DNA of 64,000 nucleotides from NCBI RefSeq assembly GCF_022170825.1, contig NZ_CP081878.1, positions 398,001-462,000 on the forward strand, read 5' to 3'. Each line of letters begins with the position of its first letter. Within the stretch, counting starts at the first letter, position 1. Shown piece after piece: positions 1 to 64,000 of this stretch. The notes under the pieces were generated by a model that did no database searches, had not been told where the DNA came from, and was given only the letters and a program-made list of their open reading frames with translations. Position numbers and translations under genes: made by a program. This DNA comes from Exiguobacterium acetylicum. Lineage in GTDB: Bacteria > Bacillota > Bacilli > Exiguobacteriales > Exiguobacteriaceae.

Positions 1-2
1 GT

Positions 3-1808
3 TTCTCGGCAATCGGCTTTGCAGATTTCCCAATCTTCAAATCATCGGTCGCTGTTGCGGTTGGAATTGCCGTACTTTTACTCGTCTTGTTCACACTCGT
101 TCCATTCTTCATGGCGACACTCAAAGAAAAGTTATTCTGGCCGTCGAAGAAAGCAGCGAGTCACCAAGATAGTAAACTGTGGGCGCATTATGGCGGGTTA
201 TCAATCCGTCGTCCGTTACTTGCGATGATCATTGTTGCAGTTGTCACGGTACCAACACTCTTTACGTATGATGATGATCTATCATTCAATACAGTTGATG
301 AGATTGGTGCGAAGTATGAGACAGTCAAAGGACTCAATGCAATCTCTGATGGTTTTGGTGCAGGTGAGTCGTTACCGGTCAATGTCATCCTTAAGAGTGA
401 CAAAGATTTGATTACGGAAAAAACAGTTCCTTATGCAGAACAATTAAGTCGTGAACTCGTGAAAGTGGATGGTGTCAAATCGGTTCGTTCGATTTCTCGT
501 CCGACTGGCGAAGTCATCAATGACTTTTATGTCGATCGTCAACTAAAACAAGTTGCTGACGGTATGAAAGAAGCAACAGCGGGTCTGACAGACGTTCAGT
601 CTGGTTTGACGACCGTTGAAGATAATCTCAACGGGATCACAGGACAGTTACCAGCAGGAGATGCTGCCTCGGCGGGCGCTAGCCAATTGCAACAAGCAGC
701 GGACGGACTCGGGCAAATCAACCAACAGTTGACGCTCGTCGGTCAAGGGTTACAGTCGACACAAAACATCCCACAAACAGTCGGGACGTTAAATGCCTTA
801 TCTGGTCAATTGAGCCAAGTCCAAGCTGGCATCAGTCAAGCAGCGAGCGGAATTGCGTCTCAAGGAGCACAAGCAGGTCAACTTGGAAGTGGGTTGACAC
901 AACTTGCGGATGGAGTCGGTCAAGCGAATGAAGGACTGACAAAAATCGAAAGTGGTCTTGAAGAGATTTCGGATCTTCTGACTGAAATGGGACAAGCGAC
1001 ATCGATTCGTGGAACTGGTGTGTTCGTTCCAAAAGATACGCTGTCAGATAAAGCCTTTAAGCCAGCGATTGATCGTTACGCCATCGATCAACAGACAGGA
1101 TTAAAATTCGAAGTCATCCTCGAAGATGATCCGTATTCACCGGAAGCGATTCAAACCGTCGCTGCAATTAAAGAGACGACAGCGAATACAATTAAAGGTA
1201 CACCGTTTGCAGATAGTACAGTCGCGTATGGCGGTATCTCAAGCGTTAACAGCGACTTGAATGATACGTCGAAAGCCGATTTCAAACGAACGGTGACTGT
1301 CATGTTAATCAGTCTCTTCGTGATTTTAGCGATTATGTTCCGTTCGTTGATCATGCCATTGTTCATGATCGGTTCGTTATTGCTGACGTACTACACGTCG
1401 ATGTCGATTGCTGAGTTGATCTTCGTCAACGGACTCGGATATGACGGAATTAGTTGGGCTGTTCCGTTCTTCGGATTCGTCATGTTGATCGCCCTTGGTA
1501 TCGACTACTCGATCTTCTTACTCGACCGATTCCGGGAAGAGACGATCAACGGGCTCGATACGAAAGAAGCGATGTTCCTGTCGATGAAAAAGATGGGGTC
1601 TGTCATCATTACGGCAGCGATCATTCTTGCAGGAACGTTTGGGGCGATGATGCCATCTGGTGTCTTGAGTCTCGTTCAAATCGCAACAATCGTCATTACA
1701 GGTCTACTCCTGTATGGTTTGATTGTCTTACCACTCTTGATTCCAGCGATCACGGTATCGTTTGGTAAAGGAGTCTGGTGGCCGTTTCGACCAAAGACTA
1801 AAAAATAA
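3..1808 (+). CDS. MMPL/RND-family membrane transporter, 3' part
   Basis: The frame is open from the window edge, so the true start lies upstream; about 601 residues are visible. Near the N-terminal edge there are hydrophobic segments, then a long extracytoplasmic domain with Gln/Gly/Ser-rich, coiled-coil-like heptads at roughly residues 180-320 of the visible part. The C-terminal third holds about five membrane helices, including the acidic segment ALGIDYSIFLLDRF typical of MMPL proteins. This family exports lipids, siderophores or hydrophobic peptides by proton exchange, as in the Bacillus YdfJ type. The substrate is unknown. A terminator follows directly. Confidence 0.9.
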   Translation, partial: FSAIGFADFPIFKSSVAVAVGIAVLLLVLFTLVPFFMATLKEKLFWPSKKAASHQDSKLWAHYGGLSIRRPLLAMIIVAVVTVPTLFTYDDDLSFNTVDEIGAKYETVKGLNAISDGFGAGESLPVNVILKSDKDLITEKTVPYAEQLSRELVKVDGVKSVRSISRPTGEVINDFYVDRQLKQVADGMKEATAGLTDVQSGLTTVEDNLNGITGQLPAGDAASAGASQLQQAADGLGQINQQLTLVGQGLQSTQNIPQTVGTLNALSGQLSQVQAGISQAASGIASQGAQAGQLGSGLTQLADGVGQANEGLTKIESGLEEISDLLTEMGQATSIRGTGVFVPKDTLSDKAFKPAIDRYAIDQQTGLKFEVILEDDPYSPEAIQTVAAIKETTANTIKGTPFADSTVAYGGISSVNSDLNDTSKADFKRTVTVMLISLFVILAIMFRSLIMPLFMIGSLLLTYYTSMSIAELIFVNGLGYDGISWAVPFFGFVMLIALGIDYSIFLLDRFREETINGLDTKEAMFLSMKKMGSVIITAAIILAGTFGAMMPSGVLSLVQIATIVITGLLLYGLIVLPLLIPAITVSFGKGVWWPFRPKTKK

Positions 1809-1820
1809 GAACTAACCACA

Positions 1821-1853
1821 CCGGGTTCGTCTTCTAGATGAACTCGGTTTTTT
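1821..1853 (+). terminator. Rho-independent terminator after the MMPL gene
   Basis: A 12-base imperfect stem (1821-1832 with 1836-1847) has a 3-base loop and is followed by six T. It separates the exporter gene from the next gene. Confidence 0.8.
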
Positions 1854-1892
1854 CGTGACGTATACTAAGAGCAGACGATAAGGAGGGAGATT

Positions 1893-2741
1893 ATGCAATA
1901 CTTCAAACAACTGACTTCACGAATTTGGTATCAGACACCGGTTAGCGAAACGGACCGCCCGATCCTCGCCGTCGTGCGTGGGGAGAATCATCAATTGATG
2001 ATTGATGCGGGGAACTCGTCAGCCCATGCCGCGTTGTTCTTAGAAGAAATGAAAAAGCGGGATCTCGGAACGCCTGACTTATTAACCCTGACCCACTGGC
2101 ACTGGGATCATAATTTTGGGATGAAACATCTCGGTCTTCTAGCGATAGCAACACAACAAACGATTAAGCGCATGAAAGAGATGCAACCATACGCCTGGAC
2201 GGATGAAGCGTTACAAGAACGGATGGATCAAGGAATCGAGATTCCTTTTTGTGCGGACGCGATTAAGCTAGAATTCGGGGCAACGCGCGACATCAAAGTC
2301 GTCTTACCAACGATTGGTTTTACAGGACAACTGGAGCTCGATTTAGGTGGAGTGCACTGCCATTTGATTGAAGTCGAAAATGATCATTCTCCGGGAAGTC
2401 TACTCGTCTATATTCCGGAAGAACGCGTCGTGTTCTTAGGCGACGCGATGTATGCCGACATCTTCTCACCGAAGTGGAATTATACGGTAGAACGGACGGC
2501 GCGTTTACTAGCGGTACTTGATCGTTTAGATGTCGATCATTATGTTTGGTCGCACGGAGAAGCGATGCCGAAGTCGGAATTTGAAGAAGAGGTCCAGATG
2601 TTACGTCGAGCAATTCGGGTAACAGAAGTGACCGGAGGACGACTGAAAGACATGCGGACATTGTATGCGGAAGAAACGGGACGTCCCATAACAGAAGATG
2701 AAACCGAAACATTGATCTATTTTGCAAATGGAATGAAATGA
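1893..2741 (+). CDS. MBL-fold metallo-hydrolase
   Basis: This 282-residue protein has the metallo-beta-lactamase metal motif LTHWHWDHN near residue 70 (HxHxDH form). Further candidate ligands are the His of the NDHSPGS segment, the Asp of FLGDAMY and the His of WSHGEAM. It should be a soluble cytoplasmic hydrolase with a dinuclear metal site. The substrate cannot be read from the sequence. The start is preceded by a strong AGGAGGGAG ribosome binding site. It stands between a terminator and a tiny membrane-protein gene with which it may be co-transcribed. Confidence 0.85.
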   Translation: MQYFKQLTSRIWYQTPVSETDRPILAVVRGENHQLMIDAGNSSAHAALFLEEMKKRDLGTPDLLTLTHWHWDHNFGMKHLGLLAIATQQTIKRMKEMQPYAWTDEALQERMDQGIEIPFCADAIKLEFGATRDIKVVLPTIGFTGQLELDLGGVHCHLIEVENDHSPGSLLVYIPEERVVFLGDAMYADIFSPKWNYTVERTARLLAVLDRLDVDHYVWSHGEAMPKSEFEEEVQMLRRAIRVTEVTGGRLKDMRTLYAEETGRPITEDETETLIYFANGMK

Positions 2742-2769
2742 CAGGTTGTAACAAGGGATTGGAGACTTG

Positions 2770-2838
2770 ATGTCGAAAAAGAGAAAGACTACGGGCTTGT
2801 TAAAGGGAGCGGTACTGCATGACAAAGCAAAGATTTGA
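2770..2838 (+). CDS. possible 22-residue basic leader peptide
   Basis: A short frame starting with ATG after TTGGAG encodes a Lys/Arg-rich peptide beginning MSKKRKTTGLLK. It overlaps the start of the next small gene by 20 bases in another frame, so it could couple translation of that gene. There is no recognisable domain and chance occurrence is possible. Confidence 0.25.
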   Translation: MSKKRKTTGLLKGAVLHDKAKI

Positions 2839-2947
2839 ACGCGATGAAACCGTCGATCGTGTCTTTTTCGGGAAAGCTGGCATCTTTTCATTTTTGATCA
2901 TCGTCGGAGGCATCCTGTATCTACTATATGACTTGTACCTACAATGA
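2819..2947 (+). CDS. small single-pass membrane protein (42 residues)
   Basis: This short gene has ATG at 2819, AAGGGAG nine bases upstream, and a stop immediately before a strong terminator, which together make it credible. The first 18 residues are charged (RFERDETVDR); residues about 20-40 form one hydrophobic helix (FSFLIIVGGILYLLYDLYL). It resembles many unnamed tiny Bacillales membrane proteins. No function can be assigned. It is probably the last gene of the unit beginning with the MBL hydrolase. Confidence 0.6.
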   Translation: MTKQRFERDETVDRVFFGKAGIFSFLIIVGGILYLLYDLYLQ

Positions 2948-2974
2948 CCGGAACGCATGCGTTCCGGTTTTTTT
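2948..2974 (+). terminator. strong Rho-independent terminator
   Basis: A perfect 10-base palindromic stem (2948-2957 with 2958-2967, CCGGAACGCA arm) is followed by seven T. It starts directly after the stop codon of the 42-residue gene. Confidence 0.9.
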
Positions 2975-3055
2975 GAATTCAGGGGAGTGCATAAAAACCA
3001 GATATTGGGTAATAACTTGCGTGAGGCTGTGAGAGAAAGTGAGAGGAGATGTCGG

Positions 3056-3760
3056 ATGAAACGAATTCAAATTGCGGATTTTGATCGACGCATGCCATCG
3101 ATTGAATTGGTCGAGCAGGATGATCATTACGAAGCGATGCTTGTTCCAAGCTATGATCATACGTATCCGTCGACACAAATCCGGACGATCCGCTTAGCGG
3201 ATATCTCCGTCAATCTGATTGTGACACCGCAAGAAACACTGCTCGTTTCTGCGCTTTTCCATAAACCGGTTCAAGTGACGGATATCGTTTCCTGGATGCA
3301 ACTGTACACGATTAGTTTTGCTCAGTCGGATGAGACTGGTTACTTCGTTGAACAAGCAGACGAAATTTTAGAAGTCGTCTTGTATCAGAAACATCCGATT
3401 GTTATCGCAACACGTGGTCAGGATCGATTGTATTACGATACGACGGGAGCAATCGAAGTCCGGCGAGCGATGAATGAAGCAGTCGGAGAGCGTCCATTAC
3501 TGTATTTGAATGGAGAAGCTTGGTATGGTGTCCCACGTTTAACGTTTAATCGGACGAAGGATGAATTACACGTCAACGGCACATTTCTTTATGCGGATTA
3601 CATGGATACGCATCACGGGAAAATCGGCTTTTTCCGTAATCATGATCCGTCTTTACCGATCGTGTTACTTGTTGGACAGGCAATCGTTGAGATCGAACTG
3701 ACAGAAAATCCGGATGGTTCACGTGTCTTGATTTTGGAACAACCGTATGATGAATCATGA
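3056..3760 (+). CDS. hypothetical protein, 234 residues
   Basis: I chose ATG 3056 because AGGAGATG lies just upstream; an upstream extension in the same frame would run through the preceding terminator region. The protein is soluble, acidic and beta-rich, has no signal peptide or membrane helix, and carries no motif I recognise. It is monocistronic, bounded by a terminator on each side. It lies directly upstream of the ROK regulator gene but the strong hairpin at 3766 separates them. Confidence 0.7.
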   Translation: MKRIQIADFDRRMPSIELVEQDDHYEAMLVPSYDHTYPSTQIRTIRLADISVNLIVTPQETLLVSALFHKPVQVTDIVSWMQLYTISFAQSDETGYFVEQADEILEVVLYQKHPIVIATRGQDRLYYDTTGAIEVRRAMNEAVGERPLLYLNGEAWYGVPRLTFNRTKDELHVNGTFLYADYMDTHHGKIGFFRNHDPSLPIVLLVGQAIVEIELTENPDGSRVLILEQPYDES

Positions 3761-3765
3761 AAGTG

Positions 3766-3800
3766 CACAAAAACCGTTCAGCAGATGAACGGTTTTTGTG
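3766..3800. terminator. bidirectional hairpin terminator
   Basis: A perfect 15-base stem (3766-3780 with 3786-3800) encloses the 5-base loop GCAGA. The stem contains A-run and T-run flanks, so it can terminate on either strand. It separates the unknown 234-residue gene from the ROK regulator. Confidence 0.85.
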
Positions 3801-3870
3801 TGAGACCGTGAAATCCCTTACAAAATATGCGAAGATAGTAAAGAGACAGACCAAAGGGGTTGAGGGGGAC

Positions 3871-5031
3871 ATGGCGAAAGAAACACCGCGTAATTCTAAA
3901 TGGATGCGTTCATATAATCGAGCGCTCGTCTTGCGATTGATTCGGATGCATCAACCGATTTCGCGGGTCGAGTTAGCACAACGGACGAACTTGACGAAGC
4001 CGACCGTATCAAATATCGTCAGTGAATTGATTGCAGAACAACTCGTGACTGAACGAGAGCTTGGGGTATCGAACGGGGGACGCAAACCCATCATGCTCGA
4101 ACTCGTCGCAACAGAACAATATGTCATCGGGATTGACGCAACAAGTCACCAGTTCATTGGTGTCGTTGCGGACCTGAGTGGAAACACGATTTATGAGTCA
4201 GAAGCCGTGGGACGCTTTGAGACGAATGAAGAATTGATTGAAGCGATTGGTCGCTTATGCGAGACATTGATTGCACAGACACAAGGGCGCGGAACGATTC
4301 ACGGAATCGGCATCTCCGTCCACGGGATGGTCAATCCGGAAACAGGTGTTATTCTTTTTGCTCCACGTTTCCATCTGCATGACGTTGAGTTGAAGGTACA
4401 TCTCGAAGCACGTTTTGATTATCCGGTCTTCATCGAAAACGATGTCCGGGCACTCGCGTCATTTGAGTTATTGTTCGGAGAGGGTGTCGGAGTCGAACAG
4501 TTTTTCTACCTTTATGCGGGAGAAGGTATCGGGGGAGCCTATGTGCTTGATGGGCAACTGGTCGATGGACAACATCATATTACGGGGGAAGTTGGACATA
4601 TGCGACTGGATCTTGATGGTCCGATTTGTTCGTGTGGAAATCGGGGATGTCTCGAGGCATTAGCCGGAGAGAAATCTTTATTACGAGATTATGCTGTCGT
4701 TGATCCTCAAGTCATGACGCTTGCCGATTTGCGCAAGCGATTGAACGAGCGTCATGAACAGGCCGTTCGTGCGTATGAACGAGCGGGGGAATACATCGGA
4801 ATCGGTGTCTTGAACACGATTCATCTCCTCAATCCGCGTCGGATATTGCTTGGAGGACCGATGTTCGAACTCGCACCAAATATCGTCGATCAAATCAAGG
4901 AACGGGTCGAGCACACGGCGTTGACCGCTGCTTCACGTGAAACCGATGTCAAGATGGTTCCGTGGAGTGAAAAACAAGGAGCACTCAGTGCAGCAGCTCT
5001 TGCGACGAACAGTTTATTTCAAACGATTTAA
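3871..5031 (+). CDS. ROK-family transcriptional repressor of the galactoside operon
   Basis: The 386-residue protein has the NagC/XylR plan. Residues about 10-75 form a winged helix-turn-helix (SRVELAQRTNLTKPTVSNIV). A ROK sugar-kinase-like domain follows from about residue 85, with the zinc motif CSCGNRGCLEALAG near residue 251. The ATG at 3871 follows GAGGGGGAC. The gene lies upstream of a galactoside transport and Leloir operon, from which it is split by a terminator. The palindrome at 5148-5172 downstream of the operon -10 box is its likely operator. The effector is probably galactose or a galactoside; this is inferred from position only. Confidence 0.85.
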   Translation: MAKETPRNSKWMRSYNRALVLRLIRMHQPISRVELAQRTNLTKPTVSNIVSELIAEQLVTERELGVSNGGRKPIMLELVATEQYVIGIDATSHQFIGVVADLSGNTIYESEAVGRFETNEELIEAIGRLCETLIAQTQGRGTIHGIGISVHGMVNPETGVILFAPRFHLHDVELKVHLEARFDYPVFIENDVRALASFELLFGEGVGVEQFFYLYAGEGIGGAYVLDGQLVDGQHHITGEVGHMRLDLDGPICSCGNRGCLEALAGEKSLLRDYAVVDPQVMTLADLRKRLNERHEQAVRAYERAGEYIGIGVLNTIHLLNPRRILLGGPMFELAPNIVDQIKERVEHTALTAASRETDVKMVPWSEKQGALSAAALATNSLFQTI

Positions 5032-5035
5032 TGAG

Positions 5036-5080
5036 CCGATTCTATGTCTTGCGAACCAGCAGGAGATAGAATCGGTTTTG
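5036..5080 (+). terminator. terminator after the ROK gene
   Basis: A 10-base perfect stem (CCGATTCTAT at 5036-5045 with its complement at 5066-5075) with a 20-base loop precedes TTTTG. Confidence 0.75.
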
Positions 5081-5099
5081 TTATTCAAAAATAATTTAA

Positions 5100-5113
5100 T
5101 GAAACCGTTTACA
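5100..5113 (+). promoter_or_regulatory. cre box (CcpA site) of the galactoside operon
   Basis: TGAAACCGTTTACA fits the Bacillus cre consensus TGWAANCGNTNWCA at every position. It overlaps the predicted -35 box, so CcpA binding would block polymerase when glucose is available. Confidence 0.85.
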
Positions 5114-5137
5114 AGATAAAAAACAATGTGCTATAGT
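5108..5137 (+). promoter_or_regulatory. sigma-A promoter of the galactoside operon
   Basis: The -35 box TTTACA (5108-5113) and -10 box TATAGT (5132-5137) are 18 bases apart. The cre lies over the -35 box and the ROK-type palindrome just after the -10 box. Confidence 0.7.
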
Positions 5138-5147
5138 CGATGTAAAG

Positions 5148-5172
5148 TTAGATAATAAATTTAATTTACTAA
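5148..5172. promoter_or_regulatory. candidate operator for the ROK regulator
   Basis: The 25-base AT-rich imperfect palindrome has arms TTAGATAATAAA and TTTAATTTACTAA, matching at 9 of 12 pairs about the central base. Position (about +10 to +35 from the -10 box) and the flanking TTAG/CTAA ends resemble XylR-type ROK operators, supporting repression by the adjacent regulator. Confidence 0.55.
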
Positions 5173-5252
5173 GTTCATGGTCTACTAAGTGGAGGTGGAT
5201 GCAGGTTAGCAGGGGCTAATCAAGCTGAAGCAGGAAAGGGAGGCATCGCGCA

Positions 5253-5735
5253 ATGGAACCATACGATCCATGGGTTTCGTACCGTGAAGCTTTCGGGCGT
5301 TACGGAGCAATCCGCGGTTTTTATTTTCAGCGGTCGACGCAACAGATGACAGAACAGGGTCCAGGCGATGTCCCGACAGACGAGCAGGATATCGTGCTCG
5401 TCCGACCACGACGTGACGGTGTGTTTCAATTCCGGATGTCATCGGTACAAGGGGTCCTGACGATCCGTTCATCCGAATTACACATCCGAAAAAATGAGAG
5501 CGGATACATTGAATTACGCGCACTCATGCAACACATGCGCTCTGCCGGTTGTTTGACGCTCGGTGGAGAGTTATATCTCTTCGTCCGACCGGACGTCGAT
5601 ACGCTGGCGTACCGTCTTCGATTGATCGCCCGTGTATTGATTCAGCTACAGGGAATGCCGATTCAGACGAAAGTGATCGAAGAATGGTGTCAAAAAGCAC
5701 AAATCGAAGGGGAAAACGCTAGACGATACGCTTGA
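5253..5735 (+). CDS. unknown protein, first gene of the galactoside operon (160 residues)
   Basis: The start has AAAGGGAGG ten bases upstream. The product is soluble and Arg-rich, with no signal peptide, membrane helix or motif I recognise. Its central part (residues about 45-125) alternates strands and helices and ends in a helical segment RLRLIARVLIQLQ. It is the first gene after the cre/operator promoter and lies 30 bases before the binding-protein gene, so it should be co-expressed with galactoside uptake. A regulatory or accessory role is possible, but nothing in the sequence proves one. Confidence 0.7.
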   Translation: MEPYDPWVSYREAFGRYGAIRGFYFQRSTQQMTEQGPGDVPTDEQDIVLVRPRRDGVFQFRMSSVQGVLTIRSSELHIRKNESGYIELRALMQHMRSAGCLTLGGELYLFVRPDVDTLAYRLRLIARVLIQLQGMPIQTKVIEEWCQKAQIEGENARRYA

Positions 5736-5765
5736 CTACTTACACATAAAAAGGGGAGCTCTTAC

Positions 5766-7076
5766 ATGAAATTCAAAAAAACGAAACTCGTTGCTGCAGC
5801 ATCAGTCTTAACATTATCCGCATTTCTCGCTGCTTGTGGTGGCGAAGACGAGCAACAAACGAAAACAAAAGATGGTAAGACAATCGTCACATGGTGGGGC
5901 TGGGCACCACAACCAGAAGCGGGGAAAGCAGTCGTTGATGCGTTCAACGATTCGCAAGACAAATATGTCGTTCAATTCAAACGTTACAGTGAAGACTATG
6001 AAAAACAATTACAAGTTGCGATGTTGTCAGGTAAGGGTCCAGACATCATCGGTCTGAAAGAACCAATGATCCAGCAGTATAAGGATCGCGTCGTACCAGT
6101 GGATTCGTACATGGATAAAGCAGCAGGTAAAGGCTGGAAAGATAAGTTCGTCGAGCTCGGAATCGAACAGACGACACTCGACGGTAAACAGTACGCTGTT
6201 CCGATCGGTTTCACAGGTCAAGCGTACTTGATGTACAACAAGACAATGCTCGATAAATACGGCGTGACACCACCGAAGAACTACAAAGAAACAGTCAGCG
6301 CAGTCAAGAAGATCAAAGACTCAGGCGACAAAGTCATCCCACTCATGCTTGGAGCAAAAGATGCGTGGATCGATATCGACGTCTACAACGTCCTCAGCCA
6401 CCAAGTAGCGCCAGGATACATCCAAAAAGTTCTTTCGGGCGAAGCGAAGTGGACGGATGACGAGATGGTCAAAACAGCGCAAATCTGGCAAGACCTCTTT
6501 AAAGATAAAGTCTTCCAAGAAGGTGCACTTGGTCTTGCGACATACAATGACGGGATGAACCAATTCTTCGATAAAAAAGCAGCGATGTGGGTCATCGGTT
6601 CATGGGAAGCGCACTCGATGACAACGAAAGAGAAAAAAGAAAAATGGAAAATCGACGATGAGCTCGGATTCGTTCCACTCCCGAACTTAGCAGGTGGAAC
6701 AGAGCAACCAGTCATCGCATCGATCGATATGGCACTGGGTGTCAACAAAGAATCGAAACAACAAGAGGGTGCAGCGGAATTCATCGCCTTCATGAGCCAA
6801 GGAAAAGGTCAAGAAGTCTACATGGGTGAGTTCGAGATGGCACCTGGGATCAAGGACGTCAAAATTGATTCAGACGCTGCCTTCACATCTGAAGGTGAAA
6901 AAGAATCGTACAAGATGTTGAACGATACATTAGCAAAAGCGGTTGCTAGCCGTGGAATCCGGGATACGAAATTAAACGATATTCTCGGTAAGGAACTTCA
7001 AAACATCGCGACAGGACAAGATCCGAAAGAATCACTACAACGCGTTCAAGACGCAGCGGATCAATCAGCGAAATAA
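5766..7076 (+). CDS. ganS: galactoside ABC transporter, substrate-binding lipoprotein
   Basis: This 436-residue protein starts with a lipoprotein signal peptide; the lipobox LAAC puts the modified Cys at residue 24. The mature part is a family 1 solute-binding protein (WWGWAPQ segment, then VAMLSGKGPDIIGL). It would sit outside the membrane and deliver galactosides or galacto-oligosaccharides to the two following permeases. The order binding protein, permease, permease, GH42 matches the Bacillus ganS-ganP-ganQ-ganA locus, which supports the name. An intercistronic stem-loop follows and may raise its expression over the permeases. Confidence 0.85.
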   Translation: MKFKKTKLVAAASVLTLSAFLAACGGEDEQQTKTKDGKTIVTWWGWAPQPEAGKAVVDAFNDSQDKYVVQFKRYSEDYEKQLQVAMLSGKGPDIIGLKEPMIQQYKDRVVPVDSYMDKAAGKGWKDKFVELGIEQTTLDGKQYAVPIGFTGQAYLMYNKTMLDKYGVTPPKNYKETVSAVKKIKDSGDKVIPLMLGAKDAWIDIDVYNVLSHQVAPGYIQKVLSGEAKWTDDEMVKTAQIWQDLFKDKVFQEGALGLATYNDGMNQFFDKKAAMWVIGSWEAHSMTTKEKKEKWKIDDELGFVPLPNLAGGTEQPVIASIDMALGVNKESKQQEGAAEFIAFMSQGKGQEVYMGEFEMAPGIKDVKIDSDAAFTSEGEKESYKMLNDTLAKAVASRGIRDTKLNDILGKELQNIATGQDPKESLQRVQDAADQSAK

Positions 7077-7087
7077 GACTCGACAGT

Positions 7088-7113
7088 GAAGTGGTACGCC
7101 TGCGTACCACTTC
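7088..7113 (+). other. intercistronic stem-loop behind the binding-protein gene
   Basis: A perfect 12-base stem (7088-7099 with 7102-7113) with a 2-base loop is followed by CTAATTTTTG. In ABC operons such structures act as partial terminators or protect the upstream mRNA, giving an excess of binding protein; that role is inferred here. Confidence 0.7.
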
Positions 7114-7148
7114 CTAATTTTTGAACTTGAGGAAAGTGGGGAATCCAA

Positions 7149-8111
7149 ATGCAGACAGAGCGACAGGAATTGCCGATTAAACCAAAAGCAGAACCGCTCC
7201 AGCCGGTAGCGACACGCACGCCTGCGCCAAAGAAGAAAAAGAACATGAAGCGGAACCTGGTCGGATGGGCTTTCGTTGCTCCGATCGTCTTGTTCGTCGT
7301 CAGCTTCATCTATTATGGGATTTTCTATAACGCCTATAACTCGTTCTTCTCGTGGGACGGGATCTCGTTTGACAAAGCGTTCGTCGGACTCGACAACTAT
7401 GCTGAGATGTTCCAAGATCCGGACTTCTATCTCTCGCTGAAGAATACGTTCATCTTCACGATTTTAACGGTCACGATCCAAGCCGGTATCGGTCTTGTCT
7501 TGGCGTACTTCCTGCATACACCAGGACCAATGCGGACGGCAATGAAGTCAGTCTTCTTCTTCCCGGTCGTCTTGAGTCCTGTCGTACTCGGTGCGGCATT
7601 CTCACAAATTTATGATTTCCAGTTTGGTTACATCAATGAATTCCTCCGTGCGATCGGTCTCGGTAGTCTCGAGCAGAACTGGCTCGGTGACCCGGATATC
7701 GCGCTTTATTCCGTCATTGCGATCAACATCTTCCAGTGGACGGGTTCTTCGATGGTCATGTACTACATGGCAATGCTGACGATTGAGAAGGAAATCTTCG
7801 AAGCAGCAAAAATCGATGGAGCTGGATTCTTCCGGACACTATGGAGCATCGTCTTCCCGAACTTGAAAGGAACGACATTCACTCTGTCGATTCTCGGAGT
7901 TATCGGTGGTCTGAAGACATTCGATTTAGTCTGGATCACGACAGCTGGTGGACCAGGATCGTCGACTGAGTTCATTTCGACATACCTGTTCCGAAAATCG
8001 ATGTTGCAACAGGAAGTTGGTTTCTCGAGCGCTGTTGCCATCATCCTATTGACGATCGCTTTGCTGATCACGTACTTCCAATTGCGTGTACAAAAGAAAA
8101 TGGATAACTAA
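7149..8111 (+). CDS. ganP: galactoside ABC transporter permease (MalF-like)
   Basis: The 320-residue protein has a basic Pro/Lys-rich N-terminal tail of about 35 residues, then six predicted membrane helices. The cytoplasmic coupling loop EAAKIDGAGFFRTLWSIVFP (EAAxxDGA) near residue 218 is the docking site for the ATPase. It forms the membrane channel with the next gene product, which starts 13 bases after its stop. No ATPase gene lies in the operon. Confidence 0.88.
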   Translation: MQTERQELPIKPKAEPLQPVATRTPAPKKKKNMKRNLVGWAFVAPIVLFVVSFIYYGIFYNAYNSFFSWDGISFDKAFVGLDNYAEMFQDPDFYLSLKNTFIFTILTVTIQAGIGLVLAYFLHTPGPMRTAMKSVFFFPVVLSPVVLGAAFSQIYDFQFGYINEFLRAIGLGSLEQNWLGDPDIALYSVIAINIFQWTGSSMVMYYMAMLTIEKEIFEAAKIDGAGFFRTLWSIVFPNLKGTTFTLSILGVIGGLKTFDLVWITTAGGPGSSTEFISTYLFRKSMLQQEVGFSSAVAIILLTIALLITYFQLRVQKKMDN

Positions 8112-8124
8112 GGAGGAACGACCC

Positions 8125-8910
8125 ATGGATGTAGAATCTAAAAAAAGCCGCTGGATGATTAACCTCGTATTGGTACTAGCGTCAATCGTCTGGTTATTCC
8201 CGATTTTCGTCATGTTCAAAGAGAGTCTTCGAGTCAATGGATTCGATAACTATATTGCCACATTGCAAAACCCGAACTTCCCGACATTCGTCTTCAACAG
8301 CTTCTTCGTCGCTTTCTTCATGATCATCATCTCGATCACGATTTTGGCGTTCGCAGCATTTGCCTTCTCGAAGCTTGAGTTTGCTGGAAAACGTCTTCTG
8401 TTCAACATGGTCCTTGCTGGACTCATGTTACCGGTCGCTTCGATGATCGTTCCGTTGTTCTTCACACTCCGTTCGTTTGACGGACTGAACAACCACTGGG
8501 GACTGATCGGAGCGGAAGTCGCGTTCTTCTTACCATTCGGTCTGATGCTCATCAAAGGATACTTCGATGAACTACCGAACGAACTGATGGAAGCAGCGTA
8601 TATCGATGGTGCGACGATTCTTGAAGTCTTCTTCAAAGTCATGCTACCACTTGCAAAACCAGCGCTTGCAACAGCTTTAATCTATGCGTTCCTCAACTCA
8701 TGGAACGAATACTTGATGGTTCTTACGTTCATGACGGATCCTGCCTATCAGACAGTCACGATGGCACCAAGTTTCTTCAAGGATGCGCTCGGTGGGGACC
8801 CAGGGAAAATCTACGCTTCACTTGTTTTGATCAGTTTACCAACGATGATCTTCTATATCTTCTTCCAACGTTTCTTCCAAAAAGGAATGACGGCGGGTGC
8901 AGTAAAATAA
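8125..8910 (+). CDS. ganQ: galactoside ABC transporter permease (MalG-like)
   Basis: I chose ATG 8125 because GGAGGA is eight bases upstream; an in-frame start inside the previous gene lacks one. The 261-residue protein has six membrane helices and the coupling loop EAAYIDGATILEVFFKVMLP, slightly diverged but with EAAxxDGA intact. It pairs with the preceding permease. The missing ATPase is probably a shared MsmX-type protein coded elsewhere, as known for Bacillus sugar transporters. Confidence 0.88.
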   Translation: MDVESKKSRWMINLVLVLASIVWLFPIFVMFKESLRVNGFDNYIATLQNPNFPTFVFNSFFVAFFMIIISITILAFAAFAFSKLEFAGKRLLFNMVLAGLMLPVASMIVPLFFTLRSFDGLNNHWGLIGAEVAFFLPFGLMLIKGYFDELPNELMEAAYIDGATILEVFFKVMLPLAKPALATALIYAFLNSWNEYLMVLTFMTDPAYQTVTMAPSFFKDALGGDPGKIYASLVLISLPTMIFYIFFQRFFQKGMTAGAVK

Positions 8911-8935
8911 TTGTTTTTGCGTAAGGGGGAGCACA

Positions 8936-10930
8936 ATGTATTTAGGAGTCGATTATTATCCAGAACAAACACCACGAGCACTATGGGAGGAAGACTTCCG
9001 ACTGATGAAAGAGCTTGGTGTGAATGTCGTTCGTCTCGCCGAGTTCGCTTGGTCGATGATGGAGCCTGAAGAAGGTGTCTATGATTTCAGCTTTTGGGAT
9101 GATGTCATCGAGCGCTTGAGTGCCGAAGGATTCGACATCGTACTAGGAACGCCAACCGCAACACCACCGGCTTGGTTATGTACGAAGTATCCAGAGATTC
9201 TACCGGTCGATGAGAACGGTGTGACGATCAGCTTTGGTGCCCGTCGTCACTATACGGTCCACAGCGAAACGTATCAGCGTCTATCCGTCAAAATCACGGA
9301 AGAGATGGCAAAACGATACGGTCAACATCCTCGTGTCATCGGGTGGCAAACGGATAATGAATATGGGCATGAAAAGTCGGACCGGTCTTACGGTGATGTC
9401 GATCGCGCTGCTTTTCAGCGCTGGTTAGAGAATCGCTACGGGACGCTTGATGCCTTGAATGAAGCATGGGGAACGGTCTTCTGGAGTCAGACATACACGG
9501 CGTGGGAACAGATCCCAGTACCGCGTAAAGTCTACCAAGAACATAACCCATCCCTGCTCGTCGACTTCGATCGCTTTTGTGCTGACGGTTATACGTACTA
9601 CAACAAATTACAAGTTGATGTCTTACGTCGCTACATTCCAGACGACGTCTTCATCACGCACAACCTGGTCTACAGTGACATGGCTGTCAATCAACAGCAA
9701 ATGGCGCAAGATCTCGATTATGTCGCGTTTGATAACTACCCGGTCTGGGGTGGACTACCGGAGCCGAACCGGTTCGAGAAGATGGCAAGCGATCACGATC
9801 TTTGCCGCTCTTCGAAGCAAGGAAAAGGTTTCTGGGTCATGGAACAATTGAGTGGCGCACAAGGCTGGAGTAAAATCGGTTACTTGCCACGACCAGGTCA
9901 TATTCGCCTTTGGACATACCAAGCAGTCGCACGGGGAGCAGAAGCAATCGTCTACTTCCGGTTCCGCGCTGCTCATTTCGGAACAGAAGAGTTCTGTCAT
10001 GGCATCATCGATCATGATGGAAAACCGAAGCGGAAATTCGAAGAAGTGAAACAAATCATGACAGAGCTGAATACGTACGGCGATGAGATTAACGCGAGCC
10101 GTTACGACGCGAAGGTCGGTGTCTACTTCGATCAAGAAAACGTGTGGGCTTGGACGCACCAGCCGCATAGTGATGCGTTTGATTTCCGGACGGAGTTCGT
10201 TCGCTTCTATGGTGGAGCAGTTCGTCAACAAGTCGCAACGGACATCGTCTTCCCGGGTGACGATCTATCTCGTTATAAATTGATCATCGTCCCGCTCTAT
10301 TTCTTGACGAACCCAACGTTCGATGACGCCTTGATTGCGTACATGGAACAAGGTGGTCACGTCATCTTCACATACCGGACAGGCGTCAAGGATGCACGTA
10401 ACCATGTCGTGCCGACGACGTTACCGGGTAAATTCGCACCGTATGCGGGAATCGAGATTGACGAATACGAGTCACTCCAATCCGTTCAGCAACATAAGGT
10501 AGCAGGAATTGGGGAAATGGCAGGACAATCGTCAACAGCACGCCTTTGGTGTGACTTGATCACGCCAACGACAGCAGAGACGCTCGCTGTCTATGAAGAT
10601 ACGTTTTATGCGGGTGTAGCGGCTGTGACGCGCAATGCTTATAAAGGAACAATTACCTACATCGGCTCATCGATTGATGATGCGATGATTGATACGATTT
10701 ACCGTCAAGCGTTCACGGAGGCTGGCATCGAGATGATCGATGCTCCGGATCAAGTCGAAATCGTGCGTCGTCACGGCGAAAAACGAGATTTCCTCTTCTT
10801 GATGAACCATGACACGAAAGAAACACGTGACGTCATTTTAGACGGAACATACCAAGCGTTAACAAAGGAAGAGACATATCGTGGAACGGTCCAGCTCGCA
10901 CCACTCGAGACACTGATTCTGACGACGTAA
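8936..10930 (+). CDS. ganA: GH42 beta-galactosidase
   Basis: The 664-residue length is usual for GH42. The TIM barrel contains the catalytic acid/base in QTDNEYGH (about Glu141) and the nucleophile in FWVMEQLSGAQGW (about Glu302). A glutamine-amidotransferase-like trimerisation domain and a C-terminal beta domain follow. There is no signal peptide, so it acts inside the cell on imported beta-galactosides. It starts 25 bases after the permease with AAGGGGGAG before ATG and is followed by an alpha-galactosidase gene, so the operon can open both anomers. Confidence 0.93.
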   Translation: MYLGVDYYPEQTPRALWEEDFRLMKELGVNVVRLAEFAWSMMEPEEGVYDFSFWDDVIERLSAEGFDIVLGTPTATPPAWLCTKYPEILPVDENGVTISFGARRHYTVHSETYQRLSVKITEEMAKRYGQHPRVIGWQTDNEYGHEKSDRSYGDVDRAAFQRWLENRYGTLDALNEAWGTVFWSQTYTAWEQIPVPRKVYQEHNPSLLVDFDRFCADGYTYYNKLQVDVLRRYIPDDVFITHNLVYSDMAVNQQQMAQDLDYVAFDNYPVWGGLPEPNRFEKMASDHDLCRSSKQGKGFWVMEQLSGAQGWSKIGYLPRPGHIRLWTYQAVARGAEAIVYFRFRAAHFGTEEFCHGIIDHDGKPKRKFEEVKQIMTELNTYGDEINASRYDAKVGVYFDQENVWAWTHQPHSDAFDFRTEFVRFYGGAVRQQVATDIVFPGDDLSRYKLIIVPLYFLTNPTFDDALIAYMEQGGHVIFTYRTGVKDARNHVVPTTLPGKFAPYAGIEIDEYESLQSVQQHKVAGIGEMAGQSSTARLWCDLITPTTAETLAVYEDTFYAGVAAVTRNAYKGTITYIGSSIDDAMIDTIYRQAFTEAGIEMIDAPDQVEIVRRHGEKRDFLFLMNHDTKETRDVILDGTYQALTKEETYRGTVQLAPLETLILTT

Positions 10931-10944
10931 GGAGGAAGAGAACC

Positions 10945-13068
10945 ATGGCAATCTTTGAAGTAGCAGGACGTCGTTTCGTCATCGAAGGGAAACGGGTCGC
11001 TCACGTCGTCACGATCGGTGCGAACGGCAAGCTGATCCACACGTATTTTGGTGCGAAGCTACCATATCGAGATGATTATGAAGCGTTACCGAGTCCGGTC
11101 GTCGCGCACAGTTCGTTTGAATCACCAGACGGCGTCGCGACGTACGATTTCGTACCGTTCGGCGAGATGTTATATACGGAGCCGACATTGAAGTCGGAAC
11201 GAGAGGATGGGCAACGGATTCATCAGTTCCAGTTTGAACGTGCTGAACAGACGGAAACTGAATTGACGCTCTGGCTCTTTGATCCATTACAAGAAATGCG
11301 TGTCGGTGTTCGATATGAAGTATTCGCCGATTACGACATCATCGGTCGCTCGATCGTTGTTGAAAATACAGGGCGATTACCTGTCCGTTTGACTACAGCC
11401 CAGTCCTTTGCGATGGGACGATGGCATCAACCGAATTTAAAGCTGCATCATTTCGCAGGTATGTGGACAGGTGAGTTCAAGAAACAAATCACACCGGTGA
11501 CACCAGGGCGCCAGACAATTGAAAGTCGGCGTGGAGTGACGAGCCACCAAGCGAATCCGTGGTTCGCACTTGAACAGGACGCGACAGAGGATAGCGGCGA
11601 AGTCGTTTACGGACATTTTGCTTACTCCGGTAACTGGGCGATTCACGTCGAACAGGATGCGTTTGGTTTCGTCCAACTTTCAGGTGGTATGAATCCGTTT
11701 GACTTTAGCTGGAAACTATCGCATCAACAAGAGTTGACGACGCCAACGTTCTACATCGGCTATGCAGAGGGGTTTGCGGATATGAGCGCCCATGCGCATG
11801 CGTTTCAGCGTGACGTCATCATGTCGCGTTCGACCGATCGACCTGTTCTCTATAACTCATGGGAAGCGACGTATTTTGATGTGACGGAATCTGGTCAACG
11901 TGAACTCGTCGATCTTGCAGCGGGAATCGGTTGTGAACTGTTCGTCGTCGATGACGGCTGGTTCGGTGAACGCCATTCCGATCAAGCAGGACTCGGTGAC
12001 TGGCACGTCAATCGGGAAAAGTTTCCGAACGGTCTAGAGCCTTTGATCTCATATGTGAAACAACAAGGTTTACAATTCGGACTATGGGTCGAACCAGAGA
12101 TGGTCAACCCGGATTCTGATTTATACCGGGCGCATCCAGACTGGATTTATCATGCACGCGATGCGGTTCGGACGACGTCACGGAATCAATATGTCTTAAA
12201 TCTCGGATTACCAGAAGTCGAGCAGTTCATTCTCGAGATGATGGACGATTTACTGACGCGTCACGCGATCGATTACATCAAATGGGACATGAACCGTGCC
12301 TTCTCTGAACCGGGTGTTCCAAAAGACCAGACGGATCGCCAACAGGAACTATGGAAACGCCACGTCGATGCGTTGTACCGGATCTTTGATGAATTACGTC
12401 GCTTGCACCCGACAGTCGACTTTGAAGCATGTGCCGGTGGTGGCGGACGGATTGATCTCGGGATCCTCTCACGGACGGAACAAGTCTGGACGAGTGATAA
12501 CACCGATCCACTCGATCGCTTGCAAATCCAGCATGACTTCTCTTACGCCTACAATGCGAAGATGATGAGCTGCTGGGTGACGGACGGACCGAACTGGTTG
12601 AATGGACGCAACGTGCCGCTTGCGACACGCTTCGTCTCCTCGATGCAAGGAACACTTGGCATCGGTGGCAACTTAAGTGAGTGGTCAACGGATGAACTCG
12701 CAGAAGCAAAGGGCTGGATCGAGACATACCAAGCGATTCGTCCGACGATTCAACGCGGTATCCAGTACCGTCTATCTGCTTTTACACAACAGACGCCAAG
12801 CGTCATGCAATATACATCGGAAGAAGAAACTGTGTTGCTCGCGATCGCGCCACTTCGGCAGTACGGGGCACATCAGTATCACTTCACACTAAAAGGACTC
12901 GACCCGGCGATGCGCTACCAAGTCGAGGACCGGACGTTAAGCGGCGCTTACTTGATGCAACAAGGCTTGACGTTCTCATACACGACGGACTATGAAGCGC
13001 GCTGCTTGCGGATTCAACCTGTCCATCGTGCGCTCTCACTACTTGAATCAAAGGAGACGATCGTATGA
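10945..13068 (+). CDS. GH36 alpha-galactosidase
   Basis: This 707-residue cytoplasmic enzyme has the GH36 plan: an N-terminal beta supersandwich, a TIM barrel and a C-terminal beta domain. Recognisable blocks are GLWVEPEMVNPDSDLY, YIKWDMNR with the nucleophile Asp near residue 447, CAGGGGRIDLG, and SDNTDPLDR with the acid/base Asp near residue 518. It releases galactose from melibiose, raffinose-type sugars or galactomannan fragments. It starts 14 bases after ganA with AAGGAGGAAG, and its stop overlaps the galK start (ATGA). It resembles Bacillus AgaN/MelA-type enzymes. Confidence 0.93.
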   Translation: MAIFEVAGRRFVIEGKRVAHVVTIGANGKLIHTYFGAKLPYRDDYEALPSPVVAHSSFESPDGVATYDFVPFGEMLYTEPTLKSEREDGQRIHQFQFERAEQTETELTLWLFDPLQEMRVGVRYEVFADYDIIGRSIVVENTGRLPVRLTTAQSFAMGRWHQPNLKLHHFAGMWTGEFKKQITPVTPGRQTIESRRGVTSHQANPWFALEQDATEDSGEVVYGHFAYSGNWAIHVEQDAFGFVQLSGGMNPFDFSWKLSHQQELTTPTFYIGYAEGFADMSAHAHAFQRDVIMSRSTDRPVLYNSWEATYFDVTESGQRELVDLAAGIGCELFVVDDGWFGERHSDQAGLGDWHVNREKFPNGLEPLISYVKQQGLQFGLWVEPEMVNPDSDLYRAHPDWIYHARDAVRTTSRNQYVLNLGLPEVEQFILEMMDDLLTRHAIDYIKWDMNRAFSEPGVPKDQTDRQQELWKRHVDALYRIFDELRRLHPTVDFEACAGGGGRIDLGILSRTEQVWTSDNTDPLDRLQIQHDFSYAYNAKMMSCWVTDGPNWLNGRNVPLATRFVSSMQGTLGIGGNLSEWSTDELAEAKGWIETYQAIRPTIQRGIQYRLSAFTQQTPSVMQYTSEEETVLLAIAPLRQYGAHQYHFTLKGLDPAMRYQVEDRTLSGAYLMQQGLTFSYTTDYEARCLRIQPVHRALSLLESKETIV

Positions 13069-14237
13069 CAGACCAGACGTTAGAAGCACAATTTGAACAG
13101 CGGTTTGGCTCACCGTCGACGCATCGCTTCTTTGCACCAGGACGAATCAATTTAATCGGCGAGCATACGGATTACAATGGCGGTCACGTCTTTCCGTGCG
13201 CGTTGACGTTCGGGACACATGCGATTGCTCGAAAGCGTGACGATCAACGATTCCGCTTCTACTCACTGAATTTTGAGCAAGACGGTATCATCGAAGTGGA
13301 ACTCGACGCACTCGCATATGATGCGACACATGGTTGGGCAAACTATGCGAAGGGCATGATCACAGTCTTACAAGAAGCGGGTTACCGGATTGATACAGGA
13401 TGCGACATCCTGATCCAAGGGGACATCCCGAACGGTGCCGGTCTTTCGTCATCGGCTTCGCTTGAACTCGTCATCGGTGTTTTGCTTGATCGATTGTACG
13501 CATTAGAAATTCCACGACTTGATCTCGTTCGCTTCGGACAACACGTCGAAAATCGCTATATCGGCGTCAACAGTGGCATCATGGATCAGTTTGCGATCGG
13601 TATGGGAAAAGCGGGTGCCGGTCTACTGCTCGATTGTGAGACGCTCGATTATACGTATGCACCACTCGATTTGACAGGGTATACGATCATCATCATGAAT
13701 ACGAATAAACGCCGTGAACTGGCGGATTCAAAATACAATGAACGCCGAGCAGAGTGTGAAGCAGCACTCGCCTATCTCAACGAAGTCACGCCACGAGAAG
13801 CGCTCGGACAGTGGACGACAGCTGAATTTACCAAAGTCGCGTGGGAAGACGAAACTTTGATGCGTCGCGCACGGCATGCGATTTCAGAAAATGAACGGAC
13901 ACTTCAGGCACTTGCAGCACTTGAAGCAGGAGAATTGACGTCGTTCGGTCAGTTGATGAACGCATCGCACGTCTCGTTACGAGAAGACTATGAAGTGACG
14001 GGGCTTGAACTCGATACACTCGTCGAAGCCGCTTGGGAGCAACCGGGCGTGCTTGGAGCACGAATGACAGGTGCTGGTTTTGGTGGCTGTGCGATTGCGA
14101 TCGTCGAAGACGAGGCGGTCGACGCGTTCAAACAAGCTGTCGGCGAACAATATGAAGCACGCATCGGATACCCGGCGACGTTCTATACGGCGACGGTCGG
14201 TGACGGAGCACGTGAAATCGAACGGGAGGTCATCTAA
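13065..14237 (+). CDS. galK: galactokinase
   Basis: The 390-residue GHMP kinase has the galactokinase signature GRINLIGEHTDYNGG near residue 26, the ATP-loop GDIPNGAGLSSSASLEL near residue 120, and the C-terminal motif GARMTGAGFGGCAIAIV. It phosphorylates alpha-D-galactose at C1, the first Leloir step. Its start overlaps the alpha-galactosidase stop by four bases and its stop touches the galE start, so translation of the three genes should be coupled. Confidence 0.96.
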   Translation: MTDQTLEAQFEQRFGSPSTHRFFAPGRINLIGEHTDYNGGHVFPCALTFGTHAIARKRDDQRFRFYSLNFEQDGIIEVELDALAYDATHGWANYAKGMITVLQEAGYRIDTGCDILIQGDIPNGAGLSSSASLELVIGVLLDRLYALEIPRLDLVRFGQHVENRYIGVNSGIMDQFAIGMGKAGAGLLLDCETLDYTYAPLDLTGYTIIIMNTNKRRELADSKYNERRAECEAALAYLNEVTPREALGQWTTAEFTKVAWEDETLMRRARHAISENERTLQALAALEAGELTSFGQLMNASHVSLREDYEVTGLELDTLVEAAWEQPGVLGARMTGAGFGGCAIAIVEDEAVDAFKQAVGEQYEARIGYPATFYTATVGDGAREIEREVI

Positions 14238-15236
14238 ATGGCAACTTTAGTCGTAGGTGGAGCCGGTTATATCGGCTCCCATGCCGTCTATCAATTGATT
14301 GATGCCGGAAAGGATGTCGTCGTCATCGACCATCTGCAGTCCGGTCACCGTGAAGCGGTTCATCCGCAGGCGCGTCTATACGAAGGAGACATTCGCGATC
14401 GTGCTTTTCTCGATCGCGTCTTTACGGAAGAAACGATTGAACAAGTCGTCCACTTCGCAGCCTTCTCACTCGTTGGAGAGTCGATGACGGCACCGTTACG
14501 CTATTTTGATAACAACGTCTACGGTACACAAGTGTTGCTCGAAGCGATGATTGCCCATGACATCAAACAGATCGTCTTCTCTTCGACGGCAGCAACGTAC
14601 GGTGAACAGGAACAAATGCCGATTCTTGAAACAGCGGAAACGCGTCCAACGAATGCGTACGGCGAGACGAAATTGATGATGGAGAAGATGATGCGATGGT
14701 GTGAACAAGCGTATGGCTTACGTTACGTCGCGTTACGTTACTTCAATGTCGCTGGTGCACGCGCAACCGGTGAAATCGGAGAAGACCATACACCGGAAAC
14801 CCATTTGATCCCGCTCGTCCTTGAAGTCGCCAATCGACAACGGGCAGAGATCTCCATCTATGGTGATGATTATAAAACGCCGGATGGTACGTGCATTCGT
14901 GATTACATCCATGTCGAGGACTTGATTGATGCCCACGTACGGGCACTCGATTACTTGGCGGACGGAAACGATAGCACGGTCTTTAATCTTGGTTCGAGCC
15001 AAGGGTTCTCTGTTCGGGAGATCATCGAAGCTGCACGTCGCGTGACGGGACATCCGATTCCGGAACGCATCGTCGAACGTCGTGCAGGGGATCCAAGTAT
15101 CTTGATTGCCGGATCTACAAAAGCGAAAGAAATCCTCGGCTGGACACCACAACGGACAGATATCGAAACGATCATCCGTGATGCCTGGAACTGGCATGCA
15201 CATCACCCAGAAGGGTACCGGACGAGCGTTCGTTAA
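14238..15236 (+). CDS. galE: UDP-glucose 4-epimerase
   Basis: This 332-residue SDR protein shows the NAD-binding glycine motif GGAGYIGSH at the N-terminus, SSTAATYGE with the catalytic Ser/Thr region, and the catalytic YGETK (YxxxK) near residue 144. It interconverts UDP-galactose and UDP-glucose. It begins at the base after the galK stop, with GGGAGG inside the end of galK as ribosome binding site. Confidence 0.95.
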   Translation: MATLVVGGAGYIGSHAVYQLIDAGKDVVVIDHLQSGHREAVHPQARLYEGDIRDRAFLDRVFTEETIEQVVHFAAFSLVGESMTAPLRYFDNNVYGTQVLLEAMIAHDIKQIVFSSTAATYGEQEQMPILETAETRPTNAYGETKLMMEKMMRWCEQAYGLRYVALRYFNVAGARATGEIGEDHTPETHLIPLVLEVANRQRAEISIYGDDYKTPDGTCIRDYIHVEDLIDAHVRALDYLADGNDSTVFNLGSSQGFSVREIIEAARRVTGHPIPERIVERRAGDPSILIAGSTKAKEILGWTPQRTDIETIIRDAWNWHAHHPEGYRTSVR

Positions 15237-15265
15237 AGAGAGAAAGAATGAGGAGAGTGACGGCG

Positions 15266-16762
15266 ATGAATGAACTCATCCAACAATTAGTAGCACGAGC
15301 AATCCAGGAACGCTTAATTGAACCGGAAGATGCGATCTACGCCCGGAACCGGATTCTAGCGCGGATCGGTCAAGCCGATTTCGAAGAACAGGCAGACGTC
15401 GTGTCACGTCCGATTCCAGATATTTTGGACGACATGATCGAAGTGTTGATCACAAGCGGACAACTACCGGCGCGTCTTGAGGACAAAGAACAGTTCGCTG
15501 CAGACGTGATGGATGTCTTCGTCGCACGTCCGTCTGACGTGACGGCGACGTTCCGTCGCCTGTATACCGAATCACCGGTAGCGGCAACGGATTATTTTTA
15601 TCAAGTGAGCCAAGCGAGTAACTACATTCAAACGAAACGGATCGCTAAAAATAAACGCTATCAGGCGGATACGGCTTATGGAACGATTGATGTCACGATC
15701 AATTTATCGAAACCGGAAAAAGACCCACGCGAAATCGCGGCAGCCCGGACGGAGGCACCAACAGCGTCGAACTATCCGACCTGTCTGTTGTGCGTCGAAA
15801 ACGTCGGCTACGCCGGTCGTGCGAATCATCCAGCCCGTGCGAACCACCGGATCGTTCCGTTGACACTGACGGAAGAATCGTGGGCATTACAGTATTCACC
15901 ATACGTCTATTACAACGAACATAGCATCATCTTGTCGCAGGAACATCGTGATATGGTCATCAATCGCGATGCCTTTGCACGCCTGCTCGCCTTCGTCGAG
16001 CAATTCCCGCATTACTTTGCGGGCTCGAACGCGGACCTGCCGATCGTCGGTGGGTCGATCTTGACCCATGATCATTACCAAGGCGGACGGTATACGTTTG
16101 CGATGGACCGGGCAAACGCTTTAACATCCTTTACGTTCCCGGATCAGCCGACGGTTACCGGTGAAACCTTACACTGGCCACTGAGTGTGTTGCGCCTGAA
16201 AAGTACAGATCCATCAGCATTACTCGATGCGGCGACAACTGTCTATGAGACGTGGTTGACGTATACGGATGAGAGTCAGGATATTCGTTCGCATACCGGT
16301 GAGACACGACATAATACGGTGACGCCGATCGCCCGTCAACGCGACGGACAATTAGAGCTTGATCTCGTCTTACGGAACAACCGAACGTCAGGAGAACATC
16401 CGGACGGTATTTTCCATACGCATGCGGATATTCACCATATCAAACGAGAAAATATCGGGTTGATCGAAGTAATGGGACTGGCGGTTTTACCGGCGCGTTT
16501 GCTACAAGAGTTGCAACAGGTCGAACAGTTCATCACGGGCGAAGTCGACGAAGTAGCAGTAGCGCATGCTGAATGGGCACAGGAACTGAAGCAAACATAT
16601 GACGGTCAAGACGTCACGACATACGTCGAGCAAGCAGTTGCTGCGAAATTCGTACGCGGGCTCGAAGACTGTGGTGTCTTTAAACAGACAGAGGAAGGTC
16701 AGGCGGCGTTCGGACGATTCGTTCAACTCGTGACGCGCCAACCGGTGGAGGAACAACGATGA
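15266..16762 (+). CDS. galT: UDP-glucose-hexose-1-phosphate uridylyltransferase, Gram-positive (class II) type
   Basis: The 498-residue length and sequence fit the Firmicutes form of GalT, which differs from the short histidine-triad enzyme of enterics. Visible blocks include CLLCVENVGYAGR, YNEHSIILSQEH and GGSILTHDHYQGG. It moves UMP from UDP-glucose to galactose 1-phosphate. I chose ATG 15266 because GAGGAG lies ten bases upstream; an in-frame ATG at 15248 overlaps that site. The stop overlaps the galM start. Confidence 0.92.
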   Translation: MNELIQQLVARAIQERLIEPEDAIYARNRILARIGQADFEEQADVVSRPIPDILDDMIEVLITSGQLPARLEDKEQFAADVMDVFVARPSDVTATFRRLYTESPVAATDYFYQVSQASNYIQTKRIAKNKRYQADTAYGTIDVTINLSKPEKDPREIAAARTEAPTASNYPTCLLCVENVGYAGRANHPARANHRIVPLTLTEESWALQYSPYVYYNEHSIILSQEHRDMVINRDAFARLLAFVEQFPHYFAGSNADLPIVGGSILTHDHYQGGRYTFAMDRANALTSFTFPDQPTVTGETLHWPLSVLRLKSTDPSALLDAATTVYETWLTYTDESQDIRSHTGETRHNTVTPIARQRDGQLELDLVLRNNRTSGEHPDGIFHTHADIHHIKRENIGLIEVMGLAVLPARLLQELQQVEQFITGEVDEVAVAHAEWAQELKQTYDGQDVTTYVEQAVAAKFVRGLEDCGVFKQTEEGQAAFGRFVQLVTRQPVEEQR

Positions 16763-17763
16763 CACAACTACTTGAGAAAGAGTTGATCCGCCATACGTTA
16801 CGCCAGGACGGCATCGAAGTGACACTCTGGAACTACGGTGGCATCATCCAAGATATCCGGACGACCGATCGAGATGGTCATTTAGAAAGTGTCGTCCTCG
16901 GTCTTGAAACGGTGAAAGACTATCAACAACACTCACCTTATTTTGGAGCAATCGTCGGACGTGTCGCTGGTCGAATCGGACAGGCACGCTTCGAAGTAGC
17001 GGGAGACGTCTATCCGCTCGCCGCGAACGATGGCGACAATCACTTGCATGGTGGAATTCATGGATTTGATCAAGCGTGGTTTGAAGTCGTTGAAGCGACG
17101 GATACATTGTTCCACTTGCGCTTGGCTAGTCCGGATGGAGCAGAAGGCTACCCTGGAACGGTCACGCTCGATGTGTATTATCGACTAGAAGGAACGACAC
17201 TAATGCTTGAGATGACAGCTGTGACGAATCAGACGACGCCACTTAACCTGACGAATCATACGTATTTCAACCTATCAGGAAATGCAAAGCGAGATGTGTT
17301 AGATCATATCTTGACGTTACCAAGTGATCTCTACTTACCGGTTCAGTCAGACGGCTTGCCGACGGGTGAACAACGAGATGTCTCCGGAACACCGTTCGAT
17401 TTTCGGAGCGGTCAGTCGATTCGTGACGGGGTTACGCTTGAGCATCCCGAGACGATTGCTGTCGGGAATGGCTACGATCATCCGTTCATTTTACGAGAGG
17501 ATACACTACGCCTGGTAGATCCAGTGTCTGGTCGTTTTGTCGACGTCACGACGAATCAGCCGGCAGTCGTAGTTTATACTGGAACGCAACTTCTGACTGA
17601 CTATACGATTCACGGTTTTCCTGCTCGACCGTCGCTTGGCTTATGCCTTGAGACGCAAGTCCATCCGAATGCGGTCCATGAACCTGATTTCCCATCGATC
17701 CTATTGTCACCAGGTGAGACGTATCACTGGAAAACAGCTTATCGCTTTGGTGTAGTATCTTGA
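16759..17763 (+). CDS. galM: aldose 1-epimerase (galactose mutarotase)
   Basis: The 334-residue protein has the GalM fold with NDGDNHLHGGIHGFD, the catalytic His in NLTNHTYFNLSG near residue 163, and the catalytic Glu in GLCLETQVHPNAVHEPDFP near the C-terminus. It converts beta-D-galactose released by the glycosidases into the alpha form that GalK needs. It is the last gene of the operon: the start overlaps galT by four bases, and a terminator follows eleven bases after the stop. Confidence 0.93.
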   Translation: MTQLLEKELIRHTLRQDGIEVTLWNYGGIIQDIRTTDRDGHLESVVLGLETVKDYQQHSPYFGAIVGRVAGRIGQARFEVAGDVYPLAANDGDNHLHGGIHGFDQAWFEVVEATDTLFHLRLASPDGAEGYPGTVTLDVYYRLEGTTLMLEMTAVTNQTTPLNLTNHTYFNLSGNAKRDVLDHILTLPSDLYLPVQSDGLPTGEQRDVSGTPFDFRSGQSIRDGVTLEHPETIAVGNGYDHPFILREDTLRLVDPVSGRFVDVTTNQPAVVVYTGTQLLTDYTIHGFPARPSLGLCLETQVHPNAVHEPDFPSILLSPGETYHWKTAYRFGVVS

Positions 17764-17774
17764 TTGATTCGAAG

Positions 17775-17820
17775 AAAAGCCCCGCTACCGTGTCCGATTA
17801 GACATGGAAGTGGGGCTTTT
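17775..17820 (+). terminator. terminator of the galactoside operon
   Basis: The arms AAAAGCCCC (17775-17783) and GGGGCTTTT (17812-17820) pair perfectly around an inner partially paired region. The T-run closes the operon. Confidence 0.85.
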
Positions 17821-17890
17821 GTGTATAGAAAAGGGATTCGAATGAAAAGCGCGAAAGGGTTACGAGATCATTCACAAAGGAGGAATTTCC

Positions 17891-18301
17891 ATGTTGTATG
17901 CAGCGACTCCGTGTCTCGTTTTTTCGGGACAAGCCAAGCAGGCAATCACTTATTATGAGAACGTATTTGAGATGACACGTCGTCGTATCTTACTCGATGA
18001 AGCAGGAGATACCGTTTACCACGCGCATTTATCCAACGGCGCGTTTGAATTGATGCTGTGGGACGAAAGTGACGCGTCACACGACGCTTCTTCGCTCCAT
18101 CTGTTACTGACCTGCACCTCATATGAAGAATTAGAGCAGTTGTATCAGCGATTAGCGGCAGACGGTCAAATCGTCATCCCGCTTGCTGTGGCAGACTTTG
18201 GGGGCTGGTATGCGCAAGTCCGCGATCCGTTAGGAATTCTTTTTGCCCTGTCTTTCAGTGAAGAAGGGCGAGAGTCAGAGACGTTGCTCGAGCGCGAGTA
18301 G
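17891..18301 (+). CDS. VOC-superfamily (PhnB/glyoxalase-like) protein
   Basis: The 136-residue protein has the two-module beta-alpha-beta-beta-beta fold of the PhnB/YjdN group, starting with the TPCLVFSGQAKQAITYYENVF block and ending with WYAQVRDPLGILFALSF. An AAAGGAGG site precedes the ATG. Members bind small ligands or metals and many have no known substrate; no glyoxalase activity can be inferred. Its 3' end overlaps the convergent ogt gene by 27 bases. Confidence 0.8.
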   Translation: MLYAATPCLVFSGQAKQAITYYENVFEMTRRRILLDEAGDTVYHAHLSNGAFELMLWDESDASHDASSLHLLLTCTSYEELEQLYQRLAADGQIVIPLAVADFGGWYAQVRDPLGILFALSFSEEGRESETLLERE

Positions 18302-18775
18302 CGTCCGCTTCATATTTAGTCCACCATGGTAGCCAAGTAGATCTCCTTTTTTACCAATGATCCGATGACACGGAATCGCGAGCAGTAATCGATTTTTTCC
18401 GATCGCTGTACCGATTGCACGTGTCGCATTTGGGCGAAAGAGTCGTTCGGCAATGTCGGAGTAGGTGGCGGTTTGACCATATGGAACCGCGCGTAATGCG
18501 TGCCAGACTTCAAGCTGAAACGGGGTACCGACAGGCGCAAGTGGAAAGGAGAGTGTCGTCGACTGCTGATTCAAATATGCCAGTAGCTGTTCCGTATACG
18601 GAGCGAGGGTGGTGTCTGAGGCAATCCGCTCTGCGCGAGGAAAGTGTTTACGCGACCAGTCGTCAAATAACTCCTCCGGTTCATCCCAAGCACCGACATA
18701 GCAGAGACCATCCGCTGTAGCGGCGACCGGAAACGTATGGGTGTTCCAGTGTAAGCGAGTAAAATACAGTTCCAT
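18275..18775 (-). CDS. ogt: methylated-DNA-protein-cysteine methyltransferase (Ogt/AdaB type)
   Basis: This 166-residue repair protein has the acceptor motif IPCHRIIGKKGDLLGYHGG, where the Cys takes the methyl group from O6-methylguanine. The helix-turn-helix part is PYGQTATYSDIAERL and the N-terminal half is short, as in Ogt. The gene converges on, and overlaps, the VOC protein gene. Confidence 0.93.
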   Translation of the reverse strand: MELYFTRLHWNTHTFPVAATADGLCYVGAWDEPEELFDDWSRKHFPRAERIASDTTLAPYTEQLLAYLNQQSTTLSFPLAPVGTPFQLEVWHALRAVPYGQTATYSDIAERLFRPNATRAIGTAIGKNRLLLAIPCHRIIGKKGDLLGYHGGLNMKRTLLALEQRL

Positions 18776-18831
18776 GACATGTTGTCCTTTCTACACGAAA
18801 TGAAATGATGAATGAGGAGAATACGAACAAG

Positions 18832-18864
18832 AAAGGGGTGCTTCTACTGAAGAGGCACCCCTTT
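18832..18864 (-). terminator. terminator of the leftward 2-oxo acid dehydrogenase operon
   Basis: A perfect 10-base stem (AAAGGGGTGC at 18832-18841 with 18855-18864) lies right after the E3 stop codon in leftward direction. The T-richness is only moderate. Confidence 0.7.
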
Positions 18865-18866
18865 GA

Positions 18867-20264
18867 TTATGCACGCGAACCGACCTGTTGCCGCGGTGGG
18901 AGGTGAATCGATTGACCGAATAAAGCTTCCATCGATTCCGTCAACGCTTCGCTTCGACTTGGATGTGCCATGACAGGGAAGAGTAGATCTTCTCGTTTCG
19001 CTGTCAGTTCCAGTGCTTGAGTGAATTGTCCGATGATACGATGGGCATCGTCTCCGATCATATGAATACCAAGGACCAGTGATGTCTGTTCGTCAGCAAT
19101 GACCTTAACGAAACCACTTCCGCCTTCGATTGTCGTCGCTCCATTTGCGTTCAGTGGGAACTGTCCGGTTTGAACCGTGTGTCCGGCTTCACGGGCTTCC
19201 TGTTCCGTCATCCCGACAGAAGCAATCGGTGGAAATGTCCGCAGAACGGTCGGATAATACGGTGTCGTCGGATCGACGTCTTGACCGGACAGATGCGTTG
19301 CCGTCCGCTTCGCTTCATGAATCGCACGAGTGGCAAACTGTGGACCCGGGGTCACATCACCAATGGCATAAATATGCGGTTGATTTGTTTGTCCGTATGC
19401 GTCGACTGGAATCGTCCCGTCTTCTGCAAGCGTCACACCGATCCGCTCGAGACCGAGTGTCAAACTGTTTGGGATCCGGGAAAGCGATTGGAACAGGTAG
19501 GCGCCCTGATAGACGACTTCTTCTCCGTTTTTCATGACCGTGACGGTCACGTCCCTCGATGCATCGATCCGTGTCACGACATCCGACACGAGACGGATTT
19601 TTTGTTTTTTGAACGTCCGCTTCAGTTCCTTTTCAAGACTTGGTTCGAGCGACAATTGATCCGCGAACAACGTCACCTCTGTACCGAGAGCACGAAAACA
19701 GGCAGCGGCTTCGAGTGCTAATGTGTCGGAGCCAATGATCAATAAGCTCTCGGGTAACTGCTCGAGTTGATAAAGCTGCTCGGCATTCAGTCGGCACGAT
19801 TCCTCGTGCTGGATGCTGTGGCTACCGGTCGCGATGATGACATCTTGGAATCGGTACGTGTCGAACTGATGTCCCGACTCGACACCGATCCGGTCTTCTG
19901 ACAGGAAGGAAGCTGCACCAGAAATATGCTCGATCTGGTTCGCTTGACAGAGGGCAACAACGCCTTGGCGCAATTGCTGTACGACCCGATTCCGGTAAGC
20001 ATTCATTTTGCTGAAATCATGGACAGCAGGAGTGGTGAATCCGAGATCTTCGAGATGGGGCAGGCGTAACATCTCTTCTGCTGCATGCGCGTAAACTTTT
20101 GACGGGATACAGCCTCGGTTCAGACACAGTCCACCGAGTTCAGCTTGTTCGATCAGTGTCACCTTGCGACCGCCTTGCGCAGCGCGGATCGCTGCTGTGT
20201 AACCGGCGGGACCCCCACCGATAATCAGGAGATCCCGTTCTTGTGTAAGTTCGCCAACAACCAT
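18867..20264 (-). CDS. dihydrolipoyl dehydrogenase (E3)
   Basis: This 465-residue flavoprotein has the FAD motif GGGPAGYTAAIRAAQ at residue 16, the redox disulfide GGLCLNRGCIPSK near residue 45, a central NAD domain, the IYAIGDVTPGPQFA FAD motif near residue 300 and the C-terminal active-site pair in MAHPSRSEALTE. It reoxidises the lipoyl groups of the E2 two bases upstream. As the last gene of the thioesterase-dehydrogenase-E1-E2 operon it makes the complex self-sufficient rather than dependent on a shared housekeeping E3. Confidence 0.93.
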   Translation of the reverse strand: MVVGELTQERDLLIIGGGPAGYTAAIRAAQGGRKVTLIEQAELGGLCLNRGCIPSKVYAHAAEEMLRLPHLEDLGFTTPAVHDFSKMNAYRNRVVQQLRQGVVALCQANQIEHISGAASFLSEDRIGVESGHQFDTYRFQDVIIATGSHSIQHEESCRLNAEQLYQLEQLPESLLIIGSDTLALEAAACFRALGTEVTLFADQLSLEPSLEKELKRTFKKQKIRLVSDVVTRIDASRDVTVTVMKNGEEVVYQGAYLFQSLSRIPNSLTLGLERIGVTLAEDGTIPVDAYGQTNQPHIYAIGDVTPGPQFATRAIHEAKRTATHLSGQDVDPTTPYYPTVLRTFPPIASVGMTEQEAREAGHTVQTGQFPLNANGATTIEGGSGFVKVIADEQTSLVLGIHMIGDDAHRIIGQFTQALELTAKREDLLFPVMAHPSRSEALTESMEALFGQSIHLPPRQQVGSRA

Positions 20265-20265
20265 G

Positions 20266-21483
20266 TTAAATCAACTCCAAAAGTAGGGTAGTCGGATGTT
20301 CAATCAGTGAAACGAATCGGTTTGTAAAGGCAACAGCCGTTGCCCCGTCCGCGACGCGATGATCGAACGACATCGACAAATTCATCATTGAGCGGACGAC
20401 GATTTGATCGTCTTCATCGACACACGCTCGTTTTTTCGTCTTGTGGAAGGCAATCAATGCCGTTTCCGGATAGTTGATGATTGGTGTCGCACCCGTACTG
20501 CCGAGTGGACCAACATTGCTCATTGTAAAGGTGCTCGGTTTTAAGTCCGCTGCGCGTAAGGCACAGTTTTGAGCACGTTGCTGCAGAGCGAGCAGTTGAT
20601 CATGCAGTTCGGTCAGTGACAGCTGATCGGCATGACGGATGACAGGAACCATTAACCCGTCTGGTGTCTCAGTTGCCATTCCGAAGTGGAAATCCTGCTC
20701 TAATCGAATACATTCATTCGCTTCGTCGAGTTTGGCATGGAAGACGGGATAGTCTTTTAAGGCAACGATCAAGGCTTTGATGAAGAAAGCATTGATGTTG
20801 ATGTTTCGTCCAGCGGCTTTCCATTCGGCACGCAGGGCGAGCAAGCGCGTCATGTCAACTTCCTCGAAGTGAGTGACATGTGGAATTGTGTACAGCGACT
20901 GTGTCATCTTTTTCGCGATCTGCTTACGAATACCACGGAACGGAATCGTTTCCGGTGGCGTTTGTTGTTGCGTGACTTCCTCCGCGACCGAAGGAACCGT
21001 CTCTTGAGGAGCAACTGCAGCATTGACGAAGCGAAGCACATCGTCCTCCGAGACGCGACCCGATGGATCCGAAGCCGTGACAGCTTCGATATCAATCCCG
21101 TGATCACGAGCGATTTTTCGTGTATATGGTGTCGCAAGGACCCGTTTTGCTGGAGAAACTTGAACAGGTGGGGCAGTGACAGCAACCGATGCTGGTTCAG
21201 GAGCGGACGACGCTTCAGGTGTTACCGCGACCGGCATGTCGGAAGCGTTACTTGCTTCGATGTGCAATAATGTCGTACCGACTTGCACCGTCTGGCCGAC
21301 CGGAATGATGATTTCCTTGACGATTCCGGAGACAGGAGCTGGAAGTTCAGCGACCATCTTATCGGTCGCGACCTCAACGACCGGTTGATCGGTCGTAACA
21401 TGGTCTCCGACTTGAACGAGATAATGCGCGATTTCACCTTCCGTCATACCTTCCCCGACATCATGTAACTTGACTTCGATCAT
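20266..21483 (-). CDS. 2-oxo acid dehydrogenase acyltransferase (E2)
   Basis: I chose the start at 21483 because the lipoyl domain begins there and AAGGAG lies upstream; the longer frame adds an Arg-rich stretch unlike any E2. The 405-residue protein has one lipoyl domain (lipoyl-Lys in EVATDKMVAELPAP, about residue 43), a linker, a subunit-binding domain (residues about 130-165, ATPYTRKIARDHGID) and the catalytic core with SFDHRVADGA. It transfers the acyl group to CoA. A single lipoyl domain fits branched-chain or aryl-type as well as pyruvate-type complexes. Confidence 0.93.
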   Translation of the reverse strand: MIEVKLHDVGEGMTEGEIAHYLVQVGDHVTTDQPVVEVATDKMVAELPAPVSGIVKEIIIPVGQTVQVGTTLLHIEASNASDMPVAVTPEASSAPEPASVAVTAPPVQVSPAKRVLATPYTRKIARDHGIDIEAVTASDPSGRVSEDDVLRFVNAAVAPQETVPSVAEEVTQQQTPPETIPFRGIRKQIAKKMTQSLYTIPHVTHFEEVDMTRLLALRAEWKAAGRNININAFFIKALIVALKDYPVFHAKLDEANECIRLEQDFHFGMATETPDGLMVPVIRHADQLSLTELHDQLLALQQRAQNCALRAADLKPSTFTMSNVGPLGSTGATPIINYPETALIAFHKTKKRACVDEDDQIVVRSMMNLSMSFDHRVADGATAVAFTNRFVSLIEHPTTLLLELI

Positions 21484-21496
21484 GGGACTCAGCTCC

Positions 21497-22495
21497 TTAA
21501 AACTCGACCGTACGCTGAATCGTCGCAAGGACTCGTTCCGGCGTCGGAATGTAATGGTCTTCGAGGGCGAATAGCGGTACCGGAACATCAAAACCGGTCA
21601 CGCGGGCAATCGGTGCCCGTAAATAAAGAAACGCTGTATCGTTGATTAACGTGACGAGATCGTTACCAAGACCACCCATTGCTGCAGCTTCGTGCACGAT
21701 GACGGCACGACCGGTCTTTTGAACAGAAGCAGCAATCGTGTCCCGGTCGAGCGGATAGAGCGTGCGTAAGTCGAGCACTTCGCAAGAGATACCGCGTTCC
21801 TGTGCAGCCGTTGCGGCTTTTTGTGCCACCTGGACCATTGCTCCCCAAGCGATCAACGTTACGTCCGTCCCTTCACTGACGCAGCGCGCTTTTCCGATTT
21901 CAACGGTATAAGACTCGCTCGGTACGACTTCCTTGAATGAGCGATAACTGCGCATCGACTCGAGGAATAACACGGGATCTGGATCTTCAATCGCAGCAAT
22001 CAACAAACCTTTTGCATCGTACGGTGTCGCCGGACAGACGACCTTGAGACCGGGCATCGATGTAAAGAGTGCTTCTGTACTGTCGGAATGAATTTCCGGT
22101 GCCCGGATGCCGGCACCATAAGGGGCACGGATGACCATCGGGACACTATAGCGTCCCATCGTCCGCATTCGAATGCGGGAGACGTGAGTCATGATTTGTT
22201 CATAGGCAGGGTAGATGAAGCCGAGGAATTGAATCTCGACAATTGGTTTAAAGCCATTGATGGCAAGTCCGATCGATGTACCGACGATACCGGCTTCACT
22301 GAGCGGTGTATCAACGATCCGGTCTTCACCGAACTCTTCCTGTAAGCCGTCCGTCGCTCGGAAAACACCGCCGTTTTTTCCGACATCTTCTCCAAGAACG
22401 AGCGTCGTCTCATCCTCCGACAGTTTTGTCCGCAGGGCATCCGTGACAGCTTGAACGAGTGTCATCTCCGTTTGACGATTAATTGGTGTTGCCAT
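21497..22495 (-). CDS. 2-oxo acid dehydrogenase E1 beta subunit
   Basis: The 332-residue protein is a transketolase-like beta subunit with LGEDVGKNGGVFRATDGL, DTPLSEAGIVG and the IRAPYGAGIRAPEIHSDS block. It forms the E1 heterotetramer with the alpha subunit, whose stop is one base upstream. By eye the sequence is as close to the pyruvate dehydrogenase-type betas of Firmicutes as to branched-chain ones, so substrate cannot be read from it. The context with a phenylalanine-dehydrogenase-like enzyme points to an aromatic 2-oxo acid. Confidence 0.9.
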   Translation of the reverse strand: MATPINRQTEMTLVQAVTDALRTKLSEDETTLVLGEDVGKNGGVFRATDGLQEEFGEDRIVDTPLSEAGIVGTSIGLAINGFKPIVEIQFLGFIYPAYEQIMTHVSRIRMRTMGRYSVPMVIRAPYGAGIRAPEIHSDSTEALFTSMPGLKVVCPATPYDAKGLLIAAIEDPDPVLFLESMRSYRSFKEVVPSESYTVEIGKARCVSEGTDVTLIAWGAMVQVAQKAATAAQERGISCEVLDLRTLYPLDRDTIAASVQKTGRAVIVHEAAAMGGLGNDLVTLINDTAFLYLRAPIARVTGFDVPVPLFALEDHYIPTPERVLATIQRTVEF

Positions 22496-22496
22496 C

Positions 22497-23546
22497 TCAT
22501 TTCCCCCTTGCTAGCAAATACGCTTCTTTTTGTTGCTGGACATCAACTGGTAAGGTCGCGTACGTATGGTCGAACAGATCGTTGACGTCTGGTGCCTTGA
22601 ATTGCTCCATTTCAGCTACTGCTGCTTCGACTTCTGTTTGATGCCGTTCCTGCAGTTGTTGCATCCACGTTTCGTCAAAGTATCCTTGGTGTTTTAGGAA
22701 CTGTTCGAGTCGATCGAGCGGATCAACCCGGTCGCGCGAGCGTGCTTGATCTCGGTATTTCGTTGGATCATCTGCTGTCGTATGGGCACCAAACCGCCAC
22801 GTGACAGCTTCAATCAATGTTGGTCCACCGCCAGAGCGCGCACGTTCTACGGCTGCTTGCATCGTGAAATAGACGGCAAAGGCATCGTTTCCATCAATCC
22901 GAACACTTGGCATCCCATAGGCAATCGCTTTTTGTGCAATCGTCTCGGAATGCATCTGTTTTTCGATCGGAACAGAGATTGCGAATTGATTGTTTTGGTT
23001 AAACAGGATGACTGGTGCTTGGAAGACACTTGCGAAGTTCATCCCTTCATGGAAATCCCCTTCAGACGTCGCTCCATCACCAAAGTAGGCGACAGCAACG
23101 TTCGTCGTGCCTTTTCGTTTTTCAGCCCACGCGGCGCCGACGGCATGCGGAATTTGCGTTGCGATCGGAACGGCAGGAGGGAAGATGTGTTTCTCAGACG
23201 GAACACAACCTTCGACACGACCGTTCCAGTAGAGGAGCGTCCGGACCATATCAGCGCCAAACGTCAATGTCGCACCGTGATCTCGGTACGTCGGGAATAA
23301 CCAGTCTTGATCGGACAACGCGAGTGCACTACCGACTTGAGCTGCTTCCTGTCCTTCGAACGGTGCATAAGTGCCGAGGCGCCCTTGGCGTTGCAAGTTA
23401 ATCGCTTTCCGGTCGAACGTCCGGATCCGGTGCATCTGTTCATACAGGGTGAGGGCGAGCTCCTTTGTCAGATCGTGTTCTTTTGAGGCGTCGATGAGAC
23501 GACCTTCTTCATCGATGATGCGTTGAATCGGAAAATGTTGCTCCAT
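22497..23546 (-). CDS. 2-oxo acid dehydrogenase E1 alpha subunit (thiamine diphosphate-dependent)
   Basis: The 349-residue protein contains the thiamine diphosphate/Mg motif from GDGATSEGDFHEG to NQNNQ near residues 165-195, and TYAPFEGQEAAQVGSALAL near residue 55, which is common in PDH-type alphas. The phosphorylation-loop region WRFGAHTTADDPTKYR is present. It decarboxylates the 2-oxo acid and passes the acyl group to E2 lipoyl-Lys. The gene starts 13 bases after the amino acid dehydrogenase, so the oxo acid product of that enzyme is the likely substrate. Confidence 0.92.
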   Translation of the reverse strand: MEQHFPIQRIIDEEGRLIDASKEHDLTKELALTLYEQMHRIRTFDRKAINLQRQGRLGTYAPFEGQEAAQVGSALALSDQDWLFPTYRDHGATLTFGADMVRTLLYWNGRVEGCVPSEKHIFPPAVPIATQIPHAVGAAWAEKRKGTTNVAVAYFGDGATSEGDFHEGMNFASVFQAPVILFNQNNQFAISVPIEKQMHSETIAQKAIAYGMPSVRIDGNDAFAVYFTMQAAVERARSGGGPTLIEAVTWRFGAHTTADDPTKYRDQARSRDRVDPLDRLEQFLKHQGYFDETWMQQLQERHQTEVEAAVAEMEQFKAPDVNDLFDHTYATLPVDVQQQKEAYLLARGK

Positions 23547-23559
23547 GTCAGTCCCTCCT

Positions 23560-24702
23560 TCAGTGGTTACGGATATCCCATTTTGGTTTTGTCGTATTCG
23601 TGAAGATGTTGTTATGTTTCGCCCGGATTTGCATCCGTTTTTCGCACATCCGGTTCGCGGCTTCGACCGTCGTGATGTTTTCTGCTTGCGACTCCTTGAA
23701 GACTTCGAGCACTGCGTCGTAGATGTGGCGTGTCTTTAAGAGAACCCGTTCATGATTTGCGCCATAGAGTTCGTCAGCTACTTGAATCAACCCACCGCCA
23801 TTGACGATATAGTCCGGGGCATATAAGATGCCGCGATCCATCAAGACGTGAGCAAGTTGTTCTTCTGCAAGTTGATTGTTCGCCGAACCACAGATGGCTT
23901 TACACGGTAAGAGGGCAATGTTTTGAGCGTGAATGACACCACCGTATGCACATGGGACAAAAATATCAGCATCCGTTAGATGAATTTCGTGAGGTGAGAC
24001 GACGCGAACCGTGCCGGGTGCCATTTCAGCTTGAGTCACGATTGCTGCGAGCGCGGCTTCATTGACGTCTGAAACATAAATCGTCGCACCGGCAAGCAAG
24101 AGTTGTTCCGCGACCTTAAAGCCAACTTTTCCGAGTCCTTGGATCGCGTAGGTTGCCCGACTTAATTCATCTGAACCAAATAACGTCTCGATCGTCGCCC
24201 GAAGCCCGTAAACGACACCTTCAGCCGTTGGAATCGATGAATCCCCACTGCCACCAAAGGCTTCCGGAATGCCGACGATCCGTGACGTTTCCCGGCTAGC
24301 ATGGACGAAATCATCCATTGTCGTGCCCATGTCCGTTCCCGTGTAGAACCGACCACCGAGCGAATCGACGAAGCGACCGAAGGCACGGAAAAGCTCCGGT
24401 GATTTATCCGTCGCTGGATTACCGATGATGACGGCTTTACCACCGCCAAAATCAACGTCAGCGGCAGCGCATTTATACGTCATACCGCGCGACAAACGCA
24501 GAACATCGTCAAGTGCTTCATCAACAGAAGCATAAGGTGCCATTCGGCATCCGCCGAGAGCAGGACCGAGCGTCGTATCATGAATGGCGATGATGGCTTG
24601 TAATCCCGAGACAGGGTCGTTGCAAAAGACGACTTGTTCGTGACCAGCGATTTTTTCCATGATCGAGAGCGTTGGATTCGTAGATGGGTTTAACATGTTC
24701 AT
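23560..24702 (-). CDS. pdh: NAD-dependent amino acid dehydrogenase, probably L-phenylalanine dehydrogenase
   Basis: I chose ATG 24702 because GAGGAGGA precedes it. The 380-residue length suits phenylalanine dehydrogenase (about 380) slightly better than leucine dehydrogenase (about 365). Segments recalled from Bacillus and Thermoactinomyces phenylalanine dehydrogenases occur: [28 protein letters not shown] (both catalytic Lys), [17 protein letters not shown] and [10 protein letters not shown]. Leucine dehydrogenases usually show ALGGTRM, AEDVGT and GSALNQL instead. The Rossmann motif is IQGLGKVG. It would convert L-phenylalanine to phenylpyruvate and NADH; leucine or valine use remains possible. 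Confidence 0.85.
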
Positions 24703-24728
24703 AGTAGAGTCCTCCTCTATCAAATATA

Positions 24729-24742
24729 AGTAAGCGCTTTCA
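24729..24742 (-). promoter_or_regulatory. cre-like CcpA site inside the leftward operon
   Basis: Read leftward, TGAAAGCGCTTACT matches the cre consensus at 13 of 14 positions. It overlaps the thioesterase stop codon and lies 27 bases before the dehydrogenase start, a position from which CcpA could act as a transcription roadblock or repress an internal promoter. Confidence 0.6.
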
Positions 24743-25141
24743 TTTTGTCGGAACATTATTTTGTAATTTTGCTTGAATCCGGCTTTTTTCTAAAATGAAT
24801 TGTGTGACTTCCCCTGTACCGATGATCGTTTGTCCGTCTCGGACTTCGATGCTAGCATCAACGCGACGTGATGTCATCGACGTTACTGTCGCGGTCACGA
24901 TCAATCGTGCTCCTTCCGCTGCCATACCAAGATGCTTCAGTGAAACCGCACCACCGACACCTTCTTCACCAGCTTCTAAGTAGGGCAAAATCAGTTGACG
25001 TGCTGCCCATTCCATGTGATAAACCATCGAAACGGTGGAGTATGCTGGATGAACGAGCTGACCTTCGAATCGTGCAAACATATCTTCCGAGACGACCGCT
25101 TGAATCTCTGCTGTATCCCCGACAGCTAATCCTAGTTTCAT
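24740..25141 (-). CDS. FlK-like hotdog-fold acyl-CoA thioesterase
   Basis: The 133-residue protein is a single hotdog domain. The block [19 protein letters not shown] followed by [18 protein letters not shown] fits the fluoroacetyl-CoA thioesterase (FlK) group, in which a Thr/Ser, the Glu and the His form the active site; all three positions are filled here. It is the first gene of the leftward operon and faces paaK. By analogy with the unrelated-sequence hotdog PaaI of Proteobacteria it may release CoA from phenylacetyl-CoA or dead-end intermediates. That role is inferred. Confidence 0.75.
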
Positions 25142-25198
25142 CGTGATCCCCTTTCACAACACCGAATCTTTATTCAATCAAGTGGTCTTACCAAAAAT

Positions 25199-25207
25199 AG
25201 TATAACA
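25199..25207 (-). promoter_or_regulatory. extended -10 promoter of the leftward operon
   Basis: Read leftward, TGTTATACT is a perfect extended -10 (TGnTATACT), about 58 bases before the thioesterase start. No good -35 box is seen at 17 bases, which an extended -10 does not need. Confidence 0.5.
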
Positions 25208-25381
25208 CTTGTCACACGATATTTTATCAACCCGTTACAAAATGAGCAAATCATTTCAGAAATATTTTCCAAAAAAAGACTGTTTATCATGAAATCTCTT
25301 GTTTAATGTTAATTGATTTATCGATAAGGTGCGTTGAAGTGATAAAGTAAGAATCGTTTGGGAGCATTTAACAAAACAAGA

Positions 25382-25417
25382 TTGACAACATTGTGAACGT
25401 ATCGTACGTTAAACGTA
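25382..25417 (+). promoter_or_regulatory. paa operon promoter region with overlapping inverted repeats
   Basis: A TTGACA -35 box lies at 25382-25387. Directly after it are three half-sites in alternating orientation: AACGTA (25396-25401), TACGTT (25405-25410) and AACGTA (25412-25417), forming two perfect 6-base inverted repeats that share the middle arm. They cover the place of the -10 box, as expected for a repressor operator. PaaX coded at the end of the operon is the best candidate ligand; this is inferred. The rest of the gap 25142-25472 is AT-rich with no gene seen. Confidence 0.6.
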
Positions 25418-25428
25418 TAACTAAAAAC

Positions 25429-25440
25429 AAACGACCGTTT
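25429..25440. promoter_or_regulatory. second palindrome in the paaK leader
   Basis: AAACGACCGTTT has perfect 5-base arms around AC and lies 33 bases before the paaK start. It differs from the AACGTA repeats upstream, so a second regulator may bind here; short palindromes also arise by chance. Confidence 0.35.
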
Positions 25441-25472
25441 TATTATTGTATACATGATGAGGAGGTGCAGGT

Positions 25473-26750
25473 ATGTACGATCAACATCACGAAACGATGG
25501 ATGCTCAAAAGCGGGAGCAGCTACAGATGGAGCGATTACGTCAAACGATGGAACACGTCACACGTGTCCCGTTCTATCAAGAACGTCTGCAGACCTTACA
25601 GATGACAGCGAATGATTTTCAAACGATCGAAGATCTACGAAAGTTTCCCTTCACACGTAAACAAGATTTACGCGATCATTATCCGTTCGGGCTATTTGCC
25701 GTTGAACGGGAACAGGTCACCCGGATTCATGCGTCGTCTGGAACGAGTGGTAAACCGACCGTCGTCGGGTATACGCAAGAAGATTTAGATGACTGGGCCG
25801 GTGCCGTGGCACGCAGTTTAGTCTTAGCTGGTGGATCACCAGCCGATTTGCTGCACAATGCGTATGGTTATGGATTGTTCACAGGTGGTCTCGGTCTTCA
25901 TGCAGGGGCAGAAAAACTAGGCATGACGATCCTACCGATTTCCGGTGGCAACACGGATCGCCAAATTACATTGATCGTGGATTTCCGACCGGACGGTATC
26001 TGTGGAACGCCTTCGTATATTTTACGCTTGGCAGAACGCATGATTGAACGTGGTATCGATCCACGGAAAACGAGCATGCGTTATGGCATCTTTGGAGCTG
26101 AACCATGGTCGGAAGAGATGCGGCAGACACTCGAACAGACATTTGATCTGCAGGCACTCGATATTTACGGACTCAGTGAAATCATGGGACCTGGTGTCGC
26201 GATGGAGTGTCAAGAGCAGGCAGGTCTGCATATCATGGATGACTTATTCATTACAGAAGTCGTCGATCCCGTTACGGGGGAACCGGTACCAAATGGCATG
26301 GTCGGGGAACTCGTTTTTACAAGCTTAAAAAAGAAAGCGCTTCCAATCATTCGCTACCGGACAGGCGACTTAGCTTCGATCACGCATGAGGCGTGCGCTT
26401 GCGGTCGGACGACGACACGGATGTCACGTGTCAAAGGGCGGACGGACGACATGCTAATCATCCGAGGAGTCAACGTTTTCCCGTCAGAAATCGAGCGGGT
26501 CTTGCTCCAACAACCGGACGTGACGCCACATTATCAAATCCATCTTGTACGTAAAGCCGGACTTGATGCTGTTGAGCTACATATCGAATTCGAAAATATC
26601 TCAGAACGACAAATGCGTTCGATATGTGACGCCATCAAATCGGAATGTCTCATTTCTATTGATCTCGTCTGTCACCCGCATCAAGGGTTACCACGATCGG
26701 AAGGTAAAGCCGTTCGGATCGTTGATCGACGTTCGACATCACTCGTCTGA
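25473..26750 (+). CDS. paaK: phenylacetate-CoA ligase
   Basis: The 425-residue length is diagnostic of PaaK-type adenylating ligases. The phosphate-binding loop SSGTSGKPTVVGYT is near residue 90 and the C-terminal region has YRTGDLASITHEACACGR and the GRTDDMLIIRGVNVFPSEIE hinge. It makes phenylacetyl-CoA from phenylacetate, ATP and CoA. AGGAGGTG precedes the ATG. It heads the rightward paa operon, 18 bases before paaA. It provides an entry for external phenylacetate, while the leftward operon may make phenylacetyl-CoA without free phenylacetate. Confidence 0.95.
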   Translation: MYDQHHETMDAQKREQLQMERLRQTMEHVTRVPFYQERLQTLQMTANDFQTIEDLRKFPFTRKQDLRDHYPFGLFAVEREQVTRIHASSGTSGKPTVVGYTQEDLDDWAGAVARSLVLAGGSPADLLHNAYGYGLFTGGLGLHAGAEKLGMTILPISGGNTDRQITLIVDFRPDGICGTPSYILRLAERMIERGIDPRKTSMRYGIFGAEPWSEEMRQTLEQTFDLQALDIYGLSEIMGPGVAMECQEQAGLHIMDDLFITEVVDPVTGEPVPNGMVGELVFTSLKKKALPIIRYRTGDLASITHEACACGRTTTRMSRVKGRTDDMLIIRGVNVFPSEIERVLLQQPDVTPHYQIHLVRKAGLDAVELHIEFENISERQMRSICDAIKSECLISIDLVCHPHQGLPRSEGKAVRIVDRRSTSLV

Positions 26751-26768
26751 TTCAAAGGAGGAACTAGC

Positions 26769-27740
26769 ATGTATGATGCAACACAACTGTTCGAACCCGT
26801 CCAACTGACGGAAGACGAAAAATTAGCACGCTTCAAGGAACGAATCGAGCAAGGTGAAAAAATTGAAGCCGATGACTGGATGCCTGCTTTTTACCGGGAC
26901 ACACTGATTAAACTGATTTCGATGCACGGTATCAGTGAAATCATGGGTGCACTTCCGGAAAAAGAATGGGTTCCAAAAGCACCATCGCTTCGACGGAAAC
27001 TGGGCATCATGGCGAAGGTCCAGGATGAGATGGGACACGGGCAGTTGTTACTTCGTGTCGTCGAGGATTTGATGAAGCCGTATGGCAAGACACGTGGGGA
27101 TTTGATGGATGACTTGTTCACGGGACGATTGAAGTTCCATAACGTCTTCCACATGCCGACACGATCATGGGCCGATGCCGGAATGATCGGTTGGCTTGTC
27201 GATGGGGCGGCAATCATCACGCAGACGAATATGCTCGGCGCTTCGTACGGACCGTACGCACGTGCCTTGCAACGCATCTGTGCAGAGGAAGTCTTCCACG
27301 CACAACACGGGGAGTCAATCATCATGGCACTCGCAGAAGGAACACCGGAACAGCGGGCAATGATTCAAGAATCACTGGATGAGTGGTGGGAATCCTTGTT
27401 GATGTTCTTTGGACCAGCTTCGAAAGAGACGACCGGAACATCAAAACAGGACGTGACGATCGCTTATAAGATTCGGACGAAAACGAATGAAGAGCTCCGG
27501 CAAAACTTCTTTACGAAGTACGTACCACGGATTCGTTCGCTCGGACTCGTCATTCCAGACCCAACGTTACGTTTTGATGAAGAGACGGGGCAATGGGAAT
27601 ACGCACAGCCGGACTGGACGAAATTCAAGACGATCATCCAAGGTGGAGGACCACGTTCAAAAGAGCGACTGGATCTGCGCCGGACATCTTACGAGAATAA
27701 CGCCTGGGTAAGGGATGCACTCGCTGAAACGAAGGCATGA
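26769..27740 (+). CDS. paaA: 1,2-phenylacetyl-CoA epoxidase, catalytic subunit A
   Basis: This 323-residue ferritin-like di-iron protein shows metal-ligand helices such as KVQDEMGHGQLLLRVVEDL (ExxH near residue 95) and CAEEVFHAQHGES (ExxxH near residue 175). It epoxidises the ring of phenylacetyl-CoA with O2 and electrons from a reductase. The gene starts after AAAGGAGGA, directly behind paaK, and is followed by paaB, paaC and paaD. The usual reductase gene paaE is not in the cluster. Confidence 0.96.
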   Translation: MYDATQLFEPVQLTEDEKLARFKERIEQGEKIEADDWMPAFYRDTLIKLISMHGISEIMGALPEKEWVPKAPSLRRKLGIMAKVQDEMGHGQLLLRVVEDLMKPYGKTRGDLMDDLFTGRLKFHNVFHMPTRSWADAGMIGWLVDGAAIITQTNMLGASYGPYARALQRICAEEVFHAQHGESIIMALAEGTPEQRAMIQESLDEWWESLLMFFGPASKETTGTSKQDVTIAYKIRTKTNEELRQNFFTKYVPRIRSLGLVIPDPTLRFDEETGQWEYAQPDWTKFKTIIQGGGPRSKERLDLRRTSYENNAWVRDALAETKA

Positions 27741-27754
27741 GAGGGGAAGGTACG

Positions 27755-28099
27755 ATGAACGAGACGTTCTATCACGAATTCGAAGTCTTTAGCAAACGGA
27801 CGCCGAACGCGGCGTTCACCCATCAATTCAGTTTACTTGCTCCAAATAAAGAGATGGCGTTACTGATGGCACAAGAAAACTTCATGCGCCGAGAACCAGT
27901 CGTCGATATCTGGGTCGTCAAACGTGAAGATATCCGTGGTTTGTCACCCGATGAGAAGCAGATGCTAAAGCGGCTCGACAATAAAGATTACCGGACGACC
28001 AAAGGATACGGCTACTTGAAGAAAAAATGGCGTCATTACGAGCAACAGATGCTCGACGAAAAAGAAATCATGTCGTGGCAAGGAGGCGATTCCAAATGA
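27755..28099 (+). CDS. paaB: 1,2-phenylacetyl-CoA epoxidase subunit B
   Basis: I chose ATG 27755, where the conserved NETFYHEFEVFSKRTPN begins and GAGGGGAAG lies upstream. The 114-residue protein has the PaaB block MALLMAQENFMRREPVVDIWVV. It bridges PaaAC heterodimers in the epoxidase complex. Its stop overlaps the paaC start by four bases (ATGA), so the two are translationally coupled. Confidence 0.94.
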   Translation: MNETFYHEFEVFSKRTPNAAFTHQFSLLAPNKEMALLMAQENFMRREPVVDIWVVKREDIRGLSPDEKQMLKRLDNKDYRTTKGYGYLKKKWRHYEQQMLDEKEIMSWQGGDSK

Positions 28100-28881
28100 C
28101 GGAACAAGAACGGACGGCACTCGCCTCCTTACTGTATCAACTCGCAGATGATGATTTCCTCTACGCGTATCGTGGTTCGGAATGGCTCGGGCTTGCACCG
28201 CATATCGAAGAAGACGTCGCTTCATCCTCGATCGCGCAAGATTCGATGGGGCACGCGGCAATGTATTACCAACTTCTTGAGGAACTTGGTGAAGGCAATG
28301 CTGATGCGTTAGCCCATGTCCGCTTGGCACACGAACGGAAGAACTCGATTCTTGTCGAACGTGTCAATGGACCCGGCTACTATATGGAAAAACCCGAATA
28401 CGACTGGGCATTTGCCGTCGTTCGGAACTACTGCTACACGGTCGCGAAAAAGATCCGCATTGATGCCTTGAAATCGAGCAGTTACGAGCCACTCGCTGCG
28501 GCTGCCGTCAAGATCAACATGGAGTTGTACTATCATTTGCTGCACTGGCAAACGTGGTTCACCCAGCTTTATCAATCGACAGAGACGGCGCGCCAGAAGA
28601 TGGACGCAGCGCTCGAAAAAGTCCTCTACGACTTCGGCGACATGTTCGATTATGGTGAACACGGTCAACTGATCGAAGAGATGCGATTGATCGAAGGGCA
28701 AGGGATTTTACTGGATCGTTGGTATCAGACGATCACGCCGTTACTCGTCGAATTGAACGTGACCCTTCCAGAAATGCAGATGACACGTAATGGACGGGAC
28801 GGCGATCACACGGAAGACTTGAATGACGCACTCGCGACACTCGGAGAAGTCTACTTGATTGATCAGACGGCGACGTGGTGA
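28096..28881 (+). CDS. paaC: 1,2-phenylacetyl-CoA epoxidase structural subunit C
   Basis: The 261-residue ferritin-like subunit begins at ATG 28096, overlapping the paaB stop, with AGGAGGCGA upstream. Blocks such as LADDDFLYAYRGSEWLGLAPHIEED and SIAQDSMGHAAMYY fit PaaC, which pairs with PaaA and lacks a full di-iron site. It is needed for substrate binding and stability of the epoxidase. Confidence 0.94.
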   Translation: MTEQERTALASLLYQLADDDFLYAYRGSEWLGLAPHIEEDVASSSIAQDSMGHAAMYYQLLEELGEGNADALAHVRLAHERKNSILVERVNGPGYYMEKPEYDWAFAVVRNYCYTVAKKIRIDALKSSSYEPLAAAAVKINMELYYHLLHWQTWFTQLYQSTETARQKMDAALEKVLYDFGDMFDYGEHGQLIEEMRLIEGQGILLDRWYQTITPLLVELNVTLPEMQMTRNGRDGDHTEDLNDALATLGEVYLIDQTATW

Positions 28882-28895
28882 AAGGAGAGGGAAGC

Positions 28896-29390
28896 ATGAC
28901 GACAACACTTCAGCATGCGATCCGTGAAGCCCTGAACGGGGTGAAGGATCCAGAAATCGATAGCGTCAGCATTTTAGATCTTGGCATGGTCGAGAAGATG
29001 GACGCGGAAGCGACGGCGCATGGCTACACGGTGCACGTCACGCTTCTCCCGACGTTTCTCGGCTGTCCGGCGCTTGAAATCATTAAAAAAAATACCGAAG
29101 CTGCCTTGCAGGTGATTCCGAACGTCGAACAGGTCGACGTCCAGTTCCGGTTTGATCCACCGTGGACATCGGACCGTATCACAGAACAAGGGATGCAAGG
29201 ATTGAAGGCATTCGGCATCGCACCCCCTCGATTCGAACAAGGAAATTGGGAAATCGACTGTCCGTATTGTGGATCGACGTACGTGACGATGGAAAACTTA
29301 TTCGGACCGACCGCTTGTCGAAGTATTCTCTACTGTAAATCGTGTAAAAATCCATTCGAGGCGATGAAACCCGTCTCTACTCTCATGTGA
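28896..29390 (+). CDS. paaD: PaaD, iron-sulfur/epoxidase maturation protein
   Basis: The 164-residue protein has the DUF59/MIP18 domain (VKDPEIDSVSILDLGMV, residues about 11-27) and, at the C-terminus, a four-Cys zinc ribbon formed by CPYCG and CKSCK. This layout is specific to PaaD, thought to help mature the epoxidase metal centres. ATG 28896 follows GGAGAGGGA. Confidence 0.94.
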   Translation: MTTTLQHAIREALNGVKDPEIDSVSILDLGMVEKMDAEATAHGYTVHVTLLPTFLGCPALEIIKKNTEAALQVIPNVEQVDVQFRFDPPWTSDRITEQGMQGLKAFGIAPPRFEQGNWEIDCPYCGSTYVTMENLFGPTACRSILYCKSCKNPFEAMKPVSTLM

Positions 29391-29405
29391 AGGAAGGTAA
29401 TCACT

Positions 29406-29729
29406 ATGGCAAAATTAATCGCACTTTACAAACACCCAGAAAACAAGGAAGCATTCGATCAGCATTACTTCGAGGTCCATGGTCCGTTAACAGCAAAAAT
29501 TCCAGGACTAAAAGAAATGAACGTCACGAAAATCGTCGGTTCACCAATGGGTGGAGACGGAAAGTACTACTTGATGTGCGAGATGGTCTATGAAAGTCAG
29601 GAAGCGATGCAAGCTGGCATGCGTTCTCTTGAAGGAAAAGCGTCAGGGAAAGACTTGATGAGCTTTGCGGGGGATCTCGTCACATTGATGATTGGTGAAG
29701 ATGTCCATGCCGACACAACAGTACGTTAA
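29406..29729 (+). CDS. EthD-family small protein in the paa operon
   Basis: The 107-residue protein has the EthD/dabb-like ferredoxin fold, beginning with KLIALYKHPENKEAFDQHYF and containing the His of FEVHGPLTAKIPGL. EthD proteins accompany oxygenase systems with an unknown helper role. It sits at the place where paaE stands in Proteobacteria, but it has no flavin or iron-sulfur motif, so it cannot replace that reductase. An AAGGAAGG site precedes the start; the end overlaps the next gene. Confidence 0.8.
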   Translation: MAKLIALYKHPENKEAFDQHYFEVHGPLTAKIPGLKEMNVTKIVGSPMGGDGKYYLMCEMVYESQEAMQAGMRSLEGKASGKDLMSFAGDLVTLMIGEDVHADTTVR

Positions 29730-30486
29730 GACAGAAACGGTTGGTCGGATCGGTCGAATTCGGCTCGACCGGACGGCACGATACAATGCGCTGAACCGGA
29801 CGATGGTCCGCGAAATCGTTGAGGCGATGGAGACTTTTGACCGCGACGATCGGGTGACGGTCATTGTTTTGACAGGAAACGGAAAGTCGTTTTCAGCAGG
29901 TGCCGATATCGAGGAGATGCTCGAAGCGACACCGATTTCGATGGAACTTCTTGATCCATTCGCGGACTGGGACCGGATCAGCCGAATCAAAAAACCAATC
30001 ATTGCAGGTGTCCACGGTTTTGTTCTCGGAGGCGGGTTCGAACTGGCGCTCGCTTGTGATTTAATCTACGCCGATCCCGCGACTCAGTTTGGCTTTCCAG
30101 AAGTCGGACTCGGCGTCATGCCGGGAGCAGGCGGGACGCAACGTTTGACGAAATGCATCGGTCGAACGCGGGCGCTCGAGTGGCTCTTCACGGGTGACCG
30201 AATGCAGGCAGAGGAAGCAGAACGACTTGGCATCATCAATCGAGTGACGACGGACGTCGAAGCGACGGTGCTTGCGATGGCGGAGCGATTATCAAACCAG
30301 CCGAGCATGGCGTTACGACTGATTAAGGACGCAGCAAACAAAGCCGTCGATTTATCGTTACAAGATGGCATGGAGCACGAACGCCGAAACTTCTATCTGC
30401 TGTTCGCAACAGCCGATCAAACAGAAGGCATGCAAGCCTTTCTCGAAAAACGTCCACCGATTTTCAATCAACAGGAACAGGAGTGA
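29701..30486 (+). CDS. enoyl-CoA hydratase/isomerase family protein (first of two in the paa operon)
   Basis: The crotonase-fold protein has the oxyanion-hole blocks GKSFSAGADIEEM near residue 60 and GVHGFVLGGGFELALACD near residue 100, and the Glu of FPEVGLGVMPGAGGTQRL. In the pathway it may be PaaG (isomerase of the epoxide to the oxepin) or PaaF (hydratase); the sequence alone does not settle which. The start is uncertain (29701 or 29707), and it overlaps the EthD-like gene by about 25 bases. The stop is close to the aldehyde dehydrogenase start. Confidence 0.85.
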   Translation: MSMPTQQYVKTETVGRIGRIRLDRTARYNALNRTMVREIVEAMETFDRDDRVTVIVLTGNGKSFSAGADIEEMLEATPISMELLDPFADWDRISRIKKPIIAGVHGFVLGGGFELALACDLIYADPATQFGFPEVGLGVMPGAGGTQRLTKCIGRTRALEWLFTGDRMQAEEAERLGIINRVTTDVEATVLAMAERLSNQPSMALRLIKDAANKAVDLSLQDGMEHERRNFYLLFATADQTEGMQAFLEKRPPIFNQQEQE

Positions 30487-30491
30487 ATACA

Positions 30492-32000
30492 ATGTCGACA
30501 GTACATGAAAAAACACTTGAAATGAAACGGTCCGTCTATCATTTGCTCATCAACGGCGAACAAGTCGAAGGTGCAACAGGCGAGACATTTAAAACATATA
30601 ATCCGGCAACAGGTGAAGTGATCGCGGAAGTTGCAAAAGCATCGAAGGAAGACGCTGATCGTGCCGTTCAAGCCGCACGGGATGCGTTTGATCACGGGAA
30701 GTGGAAGATGTGGCCAGTCGGACGCCGCGCGCAAATCTTAAATAAGATTGCCAGCATCATGCGTTCCCGCTTCAACGAAATCGTCGAACTCGAGATTCTC
30801 GATACAGGGAAATCATTAGCAGCGGCGCAAGGACAAGTCACGCAAGCAATTGAAGACTTTGAGTTCTACGCAGGTGCGATCGTCGGTCATCGTGGTGTCG
30901 TCAATAACGTGCCGGGACAATTCCATAACTACACAGAAAAAGAAGCGGTCGGTGTTTGTGCGCAAATCATTCCGTGGAACTATCCATTGATGATGGCAGC
31001 TTGGAAAGTTGCACCAGCGATCGCAGTCGGTTGTTCGGTCGTCGTCAAACCAGCGACATTAACACCATTAACAGCCATCATTCTCGGTGAGATTTGTCTA
31101 GAAGCTGGCGTTCCGGCAGGTGTCGTCAACGTCATCCCAGGTTCAGGCCGCGAGATCGGCAACCATCTCGTCGAGCATCCAAACGTCGATAAAGTCGCTT
31201 TCACAGGCTCGACACCAGTCGGAAAAGACATCATGGGACGTGCGTCAGAAACACTAAAACGAGTCACACTCGAACTCGGTGGAAAATCACCGAACATCGT
31301 CTTTGAAGATGCAGATGTGACAGCAGCTGTTGATGGTTCGTTGTTCGGGATCTTCTATAACAGCGGTCAATCGTGTGAAGCACGCTCACGTCTTTACGTT
31401 CACGAGGATATTTACGACGCGTTCATGGAACAATTCGTCGCAAAAACAAAACAACTCGTTCTCGGCAATCCATTTGATAAAGGAACACATGTCGGAGCGA
31501 TCATCGATCAACAACAAGTCGATGTCATCGATGGATACGTCCAGTCAGCGAAAGCAGACGGAGCAACAATCGTCACAGGAGGTCACGCTTCAGCACCAGA
31601 AGGATACGAAAAAGGCTTCTGGTACGCACCGACGATCATCACGGACGTCACGCATGAGATGAAAGCGGTCAATGAAGAGATCTTTGGACCAGTCGTCGTC
31701 GTCATGCCGTTCAAGGATGAAAAAGAAGCGATTCGTTTAGCGAACGATACATCGTTTGGACTCGGATCAGCGCTTTGGACGAAAGACGGTGCAAAAGCGA
31801 CGCGCGTTGCCAACCAAATCAAAGCCGGTATCGTCATGGTTAACTGTCCGTTTTCTGCTTTCCCAGGTACACCGTTTGGTGGGTATAAGCAATCAGGATT
31901 CGGTCGTGAACTCTGTATCGAAACACTTGATCTGTACACAGAAACGAAGAGTATCTTGTCGTATTACGGCAGTCGTCCACTCAATCCGTTCGGACTATAA
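30492..32000 (+). CDS. aldehyde dehydrogenase of the phenylacetate pathway
   Basis: The 502-residue enzyme has all class landmarks: IPWNYPLMMAAWKVAPA, the NAD loop FTGSTPVGKDIMGRA, the general base in LELGGKSPN (about Glu266), the nucleophile in NSGQSCEARSR (about Cys300) and EEIFGPVVVVMPF. Overall similarity is to betaine-aldehyde-type enzymes. Context suggests it oxidises the ring-opened 3-oxo-5,6-dehydrosuberyl-CoA semialdehyde. Classic PaaZ carries a fused MaoC hydratase, which is absent here, so ring hydrolysis needs another enzyme. A terminator follows. Confidence 0.88.
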   Translation: MSTVHEKTLEMKRSVYHLLINGEQVEGATGETFKTYNPATGEVIAEVAKASKEDADRAVQAARDAFDHGKWKMWPVGRRAQILNKIASIMRSRFNEIVELEILDTGKSLAAAQGQVTQAIEDFEFYAGAIVGHRGVVNNVPGQFHNYTEKEAVGVCAQIIPWNYPLMMAAWKVAPAIAVGCSVVVKPATLTPLTAIILGEICLEAGVPAGVVNVIPGSGREIGNHLVEHPNVDKVAFTGSTPVGKDIMGRASETLKRVTLELGGKSPNIVFEDADVTAAVDGSLFGIFYNSGQSCEARSRLYVHEDIYDAFMEQFVAKTKQLVLGNPFDKGTHVGAIIDQQQVDVIDGYVQSAKADGATIVTGGHASAPEGYEKGFWYAPTIITDVTHEMKAVNEEIFGPVVVVMPFKDEKEAIRLANDTSFGLGSALWTKDGAKATRVANQIKAGIVMVNCPFSAFPGTPFGGYKQSGFGRELCIETLDLYTETKSILSYYGSRPLNPFGL

Positions 32001-32010
32001 GCAAGAGGGA

Positions 32011-32045
32011 AGGCTGGAGTTCCGTCGGGAAGTCCAGCCTTTTTT
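32011..32045 (+). terminator. terminator inside the paa cluster
   Basis: A stem of AGGCTGGA (32011-32018) with TCCAGCCT (32033-32040) is followed by T residues to 32045. It splits the ring-attack genes from the beta-oxidation genes and may be partial read-through, since no strong promoter is seen before paaH. Confidence 0.75.
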
Positions 32046-32074
32046 AACAGCACAGGGGATAAGGGGGAAATCAG

Positions 32075-32941
32075 ATGGTAGAACAAATCGTCGTCGTCGG
32101 ATCCGGCGTCATGGGACGTGGCATTGCGTACGTTGCCGCACACCGCGGATTTCAGGTGACACTCGTTGATATTAAAGAAGCGTATGTCGAAAGTGCCTAT
32201 CAAGAACTCGAACGGATCGCAGAGAAAGGTATCACGCGAGGCAAAATGTCCGCGAGTGAAGTCGAGGGACTGTTCGATCGGTTAAGTTTGTCGACGGATT
32301 TAGCAACGGCTGCACAACAAGCGGATCTCGTCATTGAGGCGGTACCGGAACAACTGACGATCAAACAGCAAGTCTTTGAAACATTAGAAGCCAATGCACG
32401 ACCGGACTGTTATTTTGCGACGAATACGTCGACGATGAGTCCGACGGAGATCGCCTCCTTTACGAACAGGGCGGACCGGGTCATGGCGATGCATTTCTTC
32501 AATCCGGTCCATCTGATGCCACTGATCGAGCTCGTTCGTGGTCTTGAGACGTCGGATGAGACGGTTGCTGCCTTAGAGCAAGTGGCGCGTCATATGCAAA
32601 AGGAAACGGTCGTCATCCGTGAGTTTCCTGGGTTTGTGACTTCACGTATCAGTGCGCTCGTCGGAAACGAAGCGTTTTATATGTTGCAAGAAGGGCTTGG
32701 GACACCGGAAGAGATCGATAAAGCGATCAAACTCGGATTAAATTATCCGATGGGACCCTTCGAACTCGGGGACTTGGTCGGGCTCGATACTCGACTCCAC
32801 AACTTAAAGTATCTCCATGAGAAGCTCGGCGAAAAATACCGTCCGGCACCACTGCTCGAACAGTATGTCAAAGCCGGTCGACTCGGTCGTAAAACAGGTC
32901 GTGGGGTCTACGACTACACGAATCGTGAGGTGACGTCATGA
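32075..32941 (+). CDS. paaH: 3-hydroxyacyl-CoA dehydrogenase
   Basis: The 288-residue protein has the NAD motif VVGSGVMGRGIAYVAAHRG, the catalytic His in MAMHFFNPVHLMPLIEL near residue 145, and a C-terminal domain with GFVTSRISALVGNEAFYMLQ. The single-domain form resembles 3-hydroxybutyryl-CoA dehydrogenases. In the pathway it oxidises 3-hydroxyadipyl-CoA to 3-oxoadipyl-CoA. Its stop overlaps the thiolase start by four bases. Confidence 0.92.
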   Translation: MVEQIVVVGSGVMGRGIAYVAAHRGFQVTLVDIKEAYVESAYQELERIAEKGITRGKMSASEVEGLFDRLSLSTDLATAAQQADLVIEAVPEQLTIKQQVFETLEANARPDCYFATNTSTMSPTEIASFTNRADRVMAMHFFNPVHLMPLIELVRGLETSDETVAALEQVARHMQKETVVIREFPGFVTSRISALVGNEAFYMLQEGLGTPEEIDKAIKLGLNYPMGPFELGDLVGLDTRLHNLKYLHEKLGEKYRPAPLLEQYVKAGRLGRKTGRGVYDYTNREVTS

Positions 32942-34146
32942 AACGTGTCGCCATCATCGATGCCGTTCGGACACCGATCGGTCGCTATAACGGCGCGTTG
33001 CGTCAAGTTCGCCCGGATGATTTAGGGGCACGTGTCATCGAAGCGTTACTTAAGCGTAATCCGCAAGTCGATCCGAAGACGATCGAGGAAGTTATTTTCG
33101 GCAATGCGAATCAGGCGGGGGAAGATAACCGGAACGTCGCTCGGATGTCCGGACTACTGGCTGGTCTACCGGTCGAAGTCGCCGGTACGACGATCAATCG
33201 CTTATGTGGATCAGGACTCGATGCTGTCATTGCAGCCGCTCGCGGAATTGCGTTAGGTGAAGGGGATATTTATATCGCTGGAGGAACGGAAAGCATGACG
33301 CGTGCGCCGTTCGTCCTCGCGAAGCCGGATCAAGCCAACCCGCGTGGCAATCAGACGATGTATGATACGACGATTGGCTGGCGGTTCGTCAATGATCGCT
33401 TAGCAGATAAATACGGAACGGATTCGATGCCGGAGACAGCTGAGAACGTCGCCCGTCAGTACGGCATCTCACGTGAAGCGCAGGATGACTTTGCGTTTGA
33501 AAGTCAACAACGTGCAAAACGAGCCATCGAGGAACAGCGCTTCACAGAAGAGCTAGTTGCGGTCATGCAGATGGACCGAAAAGGTAACGTCAGCGTCTTC
33601 GACCAAGATGAACACCCACGTCCCGAGACGACGCGCGAGAAACTCGCGACGCTTCGTCCTTTATTCCCGAACGGTACCGTGACAGCGGGAAATGCATCTG
33701 GCGTCAACGATGGTGCTTCGGCGCTGTTATTGATGAGTGAAGAAAAAGCAAACGAACTCGGCTTGACACCGCTTGGATATTACCGAGCGAGTGCGACAGC
33801 AGGCGTTGAACCCGCCATCATGGGCATCGGACCGATCGACGCGACGGAAAAAGTTCTCCGGCGGGCAGGATTGAAAGTCGAACAGCTCGATCAGATTGAG
33901 TTGAACGAAGCGTTTGCGGCTCAAAGTCTTGCTTGTATCGAAGCACTCGGTCTACCGAGCGAAAAAGTCAACGTCAACGGCGGAGCGATTGCTTTCGGTC
34001 ATCCGCTCGGCGCAAGTGGAGCGCGGATTTTGACGACGTTATTGCATGAGATGCGCCGGACGAACCGGACGTATGGTCTCGCCACGATGTGTGTCGGAGT
34101 TGGTCAAGGGATCGCACTCGTCGTCGATCGGGAGGGACTCGTATGA
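32938..34146 (+). CDS. paaJ: acyl-CoA thiolase (3-oxoadipyl-CoA/3-oxo-5,6-dehydrosuberyl-CoA thiolase)
   Basis: The 402-residue thiolase has the acyl-Cys in INRLCGSGLDAV (about Cys90), the His in NVNGGAIAFGHPLGASGAR near residue 355, and the second Cys in ATMCVGVGQGIA near residue 386. PaaJ acts twice in the phenylacetate route, releasing acetyl-CoA and then succinyl-CoA. Overlaps of four bases with paaH before and a hydratase after show tight coupling. Confidence 0.93.
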   Translation: MKRVAIIDAVRTPIGRYNGALRQVRPDDLGARVIEALLKRNPQVDPKTIEEVIFGNANQAGEDNRNVARMSGLLAGLPVEVAGTTINRLCGSGLDAVIAAARGIALGEGDIYIAGGTESMTRAPFVLAKPDQANPRGNQTMYDTTIGWRFVNDRLADKYGTDSMPETAENVARQYGISREAQDDFAFESQQRAKRAIEEQRFTEELVAVMQMDRKGNVSVFDQDEHPRPETTREKLATLRPLFPNGTVTAGNASGVNDGASALLLMSEEKANELGLTPLGYYRASATAGVEPAIMGIGPIDATEKVLRRAGLKVEQLDQIELNEAFAAQSLACIEALGLPSEKVNVNGGAIAFGHPLGASGARILTTLLHEMRRTNRTYGLATMCVGVGQGIALVVDREGLV

Positions 34147-34910
34147 TTCATTTGGAACGAGAAGGCTATATCGCGATCGTTCGGATTGATCGCCCAGAAC
34201 GCCTGAACTGTCTCGATTATCCGACGCTTGTCGCCTTACAGGAACAAGTCGATGCGTTGTCGGTCGACCCGGAAGCGCGGGTCGTCCTGTTCACCGGAAC
34301 CGGTAAAGCATTTAGTGCCGGCGCTGATTTAAAGGAACGCGTACATTTGAATGAGGAAGAAGTCCGACGTAATGTCCTTGCGATTCGTAACGTCTTCACC
34401 TCGATCGCACAATTACCACAACCGACAATCGCTGCCGTCAATGGTCACGCGCTCGGTGGTGGCTTTGAATGGATCCTCGCCTGTGATTTCCGTTTTCTCG
34501 TCGAGGATGCACTCGTCGGTTTGACGGAGACTAGTTTCGGAATCATTCCCGGGGCTGGCGGAACACAACGCTTGCCGCGACTGATTGGGGAGACACGAGC
34601 AAAGGAACTGATTTTCACGGCGAAAAAAATCGATGCGATGACAGCAGAACGTTACGGACTCGCGACAGCCGTCGTCGCCCGGGAAGCGTTGATGACGACC
34701 TGTCTTGAGTTTGCTAATCAAATGTTACAGAACGGTCCCATCGCCTTGCGACAAGCGAAGCGAGCGATTGATCAAGGGCGGGATGTCTCACTCGAAGAAG
34801 GACTGCAGCTCGAAACGGAAGCCTATGAAGTCGTCATTCCGACTGCCGATCGTCAGGAAGCGCTACAAGCCTTCGCTGAAAAACGACCACCACGCTTTGA
34901 AGGAAGATGA
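34143..34910 (+). CDS. enoyl-CoA hydratase (second crotonase of the paa operon)
   Basis: The 255-residue crotonase begins at ATG 34143 overlapping the paaJ stop. Key blocks are GKAFSAGADLKERV near residue 58, GHALGGGFEWILACD near residue 100 and TSFGIIPGAGGTQRLPR with the catalytic-region Glu before it. It follows the thiolase directly, which suggests the PaaF role of hydrating 2,3-dehydroadipyl-CoA, leaving the earlier crotonase as PaaG; this split is inferred. Confidence 0.86.
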   Translation: MIHLEREGYIAIVRIDRPERLNCLDYPTLVALQEQVDALSVDPEARVVLFTGTGKAFSAGADLKERVHLNEEEVRRNVLAIRNVFTSIAQLPQPTIAAVNGHALGGGFEWILACDFRFLVEDALVGLTETSFGIIPGAGGTQRLPRLIGETRAKELIFTAKKIDAMTAERYGLATAVVAREALMTTCLEFANQMLQNGPIALRQAKRAIDQGRDVSLEEGLQLETEAYEVVIPTADRQEALQAFAEKRPPRFEGR

Positions 34911-34936
34911 GGATGGTCGACGTTTGAAATAACCCG

Positions 34937-34942
34937 TATACT
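34937..34942 (+). promoter_or_regulatory. possible own -10 box of paaX
   Basis: TATACT lies 42 bases before the paaX start with no convincing -35 hexamer. The gap of 73 bases after the hydratase stop, unlike the tight spacing upstream, makes an own promoter plausible. The flanking GTATACTAACGATAC is partly symmetrical. Confidence 0.35.
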
Positions 34943-34983
34943 AACGATACACACTATGAACGACTGAAGAGAGAGTGAATACC

Positions 34984-35868
34984 ATGAGTGCGAACACCCA
35001 ATCAATGATCTTTACGATTTACGGGGATTATATCCGTCATTACGGCAATCAAATCTGGGTCGGGAGTTTAATTCGACTCGTCAAAGAGTTTGGACATAAC
35101 GAACAAGCGGTCCGGGTCGCGGTATCCCGGATGGTCAAACAAGGCTGGCTCGTCTCCGAGAAGCAGGGGAGTAAAAGCTTCTATTCGTTGACGCCACGTG
35201 GGGTGGAGCGGATGGAAGAAGCAGCGCGCCGGATCTATAAATCAACACCGCACGACTGGGACGGAAAATGGCGAACGTTGATGTACACGATTCCTGAGGA
35301 TAAGCGGCAGATTCGCGACGAACTCCGTAAAGAACTGACGTGGAGTGGGTTTGGCAACTTATCAAACGGGGTTTGGATTTCACCGAATCCGCTTGAAAAA
35401 GAGGCGGAACGATTGATTGAAGCATACGAAATCGAAGAGTATGTCGATTTCTTCGTCGGTGAATACTACGGTCCAAAACAAGATCAATCTCTTGTTGAGC
35501 GCGCTTTTCCACTGGAGGAATTGCAGGAACGTTACGAGACGTTTATCACGGATTATAGCCGGCAATACATCGTCCATCAGAGTCAGCTCCAACTAGGAGA
35601 AATGACGGATGAGCAGTGTTTCGTCGAACGGACGATGCTCGTACATGAGTACCGAAAATTCCTCTTCACGGATCCGGGACTCCCGCAAGAACTATTACCG
35701 GATGCTTGGAGTGGACACCATGCGGCACTGTTGTTTGAGCAATATTACCGTTTGCTTGCGCAACCTGCGAGCCGGTTCTTCGAATCAATCTTTGAAGAGA
35801 CACACGATGTGTCACAACGTAGTGCCTCTTATGATGCAACAGAACATCCACTGTTTGCGGAACGATGA
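34984..35868 (+). CDS. paaX: PaaX-type transcriptional repressor
   Basis: I chose ATG 34984 after AGAGAGAG. The 294-residue protein has the PaaX plan: an N-terminal winged helix (residues about 8-80, GSLIRLVKEFGHNEQAVRVAVSRMVKQGWL with W-S-E-K turn), a central domain with DWDGKWRTLMYTIPEDKRQIRD, and the C-terminal domain. PaaX proteins release DNA on binding phenylacetyl-CoA. Likely targets are the AACGTA inverted repeats at 25396-25417 and perhaps its own promoter, which is inference. Confidence 0.9.
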   Translation: MSANTQSMIFTIYGDYIRHYGNQIWVGSLIRLVKEFGHNEQAVRVAVSRMVKQGWLVSEKQGSKSFYSLTPRGVERMEEAARRIYKSTPHDWDGKWRTLMYTIPEDKRQIRDELRKELTWSGFGNLSNGVWISPNPLEKEAERLIEAYEIEEYVDFFVGEYYGPKQDQSLVERAFPLEELQERYETFITDYSRQYIVHQSQLQLGEMTDEQCFVERTMLVHEYRKFLFTDPGLPQELLPDAWSGHHAALLFEQYYRLLAQPASRFFESIFEETHDVSQRSASYDATEHPLFAER

Positions 35869-35879
35869 TATACAAAAGA

Positions 35880-35907
35880 GCGGGACGGATCACGCGATCC
35901 GCCCCGC
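35880..35907. terminator. hairpin between convergent paaX and paaY-like genes
   Basis: A GC-rich 12-base stem with one mismatch (35880-35891 with 35896-35907) and loop ACGC lies in the 46-base gap. The T-run is weak, leftward somewhat better (CTCTTTTG). Confidence 0.55.
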
Positions 35908-35914
35908 ATTCGTG

Positions 35915-36454
35915 TCATTCAGATGTGTTCTGTTCAGCTGATCCTGCGAGGATGTTTCGGAAGGCATATCCTTTATCGACGTAGGAATCAATCGACTCCT
36001 GAATCATCGCGAGATCTGCTTCTGTCAGTTCACGCACGACTTTACCGGGTGAGCCGATGATCAGCGAACGGGGTGGGAAGACTTTTCCCGATGGAATCAA
36101 TGTGTTCGCCCCGATGATGCATTCTTCACCAATGTCTGCGTGATCAAGAACGGTCGCCCCCATTCCGACGATGGAACGACGTCCAATTTTACAACCGTGT
36201 AAGATGGCATTATGTCCGACCGTCACTTCATCTTCGATGACGACGGGCGCCCCTTCATACAGATGGACCGTTGCATTGTCTTGGATACTGCAGCGTTTCC
36301 CGATTGTAATCGGTCCTTCGTCACCGCGTAAGACAGCGTTGAACCAGACGGTGGACTCGGAACCGATCGTGACGTCCCCAATCAAATAAGCGCCAGGAGC
36401 GATGAATACATCGGATGCTACGTTCGGATGAATCGATTGATACGGAATCTTCAT
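35915..36454 (-). CDS. gamma-carbonic-anhydrase-like hexapeptide protein (PaaY/YtoA type)
   Basis: The 179-residue protein is a left-handed beta helix of hexapeptide repeats (for example VFIAPGAYLIGDVTIGSEST) with the metal His positions in ATVHLYEGAP and TVGHNAILHGCKIG. Such proteins are gamma carbonic anhydrases or, as PaaY in Escherichia coli, thioesterases of the phenylacetate route. It converges on paaX, outside the operon, so a paa role is plausible but not certain; the closest general match is Bacillus YtoA. Confidence 0.82.
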   Translation of the reverse strand: MKIPYQSIHPNVASDVFIAPGAYLIGDVTIGSESTVWFNAVLRGDEGPITIGKRCSIQDNATVHLYEGAPVVIEDEVTVGHNAILHGCKIGRRSIVGMGATVLDHADIGEECIIGANTLIPSGKVFPPRSLIIGSPGKVVRELTEADLAMIQESIDSYVDKGYAFRNILAGSAEQNTSE

Positions 36455-36545
36455 AACAGAACGACCTCATTTCTAAGATAAGATGAACTACTATTCATTC
36501 CCTGTCAGTATATCATGCGGTGGGAGTCGAGAACGGAGGAAAGAT

Positions 36546-37484
36546 ATGTTTCCGATTTGTGAGCTATTCAAGATTCGTTATCCCTTGATTCAAGGAGGGA
36601 TGGGGAACATTAGTCATGCAGCACTCACGGCAGCGGTATCAAATGCCGGAGGTCTTGGTACGATCGGGTGCGGTACATTATCGGTAGATGAAGTGAAGTC
36701 TCGGATTCAGGAGACACGAATCCTGACGGAGCAACCGTTTGCCTTGAACATCGCGATTCGTGTGTCTCCCTATACGGAAGCACTGATCGATCTCGCGATT
36801 GCAGAAAAGATTTCGGTCGTCTCCTTGTCGGCAGGAAATCCGGCACCATACATAGAGCGACTACAAGTTGCTGGCATCAAAACGATTGCCGTCGTCGCCT
36901 CAGTCAAACAGGCATTGAAGGCAGAACAGGCAGGCGCTGATGTACTCGTAGCGGAAGGGGTTGAAGCGGCAGGCATCAACTCCCCGCTCGAGTTGACGAC
37001 ACTCACTTTGATTCCGCAGCTCGTTGACCGGGTCAAGATTCCGGTTCTTGCAGCGGGTGGGATTGGCGATGGGCGTGGACTAGCAGCTGTCCTGTTGCTT
37101 GGTGCTGCCGGCGTCCAGCTCGGAACACGGTTGATCGCGACGGAAGATGCCAAGGTCCATCCAGCTTATAAATCGCGCTTAACGGATGCGACAGATACCG
37201 ATACACGCATCATCGGACGCTCCGTTGGATTTGTCCGACGTGTCCTTGACGGTCCGTATGTCGAACAGCTCACAGCCGAGACTCCTTCTGCATTTCTCGA
37301 TCAGACGAACGAGTCGTTTCATATAAAAGGAGCTCTTGAAGGCGATGAAGAGAAAGGATATGTCAACGCTGGACTGGTTGCTGGTTTGATTCGTGATGTG
37401 CCGACTGTTGCCGAGTTGTTTACGCGCATGATGGCGGAAGCAGAGGAACAGCTGAAGCGGACGACTGCTCGTTTTGCGACATGA
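36546..37484 (+). CDS. nitronate monooxygenase / FabK-like flavoprotein
   Basis: I chose ATG 36546 after GGAGGAAAG; the longer frame starts in the intergenic region. The 312-residue TIM barrel has the NMO blocks YPLIQGGMGNISHAAL, GADVLVAEGVEAAG (in FabK-like proteins G.EAGGH) and IPVLAAGGIGDGRGLAAVL with GVQLGTRLIATED binding FMN phosphate. Substrates of such Bacillales proteins (nitronates or enoyl-ACP) are mostly untested. A terminator follows. Confidence 0.85.
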   Translation: MFPICELFKIRYPLIQGGMGNISHAALTAAVSNAGGLGTIGCGTLSVDEVKSRIQETRILTEQPFALNIAIRVSPYTEALIDLAIAEKISVVSLSAGNPAPYIERLQVAGIKTIAVVASVKQALKAEQAGADVLVAEGVEAAGINSPLELTTLTLIPQLVDRVKIPVLAAGGIGDGRGLAAVLLLGAAGVQLGTRLIATEDAKVHPAYKSRLTDATDTDTRIIGRSVGFVRRVLDGPYVEQLTAETPSAFLDQTNESFHIKGALEGDEEKGYVNAGLVAGLIRDVPTVAELFTRMMAEAEEQLKRTTARFAT

Positions 37485-37503
37485 ACATACAGTGATGATC
37501 CGT

Positions 37504-37533
37504 AAACCCGCTTGTGGAAAGCGGGTTTTTTCA
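37504..37533 (+). terminator. terminator after the nitronate monooxygenase gene
   Basis: The perfect 10-base stem AAACCCGCTT (37504-37513) with 37519-37528 is followed by a T-run. Confidence 0.85.
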
Positions 37534-37540
37534 TGTTTTT

Positions 37541-37568
37541 TTGAAAATGGGACATTTGTCCTTTTCAA
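37541..37568. promoter_or_regulatory. long palindrome upstream of the YdcZ/Crp operon
   Basis: TTGAAAA (37541-37547) and GGACA (37550-37554) are mirrored by TGTCC (37557-37561) and TTTTCAA (37562-37568); only two extra bases in the left arm break symmetry. It lies 53 bases before the first gene and is a good candidate operator for the Crp/Fnr-family regulator coded in the operon. Confidence 0.5.
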
Positions 37569-37620
37569 GTGAGGTGCGAATAAGGTCTACTCTAGTGTAG
37601 AGATTAAAGGAGGAGATGAC

Positions 37621-38049
37621 GTGCAAGGAGTCGTGTTTGCTTTGATGAGCGGTCTGTTCATCGCCCTGCAAGGCATATTCAATGCGCGCCTTGCGACAGG
37701 CGTCGGACCGTGGTTATCCGTATTGATCGTCCACTTTGTTGGTCTGATGGGTTGTTTAGCCATTTATAGCTTCGTACGAGATCGGAAAATCGGCGGATTC
37801 CGTCAGTTACCTTGGATTTATGCGAGCGGTGGACTGATTGGCGTGCTAGTCGTCGTAACGGAATTAACAGCGATCCAAACGCTCGGGATGACATGGGCAA
37901 TGTGTTTATTACTCGTCGCGCAGATTTTATGTGCTTTTGTGATTGATTTAAAAGGATGGTTCGGTGTCTTAAAAAAACAAGGAAATCGTGGTCAGTGGGT
38001 TGGTGTGGGTCTCATGCTTGCAGGAGTTGCGATTTTCTCACTTGCCTAA
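37621..38049 (+). CDS. YdcZ-family (DUF606, DMT superfamily) membrane protein
   Basis: The 142-residue protein starts with GTG after AAAGGAGGAGA. It has five predicted membrane helices and the family opening GLFIALQGIFNARLATGVGPW. Such half-size transporters often occur as pairs that may form a heterodimer. Here the partner is coded two genes downstream, with a regulator gene in between. The substrate is unknown. Confidence 0.85.
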   Translation: MQGVVFALMSGLFIALQGIFNARLATGVGPWLSVLIVHFVGLMGCLAIYSFVRDRKIGGFRQLPWIYASGGLIGVLVVVTELTAIQTLGMTWAMCLLLVAQILCAFVIDLKGWFGVLKKQGNRGQWVGVGLMLAGVAIFSLA

Positions 38050-38064
38050 AGGGAGGGAACGAAC

Positions 38065-38733
38065 ATGGAAACCGTCATCCAACAGTATGGACTGGATACG
38101 ATTTTAACCGAAGATACGCGCGCTTGGTTGCGTCAAGAGACCTTCCAAAAAGGGGAACTCCTCTGTACGACAGGGGCGACGATTGACCGGATGTACTTCA
38201 TCGTCGCAGGCAAGGTCAAGATTTCTGCTGCTTCGTCAGAAGGAAAACAACGGATTTTACGATTCAAGACACCATTGACGGTGATCGGTGACGCCGAGTT
38301 CATCAATGAACGGGAAGTATTGAATACGGTTGAGGCGGTGACCGATGTCGAGGTGTTGAGCGTACCGTACGCGATTTTACGCGAGCACAATACGACGAAC
38401 GTCTTTCTGCAATTCCTATTACGCACGATCACAGCGAAGTGGTATGCCGACTCAAAATCAGCGTCGCACCACGTACTCTATACCGTCGAAGAGCGATTTG
38501 CAGGCTACTTATTATCGATTGCGTCCGAAGCTAGTGATAGTTTGTTTTATCAGGAGATGCGGACGTCGAATCTACATGACGTCGCCGACTGGCTTGGGAC
38601 GAGTTATCGTCACTTAAACCGGATCATCACGAAGTTGTGTGAGGAAGAACTTCTCGTTCGACGACGTGGCAAGATCATCATCGTCGATTTGGAACGGATT
38701 CGCGAGAAAGCGAACGGCAATAGCTATGAGTAA
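38065..38733 (+). CDS. Crp/Fnr-family transcriptional regulator
   Basis: The 222-residue protein has a cyclic-nucleotide-binding-like beta roll (residues about 25-125, FQKGELLCTTGATIDRMYFI and GKVKISAAS) and a C-terminal winged helix (NLHDVADWLGTSYRHLNRII). There are no clustered Cys, so no iron-sulfur sensor, and the effector is not evident. The YeiL-like sequence and placement between two YdcZ genes recur in Firmicutes. It probably controls its own operon through the palindrome at 37541-37568. Confidence 0.85.
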   Translation: METVIQQYGLDTILTEDTRAWLRQETFQKGELLCTTGATIDRMYFIVAGKVKISAASSEGKQRILRFKTPLTVIGDAEFINEREVLNTVEAVTDVEVLSVPYAILREHNTTNVFLQFLLRTITAKWYADSKSASHHVLYTVEERFAGYLLSIASEASDSLFYQEMRTSNLHDVADWLGTSYRHLNRIITKLCEEELLVRRRGKIIIVDLERIREKANGNSYE

Positions 38734-38745
38734 GGAGGAACGAAC

Positions 38746-39228
38746 ATGGTAATGGGCATCGTGTGTGCCGTATTGGCAGGGATGTTAATCAGTTTACAAA
38801 CGGTATTGAATGCTCGGATGAGTGATGCATTCGGCGCATGGGCGACGACGACGCTGGTTTTCTTCGTCGGCTTCATCGGAGCAAGTATCACGTATGTCCT
38901 GTTTCGTGGTGGAACAATCGGACAGATTCAAAACGTGTCACCACTCTACTGGTTCGGTGGACTCGTCGGTGTCGGTGTCGTCTTTTGTGTCATGCGTGGG
39001 ATTCAACTGCTTGGCCCGTCCGTCGCGATTTCTGTCGTGTTGATTTCGCAGTTGAGCTTTGCCCTCGCCGTTGATACGTTCGGTTGGTTCGGTTTACCGC
39101 AAATCGACTTATCGTTTGGTCAACTCGTCGGTCTCGCCGTCATGGTGTGTGGGATCTTCGTTTTGAAACGGTATCAAGTCGTGGCGCCGGAACAACAGGC
39201 AAAAGATCAAGTAGAACGTGTTTCATAA
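38746..39228 (+). CDS. YdcZ-family (DUF606) membrane protein, second copy
   Basis: The 160-residue protein has five membrane helices and the opening AGMLISLQTVLNARMSDAFGAW, a paralogue of the protein coded at 37621. The AAGGAGGAAC site and 12-base spacing place it in one operon with the regulator. Together the two YdcZ proteins may form an asymmetric transporter. Confidence 0.85.
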   Translation: MVMGIVCAVLAGMLISLQTVLNARMSDAFGAWATTTLVFFVGFIGASITYVLFRGGTIGQIQNVSPLYWFGGLVGVGVVFCVMRGIQLLGPSVAISVVLISQLSFALAVDTFGWFGLPQIDLSFGQLVGLAVMVCGIFVLKRYQVVAPEQQAKDQVERVS

Positions 39229-39247
39229 TAATTGAATACAGAACGGA

Positions 39248-39279
39248 GACAGTGGAGTTCCAATCCACTGTCTTTTTTT
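39248..39279 (+). terminator. terminator after the YdcZ operon
   Basis: The perfect 9-base stem GACAGTGGA (39248-39256) with 39264-39272 precedes seven T. Confidence 0.9.
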
Positions 39280-39281
39280 GA

Positions 39282-40505
39282 CTAATCTTCTATTTGGACA
39301 ATGCGTTTTCTGAAATAGAGTGAGAGGACAAGGATAAGAAGACCACAGTACAACATAATCGTCGTGATCGAAACATGAAACGACAGTAGAAATGAGAGGA
39401 GCGCATAAGATAATGGAACAAGACCGTTGGACGATGCATTGACGACACTCATGACACGTCCCATTGTCTGTTCTGCACATTGAGATTGAATGAACGTAAT
39501 GAAGCGAATGTTGATGATCGAAGAAAGGACACCGAGTGATAGAAGAAGGATGAGGAACAACGACATCTGCTGGACTTGACTAAGTAGGAAGAGAAGCAGA
39601 CCTAAGGCGCCGATCAATCGAACCGACGAGGTAAGCCCAGTTGCTTTCGTCTGCGCAAAACCACTCCAGAGCGCCCCTCCGAGCATTCCCAGTTGATAAG
39701 CGCCTTGCATGTAACTTAAATCAATCGCGTCTCCTTGAAGCACATCATGGACGAGTAGTGGAATTCCGAGTAGGAGTGGTCCAAAGAAAAAGAAATTGAC
39801 GCAGATGACGAGAAAAAGTGTCTGCTTGAGTTGCTGAAAGTGAAAGACGTAATGCAGCCCTTCCTTTAGTTCAGATAAAGCTGAATGGTGAAGTGTTCGC
39901 TTAGTCTTAGACTCACGAATACCATACGTGAAGAGGAGCGTCAGACAGAGTGTCCCGAAGATCACGAGAAAGACGTATGAGTAAGAAGAATAGCTGAGGA
40001 TGACTCCACCAAGAATCGGACCTGAAAAGAGTGCGATTTGATTCGATGTCTGAATCATGGAGTTAGCTTTAGTGAGTTGTTCGTTTGGAACGAGTGTAGG
40101 CAGTAAGGAAGCATTTGCGGGTGAATAGAATGCATCCACACTGCCAAATAAAAAGGCAAATACTAAGATTGTTAGCAAGGTAAGCTGATTGAGATGCAGT
40201 AACACGAGAAGACAGAGAATGAAACTGATTCGTAGACCACTTGAGATGCGCATGATCGTCGAACGTTTATAGCGATCAGATAAGACGCCACCAAATAACA
40301 TGAGAAAAATACGCGGTAACAAGGTGGCCATGAGAACAAATCCAAGATAGGACGCTTGGTTTAACGTATGGATGACATACCATTGTTCGACAAACAGATA
40401 GGTTGATAGCGAAAGGGCAGAGCACATGCCGGATCCCCATAAAAATAAAAAGGATCGATTTTTAAATAAGGATCGTTCTGTATTCATTTCAATAGGTAGC
40501 ATCAT
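39282..40505 (-). CDS. MFS exporter
   Basis: The 407-residue protein has twelve predicted membrane helices and the MFS loop GGVLSDRYKRSTIMRIS after helix 2. Overall it looks like the MefA/MdrA-like macrolide-efflux group of multidrug exporters. It starts 11 bases after the ArsR-like regulator, whose gene it follows in a two-gene leftward operon, so it is probably induced by the ligand of that regulator. The codon use seems slightly more AT-rich than neighbours, possibly from transfer. Confidence 0.85.
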   Translation of the reverse strand: MMLPIEMNTERSLFKNRSFLFLWGSGMCSALSLSTYLFVEQWYVIHTLNQASYLGFVLMATLLPRIFLMLFGGVLSDRYKRSTIMRISSGLRISFILCLLVLLHLNQLTLLTILVFAFLFGSVDAFYSPANASLLPTLVPNEQLTKANSMIQTSNQIALFSGPILGGVILSYSSYSYVFLVIFGTLCLTLLFTYGIRESKTKRTLHHSALSELKEGLHYVFHFQQLKQTLFLVICVNFFFFGPLLLGIPLLVHDVLQGDAIDLSYMQGAYQLGMLGGALWSGFAQTKATGLTSSVRLIGALGLLLFLLSQVQQMSLFLILLLSLGVLSSIINIRFITFIQSQCAEQTMGRVMSVVNASSNGLVPLSYALLSFLLSFHVSITTIMLYCGLLILVLSLYFRKRIVQIED

Positions 40506-40516
40506 ACACCTCCAGA

Positions 40517-41113
40517 TTAGATATCGTCGCGATCAAACAATCGTTCATCAATCGAAAAAGCAGTCGTCATGATGTAAAAGTGTTTTCGATCTTTTTCGTC
40601 AGGTGGAGATTGTGTGAACTCGTCTAATAAAGCACGATATTTTGTAGCAAACCGCTGAAAGTCGGCTTCAGACATCGTCAATTCTTTTTGAAGCGATAAG
40701 CTCATCCAGTCCTCGACGTTCGAAGACACGGGAGAAAAAGCAGTCGTTGGAGCGGTGAGGACACGTGTCTTTGCCCGGTCTAGTACCTCAAGATACGATT
40801 GGCGGGTCGCCTCTTTCGTCTCGACGAAGTTCAGAAGATGATCGGCAGGAATGTATCCTCGGGCGATAGCTTGGTAATATTTTAAAAGGTTGCCGCCTTG
40901 TTCTTCCGTTCGAACGAGGCGAATCAAAGCATGCTTTTCAAGTTCCCGCACGTGATAGAGCACCTTTGCGCGCGATAACGTCAGCAAATGAGCTAACTGA
41001 TGTACCGTATGCGGTTTTTCAACGAGAAACATAAGGATTTTTGTTCGTAACGGATCACTGATCACCTTCAACTGTTCATAGTTCTCTAATATGTGAATCG
41101 CTTTTTGTTCCAT
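40517..41113 (-). CDS. ArsR-like winged-helix transcriptional regulator
   Basis: The 198-residue protein begins with a winged helix (residues about 12-85, VISDPLRTKILMFLVEKPHT and SRAKVLYHVRELEKHALI). The C-terminal half is helical with no metal-binding Cys, so the signal is probably a small organic compound. It sits directly before the MFS exporter gene and after a promoter region rich in palindromes with TTAACC arms. Confidence 0.85.
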   Translation of the reverse strand: MEQKAIHILENYEQLKVISDPLRTKILMFLVEKPHTVHQLAHLLTLSRAKVLYHVRELEKHALIRLVRTEEQGGNLLKYYQAIARGYIPADHLLNFVETKEATRQSYLEVLDRAKTRVLTAPTTAFSPVSSNVEDWMSLSLQKELTMSEADFQRFATKYRALLDEFTQSPPDEKDRKHFYIMTTAFSIDERLFDRDDI

Positions 41114-41128
41114 CCAATCATCTCCTTT

Positions 41129-41190
41129 TTAACCGGTTAACTTTTATTAACCATAAATCAAAAAGGTTATTTTGTAAACAATTACAAAAT
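41129..41190 (-). promoter_or_regulatory. palindrome cluster before the ArsR-like/MFS operon
   Basis: Three symmetrical elements are packed in 62 bases: the perfect 12-base palindrome TTAACCGGTTAA (41129-41140), a TTAACC/GGTTA inverted pair (41147-41152 and 41165-41169) and ATTTTGTAA/TTACAAAAT (41169-41177 and 41182-41190). They lie 16-77 bases before the regulator start and are likely autoregulatory operators. Confidence 0.55.
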
Positions 41191-41232
41191 AATGTAAGGG
41201 TAACGGTGAATGAGGGCTGTTTGTTTCCATAC

Positions 41233-41322
41233 AAAAAACTGACTCCATTGACATACTCGCTCATTCTCATTCACCTCCTGCAAAAGCAGGTGTGAGAATA
41301 AGCGAAATGTTTGAAGTCAGTT
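41233..41322 (-). other. long structured inverted-repeat element ending in a leftward terminator
   Basis: Nested arms pair across a 4-base loop: AACTGACT (41237-41244) with 41315-41322, CGC (41258-41260) with 41302-41304, ATTCTC (41263-41268) with 41294-41299, and CCTGC (41277-41281) with 41286-41290. Read leftward it ends in AGTCAGTTTTTTG, a terminator tail, and contains GCAGGAGGTG whose GCAGG part is in the apical stem. It may simply terminate msrA, or be a regulatory RNA before the ArsR-like operon. Confidence 0.5.
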
Positions 41323-41350
41323 CAGCTGTTAGATGTGGTTCAAGGCTAGA

Positions 41351-41881
41351 TTAGACCGTTGTCGTGTCTTTCCATTCCTGTTCGATGAACGCATCACGAC
41401 CAGAAGCAGCACGATCTTTTTTGTAGTGTTCTGGATTTTTCTTATGGAAGTCTTGATGATACTCTTCCGCTGGATAAAATTCAGAAGCGGCATCGATTCG
41501 TGTCACGATCGGTTGTTTAAAACGATTGCTTGCAGCAAGGGCGTCCCGGGAAGTAATCGCTGCTTCATGCTGCGCATCCGTATGATAGAAGATTGCTGGC
41601 GCGTACTGCGTGCCGCGATCTTGGAATTGACCTTCTGCATCCGTCGGATCCGTTTGTGGCCAGTAGAGTTCCAGCAGACGCTCGTATGGGAATAGGCTCG
41701 GATCAAACGTGATTTGGACGACTTCGAGATGTCCTGTCGTTCCAGTCTTAACTTGCTCGTATGTCGGGTTATCGACGTGTCCGCCCATGTAACCTGATAC
41801 GATTCCCTCGATTCCTGGTAATTCTTCAAATGGTGTCACCATGCACCAAAAACATCCACCTGCAAATGTTGCTTTTTCCAT
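41351..41881 (-). CDS. msrA: peptide-methionine (S)-S-oxide reductase
   Basis: I chose the start at 41881, where KATFAGGCFWCM begins; the longer frame runs into the riboswitch terminator. The 176-residue enzyme has the catalytic Cys in GGCFWC, the GIEGIVSGYMGGHVDNPTYE block and HLEVVQITFDP. It repairs oxidised methionine with thioredoxin. There is no fused MsrB. A SAM-I riboswitch lies in the 5' leader, tying repair to methionine status. Confidence 0.94.
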   Translation of the reverse strand: MEKATFAGGCFWCMVTPFEELPGIEGIVSGYMGGHVDNPTYEQVKTGTTGHLEVVQITFDPSLFPYERLLELYWPQTDPTDAEGQFQDRGTQYAPAIFYHTDAQHEAAITSRDALAASNRFKQPIVTRIDAASEFYPAEEYHQDFHKKNPEHYKKDRAASGRDAFIEQEWKDTTTV

Positions 41882-41940
41882 CTGTCTCTTCCTCTCCGTG
41901 GGAAATCCCCATTGTATATCTGACAGCGAGAAAACGAAAA

Positions 41941-42077
41941 CGACTCCTTCGCTTGGTTGCAAAAGGAGTCGCCGCTTTTTATCAACCAAAGCTTTCGCTT
42001 TGCTGGTCGTAGCACCTTGCTATGCGCAGGTTGCTGGGACGTCATCGATCCAGATCTCTCGGTCCACTCTTGATAAG
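41941..42077 (-). promoter_or_regulatory. SAM-I (S-box) riboswitch and terminator before msrA
   Basis: Read leftward from 42077 the leader begins CTTATCAAGAGTGGACC, contains GATGACGTCCCAGCAACC and AAGGTGCTACGACC, and closes with GGTTGATAA at 41979; these are conserved S-box pieces with P1 pairing of CTTATC with GATAA. A terminator stem of 9 pairs (CGACTCCTT, 41941-41949 with 41963-41971) followed by TTTTCGTTTTC lies between aptamer and msrA. SAM binding should stop transcription. Confidence 0.85.
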
Positions 42078-42141
42078 GGTATATGAAGTTGATGTCATTC
42101 GTTATCATTGTTGTGATGATACCACTCCAAAAGAAATAAAG

Positions 42142-43320
42142 TCAATCCCTAGGATTCAAGGCGCGTAAAACGGTCGCTCCGAGTGTTTTCGCGCCAATCA
42201 ACAATGCCTGTTCATTGATCTCGTACTGCGGATGGTGTTGTGGATAGTTAACGCGACCGTCCGTATATCCAGAGCCAGTGAAGAAATAACTACCCGGTAC
42301 GTGCGTTAAGTAATGTGCGAAGTCGTCTGCCGCCATCATCGGAGTCAGTGCTCGGACAGATGCTTCCGGTAAGAAAGCAGCAGCTTCTTGGACGATTTTT
42401 GTCTCATCCGGGTGATTCCAAAGCGCAGGGTAACCAGTCGTGAAATCAATCGAATAGGTAGCACCGATGCCGGCACACGTCGTTTTGGCGACAAGATCGA
42501 CTTCTTGCCTGAGCTGATGTCGCAGTGTCTCGTTGAACGTCCGGATCTCTCCGACGATGCGTGCCTCACCTGTGACGATGTTTGGAGCCGTTCCTGCATG
42601 GAAAGAACCAATTGCGAGAACGGCAGGCTCAAACGGATCGACCCGTCGACTGACGAGGTGTTGTAGGTTACAGACGAGTTGTGCCCCGGCGACGAGCGCA
42701 TCTTTTGTTTTATGTGGTGCCTGGGCGTGCCCACCTTGACCATGGACGATGATTTCGAATTCGTCGATTGCGCATAGCGTATGTCCTTCTCGAAACCCAA
42801 TCGTGCCAACGGGTAAATCATTTTCGAGATGTGTCGCAAAAATCGCATCGACACTTTCGAGGACACCGGCTTCAATCATTTGAATCGCTCCACCAGGAAA
42901 GACCTCTTCACCATGCTGATGAATAATTCGAATCGTTCCTTGCAATTGATCGCGTAATGGATAGAGTGTAGCCGCAAGTGCCATCACCATCGCCGTATGC
43001 CCATCATGCCCGCAAGCATGCATGATACCGGGATGGATTGACCGGAAGGCAAGCGTCGTCTCTTCCTGAAGTGGTAAGGCATCAAAATCTGCGCGGACCG
43101 CAATCGTTCGACCAGGTTGTTTGCCTTCGATCGTCGCGACGACACCACGACCTCCGACGGCTGTTTGATAAGGGATGTCCCGTTCTGCGTAAAAGGCGGC
43201 AATCCGTTCTGGTGTGCGGACTTCTTGGAAAGAGAGTTCCGGATGGCGGTGGAAATCACGGCGTAACGCGATCATCGTTGGTTCGAATTGTTCAAGTGCT
43301 TCAAAAAGTTGAGTTTGCAT
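42142..43320 (-). CDS. M20-family amidohydrolase (amidohydrolase/hippurate hydrolase type)
   Basis: The 392-residue protein has the metal-binding MHACGHDGHTAM near residue 100, the HQHGEEVFPGG Glu pair near residue 135 and the FATHLENDLPVG block, as in N-acyl-amino-acid deacylases such as Bacillus YxeP/AmhX. It has no signal peptide. The exact substrate is unknown. It stands alone, upstream of msrA, with the riboswitch leader between. Confidence 0.88.
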   Translation of the reverse strand: MQTQLFEALEQFEPTMIALRRDFHRHPELSFQEVRTPERIAAFYAERDIPYQTAVGGRGVVATIEGKQPGRTIAVRADFDALPLQEETTLAFRSIHPGIMHACGHDGHTAMVMALAATLYPLRDQLQGTIRIIHQHGEEVFPGGAIQMIEAGVLESVDAIFATHLENDLPVGTIGFREGHTLCAIDEFEIIVHGQGGHAQAPHKTKDALVAGAQLVCNLQHLVSRRVDPFEPAVLAIGSFHAGTAPNIVTGEARIVGEIRTFNETLRHQLRQEVDLVAKTTCAGIGATYSIDFTTGYPALWNHPDETKIVQEAAAFLPEASVRALTPMMAADDFAHYLTHVPGSYFFTGSGYTDGRVNYPQHHPQYEINEQALLIGAKTLGATVLRALNPRD

Positions 43321-43397
43321 CTTTAAGCTCCTTTAACGTGTGTCTTTTCGTGAAAATGGGTACAGATACAGGTAATCACGAAAGGGGATAATGAAAC

Positions 43398-43691
43398 ATG
43401 GGAGAAATCGTCGTCAACGCTGTACTTACAATCAAAGCAGGACTCGCGGATCAAGTCTTCCCGATTCTACAAACGGTTTATCATGCCTCACAAAAAGAAG
43501 ACGGATGCTTGCGTTATTCCTTGCATCAATCGATCGAAGATGAGCATCAATTCATGTTATATGAAGTGTATCGTGACGAAGAGGCGCTCGAAGCGCATAT
43601 CGCATCCGACCACTATAAAGCATACCGCGAACAGATTGAATTATACTTGATGGATCGACAAGTAACGAAATACGTCGAGATGACATTCTGA
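43398..43691 (+). CDS. antibiotic-biosynthesis-monooxygenase (ABM) domain protein
   Basis: The 97-residue protein has the dimeric ferredoxin-like ABM fold with EDGCLRYSLHQSIEDEHQFM, the LYEVYRDEEALEAHIASDHY block and KYVE end. Relatives include YgiN quinol monooxygenase. AAAGGGG precedes the ATG and a terminator follows. The substrate is not evident. Confidence 0.82.
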   Translation: MGEIVVNAVLTIKAGLADQVFPILQTVYHASQKEDGCLRYSLHQSIEDEHQFMLYEVYRDEEALEAHIASDHYKAYREQIELYLMDRQVTKYVEMTF

Positions 43692-43708
43692 CGTTTTGCG
43701 ATAAGAAG

Positions 43709-43745
43709 AGACGAACCCGTCGAAATCGACGGATTCGTCTTTTTT
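43709..43745. terminator. bidirectional terminator between ABM and NlpC/P60 genes
   Basis: The stem AGACGAACCCGTCG (43709-43722) pairs with CGACGGATTCGTCT (43727-43740) with mismatches near the middle, and six T follow. Both convergent genes may use it. Confidence 0.8.
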
Positions 43746-43748
43746 GGC

Positions 43749-46304
43749 TTACATTGATTTAAAGCCGAGGAAGTGCTCCTGCCAACGCGGTTCATAAATC
43801 GAATTGATTTGAAGTTGTGAACCGCCCGCGTGGATGAAATGTTCGCTATCGAGCATGATTCCGATATGCGAAGGACCATCCGTATAGGTGTTCTGGAAGA
43901 AGACGATATCCGAGCGTTTACCGCTTGAGATGCTCGTCCGGCGGTTCGTAAAGAAGGCCCCATACCAGTAGCCACGGACGTTCGTTCGACCACCGTATTT
44001 TCCAGCCTTGTTCGTCGTGTAGTGAATCAGTCCGGAACAGTCAAAACCACCGTTCACGGCATCTTGCGAACCCCATGTGTAGGGTGTGCCGATATGTTGG
44101 ACTGCTGCCTGGATCAGCTTTTCACCACGTGTATTGTTCTTTTTGACGACCCGTTTATCGGACGTGATCGTCACAGCGGATACTGGAAGATAAACAGGTG
44201 TCCAGCCGGATTGGATGACATAGAAGTTTCCGACCCGGTGCCGTGGATAAACGCGTTTGCCTTGTTCAACGAGTCCGCTGCCTTTTGGGCTCGTCGGACT
44301 CGCGAAGAAGGATGTCGTCTGTTTGACGGTATAGATTTTCGCCCGGTCGATTGCCTTTTGCGTCAGACTCATATCCGGTTTACTCGTGCTGATATAAGGG
44401 TTGAGGACATAACCGGTTTGACCACTGACTAAGCGGACTTGCCAAAAATCATCATCAATCGATTTCAGACCAATCAGCTTCGTCCCTTTCTTTAAATAAG
44501 CAGCGGGACGACTGTAAGCGACGTCAGCAGAAAAGAGTGGTGTTTGGTCTAGGTGGACATAAAATGTCGTGCCTTTTTTTGCTTTTGCTGTCGGTTTGTT
44601 TAGTCCAATGCGACTCGAATCAACGAAACCAAAGACATTTTTATATTTGACGCGTGTATAATAACCACTTTTTCCGTAGATCGTAATCGAAGTGCCTTTT
44701 TTCAACGTTCCGATTTTTTTGCTCGACAGTTTTGCTTGTGAGCGAATGACGACATCGTCTTCTGTCACGTAACGTTGACCAGTGACGTCATACAGATCCG
44801 GTTTTTTCGTGGCGAGATCACTCGTTTTAACGTAACCGTAGACGGAGCCTTTTTTTAGTCGCGTATAACTACCACTCGTTCCGTAAATCGTTAATTTATC
44901 AGCTCGTTTAACAGAATAGGCTGTTTTACTACTTGTCGAAGCCGACGTGTAAACGGACAAGTTGCGTTTCGCGTATCGTGTCCCGGTTGATGCATAAACT
45001 TTTCCAGTACCGAGATCAGCTGTCTTGACGTAAGCATGAACCCCGCGGAAGATGATTCGGCTATAGGTACCGCTTGTACCATAGACCGTCAGCAGTGTAT
45101 TCGTTTGATGATGCTTCAAGACAGGACTTGACGATTTGGCATCCGAATAAATTGGTGTAGCGCGCTGGACGTACAAACGTGAGGTCTTCGGATAGTATTT
45201 CAACGTGCCGAGATGTGCCGTCAATACATAGGCATACTCGTCGTTTCGTTTAATCCGTGTAAATGAACCATCTGTTCCATATGTCTGAAGAGAGGTATTC
45301 ACAGGAAGTGATTGTACGACTTTTCCTTTCGTAGTCGCAGTAGTATAGACCGTCGTCTGCTGTTGGACGTAACGTAGCCCTGTTTCCGGATGGTTCACGA
45401 CCTGCGCATCAGCTAAATCAGCCGTCAATACGAAGGCGTAGCCTGTTTTAGTTGCGACACGCGTAAACGTACCCGTCGTACCGAACGTTTCGAATGCTTG
45501 GTTTTGAACGACGGCTGACTTTGTGCTCGTCGTCTTCGGCTCAACGAAAAGAGAAGTCGCTCGTTTGGCATAACGCAGTCCTGTTTTCGGATAGTTTTCG
45601 ACTGGCGCATCTACTAACTCAGTCGTCAGAACGAACGCATAACCTGTATTAGTTGCCACGCGTGTAAAGACGCCCATCGTGCCAAACGTTTCGAACGCTT
45701 GGTTCTGAACAACGGCTGTCTTCGCGCTCGTTGTCTTCGGTTCAACAAAAAGGGAAGACGCTCGTTTGGCGTAGCGCGTTCCAACTAAGTTCGGAAGTTG
45801 CTCGAGTTGTGTTGTGGATACGTAAACGTATTGCTCTTTCCATTTTAGACGCGTGAACGTATCAAAGGTGCCATATGTATCGATTCGCTGATAGGCGGGA
45901 AGTGTCGCAACGGCAGTAGAATCAAAAGGTGAAGCAACTAATGAAAGTGCACTTTTTGACATCAACGTTGCTTGTTTTTGAAAGACAGGCGCTGTTTGCG
46001 TTAACGCGTTCGTTGCAACATAGGCAGTTCCTCCTTGCCAACTGATACGAGTGAAGTCACCGTCTGTACCGAGCGTCTTTAGTGTCGTTCCGGCTGGTAG
46101 TTGTTGGATGACCGTTGCGAGATCGGTATTTTGTAGCAATGCGACATCTTCTTTCAAATACGCAGTTCCCGTCGTCTCGGTGACCGTTTGCGTTTCTGCT
46201 GTCGCTTGAGCAGGTGGCGATTCGGCGAGAGCAGGTGCGGGTAAAACCGAGCTCAACATCAACGTTGCGGCAAGTCCAGCAACATGAGCAGTCCATTTTT
46301 TCAT
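43749..46304 (-). CDS. secreted SH3b-repeat NlpC/P60 cell-wall endopeptidase
   Basis: I chose ATG 46304 with GGAG 11 bases upstream; an in-frame GTG at 46316 overlaps that site. The 851-residue protein has a signal peptide (MKKWTAHVAGLAATLMLSS, cleavage after ALA), then about ten bacterial SH3-like repeats of 60-70 residues, then an NlpC/P60 domain. The catalytic Cys is in GGFDCSGLIHY, and the second active-site residue is the His in PSHIGIMLDSEHFIHAGG. It should cut peptidoglycan stem peptides. Two repeats near residues 175-310 are almost identical. Confidence 0.9.
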   Translation of the reverse strand: MKKWTAHVAGLAATLMLSSVLPAPALAESPPAQATAETQTVTETTGTAYLKEDVALLQNTDLATVIQQLPAGTTLKTLGTDGDFTRISWQGGTAYVATNALTQTAPVFQKQATLMSKSALSLVASPFDSTAVATLPAYQRIDTYGTFDTFTRLKWKEQYVYVSTTQLEQLPNLVGTRYAKRASSLFVEPKTTSAKTAVVQNQAFETFGTMGVFTRVATNTGYAFVLTTELVDAPVENYPKTGLRYAKRATSLFVEPKTTSTKSAVVQNQAFETFGTTGTFTRVATKTGYAFVLTADLADAQVVNHPETGLRYVQQQTTVYTTATTKGKVVQSLPVNTSLQTYGTDGSFTRIKRNDEYAYVLTAHLGTLKYYPKTSRLYVQRATPIYSDAKSSSPVLKHHQTNTLLTVYGTSGTYSRIIFRGVHAYVKTADLGTGKVYASTGTRYAKRNLSVYTSASTSSKTAYSVKRADKLTIYGTSGSYTRLKKGSVYGYVKTSDLATKKPDLYDVTGQRYVTEDDVVIRSQAKLSSKKIGTLKKGTSITIYGKSGYYTRVKYKNVFGFVDSSRIGLNKPTAKAKKGTTFYVHLDQTPLFSADVAYSRPAAYLKKGTKLIGLKSIDDDFWQVRLVSGQTGYVLNPYISTSKPDMSLTQKAIDRAKIYTVKQTTSFFASPTSPKGSGLVEQGKRVYPRHRVGNFYVIQSGWTPVYLPVSAVTITSDKRVVKKNNTRGEKLIQAAVQHIGTPYTWGSQDAVNGGFDCSGLIHYTTNKAGKYGGRTNVRGYWYGAFFTNRRTSISSGKRSDIVFFQNTYTDGPSHIGIMLDSEHFIHAGGSQLQINSIYEPRWQEHFLGFKSM
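45383..45784 (-). repeat. near-identical tandem duplication in the SH3b region
   Basis: Two adjacent 201-base units, about 45584-45784 and 45383-45583, code for almost the same 67 residues (each with RYAKRA.SLFVEPKTTS and VVQNQAFETFG). The other repeats in the protein are much more divergent, so this pair looks recent. Confidence 0.7.
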
Positions 46305-46415
46305 CAAGAGGTTCACTCCAATTCTTAAAATTTGTCATTATGAATAGTGTAGCATGCGCTTGTTTAAAAATTGATAAAAATCAAAAAAATAGGAGATTGG
46401 TCGTTAGTCATAAAA

Positions 46416-46441
46416 AAACGATATGCCGAGGCACATCGTTT
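46416..46441 (-). terminator. terminator of the GNAT gene
   Basis: A 12-base stem with one mismatch (46416-46427 with 46430-46441, AAACGATATGCC arm) lies just behind the stop. Leftward, a run of seven T follows. Confidence 0.75.
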
Positions 46442-46452
46442 GAAATCAACTA

Positions 46453-47007
46453 TTAGTGATCTTCCTCGTGATCGACTTGCCATTCCCAGTCGAGCATGCC
46501 GTAAATCAAGGAATCGCGCCAGTGGTCTTCGAGATAGACGGTCTCGCGGAGCTGTCCTTCTTTCGTCATGCCGACTTTTTGCAACACGCGTTCGGAAGCG
46601 ACGTTGCGTGGGTCACACGTTGCGGTGATTCGGTGTAGTTCTAGTTTTTCGAAACCGAATTGGAGAAGGAAAGAGGCAATCGACGTCGCATATCCGTTCC
46701 CCCATTCATCTGGGGAGAGGACGTATCCGATTTCGGCGATTTTATTCTCAACGTCTGTGATGACGAGTTCACCAGCACCGATGACGACGTCACTCGGGAA
46801 CGTCACGGCAAAGACATAACGACGTCTTGGTGTCTCGAGTTCACTTTCGAGCGCATCGTGTAGGAATTGTTTTGTATCCGTTTCGGTATTCGGTCCCCAT
46901 GACTGGAACTGACTGACGATGGGTTGTGATGCATAGGCGTGGACGGCTTCTACATCTTCTGGTGTAAAACGACGAATCCGAAGTTGATCATTGATTTTAT
47001 AACGCAT
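46453..47007 (-). CDS. GNAT N-acetyltransferase (RimJ/YjcK-like)
   Basis: I chose ATG 47007, where RYKINDQLRIRRFTPED begins, after GAGGATGCTGC; the longer frame adds ten residues. The 184-residue protein carries the acetyl-CoA block EIGYVLSPDEWGNGYATSIASFLL near residue 95 and the LHRITATCDPRNVASERVLQKVG end typical of RimJ/RimL-like acetyltransferases. The acceptor is unknown. Confidence 0.85.
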   Translation of the reverse strand: MRYKINDQLRIRRFTPEDVEAVHAYASQPIVSQFQSWGPNTETDTKQFLHDALESELETPRRRYVFAVTFPSDVVIGAGELVITDVENKIAEIGYVLSPDEWGNGYATSIASFLLQFGFEKLELHRITATCDPRNVASERVLQKVGMTKEGQLRETVYLEDHWRDSLIYGMLDWEWQVDHEEDH

Positions 47008-47074
47008 GCAGCATCCTCCTCTTTCAGATGAAGTCACTTTAATTCTATTAGACGAATCGTAGGCGAATTCCTGT

Positions 47075-47103
47075 TTGACACGAGAAAAAGGGCGTGCTAG
47101 GGT
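47075..47103 (+). promoter_or_regulatory. promoter of the guanidine riboswitch-SMR operon
   Basis: The -35 box TTGACA (47075-47080) and -10 box TAGGGT (47098-47103) are 17 bases apart. The riboswitch aptamer starts about ten bases downstream. Confidence 0.75.
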
Positions 47104-47116
47104 GGTTGTATCGAAT

Positions 47117-47245
47117 GGAATAGGGAGTATCCTCTAGGGTTCCGTACGGCTGGACCGAGGGAGGAACGTGGACATTTGTCCATGCAACGGAGGGATAAAA
47201 GCCCGGGAGTAAAGCGAATCGTCTCGCTTGCTCCCGGGCTTTTTC
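47117..47245 (+). promoter_or_regulatory. guanidine-I (ykkC) riboswitch with terminator
   Basis: The leader contains the conserved ykkC blocks CTCTAGGGTTCCG (near 47133), GGCTGGACCGAGG (47148-47160) and ACGGAGGGATAAAAGCCCGGGAG (in two pieces, 47187-47209). The stem AAAGCCCGGGAG pairs with CTCCCGGGCTTTT (47231-47243), forming an intrinsic terminator that guanidine binding would prevent. This class activates guanidine export genes. Confidence 0.9.
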
Positions 47246-47276
47246 ATTTGAATTTATCTATCAGGAGGCAATTACT

Positions 47277-47606
47277 ATGGCAAAGTATTGGATTGGGATC
47301 ATGCTCGCGGCTTGTTTTGAAGTCGGCTGGGTCATCGGATTAAAGCATGCAACAACACCACTCGAATGGGGAGCGACGATCGTCTGTATCATCGTCAGTT
47401 TTACCGTGTTGATCAAAGCAAGTAATCATTTACCCGTCGGAACGGTCTATGCCGTCTTCGTTGGTCTCGGAACAGCAGGAACAGTCGTGACGGACATCGT
47501 CTTGTTCGGTCAAAGCGCATCTGTAACAAAATTAACATTGATTGCTGTCTTGCTCGTCGGCGTCATCGGTCTGAAGTTAGTCAGTGGAGAGGAGAAGTCA
47601 GCATGA
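47277..47606 (+). CDS. ykkC: SMR-family guanidinium exporter subunit (YkkC-like)
   Basis: The 109-residue protein has four membrane helices and the SMR Glu in helix 1 ([17 protein letters not shown], Glu14). It starts after AGGAGG, 32 bases behind the riboswitch terminator, and overlaps the next gene by four bases. It probably forms a heterodimer with the next product and exports guanidinium by proton exchange, as the riboswitch shows. Confidence 0.9.
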
Positions 47607-47920
47607 GTTGGATTTATTTAATCATTGCCGGGATCTTTGAAATGTTTGGTGTCGTGTTGATCAATACGTTCAACCAGAATAAGAATGCCAAGAATCTACT
47701 GTTGATGGGAGCAGGATTCGGTCTTAGTTTTTTATTTTTGACGCTGGCGATGAATGGTTTACCGATGGGAACGGCGTACGCGGTATGGACAGGAATTGGA
47801 GCGGCCGGTGGTGCGATTCTCAGTATGGTGCTCTATAACGAATCAAAAGATTGGAAACGGCTTGTCTGTATCGGTCTCGTCTTAAGTGCGACAATCGGCT
47901 TAAAACTCGTCGGCGAATGA
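47603..47920 (+). CDS. ykkD: SMR-family guanidinium exporter subunit (YkkD-like)
   Basis: The 105-residue four-helix protein has the Glu in [17 protein letters not shown] (Glu13) and the helix 3 block [15 protein letters not shown]. It overlaps ykkC by four bases and completes the hetero-SMR transporter. Confidence 0.9.
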
Positions 47921-48048
47921 TCGTTTACATGTCAAACAGATGACGTTTTGGCAGAACGCATATTTATTGGCATATTTTAACGCAAAAGAGGAAATACTCC
48001 TTATAGAAGTCACGCATGACAAATCGTGTCGATAAGGGGAGAACATCC

Positions 48049-48792
48049 ATGAAAACGAAACAATATGTCGGAACATTCTATTCAGAAGAAGAATTGATCT
48101 CAAAAATGGACGAACTACACATTCAAGGACACCGAGAGGAAGATTTCTACGTCATCGTTAAGGAAAAGTCGAACATCGCACTCGTTCGTAGCCAGATGGA
48201 TGCAGAAATTGCGACGACGAAACCGTCTTGGATTGATCGAATTCGGGGAAACAAAGGACGCGATCAAGAGGTCGATGATTTGTTCGCGTCACTTGAATTA
48301 CCGGACAATGAAATCGAGCAACGGAAAACGGAAGTTGAGGGCGGAGGATTTGTTCTTCTACTTGAAGTCCAGGACATCCAGTTCGACCCACATTTAAATA
48401 CAGACAATACACATCCTGACGTAAAGGTCCGTTATGGTAGTGGCGAAGAGACGCATACGTCATCGGATGCCAATTCCAATGCACAGCTCGGAACAGGTAA
48501 TCCACTTGATATCGATAAAGATTCAAAAGAAGAGCATGCAGAGATCGACCTACATCGTGCCGGTACCGATAAGATGCCGCAAGACGAGCAGGCCATCGAT
48601 CATTCGAAAAAGCTCGATGGTAACCGTGAACCAGATATCGCGATGCGTCGGGATGATGACTTCCGACGTCCGGAAACAGAGCGCGAGGAAAAGGACCATA
48701 ATGCAACGCAAGACGGCGAAGAACATCGTCAATCGAAACATCAATCGGATGACATCGCCAAGCAAGACCATGGAAATAATTTAGACCGCTAA
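48049..48792 (+). CDS. YflT-type general stress protein with long disordered tail
   Basis: I chose ATG 48049 after GGGGAGAAC. Residues 1-110 form the YflT/heat-shock-induced domain (KQYVGTFYSEEELISKMDEL and FYVIVKEKSNIALVRSQM). The remaining 135 residues, from TDNTHPDVKV on, are highly charged and rich in Asp, Glu, His, Lys and Gln, with no hydrophobic core. Such tails occur in desiccation or stress proteins. Homologues in Bacillus are under sigma-B; I found no convincing sigma-B box here. Confidence 0.78.
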   Translation: MKTKQYVGTFYSEEELISKMDELHIQGHREEDFYVIVKEKSNIALVRSQMDAEIATTKPSWIDRIRGNKGRDQEVDDLFASLELPDNEIEQRKTEVEGGGFVLLLEVQDIQFDPHLNTDNTHPDVKVRYGSGEETHTSSDANSNAQLGTGNPLDIDKDSKEEHAEIDLHRAGTDKMPQDEQAIDHSKKLDGNREPDIAMRRDDDFRRPETEREEKDHNATQDGEEHRQSKHQSDDIAKQDHGNNLDR

Positions 48793-48828
48793 AATAATAG
48801 ATTGGAATCACGCGTTAGGATCATAATC

Positions 48829-48875
48829 AAAGAAGGTACTTTCCGGACCAAATCCGAAAAGTACCTTCTTTTTGT
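48829..48875. terminator. terminator between the stress gene and the aldo-keto reductase gene
   Basis: The arms AAAGAAGGTACTTTCCGGA and TCCGAAAAGTACCTTCTTT pair with one bulge around a short loop, and T residues follow. It can serve both convergent genes. Confidence 0.8.
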
Positions 48876-48903
48876 ATGGAGATTAAACGAGAATCGTCTC
48901 GTC

Positions 48904-49719
48904 TTATTTATGATCCGGATTTGATCCTGTACGCACGTTGGCGTTCAATTGATCAATCGCTTTCATATCAACGTCTGACAAGCTGAAGTCGAAGACATCA
49001 AGATTTTCACGAATACGGCTTGGCGTGACGGATTTCGGAATCGCGACGATATCGTGTTGCAAGTGCCAACGGAGGACGACTTGAGCCGGCGTTTTCTGAT
49101 GACGATCGGCAATATCGACGATGATCGGATGCGTCAACGCGTCGCGTCCTTTCATCAACGGGCTCCATGCTTCAACGACGATACCATGCTCACGACAAAA
49201 GTCTCGAATCGCTTCTTGACTAAGAAACGGGTGGAGTTCGATCTGATTGACAGCAGGAACGATCGACCCTTCAGCTAAAATCCGTTCTAGGTGAGGGATA
49301 TGGAAGTTCGAGACACCGATGGCACGCGTCTTTCCTTCTGCATAGAGATGTTCGAGCGCCCGCCATGTCTCGACATAACGATCTTCTTTTGGCATCGGCC
49401 AATGAATCAGATACAAATCAACATAATCGACACCAAGCTTTTGTAGACTTGTCTCGAAAGCGGCAAGTGTCTCGTCGTAACCCTGATCGGAATTCCAGAC
49501 TTTCGTCGTCAGAAAAATCTCTTCACGAGGAATGCCCGAGTCACGCAGAGCGCGACCGACGCCTTCTTCGTTCTCGTAGATCATTGCCGTATCGATTGAA
49601 CGATACCCAGCACGGAGTGCTTCACTGACAGCCTCGTATACTTCTTCTTCCGGTACTTTAAAGACACCATATCCGAGTTGGGGCATGCTAATGCCATTGT
49701 TTAACGTGATCTGTTGCAT
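48904..49719 (-). CDS. aldo-keto reductase (YvgN/2,5-diketogluconate reductase type)
   Basis: The 271-residue TIM barrel carries the full tetrad: Asp and Tyr in YRSIDTAMIYENE (residues about 41-53), Lys in FLTTKVWN and His in YLIHWPMP. The NADPH motif IPKSVTPSRIRENLDVF is near the C-terminus. It reduces aldehydes such as methylglyoxal in Bacillus relatives. Confidence 0.92.
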   Translation of the reverse strand: MQQITLNNGISMPQLGYGVFKVPEEEVYEAVSEALRAGYRSIDTAMIYENEEGVGRALRDSGIPREEIFLTTKVWNSDQGYDETLAAFETSLQKLGVDYVDLYLIHWPMPKEDRYVETWRALEHLYAEGKTRAIGVSNFHIPHLERILAEGSIVPAVNQIELHPFLSQEAIRDFCREHGIVVEAWSPLMKGRDALTHPIIVDIADRHQKTPAQVVLRWHLQHDIVAIPKSVTPSRIRENLDVFDFSLSDVDMKAIDQLNANVRTGSNPDHK

Positions 49720-49851
49720 CGATTCATCGACTCCTTTTTAGTGAATTCTTCTCTTTTCTAGTGTACGCGCTCCTTCTCTAAAAATCGAATGATTGCCGAA
49801 TCGAGTTCTTTTGCGTATACTGGGCGATAACAAATATTAGGAGGCGATTTC

Positions 49852-50880
49852 GTGATTCGACAAGCCGTTTTGCAATACATACATGAAGAAAATGCACTCG
49901 ACCAACTAGAACAGATCATAGGTAACCGATCAGCAGTCCTGATTCATGGACGTCAAGCCTATGAAGCAGCAGCATTTGCTTTACCTGATGTCCCGCACTT
50001 TTTATTTGAAGGTCATTGTACAGATCGACAGGTGGAAGCCTTGAAACTGTCATGCGCTCCATACGATGTGATTCTCGCTCTCGGAGGAGGAAGTGTCATC
50101 GATACGGCAAAACAGGTCGCGTTTCAATTGCAACTTCCGGTTATCGTCATTCCGACGATCGTTTCGAACTGTGCTCCTTGGACGCCGCTCAGTGTTATGT
50201 ATAACGAAGAGGGGCAGTATCTCCGTTTTGATACGTTCCCGGTCGTGATTGAAGCTCTTTTACTCGATCATCGGATTATCGCCGCCAGTCCGTATGATTA
50301 TTTCGTAGCGGGGCTCGTCGATACATTAGCGAAGTGGTATGAAGCCCGTGCCTTAAGTGGCTCTTTAGCAGAAGATCCCGTCATCGAAACCGCACTTCGG
50401 ACGGCTGAACGTTGCAAGGATCTCATCTTGTCGACGAATATAACGGAAACGCGCTTTCGTGAATATCCAGCTGACATTCAATATCTCGTCGAAACCGTCA
50501 TTCCGTTAGCTGGGAGCATTGGTGGTTTTGGTGACGCAGCGACCCGCGGTGCGATTGGACACGCTGTGCATAATGCTCTGTCTCCTTACCGGGAAACGCA
50601 TCCGTTCTTGCATGGTAGTAAGGTCGGGTACGGACTACTCGTTCAGGAGAAGTTACTCGGACATGATGATGATTATGCAGAGTTGCGTGACTATCTTCTT
50701 GCACAAGAGCAGCCGACGACGCTCGCAGACTTCGCATTGTCGCTCGATGTCGTCGAAACACTTGCTTTACGGACATCGAAAGAGGAACTGTGTCGTCTGT
50801 TGCGTCCGATCGTGTCAGTGGAACAACTAGTCGATGCTATCACGCGGAACGAGACGACTTCCATTTCAATCACTTCTTAA
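49852..50880 (+). CDS. iron-containing alcohol dehydrogenase family protein (GldA/HcxA-like)
   Basis: The 342-residue protein starts with GTG after AGGAGG. It has the NAD loop LALGGGSVIDTAKQVAF near residue 75, IPTIVSNCAPWTPLSVMY near residue 103, and metal ligands in the AGLVDTLAKWYE Asp, the AIGHAVHNAL His and the HPFLHGSKVGYGLL His. It looks closer to glycerol dehydrogenase/hydroxycarboxylate dehydrogenase than to class III alcohol dehydrogenases. Its substrate is not evident. A bidirectional terminator follows. Confidence 0.85.
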   Translation: MIRQAVLQYIHEENALDQLEQIIGNRSAVLIHGRQAYEAAAFALPDVPHFLFEGHCTDRQVEALKLSCAPYDVILALGGGSVIDTAKQVAFQLQLPVIVIPTIVSNCAPWTPLSVMYNEEGQYLRFDTFPVVIEALLLDHRIIAASPYDYFVAGLVDTLAKWYEARALSGSLAEDPVIETALRTAERCKDLILSTNITETRFREYPADIQYLVETVIPLAGSIGGFGDAATRGAIGHAVHNALSPYRETHPFLHGSKVGYGLLVQEKLLGHDDDYAELRDYLLAQEQPTTLADFALSLDVVETLALRTSKEELCRLLRPIVSVEQLVDAITRNETTSISITS

Positions 50881-50885
50881 AAAAA

Positions 50886-50933
50886 GAAAAGACGCACATG
50901 TGCCGACAACATCGGTGACATGTGCGTCTTTTC
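50886..50933. terminator. bidirectional terminator
   Basis: A perfect 16-base stem (GAAAAGACGCACATGT, 50886-50901, with 50918-50933) overlaps the end of the convergent EAL gene by two bases. Confidence 0.9.
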
Positions 50934-51894
50934 ATTGTGCTTTCGCAAGACGAGCGTAAGGAGCAGGTCGACCAAGCAAGTATCCTTGACCGAGGTCGAA
51001 GCCGAGTTCGCGACAGAGATCGAGTTCTTCTTGCCGTTCGATGCCTTCCGCTAAGATTTGAATCCCCATTTCACGCGTCAGATGACGGGCTTTGCGTAAA
51101 AAGGCTTCCTTTTCTGCATTCGTGTCACAATGATCGATGAACGAACGGTCAATTTTAATATAGTCTGGTTGAAGCAAGGACAGCATATCAAGCGTCGAGA
51201 AACCAGCACCGACATCATCCAGTGCCACTTGAATGCCTTGTTTTTTATACTGTTCAAAGACATGTTTCAAATGATTGACGTCTTCGATTTTTTCCGTCTC
51301 GACGACTTCGAAAACAAGTCGACTTGGATCAACTTGATAACGGTCGACGATTTCAAACGTATGACGCAGGCAATACTCCGGATTATAGATCGTCGATGGA
51401 AGAAAGTTAATGAACGTTTTTGACGTACCCCCAACATGATGTGTCGCGCGAATCGCTTCTTCACGTGCGCGCTGATCGAGTCGAGAATGGAGTCCCATTT
51501 TAGATGCCGTCGAAAATAGGACACCAGGTGAGATCGGGGTATTGTCATCTGCTGCGCGTAGTAGCGCTTCGTTCGCGACGAGAAGATTCTGCTGAATATC
51601 ATAAATCGGTTGCAGGTGACTTGTCATGACACCGTTCTGGATGAAATCGATCGCCGACCGATGCTTCAATTGTTCTAGAAGCACTGAAGCTAAAATAGGT
51701 GCTGTTACGTAGCGTGATTGTGTAGCGCGACAAGATACAGGATAATCTGCTACACGTAAGAGCGATGTAAGTAACTGCTCAAGTTGTTCGAATGATTGAT
51801 AGGAATAGATTTCTGGCGTTGGTGATTGAATATGGAGTGCTCCCGCTTCAACGAAACGGATCGATGTCGTACATTCGGCGCAAGGATGCCACAT
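50932..51894 (-). CDS. EAL-domain cyclic-di-GMP phosphodiesterase
   Basis: I chose ATG 51894 with GAGGTGG upstream; the longer frame begins in the AT-rich spacer. After about 85 N-terminal residues with CxxC (WHPCAECTTS), the EAL domain shows NEALLR, INFLPSTI, FEVVETE, ALDDVGAGFSTLDML, PDYIKIDRSF, LAEGIER and GQGYLLGRP. All metal and catalytic positions known from active enzymes appear filled, so it should cut c-di-GMP. There is no GGDEF or membrane domain, which makes it a soluble 320-residue enzyme. Confidence 0.9.
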   Translation of the reverse strand: MWHPCAECTTSIRFVEAGALHIQSPTPEIYSYQSFEQLEQLLTSLLRVADYPVSCRATQSRYVTAPILASVLLEQLKHRSAIDFIQNGVMTSHLQPIYDIQQNLLVANEALLRAADDNTPISPGVLFSTASKMGLHSRLDQRAREEAIRATHHVGGTSKTFINFLPSTIYNPEYCLRHTFEIVDRYQVDPSRLVFEVVETEKIEDVNHLKHVFEQYKKQGIQVALDDVGAGFSTLDMLSLLQPDYIKIDRSFIDHCDTNAEKEAFLRKARHLTREMGIQILAEGIERQEELDLCRELGFDLGQGYLLGRPAPYARLAKAQ

Positions 51895-52010
51895 AAAGGG
51901 ATGTCCACCTCTCAGTACATCAAAAAAAGATGTATTTATTAAATTGGTTAAATTCTTTACCCTGAACAAAAAAGAAATTAAACCTGTTATTCATAATCAT
52001 TGACCTCATA

Positions 52011-52053
52011 AAAAAAAGAGAAGGAACGACGGACACATTTCCGTACGTTCTCT
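52011..52053 (-). terminator. terminator of the LemA/TPM/DUF1294 operon
   Basis: The imperfect stem AGAGAAGGAACGACGGA pairs with TCCGTACGTTCTCT (about 52017-52053) and, leftward, TTTTTTT follows at 52011-52017. Confidence 0.8.
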
Positions 52054-52073
52054 TCTCTATCGGTTACATTCTT

Positions 52074-52337
52074 TTATTGTGAAGTGTAAACAAACCAGAA
52101 AGCGAGATGCAAGATAGCGGCTATTGGAACGAGCCATTGGAACTTCGCTTTCCGTGTCTTATGACGAACAGTGTACATACCGATCCAAGAACCGAGCGCA
52201 CCACCGAGAAAAGCGATCGTCAACAGTGTCGCTTCCGGTGTCCGGTAAGCATGTTGCCGCGCTCGGCGTTTATCCTGCCACATCGAGCCAAAGCCGATGA
52301 GTGTCAGGAGGAGGTAATAGCCTAAAATGATCCTCAT
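52074..52337 (-). CDS. DUF1294 small membrane protein
   Basis: The 87-residue protein has two or three helices, with the family block GFGSMWQDKRRARQHAYRTP and AFLGGALGSWIGMYTVRHKT. It is the last gene behind TPM and LemA genes, 18 bases away. No function is known for the family. Confidence 0.85.
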   Translation of the reverse strand: MRIILGYYLLLTLIGFGSMWQDKRRARQHAYRTPEATLLTIAFLGGALGSWIGMYTVRHKTRKAKFQWLVPIAAILHLAFWFVYTSQ

Positions 52338-52355
52338 GAGAAAACGACTCCTTTT

Positions 52356-53093
52356 CTAACGTTCGGCACCGCCACCACCGGAACTACCGCCGCCACCACG
52401 ACTGCCACCGTTTCCACCGCCACCCCGCATGATTGCGGAGAAGATATTCAAAATGGCAAAGAAGAACATACCGCCAGTGAACTTCATATCAAGGAATAGG
52501 AGAAGGAGTAGTGCGGCGCCAATCAGAATCTTCATCCAAAGCGGAAGTCCGTCGTCATTTTGGTTCTTCGGAGGATCCTGTGACTCAAGCGACTGATCCT
52601 TTGAAATGACACTGACGACAGCCTTATAAGTTTCGGACGCTGCTTTTCCATACTCACCGTTTTCCTTGTAGGGAACAGCATATTGATCAAGAATACGTCC
52701 GGCTGTGATATCTGTTAGAATCCCTTCGAGTTTATAACCGACCTCGATGCGGAACTGGCGATCTTTTTCATTCGGTGCGACGATGACGAGGACACCGTTG
52801 TCTTTTCCTTCTTGACCGATACCTTGACGCCGGAACGTTTCGTTGGCGTAAGAGCTTAAATCTTGTCCTTTTAAATCGGGGACCGTCTTGAGGACGACTT
52901 GTGCCGTCGTATATTGTTCGAGTTCCTGACCGAGTTGCGCGAGTTCGGCTTCTTCCGACGATGTGAGCAACCGAGCATCATCTTGAATGAAGAAGGCTGC
53001 TCCTGTCCGTTCTGAAACGGCACTAGCTGTTGGAACGAAGAGGAAGAAGACGAAGAACGCGCTCAACAGAAGTCGCGTCCATCGCCGAATCAT
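52356..53093 (-). CDS. TPM-domain (YgcG-type) membrane protein
   Basis: The 245-residue protein has a signal peptide (LLLSAFFVFFLFVPTASA), a TPM phosphatase-like domain (residues about 30-160, DDARLLTSSEEAELAQLGQ and GVLVIVAPNEKDRQF), one or two membrane helices near residue 185-215, and a Gly/Ser-rich C-terminus. It is coupled to lemA by a four-base overlap, the usual pair. The biological role of the pair is uncertain. Confidence 0.88.
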   Translation of the reverse strand: MIRRWTRLLLSAFFVFFLFVPTASAVSERTGAAFFIQDDARLLTSSEEAELAQLGQELEQYTTAQVVLKTVPDLKGQDLSSYANETFRRQGIGQEGKDNGVLVIVAPNEKDRQFRIEVGYKLEGILTDITAGRILDQYAVPYKENGEYGKAASETYKAVVSVISKDQSLESQDPPKNQNDDGLPLWMKILIGAALLLLLFLDMKFTGGMFFFAILNIFSAIMRGGGGNGGSRGGGGSSGGGGAER

Positions 53094-53683
53094 TTCGAAT
53101 CACTGTTAAAGTCGACGGTCGGATTTTCCCGGTCGCTGTCTGAAATCTCGTAATATGGTTTTTTCTCGAATCCGAATTCAGATGCATAGAGTGTCGTTGG
53201 GAAGCTCCGACGTTTTTTGTTGTAGAGGGTTACAGCATCATTGTAATCTTTACGGGCAATCCCGAGACGATTTTCTGTTCCTTCCAGCGTATCCATCAAG
53301 GATTGGAATCGTTCGCTAGATTTTAGTTCCGGATACGTCGTCTGTAAGGCAATCAATCCGCGAAGCGAAGACGTGACTTGTTGGTCGGCTTCGATCCGTT
53401 GTTCAGTTGACGCAGCACGCGCAAGACCCGCTTGGGCTTCGGCAACTTTACCGTATACTTTTTCTTCTTGACCCGCGACACCTTTGACAGTTTCGACGAG
53501 GTTCGGAATCAAGTCCGCACGACGCTTAATTTGATTGTCGACTTGCGACCATTTATTCGATACATCTTCTTCTACATTGACGAGGCTATTGTATTGTCCG
53601 ATTGCTAAAAAGGCAATCACGGCAACGACAACGACTCCGATGATTAATGGGAGTTTTGATCCACTCCGACTTCTACGTGCCAT
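53090..53683 (-). CDS. lemA: LemA-family membrane-anchored protein
   Basis: The 197-residue protein has one N-terminal membrane helix (LPLIIGVVVVAVIAFLAIG) followed by a helical bundle with YNSLVNVEEDVSNKWSQVD and RRADLIPNLVETVKG, the LemA hallmarks. It lies first in an operon with a TPM protein and DUF1294. Confidence 0.92.
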   Translation of the reverse strand: MARRSRSGSKLPLIIGVVVVAVIAFLAIGQYNSLVNVEEDVSNKWSQVDNQIKRRADLIPNLVETVKGVAGQEEKVYGKVAEAQAGLARAASTEQRIEADQQVTSSLRGLIALQTTYPELKSSERFQSLMDTLEGTENRLGIARKDYNDAVTLYNKKRRSFPTTLYASEFGFEKKPYYEISDSDRENPTVDFNSDSK

Positions 53684-53762
53684 ACGGCATTCACTCCTTT
53701 ATATGTGTCTCATCCCTATATACCCTTAACTAAGTGAATTAGTTTCAAAAAAATTAAAAAAC

Positions 53763-53783
53763 CGCCAGCTAAAATAGCTGGCG
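53763..53783 (-). terminator. terminator of uppP
   Basis: The perfect 8-base stem CGCCAGCT (53763-53770) with 53776-53783 is followed leftward by TTTTTTAATTTTTT. Confidence 0.85.
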
Positions 53784-53792
53784 ATTGAAAAA

Positions 53793-54629
53793 TTACATGT
53801 AGACGATGACAGCAAGAACAGCTGCTAAGACAAGGCGGTAGATCGCGAATGGCACGAGTTTGATCTTGTTGATGAGCTTCAAGAAGAAGCGGATCGATAA
53901 GAGGGCAAACACGAACGACGCGACAAAACCGACAGCATAGAATGCGAAGTGGTTCGGTTGAATGTCCGACCAGTTCTTAACGAGCGAAAGGAAACTAGCA
54001 CCGAACATGATCGGTACAGCCATAATGAACGTAAAGTCAGCTGCCGTCCGGTGATTCATCCCGAGGAAGACCCCTCCGGAAATCGTTGAACCGGAACGGG
54101 AGAAACCTGGCCAGAGTGAAATACATTGGAACAGACCGACGAGTGCTGCTTGGCGGTATGTAATCTGATCAAGTGATGTTGTTTTTGGTTCCTTTGGTCC
54201 GAGTTTATCGGCTGCGATCATCAAGAGAGCACCAACTGCAAGACCGATGATGACTGTTTCAATCGAGAAGAGGTTCTCATCGATGAAGTCTTCGAATAAC
54301 AATCCAAGAATACCAGCTGGTAGAAGACCGATCAAGACGTGGCGTAGTTTTAATTTGTGTGTACCTGATGCATCGTGTTCTCCTTCAATCTTATACAAAC
54401 CGATTAAGCTGAAGAGACGTTTCCAAAAGACGACGACGACAGCAAGAATCGATCCAAGCTGGATAACGATCTTAAAGGTATTTGCGGAATACTTACCGAG
54501 AAATTCCGTTGTTTGCAACCACATGTCATCGACGATGATCATATGACCCGTTGAAGAGACCGGTGCAAATTCCGTCATCCCCTCGACGAAACCGAGTAAG
54601 AGCGCTTTTAAAAGTTCAATGATTGTCAT
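53793..54629 (-). CDS. uppP: undecaprenyl-diphosphatase
   Basis: The 278-residue protein has eight predicted membrane helices and both active-site blocks: FVEGMTEFAPVSSTGHM near residue 14 and SLWPGFSRSGSTISGG near residue 170. It recycles the undecaprenyl carrier for wall synthesis and confers bacitracin tolerance. It stands alone with its own terminator. Confidence 0.95.
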   Translation of the reverse strand: MTIIELLKALLLGFVEGMTEFAPVSSTGHMIIVDDMWLQTTEFLGKYSANTFKIVIQLGSILAVVVVFWKRLFSLIGLYKIEGEHDASGTHKLKLRHVLIGLLPAGILGLLFEDFIDENLFSIETVIIGLAVGALLMIAADKLGPKEPKTTSLDQITYRQAALVGLFQCISLWPGFSRSGSTISGGVFLGMNHRTAADFTFIMAVPIMFGASFLSLVKNWSDIQPNHFAFYAVGFVASFVFALLSIRFFLKLINKIKLVPFAIYRLVLAAVLAVIVYM

Positions 54630-54966
54630 GATAATCTCCTTCTGTATGTTGTGCTAGTTAAAAACATATCATGTTTTATTCTTGTGAGATAGAACTAATT
54701 GGAATATCGGGCGCAGGTCTGAGAAGGTATGATACGCCTCAGACGAAACCTGATGCCTAGATTCGTTTGTTTAAGAGTGAGCAGTTACCTGCATTTCATA
54801 GGATATTCAGTCATTTTTATTGATAGTAAGATAGCATTTTGAGAAGGGGAATCCTTCTGTTGTTACACAAGGTCAGAAAAACTTCAAACTAATAAGGGAT
54901 TCATGAATGTAAAAAGAGAAAAACGAGCAATAGACGGTTGTGTCCACTACTCGTTTCGTAACGCGC
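54630..54966. other. gene-free interval between uppP and the ZIP transporter gene
   Basis: This 337-base stretch is AT-rich and holds no convincing frame. It contains an inverted repeat GTCTGAG (54717-54723) with CTCAGAC (54738-54744), flanked by CAGGT and ACCTG, about 90 bases before uppP in its leader, and the ZIP terminator at 54921-54956. Nothing else was recognised. Confidence 0.5.
54921..54956 (-). terminator. terminator of the ZIP transporter gene
   Basis: AAACGAG (54921-54927) pairs with CTCGTTT (54950-54956) and, leftward, TTTTTCTC follows. The loop of 22 bases is large. Confidence 0.6.
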
Positions 54967-55779
54967 TCATCCTAAAGCGACATCGAGGATCATCATGACG
55001 GTAAAACCGACCATCAGACCAAGTGTTGCTAAGTCGGATCCGTTCTCTGCTTGTGATTCTGGAATCAATTCTTCGACGACGACGAAAATCATTGCGCCAG
55101 CAGCGAACGATAATGCATATGGCAAAAGTGGTTGAACGAAGAAGACGGCAGCTGCTCCGACCATCGCAGCAATCGGTTCGACGATCGCTGACAATTGACC
55201 GTAATGAAAGGCGCGCCGGCGCGACATGCCTTCGCCGCGTAGTGGAATCGATAATGCCGCACCTTCCGGCATATTTTGAATTCCGATACCGAGTGCGAGT
55301 GTCAACGCACCAGCGACGGTCGCACCGTCCATATTAAGTGCTGCCGCTCCGAAGGCAACCCCAATCGCAAGACCTTCTGGGATATTATGCAACGTAATCG
55401 CAAGAAACAGTAACGTTGTTTTCTTGAGTCCTGTTGAAGGACCTTCAGCTGTTTCGAGTGGTGCGGATAAGTGCAAATGCGGTGTAACGAAGTCAAGCAA
55501 ACGAACGAAGAAACCACCAGCGAGGAAGCCGATTGCAGCCGGAATCCAAGCAATTCCACCGTCTTGCTCCGTGAACTCGATCGCTGGTGCGAGTAGAGAC
55601 CAAAATGACGCGGCAATCATGACACCGGCTGCAAAACCGAGCATCATGTTCATGACGCGTTTTTCAATCGTCGTAAAGACGAAGACGAGTGCCGCACCAA
55701 GTGCGGTTAACCCCCATGTCATCATACCAGCAAGTAATGCTTGCACGACGACGGGGAGGGAAGTAAACCAATCTAACAT
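54967..55779 (-). CDS. ZIP-family metal transporter
   Basis: The 270-residue protein has eight predicted helices and the ZIP signature in helices 4 and 5: AITLHNIPEGLAIGVAFG and GIGIQNMPEGAALSIPLRG, where His, Asn, Pro and Glu line the metal path. It imports zinc or other divalent metals; metal choice cannot be read. A histidine-containing loop (FVTPHLHLSAP) lies before helix 4. Confidence 0.92.
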   Translation of the reverse strand: MLDWFTSLPVVVQALLAGMMTWGLTALGAALVFVFTTIEKRVMNMMLGFAAGVMIAASFWSLLAPAIEFTEQDGGIAWIPAAIGFLAGGFFVRLLDFVTPHLHLSAPLETAEGPSTGLKKTTLLFLAITLHNIPEGLAIGVAFGAAALNMDGATVAGALTLALGIGIQNMPEGAALSIPLRGEGMSRRRAFHYGQLSAIVEPIAAMVGAAAVFFVQPLLPYALSFAAGAMIFVVVEELIPESQAENGSDLATLGLMVGFTVMMILDVALG

Positions 55780-55830
55780 GACTATTCCTTCTTTCCAGGC
55801 ACGATTTGAAACGACTATCTGTATGAGAGC

Positions 55831-56160
55831 TTACCCGTTTTCAATCCGGACGATTCGTGTGAAAGGAATTTCCACTACTTCACGACCACGCAAAAAGAGA
55901 ACGGAACGTTCAGGTTCTAGCCGTTCCACGAAACCGACGACCGTCACGTAGCTACTTTCCTTATAATACGTGATTTCGAGTTCGTTTCCTTCTATTAAAG
56001 CTTCTTGAAGTAGAAAGTGCCACGATTCTTGTAGTTGTTCATCGATTTCAGGTAAGTCGAGTTGGTGCATCTGGATATAGTACTCTCGTAATAGTTGTAA
56101 GTGCTCTGGCATGAGAAAAGGAATCCATTTTAAATTTCCCCGGTCACGATACGCTGTCAT
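55831..56160 (-). CDS. YolD-like protein
   Basis: The 109-residue protein starts MTAYRDRGNLKWIPFLMPEH, the YolD pattern, and ends with FLRGREVVEIPFTRIVRIE. YolD-like genes accompany Y-family polymerase genes in Bacillales and phages. It overlaps the polymerase gene by 17 bases, so it shares the LexA-controlled promoter. Its molecular role is unknown. Confidence 0.88.
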   Translation of the reverse strand: MTAYRDRGNLKWIPFLMPEHLQLLREYYIQMHQLDLPEIDEQLQESWHFLLQEALIEGNELEITYYKESSYVTVVGFVERLEPERSVLFLRGREVVEIPFTRIVRIENG

Positions 56161-57466
56161 TCAAGTCACCTCCAGGATGACCGCCAACGAAACGGAGACG
56201 ACGCTTGGCGACACTCGTATCGAGAAATGAGACGGCGAGGCGAATCGTTCCTTTCCCGTAGCGGAGGTTGACGATGTCCATTGCTTTTAATAGACGTCGC
56301 CGCTTCCAGTTGCGCGTATTGTCCTCGAACAGTGAGAGCTGTAAAGTACCTTGATCAGCAGTCAAGTGACCGAGCGAAACGGAAAGGAACCGAACAGGTT
56401 CCCCGTCGAGCCAATTCGGTTCGAATAATTGTAAGACATGACGAAGAATGATTCGCTCATCCGATGTCGGATAAGGCAACCGGACTTGACGTGAGAAGCC
56501 ACTTCGGACGACGTTTCGGGAATAGCGGACACCGATATGGACGGTCCAGCCGACTTGATTTGAAAAGCGACAACGTGCGGCAACATCCTGAACGAGTTCA
56601 TTGAGTACATTTCGAATTCGGTCGAATTGATAATAGTCCTGCATCAAGGTCACACCATGTCCGATCGTCCGTTGAGGAGCTTTTTCGAACAGATGACGAG
56701 GAGGAAGAAGTGTCGGTGAAGCGTCGAGACCCCAAGCATGATGCCACAGTTCAGCGCCGATGATACCGAAGCGCTCGTGTAATTCTTCGACCGGGCGCAT
56801 GGCAAGATCACCAATCGTCTCGATACCCATCATCTGTAGGTGTTGCTCCATTCGCTGTCCAACGCCCCACATCTTTCGAATCGGAAAATCGTGCAGGAGT
56901 CGCGCGATATCAGCATAACCACAACGCGCAATCCCTTCTTTTTTACCGATCAAATCCAGGGTCAGTTTTGCGATGACATTGTTCGGTCCAATTCCGATAC
57001 GAACGTGAATACCGGTCTGCTTAAAAACCGCTTCCTGAATACGACGGGCAGCTTGAAAGTCGGAGCCAAACAAGCGATTGGTTCCAGTCATATCAATGAA
57101 ACTTTCATCAATCGAGTAGACGCGGATCGCTTCCGGTGGGGCGAATTGATGCAGAACATCAAGGACACGAATCGACGTCTTCATATAAGCGAGCATGCGC
57201 GGTTCGACAAGCTTGATCGTGCGACGGATAGCGTACGGCAATTGCTCGATTTCATACAGGCGACCGGCTGTTTTGATTCCAAGTGCTTTTAGGGCAGGGG
57301 TGGCAGCGAGAATGACGGACCCGCTGCGTTTTAAATCGGAGACGACCGCAAGGCGTGTCGTCAAAGGAGGGAGGTTACGATATTGGCATTCGCAACTGGC
57401 GTAGAAGGAAACGCTATCGACGCAAAAAATCCGTTTATCTTGTGGTAAAACAACGGAAGGAAACAT
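56144..57466 (-). CDS. Y-family DNA polymerase (UvrX/YqjW type)
   Basis: I chose ATG 57466 after AAAGGAGTG. The 440-residue protein has the palm metal Asp in IFCVDSVSFYASCE, the steric block YSIDESFIDMTG with catalytic Asp-Glu near residue 115, and GIGPNNVIAKLTLDLIGKK. It is an error-prone lesion-bypass polymerase. The length and the YolD partner place it with UvrX/YqjW rather than the housekeeping DinB. A LexA box lies upstream, so the SOS response controls it. Confidence 0.92.
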   Translation of the reverse strand: MFPSVVLPQDKRIFCVDSVSFYASCECQYRNLPPLTTRLAVVSDLKRSGSVILAATPALKALGIKTAGRLYEIEQLPYAIRRTIKLVEPRMLAYMKTSIRVLDVLHQFAPPEAIRVYSIDESFIDMTGTNRLFGSDFQAARRIQEAVFKQTGIHVRIGIGPNNVIAKLTLDLIGKKEGIARCGYADIARLLHDFPIRKMWGVGQRMEQHLQMMGIETIGDLAMRPVEELHERFGIIGAELWHHAWGLDASPTLLPPRHLFEKAPQRTIGHGVTLMQDYYQFDRIRNVLNELVQDVAARCRFSNQVGWTVHIGVRYSRNVVRSGFSRQVRLPYPTSDERIILRHVLQLFEPNWLDGEPVRFLSVSLGHLTADQGTLQLSLFEDNTRNWKRRRLLKAMDIVNLRYGKGTIRLAVSFLDTSVAKRRLRFVGGHPGGDLNDSVS

Positions 57467-57489
57467 GTGAATCACTCCTTTACACAAAA

Positions 57490-57501
57490 GAACGTATGTT
57501 C
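57490..57501. promoter_or_regulatory. LexA (DinR) box
   Basis: GAACGTATGTTC fits the Bacillus SOS consensus GAACRNRYGTTC core. It lies 24 bases upstream of the polymerase start, where a bound repressor would block polymerase access. Confidence 0.85.
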
Positions 57502-57641
57502 TTATTTTGATTTTCCTTGACTATAGCATGGTCTCAAAGTGTCTCAAAATAAAAACTGTTGAAAAGAGGGAGATTTGGACGATTTACCTTCATGCAAACG
57601 GAGTTTGATACACTAGGATAGAGAAAAAAGGGGGAATCTCC

Positions 57642-58280
57642 ATGAAAGAGACGATTATCCGTTTACCAGAATTACCGAAGACACTTCAGACAGAAACATT
57701 CAATCAAGTTGAAATCGATGATCCGTACTTAAAAGGAGTGCGCTACGAGAAGGAACCGATACCCGTTGAACTGACAGAACGTATCGATGCTTATCAAGTC
57801 TATTTTCAAAATGTCTCGTTTGCTAATCTCACATTTGATCGTGGTTCGTTCGAAGATATCCGGTTCGAGCAGTGCGATTTAACAGGATGTCACTTCCAAG
57901 AAACACGTTTTCATCGCGTGTCCTTTGTCGGATGCCGGATGACAGGCATACAATTCGAAGATTGTACGCTAGATCATTTGACGATTCAGGAAGGGCTTGC
58001 GGATTACGCACAGTTCATTCGCAGTACGGTCCGTCATCAACACTGGAGCGAAACGACGATGAAGGAAGCACAGTTCTTCGAAGTGAAGGCGATGAATTGG
58101 AAACTCGACACCCTCCGGCTACAGGATAGCCAATGGATTGAAACACCGTTAAAAGGTCTTGATTTTCGGCAAGCTGATTTATCCGGCATCACCGTCGATC
58201 CACGTTTTTTACCGGGTGCTGTGATTACGGAAGAGCAAGCAGTCGCCTTTGCTCGTTTATTAGGTCTCGTCATCCCATAA
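57642..58280 (+). CDS. pentapeptide-repeat protein
   Basis: The 212-residue protein has a right-handed quadrilateral beta helix made of five-residue repeats, for example NLTFDRGSFEDIRFEQCDL and LDFRQADLSGITVD. It is shorter than typical fluoroquinolone-protecting Qnr proteins by a few residues but has a similar size range; Qnr function is not shown. AGGGGGAATC precedes the ATG and a strong terminator follows. Confidence 0.85.
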   Translation: MKETIIRLPELPKTLQTETFNQVEIDDPYLKGVRYEKEPIPVELTERIDAYQVYFQNVSFANLTFDRGSFEDIRFEQCDLTGCHFQETRFHRVSFVGCRMTGIQFEDCTLDHLTIQEGLADYAQFIRSTVRHQHWSETTMKEAQFFEVKAMNWKLDTLRLQDSQWIETPLKGLDFRQADLSGITVDPRFLPGAVITEEQAVAFARLLGLVIP

Positions 58281-58330
58281 CAAAAGAAGTCCTTTTTTCG
58301 ATGGATGATTCGAAAAAGGACTTCTTTTTC
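58281..58330. terminator. bidirectional terminator
   Basis: AAAAGAAGTCCTTTTTTCGA pairs with TCGAAAAAGGACTTCTTTTT with one bulge; it serves the convergent pentapeptide and MBL genes. Confidence 0.85.
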
Positions 58331-58343
58331 ATTAGAGCTACTA

Positions 58344-59099
58344 TTAAAACGACATCGTTTCGCCATCGTCCGGAATCAGGAAATGAGCAGAAAGGTGGAA
58401 AGCAGCTAAAAAATCAGCAATCATATCACGCCGCAAGAGGCAATGGTTGACGGACTCAAGATGCGAGACGATAATCGTTGCTTCCGCTGCCGCTTCGTGT
58501 ACCGCAAGGAGATCGCGCTGTGACATCGTAATCGGTTCTCCAGTCAGGAACTGGGCAGCCCCACTGTTGACGACGATGATGTCTGGTGTATGTTGTTCAA
58601 TCGCGTGTGCGACCTCATCACACCAAATCGTATCACCTGCGATATAGAGCGTCGGTTCGTCAGGATGGGTGAGGACAAGTCCAGACACACGTCCCATCCG
58701 TTCCCCGATTTCCCCGACACCGTGTCGTCCGCCTGTTCGATGGATCTGGATATCCCCGATCGTCACACCGGAATCGAAGGAAGAGACGTTCGTGAAGCCG
58801 GCTTCTCGAATCTGCTGTGCGTCCTCTTCTTGCTGGGCATAAAGAGGTAAATGCTTGGGTAGAAGTTGCTTTGCGGCATCATCGAAATGATCAGCATGCA
58901 AATGGGTGACGAAGATGGCATCGGGATCGAGCAGTGTGTTGACATCGACCGGTAAGTCGACGAGTGGGTTGGCGACAGCATTCGGTGTCTGTCCAAACGG
59001 AGGCAAACTTCCTTTATCGCCGAGAAACGGATCGATCAGTAAGACTTGATTGGCATACGTAATAACGAGTGTTGCATTGCGAATTTGTTGAATATCCAT
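58344..59099 (-). CDS. MBL-fold hydrolase (UlaG/YtkL-like)
   Basis: I chose ATG 59099 because GAGAGG lies nine bases upstream; ATG 59108 overlaps that site. The 251-residue protein has VTHLHADHFDDAA (HxHxDH) near residue 70, the His of GGRHGVGEIGERMG, the Asp of IAGDTIW and the His of VSHLESVNHC. It belongs to the beta-lactamase-like L-ascorbate-6-phosphate lactonase-like branch; its substrate is unknown. Confidence 0.85.
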   Translation of the reverse strand: MDIQQIRNATLVITYANQVLLIDPFLGDKGSLPPFGQTPNAVANPLVDLPVDVNTLLDPDAIFVTHLHADHFDDAAKQLLPKHLPLYAQQEEDAQQIREAGFTNVSSFDSGVTIGDIQIHRTGGRHGVGEIGERMGRVSGLVLTHPDEPTLYIAGDTIWCDEVAHAIEQHTPDIIVVNSGAAQFLTGEPITMSQRDLLAVHEAAAEATIIVSHLESVNHCLLRRDMIADFLAAFHLSAHFLIPDDGETMSF

Positions 59100-59159
59100 C
59101 AGGTTCATCCTCTCTACATGACTCGGGTTAACTATTCCCCATCTGGCATTCGATGAATC

Positions 59160-59648
59160 CTATCGCAAGCGTTTCTCCATCGCCATGACGTCGACATATT
59201 CGCCGTTCAATCTCCCTTGTTCCTTAAACGTTCCGACAATCCGGAAGCCGGAACGGATATAGAGTTTTTGTCCGATTTTATTGAACGGGAAGGTAAAGAG
59301 GATCAGCTTATGCATCTGATGATCACGGGCATGTTGTTCAATCGTTTCAAGCAACCGTGTTCCAATCCCTTGTCCGCGATGGGTCCGGGTGATATAAACC
59401 GAAATCTCACCGACTGTCGCGTAGACAGGACGCGGATTGTAAGGGTCGAGGGAGATGAAGCCGAGGACACCTGTTTCATCTTCAGCGACATATCCGGCAT
59501 ATCGCTCCGTTCGTTCCGCAAACCACTGGGTCATGAAGGATAAGTCCTTTTGGTCGGTCTCAAGCGTTGCGATCCGATCTTCGATGCCTTCATTGTAGAT
59601 GGCGAGAATCGCTGGTAAGTCGTGTTCCGTTACGGGACGAATATGCAT
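59160..59648 (-). CDS. GNAT acetyltransferase, phosphinothricin-acetyltransferase-like
   Basis: I chose ATG 59648 with GAGGAA nine bases upstream. The 162-residue protein shows the PAT-like start IRPVTEHDLPAILAIYNEGI, the EISVYITRTHRGQGIGTRLL acetyl-CoA block near residue 85 and FPFNKIGQKLYIRSGFRIVG. Natural substrates of such enzymes include amino acid analogues such as methionine sulfoximine; none is shown here. Confidence 0.87.
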   Translation of the reverse strand: MHIRPVTEHDLPAILAIYNEGIEDRIATLETDQKDLSFMTQWFAERTERYAGYVAEDETGVLGFISLDPYNPRPVYATVGEISVYITRTHRGQGIGTRLLETIEQHARDHQMHKLILFTFPFNKIGQKLYIRSGFRIVGTFKEQGRLNGEYVDVMAMEKRLR

Positions 59649-59725
59649 GACGCTCACTTCCTCATCGCTTTTCCTTCATTATATCGGTTGCGTAGCGATG
59701 TAGTGATATGTTTGTGCAATAAGAA

Positions 59726-59766
59726 AAAGCGGTGATTCTCTTCATATAGAAGAAAATCGCCGCTTT
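59726..59766 (-). terminator. terminator of the mtnWXBD operon
   Basis: AAAGCGG (59726-59732) and CCGCTTT (59760-59766) pair, continued inward by GATT/AATC and TCTTC/GAAGA; leftward, a T-run follows. Confidence 0.8.
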
Positions 59767-59774
59767 TGTCGTTC

Positions 59775-60311
59775 TTAAGAGACAGTTGACGTCTCGTTTT
59801 CATAAATCGGAACCCAGCCGTCTGTCGTGACGAAGATTCGAACAGCAACGACTTTACGATCGTCTTGAAGCGTAAAGTAGTGGCGTGTGTTAACAGGAAC
59901 GGAGATTAAATCACCAGGATTGAGTTCGATGTTATAGTAGCCGACTTCTTCGTCTTTGATCGCGAAGACGCCATGACCGCTGACGATGAAACGAACTTCA
60001 TCATCCGTGTGATGATGTTCTTTCTGGAAGTTGACGAGCAACTCATCAAGGTTCGGTGTCGTGTCCGAAAGTGAGATGATATCAGCTGTCTGATACCCAC
60101 GACGTTCTGATACGTCTTTGATTTCGGGAGCGAACGTATCGAGAATCGTTTGTTTGTCTGCATCCGTCAGTGTGAAGTTCTCGACGAGATGCGCTGGAAG
60201 TTTCGAAACGTCCCACTGTTCGTAAAGAACGCCGCGTGACGCGAGGAAGTCAGCGACTTCCGTTTGATCCGTATACCGTGTGTTTGTTTCTTGGAATAAG
60301 ACTGTTGCCAT
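59775..60311 (-). CDS. mtnD: acireductone dioxygenase
   Basis: The 178-residue cupin has the metal ligands in EHHHTDDEVRFIVSGHG near residue 95 (His, His, Glu) and a last His in PVNTRHYF. It oxidises acireductone to the methionine precursor 2-oxo-4-methylthiobutyrate and formate with iron, or makes a shunt product with nickel. It is the last gene of the leftward operon, 16 bases after mtnB. Confidence 0.95.
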   Translation of the reverse strand: MATVLFQETNTRYTDQTEVADFLASRGVLYEQWDVSKLPAHLVENFTLTDADKQTILDTFAPEIKDVSERRGYQTADIISLSDTTPNLDELLVNFQKEHHHTDDEVRFIVSGHGVFAIKDEEVGYYNIELNPGDLISVPVNTRHYFTLQDDRKVVAVRIFVTTDGWVPIYENETSTVS

Positions 60312-60327
60312 GAGATGATTCCTCCTT

Positions 60328-60948
60328 TTAATGAATGGATTGACGGCATGATTGCAACGTCAACGTATAGTTGAATAAAAACTCGAAGGCTTCGAGGTGT
60401 TTCTTTGCTTCAAAGGCGGTCGGTGCCCAGACCGTGATTCCGTGATTGCGAATCAGAACGGCACCACTATCCGCTGTGACGTGCGGTGCAAAAGCAGCGG
60501 CAAGCGTCGGGATGTCCGCGTGATTCGGAATGATCGGTATTGTAACCGTCGCATCCTCTTCCCAGTGTCCGAGTGCCTTGATGATTTCTTGCCCGGAAAA
60601 AGTGATACTGCCTTGATCGCCATAGAGTTCCGAAATCACATTGTTCGCAATCGTATGGACATGCAGGGAACAACCGGCGTCCGTTCGATTGAACACTTCG
60701 ACATGGAGCAATGTCTCAGCGGAAGGACGCCCGGATTGCTCACCGATCAATTGACCGGTCGCATCGACGTGGACGAAATCGTCAGGAGTCGTCTGTCGTT
60801 TATCTTTCCCACTTGCTGTGACGAGGAATTCGACCGGAATATTAGACGTCCGAATGGCGAGATTACCACTCGTACCAGGGAACCAATCGCGTGCCGCGAG
60901 TTCTTGTTTGACGGCGCGTAGTTCTTCATAACGTCGCATGAATGTCAT
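60328..60948 (-). CDS. mtnB: methylthioribulose-1-phosphate dehydratase
   Basis: The 206-residue class II aldolase-fold enzyme has [12 protein letters not shown] near residue 22, [14 protein letters not shown] near residue 75 and [13 protein letters not shown] with zinc His near residue 97, plus [11 protein letters not shown]. It makes 2,3-diketo-5-methylthiopentyl-1-phosphate. Its start overlaps the mtnX end. Confidence 0.94.
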
Positions 60949-61604
60949 GTTGTCACCTCCGCTCGTGCTAAATCTTCGACGATATCGTGGAATGTCTCAA
61001 AGGGCGTATAGGCGATATCGTTCTCTTCACACAACACGATTAGATAATCACGGGCATAGACACGATCCGCTTGTTTCGCGAGTTCGAAGTCCGTCACCGA
61101 GTCACCGATGACGATGATGACGTCACCGTCTTTGCGCAATGTACGGGCAACGGACGTTTTACAACAGCCGCAACCGTTCGTACAATGGGCATCGCAGGCG
61201 TTTGGCCAATCGATATGGACGAACGGACCGCTAAAATCGGCGACGTTACAGTAAATCTGTTCTTGTTCAAGGAACGGCGCTAAGATCGGTTCGACGAAAA
61301 AGTCCATTCCACCGCTGACGATCGAAAAATCAATTCCTTGACGACGACTGTACTGCAGCAACTCCGAGAATCCGTCACGAATGACCGCACGCTCCAGCAA
61401 AAAGTCAAGATAGGCCGTTTTACCGTCAGACGGCAGAAGTGCGAACATCTGCCCAACACCACTCTGAATCGATAGCGTCCGGTCGAGTACGCCGCGTTTC
61501 AACGGTTCGAAGGCATCAGCCGGTGCAAAGGCCTGCATGAGTGCGATGATATTATCTTGTGTCGTCACCGTGCCGTCGAAATCGCAAAGAATCCGTACGG
61601 TCAT
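60945..61604 (-). CDS. mtnX: 2-hydroxy-3-keto-5-methylthiopentenyl-1-phosphate phosphatase
   Basis: I chose ATG 61604 with GGGGGA upstream; this overlaps the mtnW stop (ATGA). The 219-residue HAD phosphatase has the nucleophile in [27 protein letters not shown] as motif II, and [21 protein letters not shown] as the acidic motif. A Cys-rich insertion ([15 protein letters not shown]) sits near residue 135, as in Bacillus MtnX. Confidence 0.93.
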
Positions 61605-62791
61605 GACTTGATCCCCCAAGCGTCGAGGGCAATCCGTAATTCTTCATGACGAGATGCTGCCGTCGATAGGGATTCATTTGCGAGTGCCGTATCGAGTGCT
61701 TGACGGAAAGCGATGACACCGGCCGCAGCACCTTGCGGATGACCATGTACGCCGCCACCCGCATTGATGACGGAATCGATCCCGAAGTCGCGAACGAGTT
61801 GGGCGACGAGTCCTGGGTGAATACCAGCTGAAGGTACTGGGAAGATCGCTTTCGTCTGACCGAGGCGAGTCGCTTCGACCGCGATGCCGCGGGCGACATC
61901 CTTCGGCAAAGCGACATTGCCGTAAGGAGACGGGAATAACGTCAAGTCTGCTCCGGCAGCGCGCGGTAGTGTACCAAGTAAGACAGGAGCTGCGACTCCA
62001 TGATTCGGGCTAGCAATCAACGCACCGCTGTAAGCTGGATGATTGAAAATCGGAACGTTGATCTCCGGGTCACGTGCTAATTCACGTAAGACATCAAGTC
62101 CATACGTGAAAGTATTCAGCAAGAAGGCAGTTGCCCCAGCGTCAATTAATCGCTTAGCTTGATCCTTGAGTGTAAAGACGGGACCGCTGAGTGTGATTGC
62201 ATACAGCGCGCGTTTACCGGTCCGATAGAAATGAGCGTCGATGACCTCTCGTCCGATTCGTGCCCGATCAATCGTTGGTGTCAATGGATTATCGTATAGA
62301 ATCTCATCGTCTTTAACGAGATCAATCCCACCCGCGAGTTGTCCTTCGAGTTGGTCACGAAGGAACGATAAATCGCGTCCGATGACTCCTTTGAAAATGC
62401 TCATCAACAAGGGACGATCTTCGACACCGATTAAGGAACGGACCCCTTCAATCCCGAATTTCGCACCAGGAAAGTCCGACGTAAATGTATCGGGTAGTAG
62501 CAATTCCGTTAGTTTGATTTCACCGTCGAGTGAGAGTTTCCCGAAGACGGTCGTCAGAATCGCGGAAAAATCACGCGACACGTTATGTTCCGGGTAACGG
62601 ATCGTGATGTAGCCTTTGCCATCACGCTCTTCGGTATGTAAGACTTCCCCTTTGAACGAGGCGAGTTGTTGTTGTTCGAGATGATTCAGTTCCGTCCAAG
62701 AACCGACCGTCAAACCAAGTGCGAGTTGTTCAGCACGTTGCTCGAGTCGATCGCGAACGGTCAGTTGATAAGTAGCAGTAATATAAGCCAT
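61601..62791 (-). CDS. mtnW: 2,3-diketo-5-methylthiopentyl-1-phosphate enolase (RuBisCO-like protein)
   Basis: The 396-residue protein is a form IV RuBisCO-like enzyme with GVEDRPLLMSIFKGVIGRDL, DLVKDDEILYDNPLTP (with the Lys-Asp-Asp-Glu metal site) and AGGGVHGHPQGAAAGV near the C-terminus. It catalyses the enolisation step of methionine salvage, not CO2 fixation. AAGGAGGA precedes the start. A SAM-I riboswitch governs the operon mtnW-mtnX-mtnB-mtnD. Confidence 0.95.
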   Translation of the reverse strand: MAYITATYQLTVRDRLEQRAEQLALGLTVGSWTELNHLEQQQLASFKGEVLHTEERDGKGYITIRYPEHNVSRDFSAILTTVFGKLSLDGEIKLTELLLPDTFTSDFPGAKFGIEGVRSLIGVEDRPLLMSIFKGVIGRDLSFLRDQLEGQLAGGIDLVKDDEILYDNPLTPTIDRARIGREVIDAHFYRTGKRALYAITLSGPVFTLKDQAKRLIDAGATAFLLNTFTYGLDVLRELARDPEINVPIFNHPAYSGALIASPNHGVAAPVLLGTLPRAAGADLTLFPSPYGNVALPKDVARGIAVEATRLGQTKAIFPVPSAGIHPGLVAQLVRDFGIDSVINAGGGVHGHPQGAAAGVIAFRQALDTALANESLSTAASRHEELRIALDAWGIKS

Positions 62792-62808
62792 GTCTTTCCT
62801 CCTTCAAC

Positions 62809-62961
62809 AAAAAAATGGTCCCTTGTCAGCGACAAGAGACCATGAATGATTCGAACGTGGACTCTTATCTGTCAGCTTAGTAGCTGCAAGAATTAGCACC
62901 GTGCCAAAAGGTCGGTTGCTGCGACATCGTAGGGCTTGTCCCTCCGTCTGCTCTTGATAAG
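62809..62961 (-). promoter_or_regulatory. SAM-I riboswitch and terminator before mtnW
   Basis: Read leftward from 62961 the leader begins CTTATCAAGAGCAGACGGAG and includes GATGTCGCAGCAACCGAC, CACGGTGCTAATTC and ACAGATAAGAG at 62862, all S-box hallmarks. A terminator stem near 62815-62843 (GGTCTCTTGTC with GACAAGGGACC) is followed by TTTTTTT. Confidence 0.92.
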
Positions 62962-62992
62962 AATTGGATGAAATTGTGAAATCTAATTGCAA

Positions 62993-63020
62993 TTTTTACA
63001 TGAGAGTCGTGACTTGTCAA
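62993..63020 (-). promoter_or_regulatory. promoter of the mtnW operon
   Basis: Read leftward, TTGACA (63015-63020) and TAAAAA (62993-62998) are 16 bases apart, about 30 bases before the riboswitch. Confidence 0.6.
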
Positions 63021-63104
63021 ACTATTTTTAGAAAATTTATTTTTTTGAAAATACTCTTTCTATAGATGGCGTGAAAACGATGTCCGTTTCTCCTTGATTT
63101 TAGT

Positions 63105-63134
63105 TTGACAGCAGGGAAGTCGATTGCGTAAGAT
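63105..63134 (+). promoter_or_regulatory. promoter of mtnK
   Basis: TTGACA (63105-63110) and TAAGAT (63129-63134) are 18 bases apart and precede the second riboswitch by about 35 bases. The two mtn promoters are back to back. Confidence 0.7.
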
Positions 63135-63168
63135 TCAAATCAATATCACACACGACAACTACATACGA

Positions 63169-63325
63169 CTCTTATCGCGAGTTGGCAGAGGGAATTGGCC
63201 CGATGACGCCGCAGCAACCGACCACTAGGCACGGTGCTACATCCAACAGACGTTTCGTCTGAGAGATAAGAGGACGCAGTGACTTTCCTGCGCCTCTTTT
63301 CGATGACGAAAAGAGGCGCTTTTTC
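63169..63325 (+). promoter_or_regulatory. SAM-I riboswitch and terminator before mtnK
   Basis: The aptamer (63169-63272) begins CTCTTATCGCGAG, contains GGCCCGATGACGCCGCAGCA, GGCACGGTGCTACATCC and closes with GAGAGATAAGAG. The terminator has a perfect 12-base stem (63291-63302 with 63307-63318) and T-run. SAM excess should stop mtnK transcription. Confidence 0.95.
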
Positions 63326-63351
63326 GTGTATTACATTAGGGGGAAACTGAC

Positions 63352-64000
63352 ATGACATACAAAGCATTTACAGAACAGGACGCGATTGATCGTGTTCGAA
63401 CACTCGGACTGATTGGGAACGGTCCTGTCGAAGCAGAAGAAATTGGTGATGGGAACCTCAACCTCGTCTTTCGGATTCGAGAAGGCGAACATCGGTTGAT
63501 TTTAAAACAAGCATTACCATATGCGAAGGTCGTCGGGGAAAGCTGGCCGTTATCGCTCGAACGAGCGTGGATTGAGCAATCCGCACTCCGTGAATTCGCG
63601 CGACATGCCGTACCGTTCGTACCACGTGTCTTTCATGCGAGTCATGAAGAAGCGTACACGGTCATGGAAGATCTCTCACATCTAACGATCGTTCGGAGCG
63701 GACTGCTTGCAGGTGAACAATATCCGTTGCTCGCAGAACATATCGGTTCCTACCTCGCCCGGACTTTATTCCATACATCGGACTTTGCACTTGGTCCAGT
63801 TGAAAAGAAACGCGTCGCCCGAACGTATTACAATCCAGACTTGTGCGACATCACAGAAAAACTAATCTTCACGGATCCGTTCCATGACGCGGAGACGAAC
63901 GAGATTGAAGCCGGGCTTGAAGAAGAAGTAGCGCATCTTTGGGCAGACGACACACTCAAACGCGAAGTCGCGAAACTCGAAGCCCTTTTCATCACAAAAG
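63352..64000 (+). CDS. mtnK: 5-methylthioribose kinase, 5' part
   Basis: The first 216 residues are present; the gene continues past the window. TTAGGGGG precedes ATG 63352. The protein kinase-like fold shows the nucleotide loop EIGDGNLNLVFRI near residue 30, the Lys of RLILKQALPYAK, and the hinge VMEDLSHLTIVR near residue 103. It phosphorylates 5-methylthioribose, the entry reaction of the salvage cycle, and is divergent from mtnWXBD. mtnA is expected next but lies outside. Confidence 0.95.
   Translation, partial: MTYKAFTEQDAIDRVRTLGLIGNGPVEAEEIGDGNLNLVFRIREGEHRLILKQALPYAKVVGESWPLSLERAWIEQSALREFARHAVPFVPRVFHASHEEAYTVMEDLSHLTIVRSGLLAGEQYPLLAEHIGSYLARTLFHTSDFALGPVEKKRVARTYYNPDLCDITEKLIFTDPFHDAETNEIEAGLEEEVAHLWADDTLKREVAKLEALFITK

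Follow-up and report, generated by a model that had tools for sequence, protein, structure and literature searches.

A phenylpyruvate dehydrogenase complex is already proposed for L-phenylglycine biosynthesis, and direct formation of phenylacetyl-CoA from phenylpyruvate has precedents in PglB/PglC and in Phaeobacter. In Streptomyces pristinaespiralis, PglB and PglC are pyruvate dehydrogenase-like alpha and beta subunits suggested for this step, their operon includes a thioesterase, and the account of the pathway gives only the alpha and beta subunit genes (PMC7089894). For Phaeobacter inhibens, a review (PMC7497051) describes a conversion of phenylpyruvate to phenylacetyl-CoA that has no free phenylacetate in between and supplies the paa enzymes. 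In Exiguobacterium sp. RIT 594 (contig of locus L143 in our set), a paa cluster shares its paa genes, EthD protein and thioesterase with the locus described here; its discussion concerns polystyrene and phenylacetate, and the passages on the cluster do not mention phenylalanine dehydrogenase (PheDH) or E1-E3 genes (PMC9416434). A search of open-licence papers showed no description of a phenylpyruvate dehydrogenase, or of a PheDH-paa system, for Bacilli.

The window, meaning the whole 64-kb stretch of Exiguobacterium acetylicum DNA that was analysed, very probably encodes a complete L-phenylalanine catabolic module with a committed arylpyruvate dehydrogenase complex, for which phenylpyruvate would be the substrate here. 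What supports this reading directly is the set of genes present and its conservation, the co-occurrence counts, the E1 phylogeny, the residues of the pocket and the genomes that lack PaaK; what the complex acts on and makes, the flux through it and PaaX control of the two operons are inferred. The first-pass annotation had proposed a route from phenylalanine through phenylpyruvate and phenylacetyl-CoA into the paa enzymes, and at the genomic level this route is well supported.

Gene content and layout of the locus

The two arms lie back to back as first annotated, as intact open reading frames matching the expected families, with an EthD gene in addition to those originally listed. According to open reading frame and family-model searches, the leftward run starts at 25141 (thioesterase, PheDH, E1alpha, E1beta, E2, E3) and the rightward run at 25473 (paaK-paaABCD-EthD-crotonase-ALDH-paaH-paaJ-crotonase-paaX).

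18867..20264, minus strand: E3, dihydrolipoyl dehydrogenase (TIGR01350, 380 bits, below its 409 cut-off; redox-disulfide motif GGLCLNRGCIPSK)
20266..21591, minus strand: E2, dihydrolipoyl acyltransferase with a single lipoyl domain (E2 models, none above cut-off; DHRVADG catalytic motif); true start likely near 21483
21497..22495, minus strand: E1beta (PRK09212, 301 bits, below its 321 cut-off)
22497..23546, minus strand: E1alpha, predicted ThDP-dependent decarboxylase (TIGR03181, 471 bits, above its 411 cut-off; ThDP motif; T59)
23560..24756, minus strand: predicted L-phenylalanine dehydrogenase of the Glu/Leu/Phe/Val dehydrogenases (PF02812/PF00208); start likely near 24699
24740..25141, minus strand: FlK-type hot-dog thioesterase (PF22636, 108 bits)
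25142..25472, no strand: divergent promoter region with an inverted pair of a 15-nt motif, 25216-25230 (plus) and 25391-25405 (minus)
25473..26750, plus strand: PaaK, phenylacetate-CoA ligase, first paa gene (TIGR02155, 571 bits, below its 646 cut-off)
26769..27740, plus strand: PaaA, phenylacetyl-CoA epoxidase catalytic subunit (TIGR02156, 455 bits, above cut-off)
27737..28099, plus strand: PaaB (TIGR02157, 112 bits, above cut-off)
28027..28881, plus strand: PaaC (TIGR02158, 222 bits, above cut-off)
28875..29390, plus strand: PaaD (TIGR02159, 166 bits, above cut-off)
29406..29729, plus strand: EthD-family protein (TIGR02118, 110 bits)
29692..30486, plus strand: crotonase, PaaF/PaaG-like (PRK05862, 268 bits, below cut-off)
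30483..32000, plus strand: aldehyde dehydrogenase (ALDH), presumed PaaZ-ALDH role (ALDH models, none of those shown above cut-off)
32075..32941, plus strand: PaaH-like 3-hydroxyacyl-CoA dehydrogenase (PRK09260, 491 bits, above cut-off)
32938..34146, plus strand: PaaJ-like thiolase, 3-oxoadipyl-CoA type (PRK09050, 590 bits, and pcaF, 579 bits, each just below cut-off)
34089..34910, plus strand: second crotonase (PRK07657, 315 bits, below cut-off)
34975..35868, plus strand: PaaX repressor (TIGR02277, 326 bits, above cut-off)

The leftward arm carries the following sequence marks of a 2-oxo acid dehydrogenase complex: the ThDP motif, the E1beta catalytic histidine, a lipoyl site with DHRxxDG, and CxxxxC. 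The histidine is H136, which corresponds to H128beta of the best PDB relatives of E1beta (3duf_B and 1w85_B) when aligned by count, and the E2 lipoyl site ATDKM and the E3 motif HPSRSE were both read by eye. In the proposed pathway, PheDH would oxidatively deaminate L-phenylalanine to phenylpyruvate. E1, with a pocket that a Phe-to-Thr change at E1alpha site 59 would widen, would carry out the ThDP-dependent decarboxylation of phenylpyruvate, E2 would load the phenylacetyl group onto CoA, and the electrons would go to NAD+ through E3. Phenylacetyl-CoA would then be epoxidised by PaaABC and processed by the later paa enzymes, bypassing free phenylacetate. The PaaE, PaaG and PaaZ models were the best family for no open reading frame in the cluster, and the two crotonases and the aldehyde dehydrogenase may stand in.

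PaaX would control both operons from the shared promoter region, where the inverted 15-nt pair (ACGATAnnTTnnCAA) is a candidate operator that could also have arisen by chance. Of 19 Exiguobacterium sequences, 18 have both copies with at most one mismatch, and with one mismatch allowed the motif is no commoner than chance in the window (3 found vs 1.9 expected). A first guess at the motif (TATCGTRYGNNAANYG) was dropped, as by eye it was not kept in the aligned sequences; its exact matches at both sites are meaningless because it was derived from those two sites. Promoter and terminator scans gave no excess over shuffled sequence.

The dehydrogenase has the substrate pocket of a phenylalanine dehydrogenase

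The 23560-24756 gene was first annotated as phenylalanine dehydrogenase-like, and its predicted pocket agrees: all 14 residues named for the Bacillus badius enzyme (PMC8543943) are the same in this protein, which is 66% identical overall to that enzyme (gene at locus L159). The LeuDH-like paralog of the same genome differs at 4 of the 14. The substrate hexapeptide of the Thermoactinomyces intermedius enzyme, FVHAAR (PMC8967036), reads FVHASR here. The best PDB matches are mostly leucine dehydrogenases, yet the pocket is that of PheDH and the LeuDH-like paralog sits in the bkd operon, so that identity was rejected. The top NCBIfam match, the tryptophan dehydrogenase ScyB, was also rejected, as it scores 353 bits vs a cut-off of 600 and the LeuDH-like paralog scores higher (439 bits).

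E1alpha forms a separate group with an altered pocket residue

The same Exiguobacterium genome carries a separate pdh operon, whose genes adjoin rnjA, and a ptb-bcd-buk-bkd operon elsewhere, making the paa-side complex the third in the genome. It could nevertheless be a pyruvate dehydrogenase (PDH), or a branched-chain one (BKD), in function. The NCBIfam PDH E1alpha model (TIGR03181) would accept the cluster's E1alpha, which scores 471 bits vs 456 for the genome's own PDH E1alpha, and the best PDB relatives of E1 are PDH E1 proteins. In the tree, however, it falls outside the PDH clade. The 80 E1alpha rows form their own group with an SH-aLRT support of 94 (under the 95 mark and with a long-branch warning), beside a PDH group with support of 100 when midpoint rooted, and the BKD rows make up one side of a branch with support of 100.

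The substitution that would open the pocket coincides with this group. Site 59 is Thr in the window's E1alpha and in 80/80 rows of the group, and Phe in 16/16 PDH and 19/19 BKD rows, where the counts leave out L100 and L101, which belong to the PDH clade, and L239, which is the same gene as L100. T59 aligns with F85 of human BCDH alpha, which a docking study (PMC12655727) names, along with M87, as a binding residue for the branched side chain. In two genomes (G194 and G204) a PDH-clade E1, recruited separately, lies beside PheDH and has Asn at this site. Given the genome's own pdh and bkd operons, the separate group, the replaced Phe and the association of this E1alpha with paaA described below, a pyruvate or branched-chain function is very unlikely for the complex. 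One family (f36) may be a partial case. No other PDH E1 was found in its genomes, with canonical PDH E1alpha not found in G137 and G206 and AceE above cut-off in 0/7, and for this reason the complex there might also serve pyruvate, doubling as PDH.

Linkage to PheDH and paa is conserved across Bacilli

The refuting case named in the first-pass annotation, arms that lie apart in related genomes, did not occur within the genus: the arms are adjacent in 18/18 other Exiguobacterium genomes with both arms. E1alpha adjoins PheDH in every one of these, and all 18 genes were seen in 16, the exceptions being a locus without PaaK (L048) and one without PaaX in the stretch examined (L046). In the sister genus, E1alpha (E 1e-90) and PaaA were each found in 0/19 genomes.

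The first-pass annotation had asked whether the divergent pair is conserved. The pairing of PheDH with the complex holds across Bacilli, including B. badius, the source of a characterised PheDH; other Bacilli have the same genes in other layouts, and the divergent one was seen in no genus but Exiguobacterium. E1alpha lies no more than 3 kb downstream of PheDH at 70 of the 80 named loci (60/70 outside Exiguobacterium), which are the best 80 of 587 confirmed relatives and include ten from Exiguobacterium. The same holds for 56 of 60 unnamed non-Exiguobacterium loci, taken from 65 genomes outside the order with a PheDH-like score of at least 392 bits (all but G157, G147, G391, G304 and G073); the two sets are not independent, because some genomes occur in both. 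Five of the ten named loci without a downstream E1alpha have E1alpha-E1beta-E2 upstream of PheDH (L184, L186, L196, L198, L209), and the remaining five are PheDH copies in hpa (4-hydroxyphenylacetate) clusters. The thioesterase is upstream of PheDH at 45/70 named and 14/60 unnamed non-Exiguobacterium loci. Chance adjacency of the arms is ruled out by the linkage in Exiguobacterium, in the named loci and in the 60 loci.

A direct link between E1 and paa was also confirmed in other genera, where E1alpha and E1beta precede paaA on one strand (L269-L275). These come from 20 regions chosen partly for close E1alpha and PaaA coordinates, and linkage among them is therefore not a rate. Across 360 Bacilli genomes, 106 had both E1alpha and paaA, 9 E1alpha only, 22 paaA only and 223 neither; by genus the counts were 54, 3, 11 and 75. 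These counts use score thresholds set after the score gaps were seen, include relatives that are not independent, and leave out G213, G288, G383 and G391 (E1alpha at 337-341 bits). E1alpha was called at 355 bits or more (115/360 genomes), with clade membership checked only for those retrieved. The association persists in genomes without PheDH (53/56), and the counter-cases among the 360 are six PheDH genomes and nine E1alpha genomes in which PaaA was undetected.

Some genomes keep the complex without PaaK

Phenylalanine might instead be degraded mainly by way of free phenylacetate and PaaK, with the complex as a minor branch. The paa operon here begins with paaK, and PaaK is kept in 95/109 genomes with PaaA and E1alpha. 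A close PaaK is absent from the other 14, of which 13 were rechecked: 11 had no PaaK match at 1e-10 and two had matches of 25-31%. In Exiguobacterium itself, G024 has retained PheDH together with the complex and paaABCD, and its PaaK matches reach only 27-29%. With the strict E1alpha list PaaK is absent in 12/106, and with G288 included in 15/110; G288 was left out of the 109 because its E1, only 48% identical and 44 kb from its PheDH, is unlinked to PheDH or paa. Genomes of this kind fit a route that runs without PaaK, and make a main flux through free phenylacetate improbable in our judgement.

A higher rate of PaaK loss with the complex was looked for and not found, because 5/19 PaaA genomes without this E1 also lack PaaK (G049, G052, G194, G204, G288). 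Two of these five, G194 and G204, carry the PDH-clade E1 next to PheDH described above, and G049 is a plain exception. In the committed phenylpyruvate route, PaaK would serve uptake of external phenylacetate and re-activation of phenylacetate released by the thioesterase, and bypassing PaaK could save ATP.

Some relatives adjoin 4-hydroxyphenylacetate genes

Alternatively, the complex could act mainly on an aromatic oxo acid other than phenylpyruvate, with tyrosine-derived 4-hydroxyphenylpyruvate as the foremost candidate, or its role could lie more in synthesis than in catabolism, as that of PglB/C lies in biosynthesis (PMC7089894). At least two hpa genes are in the flanks of 21/178 loci; at L162 the thioesterase-PheDH-E1-E2-E3 genes come after an hpa cluster, and no paa gene lies within reach, and PheDH and a lone E2 lie inside the hpa cluster at L192, L197, L201, L212 and L215. 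In the window, however, there was no hpaB, D, G or I match, the pocket of the partner dehydrogenase is that of the B. badius PheDH, and PaaABCD is the sink linked to the complex; we regard either alternative as unlikely here. Several hpa loci (L165 and L176 among them) also have paa genes, which suits a complex taking both oxo acids. Because some relatives adjoin hpa genes, the family may accept hydroxyphenylpyruvate too, with a substrate range wider than phenylpyruvate.

Comparison with known systems and significance

Taken more broadly, these E1 proteins probably represent a distinct Thr-gated class of arylpyruvate dehydrogenase that would be the PaaK-independent main route for phenylalanine (and for tyrosine beside hpa) in a substantial part of the aerobic Bacilli, and the physiological partner of the industrial PheDHs, enzymes that serve in tests for phenylketonuria and in chiral synthesis (PMC8967036, PMC8543943). 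The pocket would have opened at least twice, from Phe to Thr in the main group and from Phe to Asn in the PDH-clade E1. If so, a catabolic route whose E1 is present in 115/360 Bacilli genomes is labelled pyruvate dehydrogenase by the standard model, and metabolic reconstructions are wrong on phenylalanine's path into paa. It would also explain why PheDH exists in these bacteria, provide an NADH-yielding, ATP-free path to phenylacetyl-CoA, and give a one-residue marker to find or engineer complexes that accept aromatic oxo acids.

The Bacillus-type ptb-bcd-buk-lpdV-bkdAA-bkdAB-bkdB operon is organised alike, with an amino-acid dehydrogenase encoded next to a 2-oxo acid dehydrogenase complex of its own. 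It differs in its branched substrates, judged by gene content, in Phe at E1alpha site 59, and in that no paa linkage was seen within an 18-kb stretch. The pdh complex of Bacilli has the same components and the closest E1 relatives by tree and PDB, but the paa-side E1alpha forms a separate group with the pocket Phe changed to Thr and has other operon partners. The direct route of Phaeobacter inhibens uses an Ior1-type oxidoreductase. PglB/PglC, compared by its description only, serves L-phenylglycine biosynthesis in an actinomycete, with an aminotransferase instead of PheDH and with paa elsewhere (PMC7089894).

Gene content of the two arms

Open reading frames and family matches in the window confirmed the two divergent arms that the first-pass annotation had claimed, with 331 bases of divergent region between them. 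The leftward arm has the order thioesterase-PheDH-E1alpha-E1beta-E2-E3, where PheDH is L-phenylalanine dehydrogenase, and the rightward arm has the order paaK-paaA-paaB-paaC-paaD-EthD-crotonase-ALDH-paaH-paaJ-crotonase-paaX. Catalytic motifs of E1, E2 and E3 were intact in a motif scan, with HPxxxE of E3 and the lipoyl lysine read by eye. The features discussed here are:

18867-25141, leftward, arm with the thioesterase, PheDH and the E1-E2-E3 complex
25473-35868, rightward, paa arm
29406-29729, EthD-family protein, in the paa arm
35915-36454, hexapeptide protein past PaaX, presumably PaaY- or gamma-carbonic-anhydrase-like
36483-37484, nitronate-monooxygenase/FabK-like flavoprotein past PaaX

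Comparisons were made with 60 PheDH loci outside the order Exiguobacteriales (the 60-set) and with the best 80 of 587 relatives (the 80-set, 70 of them outside Exiguobacterium). The named contigs nearest to the window come from Exiguobacterium sp. Leaf196 and E. indicum; those of E. sibiricum 255-15, E. antarcticum, E. undae and RIT594 are slightly more distant. Where PaaD was seen outside Exiguobacterium, the EthD-family protein lies beside it in 13 of 13 loci (80-set) and 3 of 7 (60-set), and no gene in the window cluster has PaaE, PaaG or PaaZ as its best family match, so the paa pathway of Bacilli may have different post-epoxidation steps or a different reductase. In other Bacilli, the flavoprotein gene lies upstream of PheDH in the same orientation (37/70 loci of the 80-set, 14/60 of the 60-set), and it may therefore be part of the pathway. 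Elsewhere in the window, three SAM riboswitches scored above the gathering score (41976-42079, 62862-62963 and 63169-63272), the last two being divergent (62.9-63.3 kb).

The PheDH-E1alpha linkage is kept across Bacilli

As a check, the first-pass annotation had named conservation of the divergent pair in other genomes. The linkage of PheDH to E1alpha is kept across Bacilli; the divergent arrangement as such is a feature of Exiguobacterium. In 56 loci of the 60-set, E1alpha follows PheDH within 3 kb on that strand, with a gap of at most 250 bases in 51 of these. In the other four, the E1 is either a different one lying upstream (L100 and L101) or absent from the stretch (L099 and L125). Among the best 80 of 587 relatives, E1alpha is downstream in 70 (60 of the 70 outside Exiguobacterium), paaA, B, C, D, K or X is within reach in 57, and both hold in 56. 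The paa and complex gene sets of other Bacilli are mostly in line or apart. In 7 of 20 fetched regions (L269-L275), which were picked partly for closeness of E1alpha and paaA, paaA-paaB-paaC-paaD follows E1alpha-E1beta on a single strand; paaA is 1.7-3.3 kb beyond E1alpha, and E2 lies in between in six, not being seen there in L275. In Paenisporosarcina-type loci (L081, L082, L182, L183, L191 and L202), two PheDH genes flank the thioesterase.

Presence of the genes was also compared by genome. Within the order (38 genomes), E1alpha is found in 19/19 genomes of the genus and 0/19 of its sister genus, and PaaA is split in the same way. Of 360 Bacilli genomes from outside the order, 59 had both PheDH and PaaA, 6 had PheDH only, 69 had PaaA only and 226 had neither. 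The corresponding counts for E1alpha and PaaA were 106, 9, 22 and 223; 53, 3, 16 and 223 with PheDH genomes removed; and 54, 3, 11 and 75 by genus. Fisher p values for co-occurrence are tiny, uncorrected for kinship.

Characteristic pocket residues of the dehydrogenase and the E1

Leucine dehydrogenases are near the top of the PDB matches by sequence for the window dehydrogenase. The PheDH-like assignment of the first-pass annotation held up, as the window protein matches 14/14 pocket residues of Bacillus badius PheDH, numbered in the available portion of PMC8543943; the 380-residue protein of B. badius NBRC 15713 (L159) has all 14 at the numbering published for the characterised enzyme. The LeuDH-like paralog of the same genome departs from this pocket at F86, G123, V144 and L306. 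The segment FVHAAR, said in the accessible text of PMC8967036 to direct substrate choice of T. intermedius PheDH, reads FVHASR in the window protein. Judged by these residues, the window dehydrogenase is a predicted PheDH.

The cluster also encodes a separate complex. A domain search of the genome identified six genes with a transketolase-pyrimidine domain, three of them in E1alpha/E1beta-type complexes, of which the cluster set is the third. The L218 complex adjoins rnjA, and its E1alpha, E1beta and E3 reach pyruvate dehydrogenase (PDH) or lipoamide-dehydrogenase cut-offs. In the L219 operon, genes for phosphate butyryltransferase, the LeuDH-like dehydrogenase and butyrate kinase accompany an E3-E1-E2 set, in the order typical of bkd operons. 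With this PDH-type and this bkd-type set, the genome appears to have separate complexes for pyruvate and for branched oxo acids.

In a midpoint-rooted E1alpha tree of 118 rows, which carried a long-branch warning, the 80 window-type rows formed one group with an SH-aLRT of 94, under the 95 mark; the PDH group (100) stood beside it and the branched-chain (BKD) group apart (100). Pocket position 59 is Thr in 80/80 window-type rows versus Phe in 16/16 PDH and 19/19 BKD rows. In a gap-free part of the HMMER alignment it corresponds to F85 of human branched-chain (BCDH) alpha and, by count via the genome's own BKD, to F66 of the Thermus enzyme; human M87 corresponds to A61 in the window protein. 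F85 and M87 are among the residues binding the branched side chain in a docking paper, as far as its available text goes (PMC12655727). E1beta H104 is a further mark, present in 79/79 window-type rows versus Q in 16/16 PDH and E in 19/19 BKD rows. Window-type E1alpha is thus predicted to form an E1 type of its own, in which the pocket is opened.

In genomes G194 and G204, the E1 adjoining PheDH falls in the PDH clade, in an E1alpha-E1beta-E2 set directly upstream of PheDH (L100 and L101), and neither genome has a PaaK match. This set is an apparent second recruitment, which would predict the Asn found at its site 59.

Some genomes lack PaaK

Window-type E1 and PaaA occur together in 109 genomes, three of them added at a lower score, and the window PaaK, at 1e-100, matched nothing in 14 of them. 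A second search of 13 of these at 1e-10 found no match in 11 and, in the other two, relatives with 25-31% identity; in the fourteenth, G105, PaaA is below the cut-off of its family. G024, which belongs to the genus of the window, has PaaK relatives of only 27-29% but still carries PheDH, the complex and paaABCD. In its divergent cluster (L048), PaaK is absent and so is the right-hand copy of the candidate promoter motif (25391-25405 in the window). The cluster of E. flavidum (L147), taken to be the same genome, likewise has no PaaK. In genomes without PaaK, the complex is the visible, predicted source of phenylacetyl-CoA. Counting against a simple reading of these genomes, PaaK is also absent from 5 of 19 PaaA genomes without window-type E1. 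These are G194 and G204, with the PDH-clade E1 beside PheDH; G052, with PaaA below the cut-off; G288, with a 48% E1 far from PheDH; and G049, a plain exception.

Possible additional roles in relatives

In one family of Bacilli (f36), the complex might also work as a PDH, since no canonical PDH E1alpha was found in G137 and G206 and AceE was above the cut-off in 0/7 genomes tested. PaaA was not detected in four f36 genomes with PheDH (G157, G177, G187 and G206); in G206 (L132), PaaG-like, PaaH-like, thiolase and ALDH genes lie beside the complex.

At least two 4-hydroxyphenylacetate (hpa) genes are found in the flanks of 21/178 loci. The thioesterase-PheDH-E1-E2-E3 operon sits between paa and hpa genes in L165 and L176 and directly after the hpa cluster in L162, and PheDH with a lone E2 is within the hpa cluster in L192, L197, L201, L212 and L215. 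Family models confirmed hpaI, hpaE, hpaB, hpaD and hpaG in L197; the window has no match to hpaB, hpaD, hpaG or hpaI. The position of PheDH, with or without the complex, beside or inside hpa clusters suggests that relatives also form 4-hydroxyphenylacetyl-CoA from tyrosine, probably by a parallel route via 4-hydroxyphenylpyruvate. The thioesterase would then have a function, supplying HpaB with the free acid.

Comparison with known systems

In open-licence papers, we found no description of a PheDH-complex-paa module in Bacilli. An account of Exiguobacterium RIT 594 covers the same paa arm, EthD and the thioesterase included, with regard to polystyrene; the other arm is absent from the available part of that account (PMC9416434). 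An anaerobic 2-oxoacid:ferredoxin oxidoreductase also turns phenylpyruvate into phenylacetyl-CoA, according to the accessible text of PMC13290082. Excerpts of PMC7089894 suggest that PglB/C is a PDH-like complex performing this conversion in phenylglycine biosynthesis, and those of PMC7497051 report that phenylalanine is converted directly to phenylacetyl-CoA in Phaeobacter. PglB/C and Phaeobacter are precedents for phenylacetyl-CoA formation of this type, and we therefore count the module as a variant of a kind of system already known.
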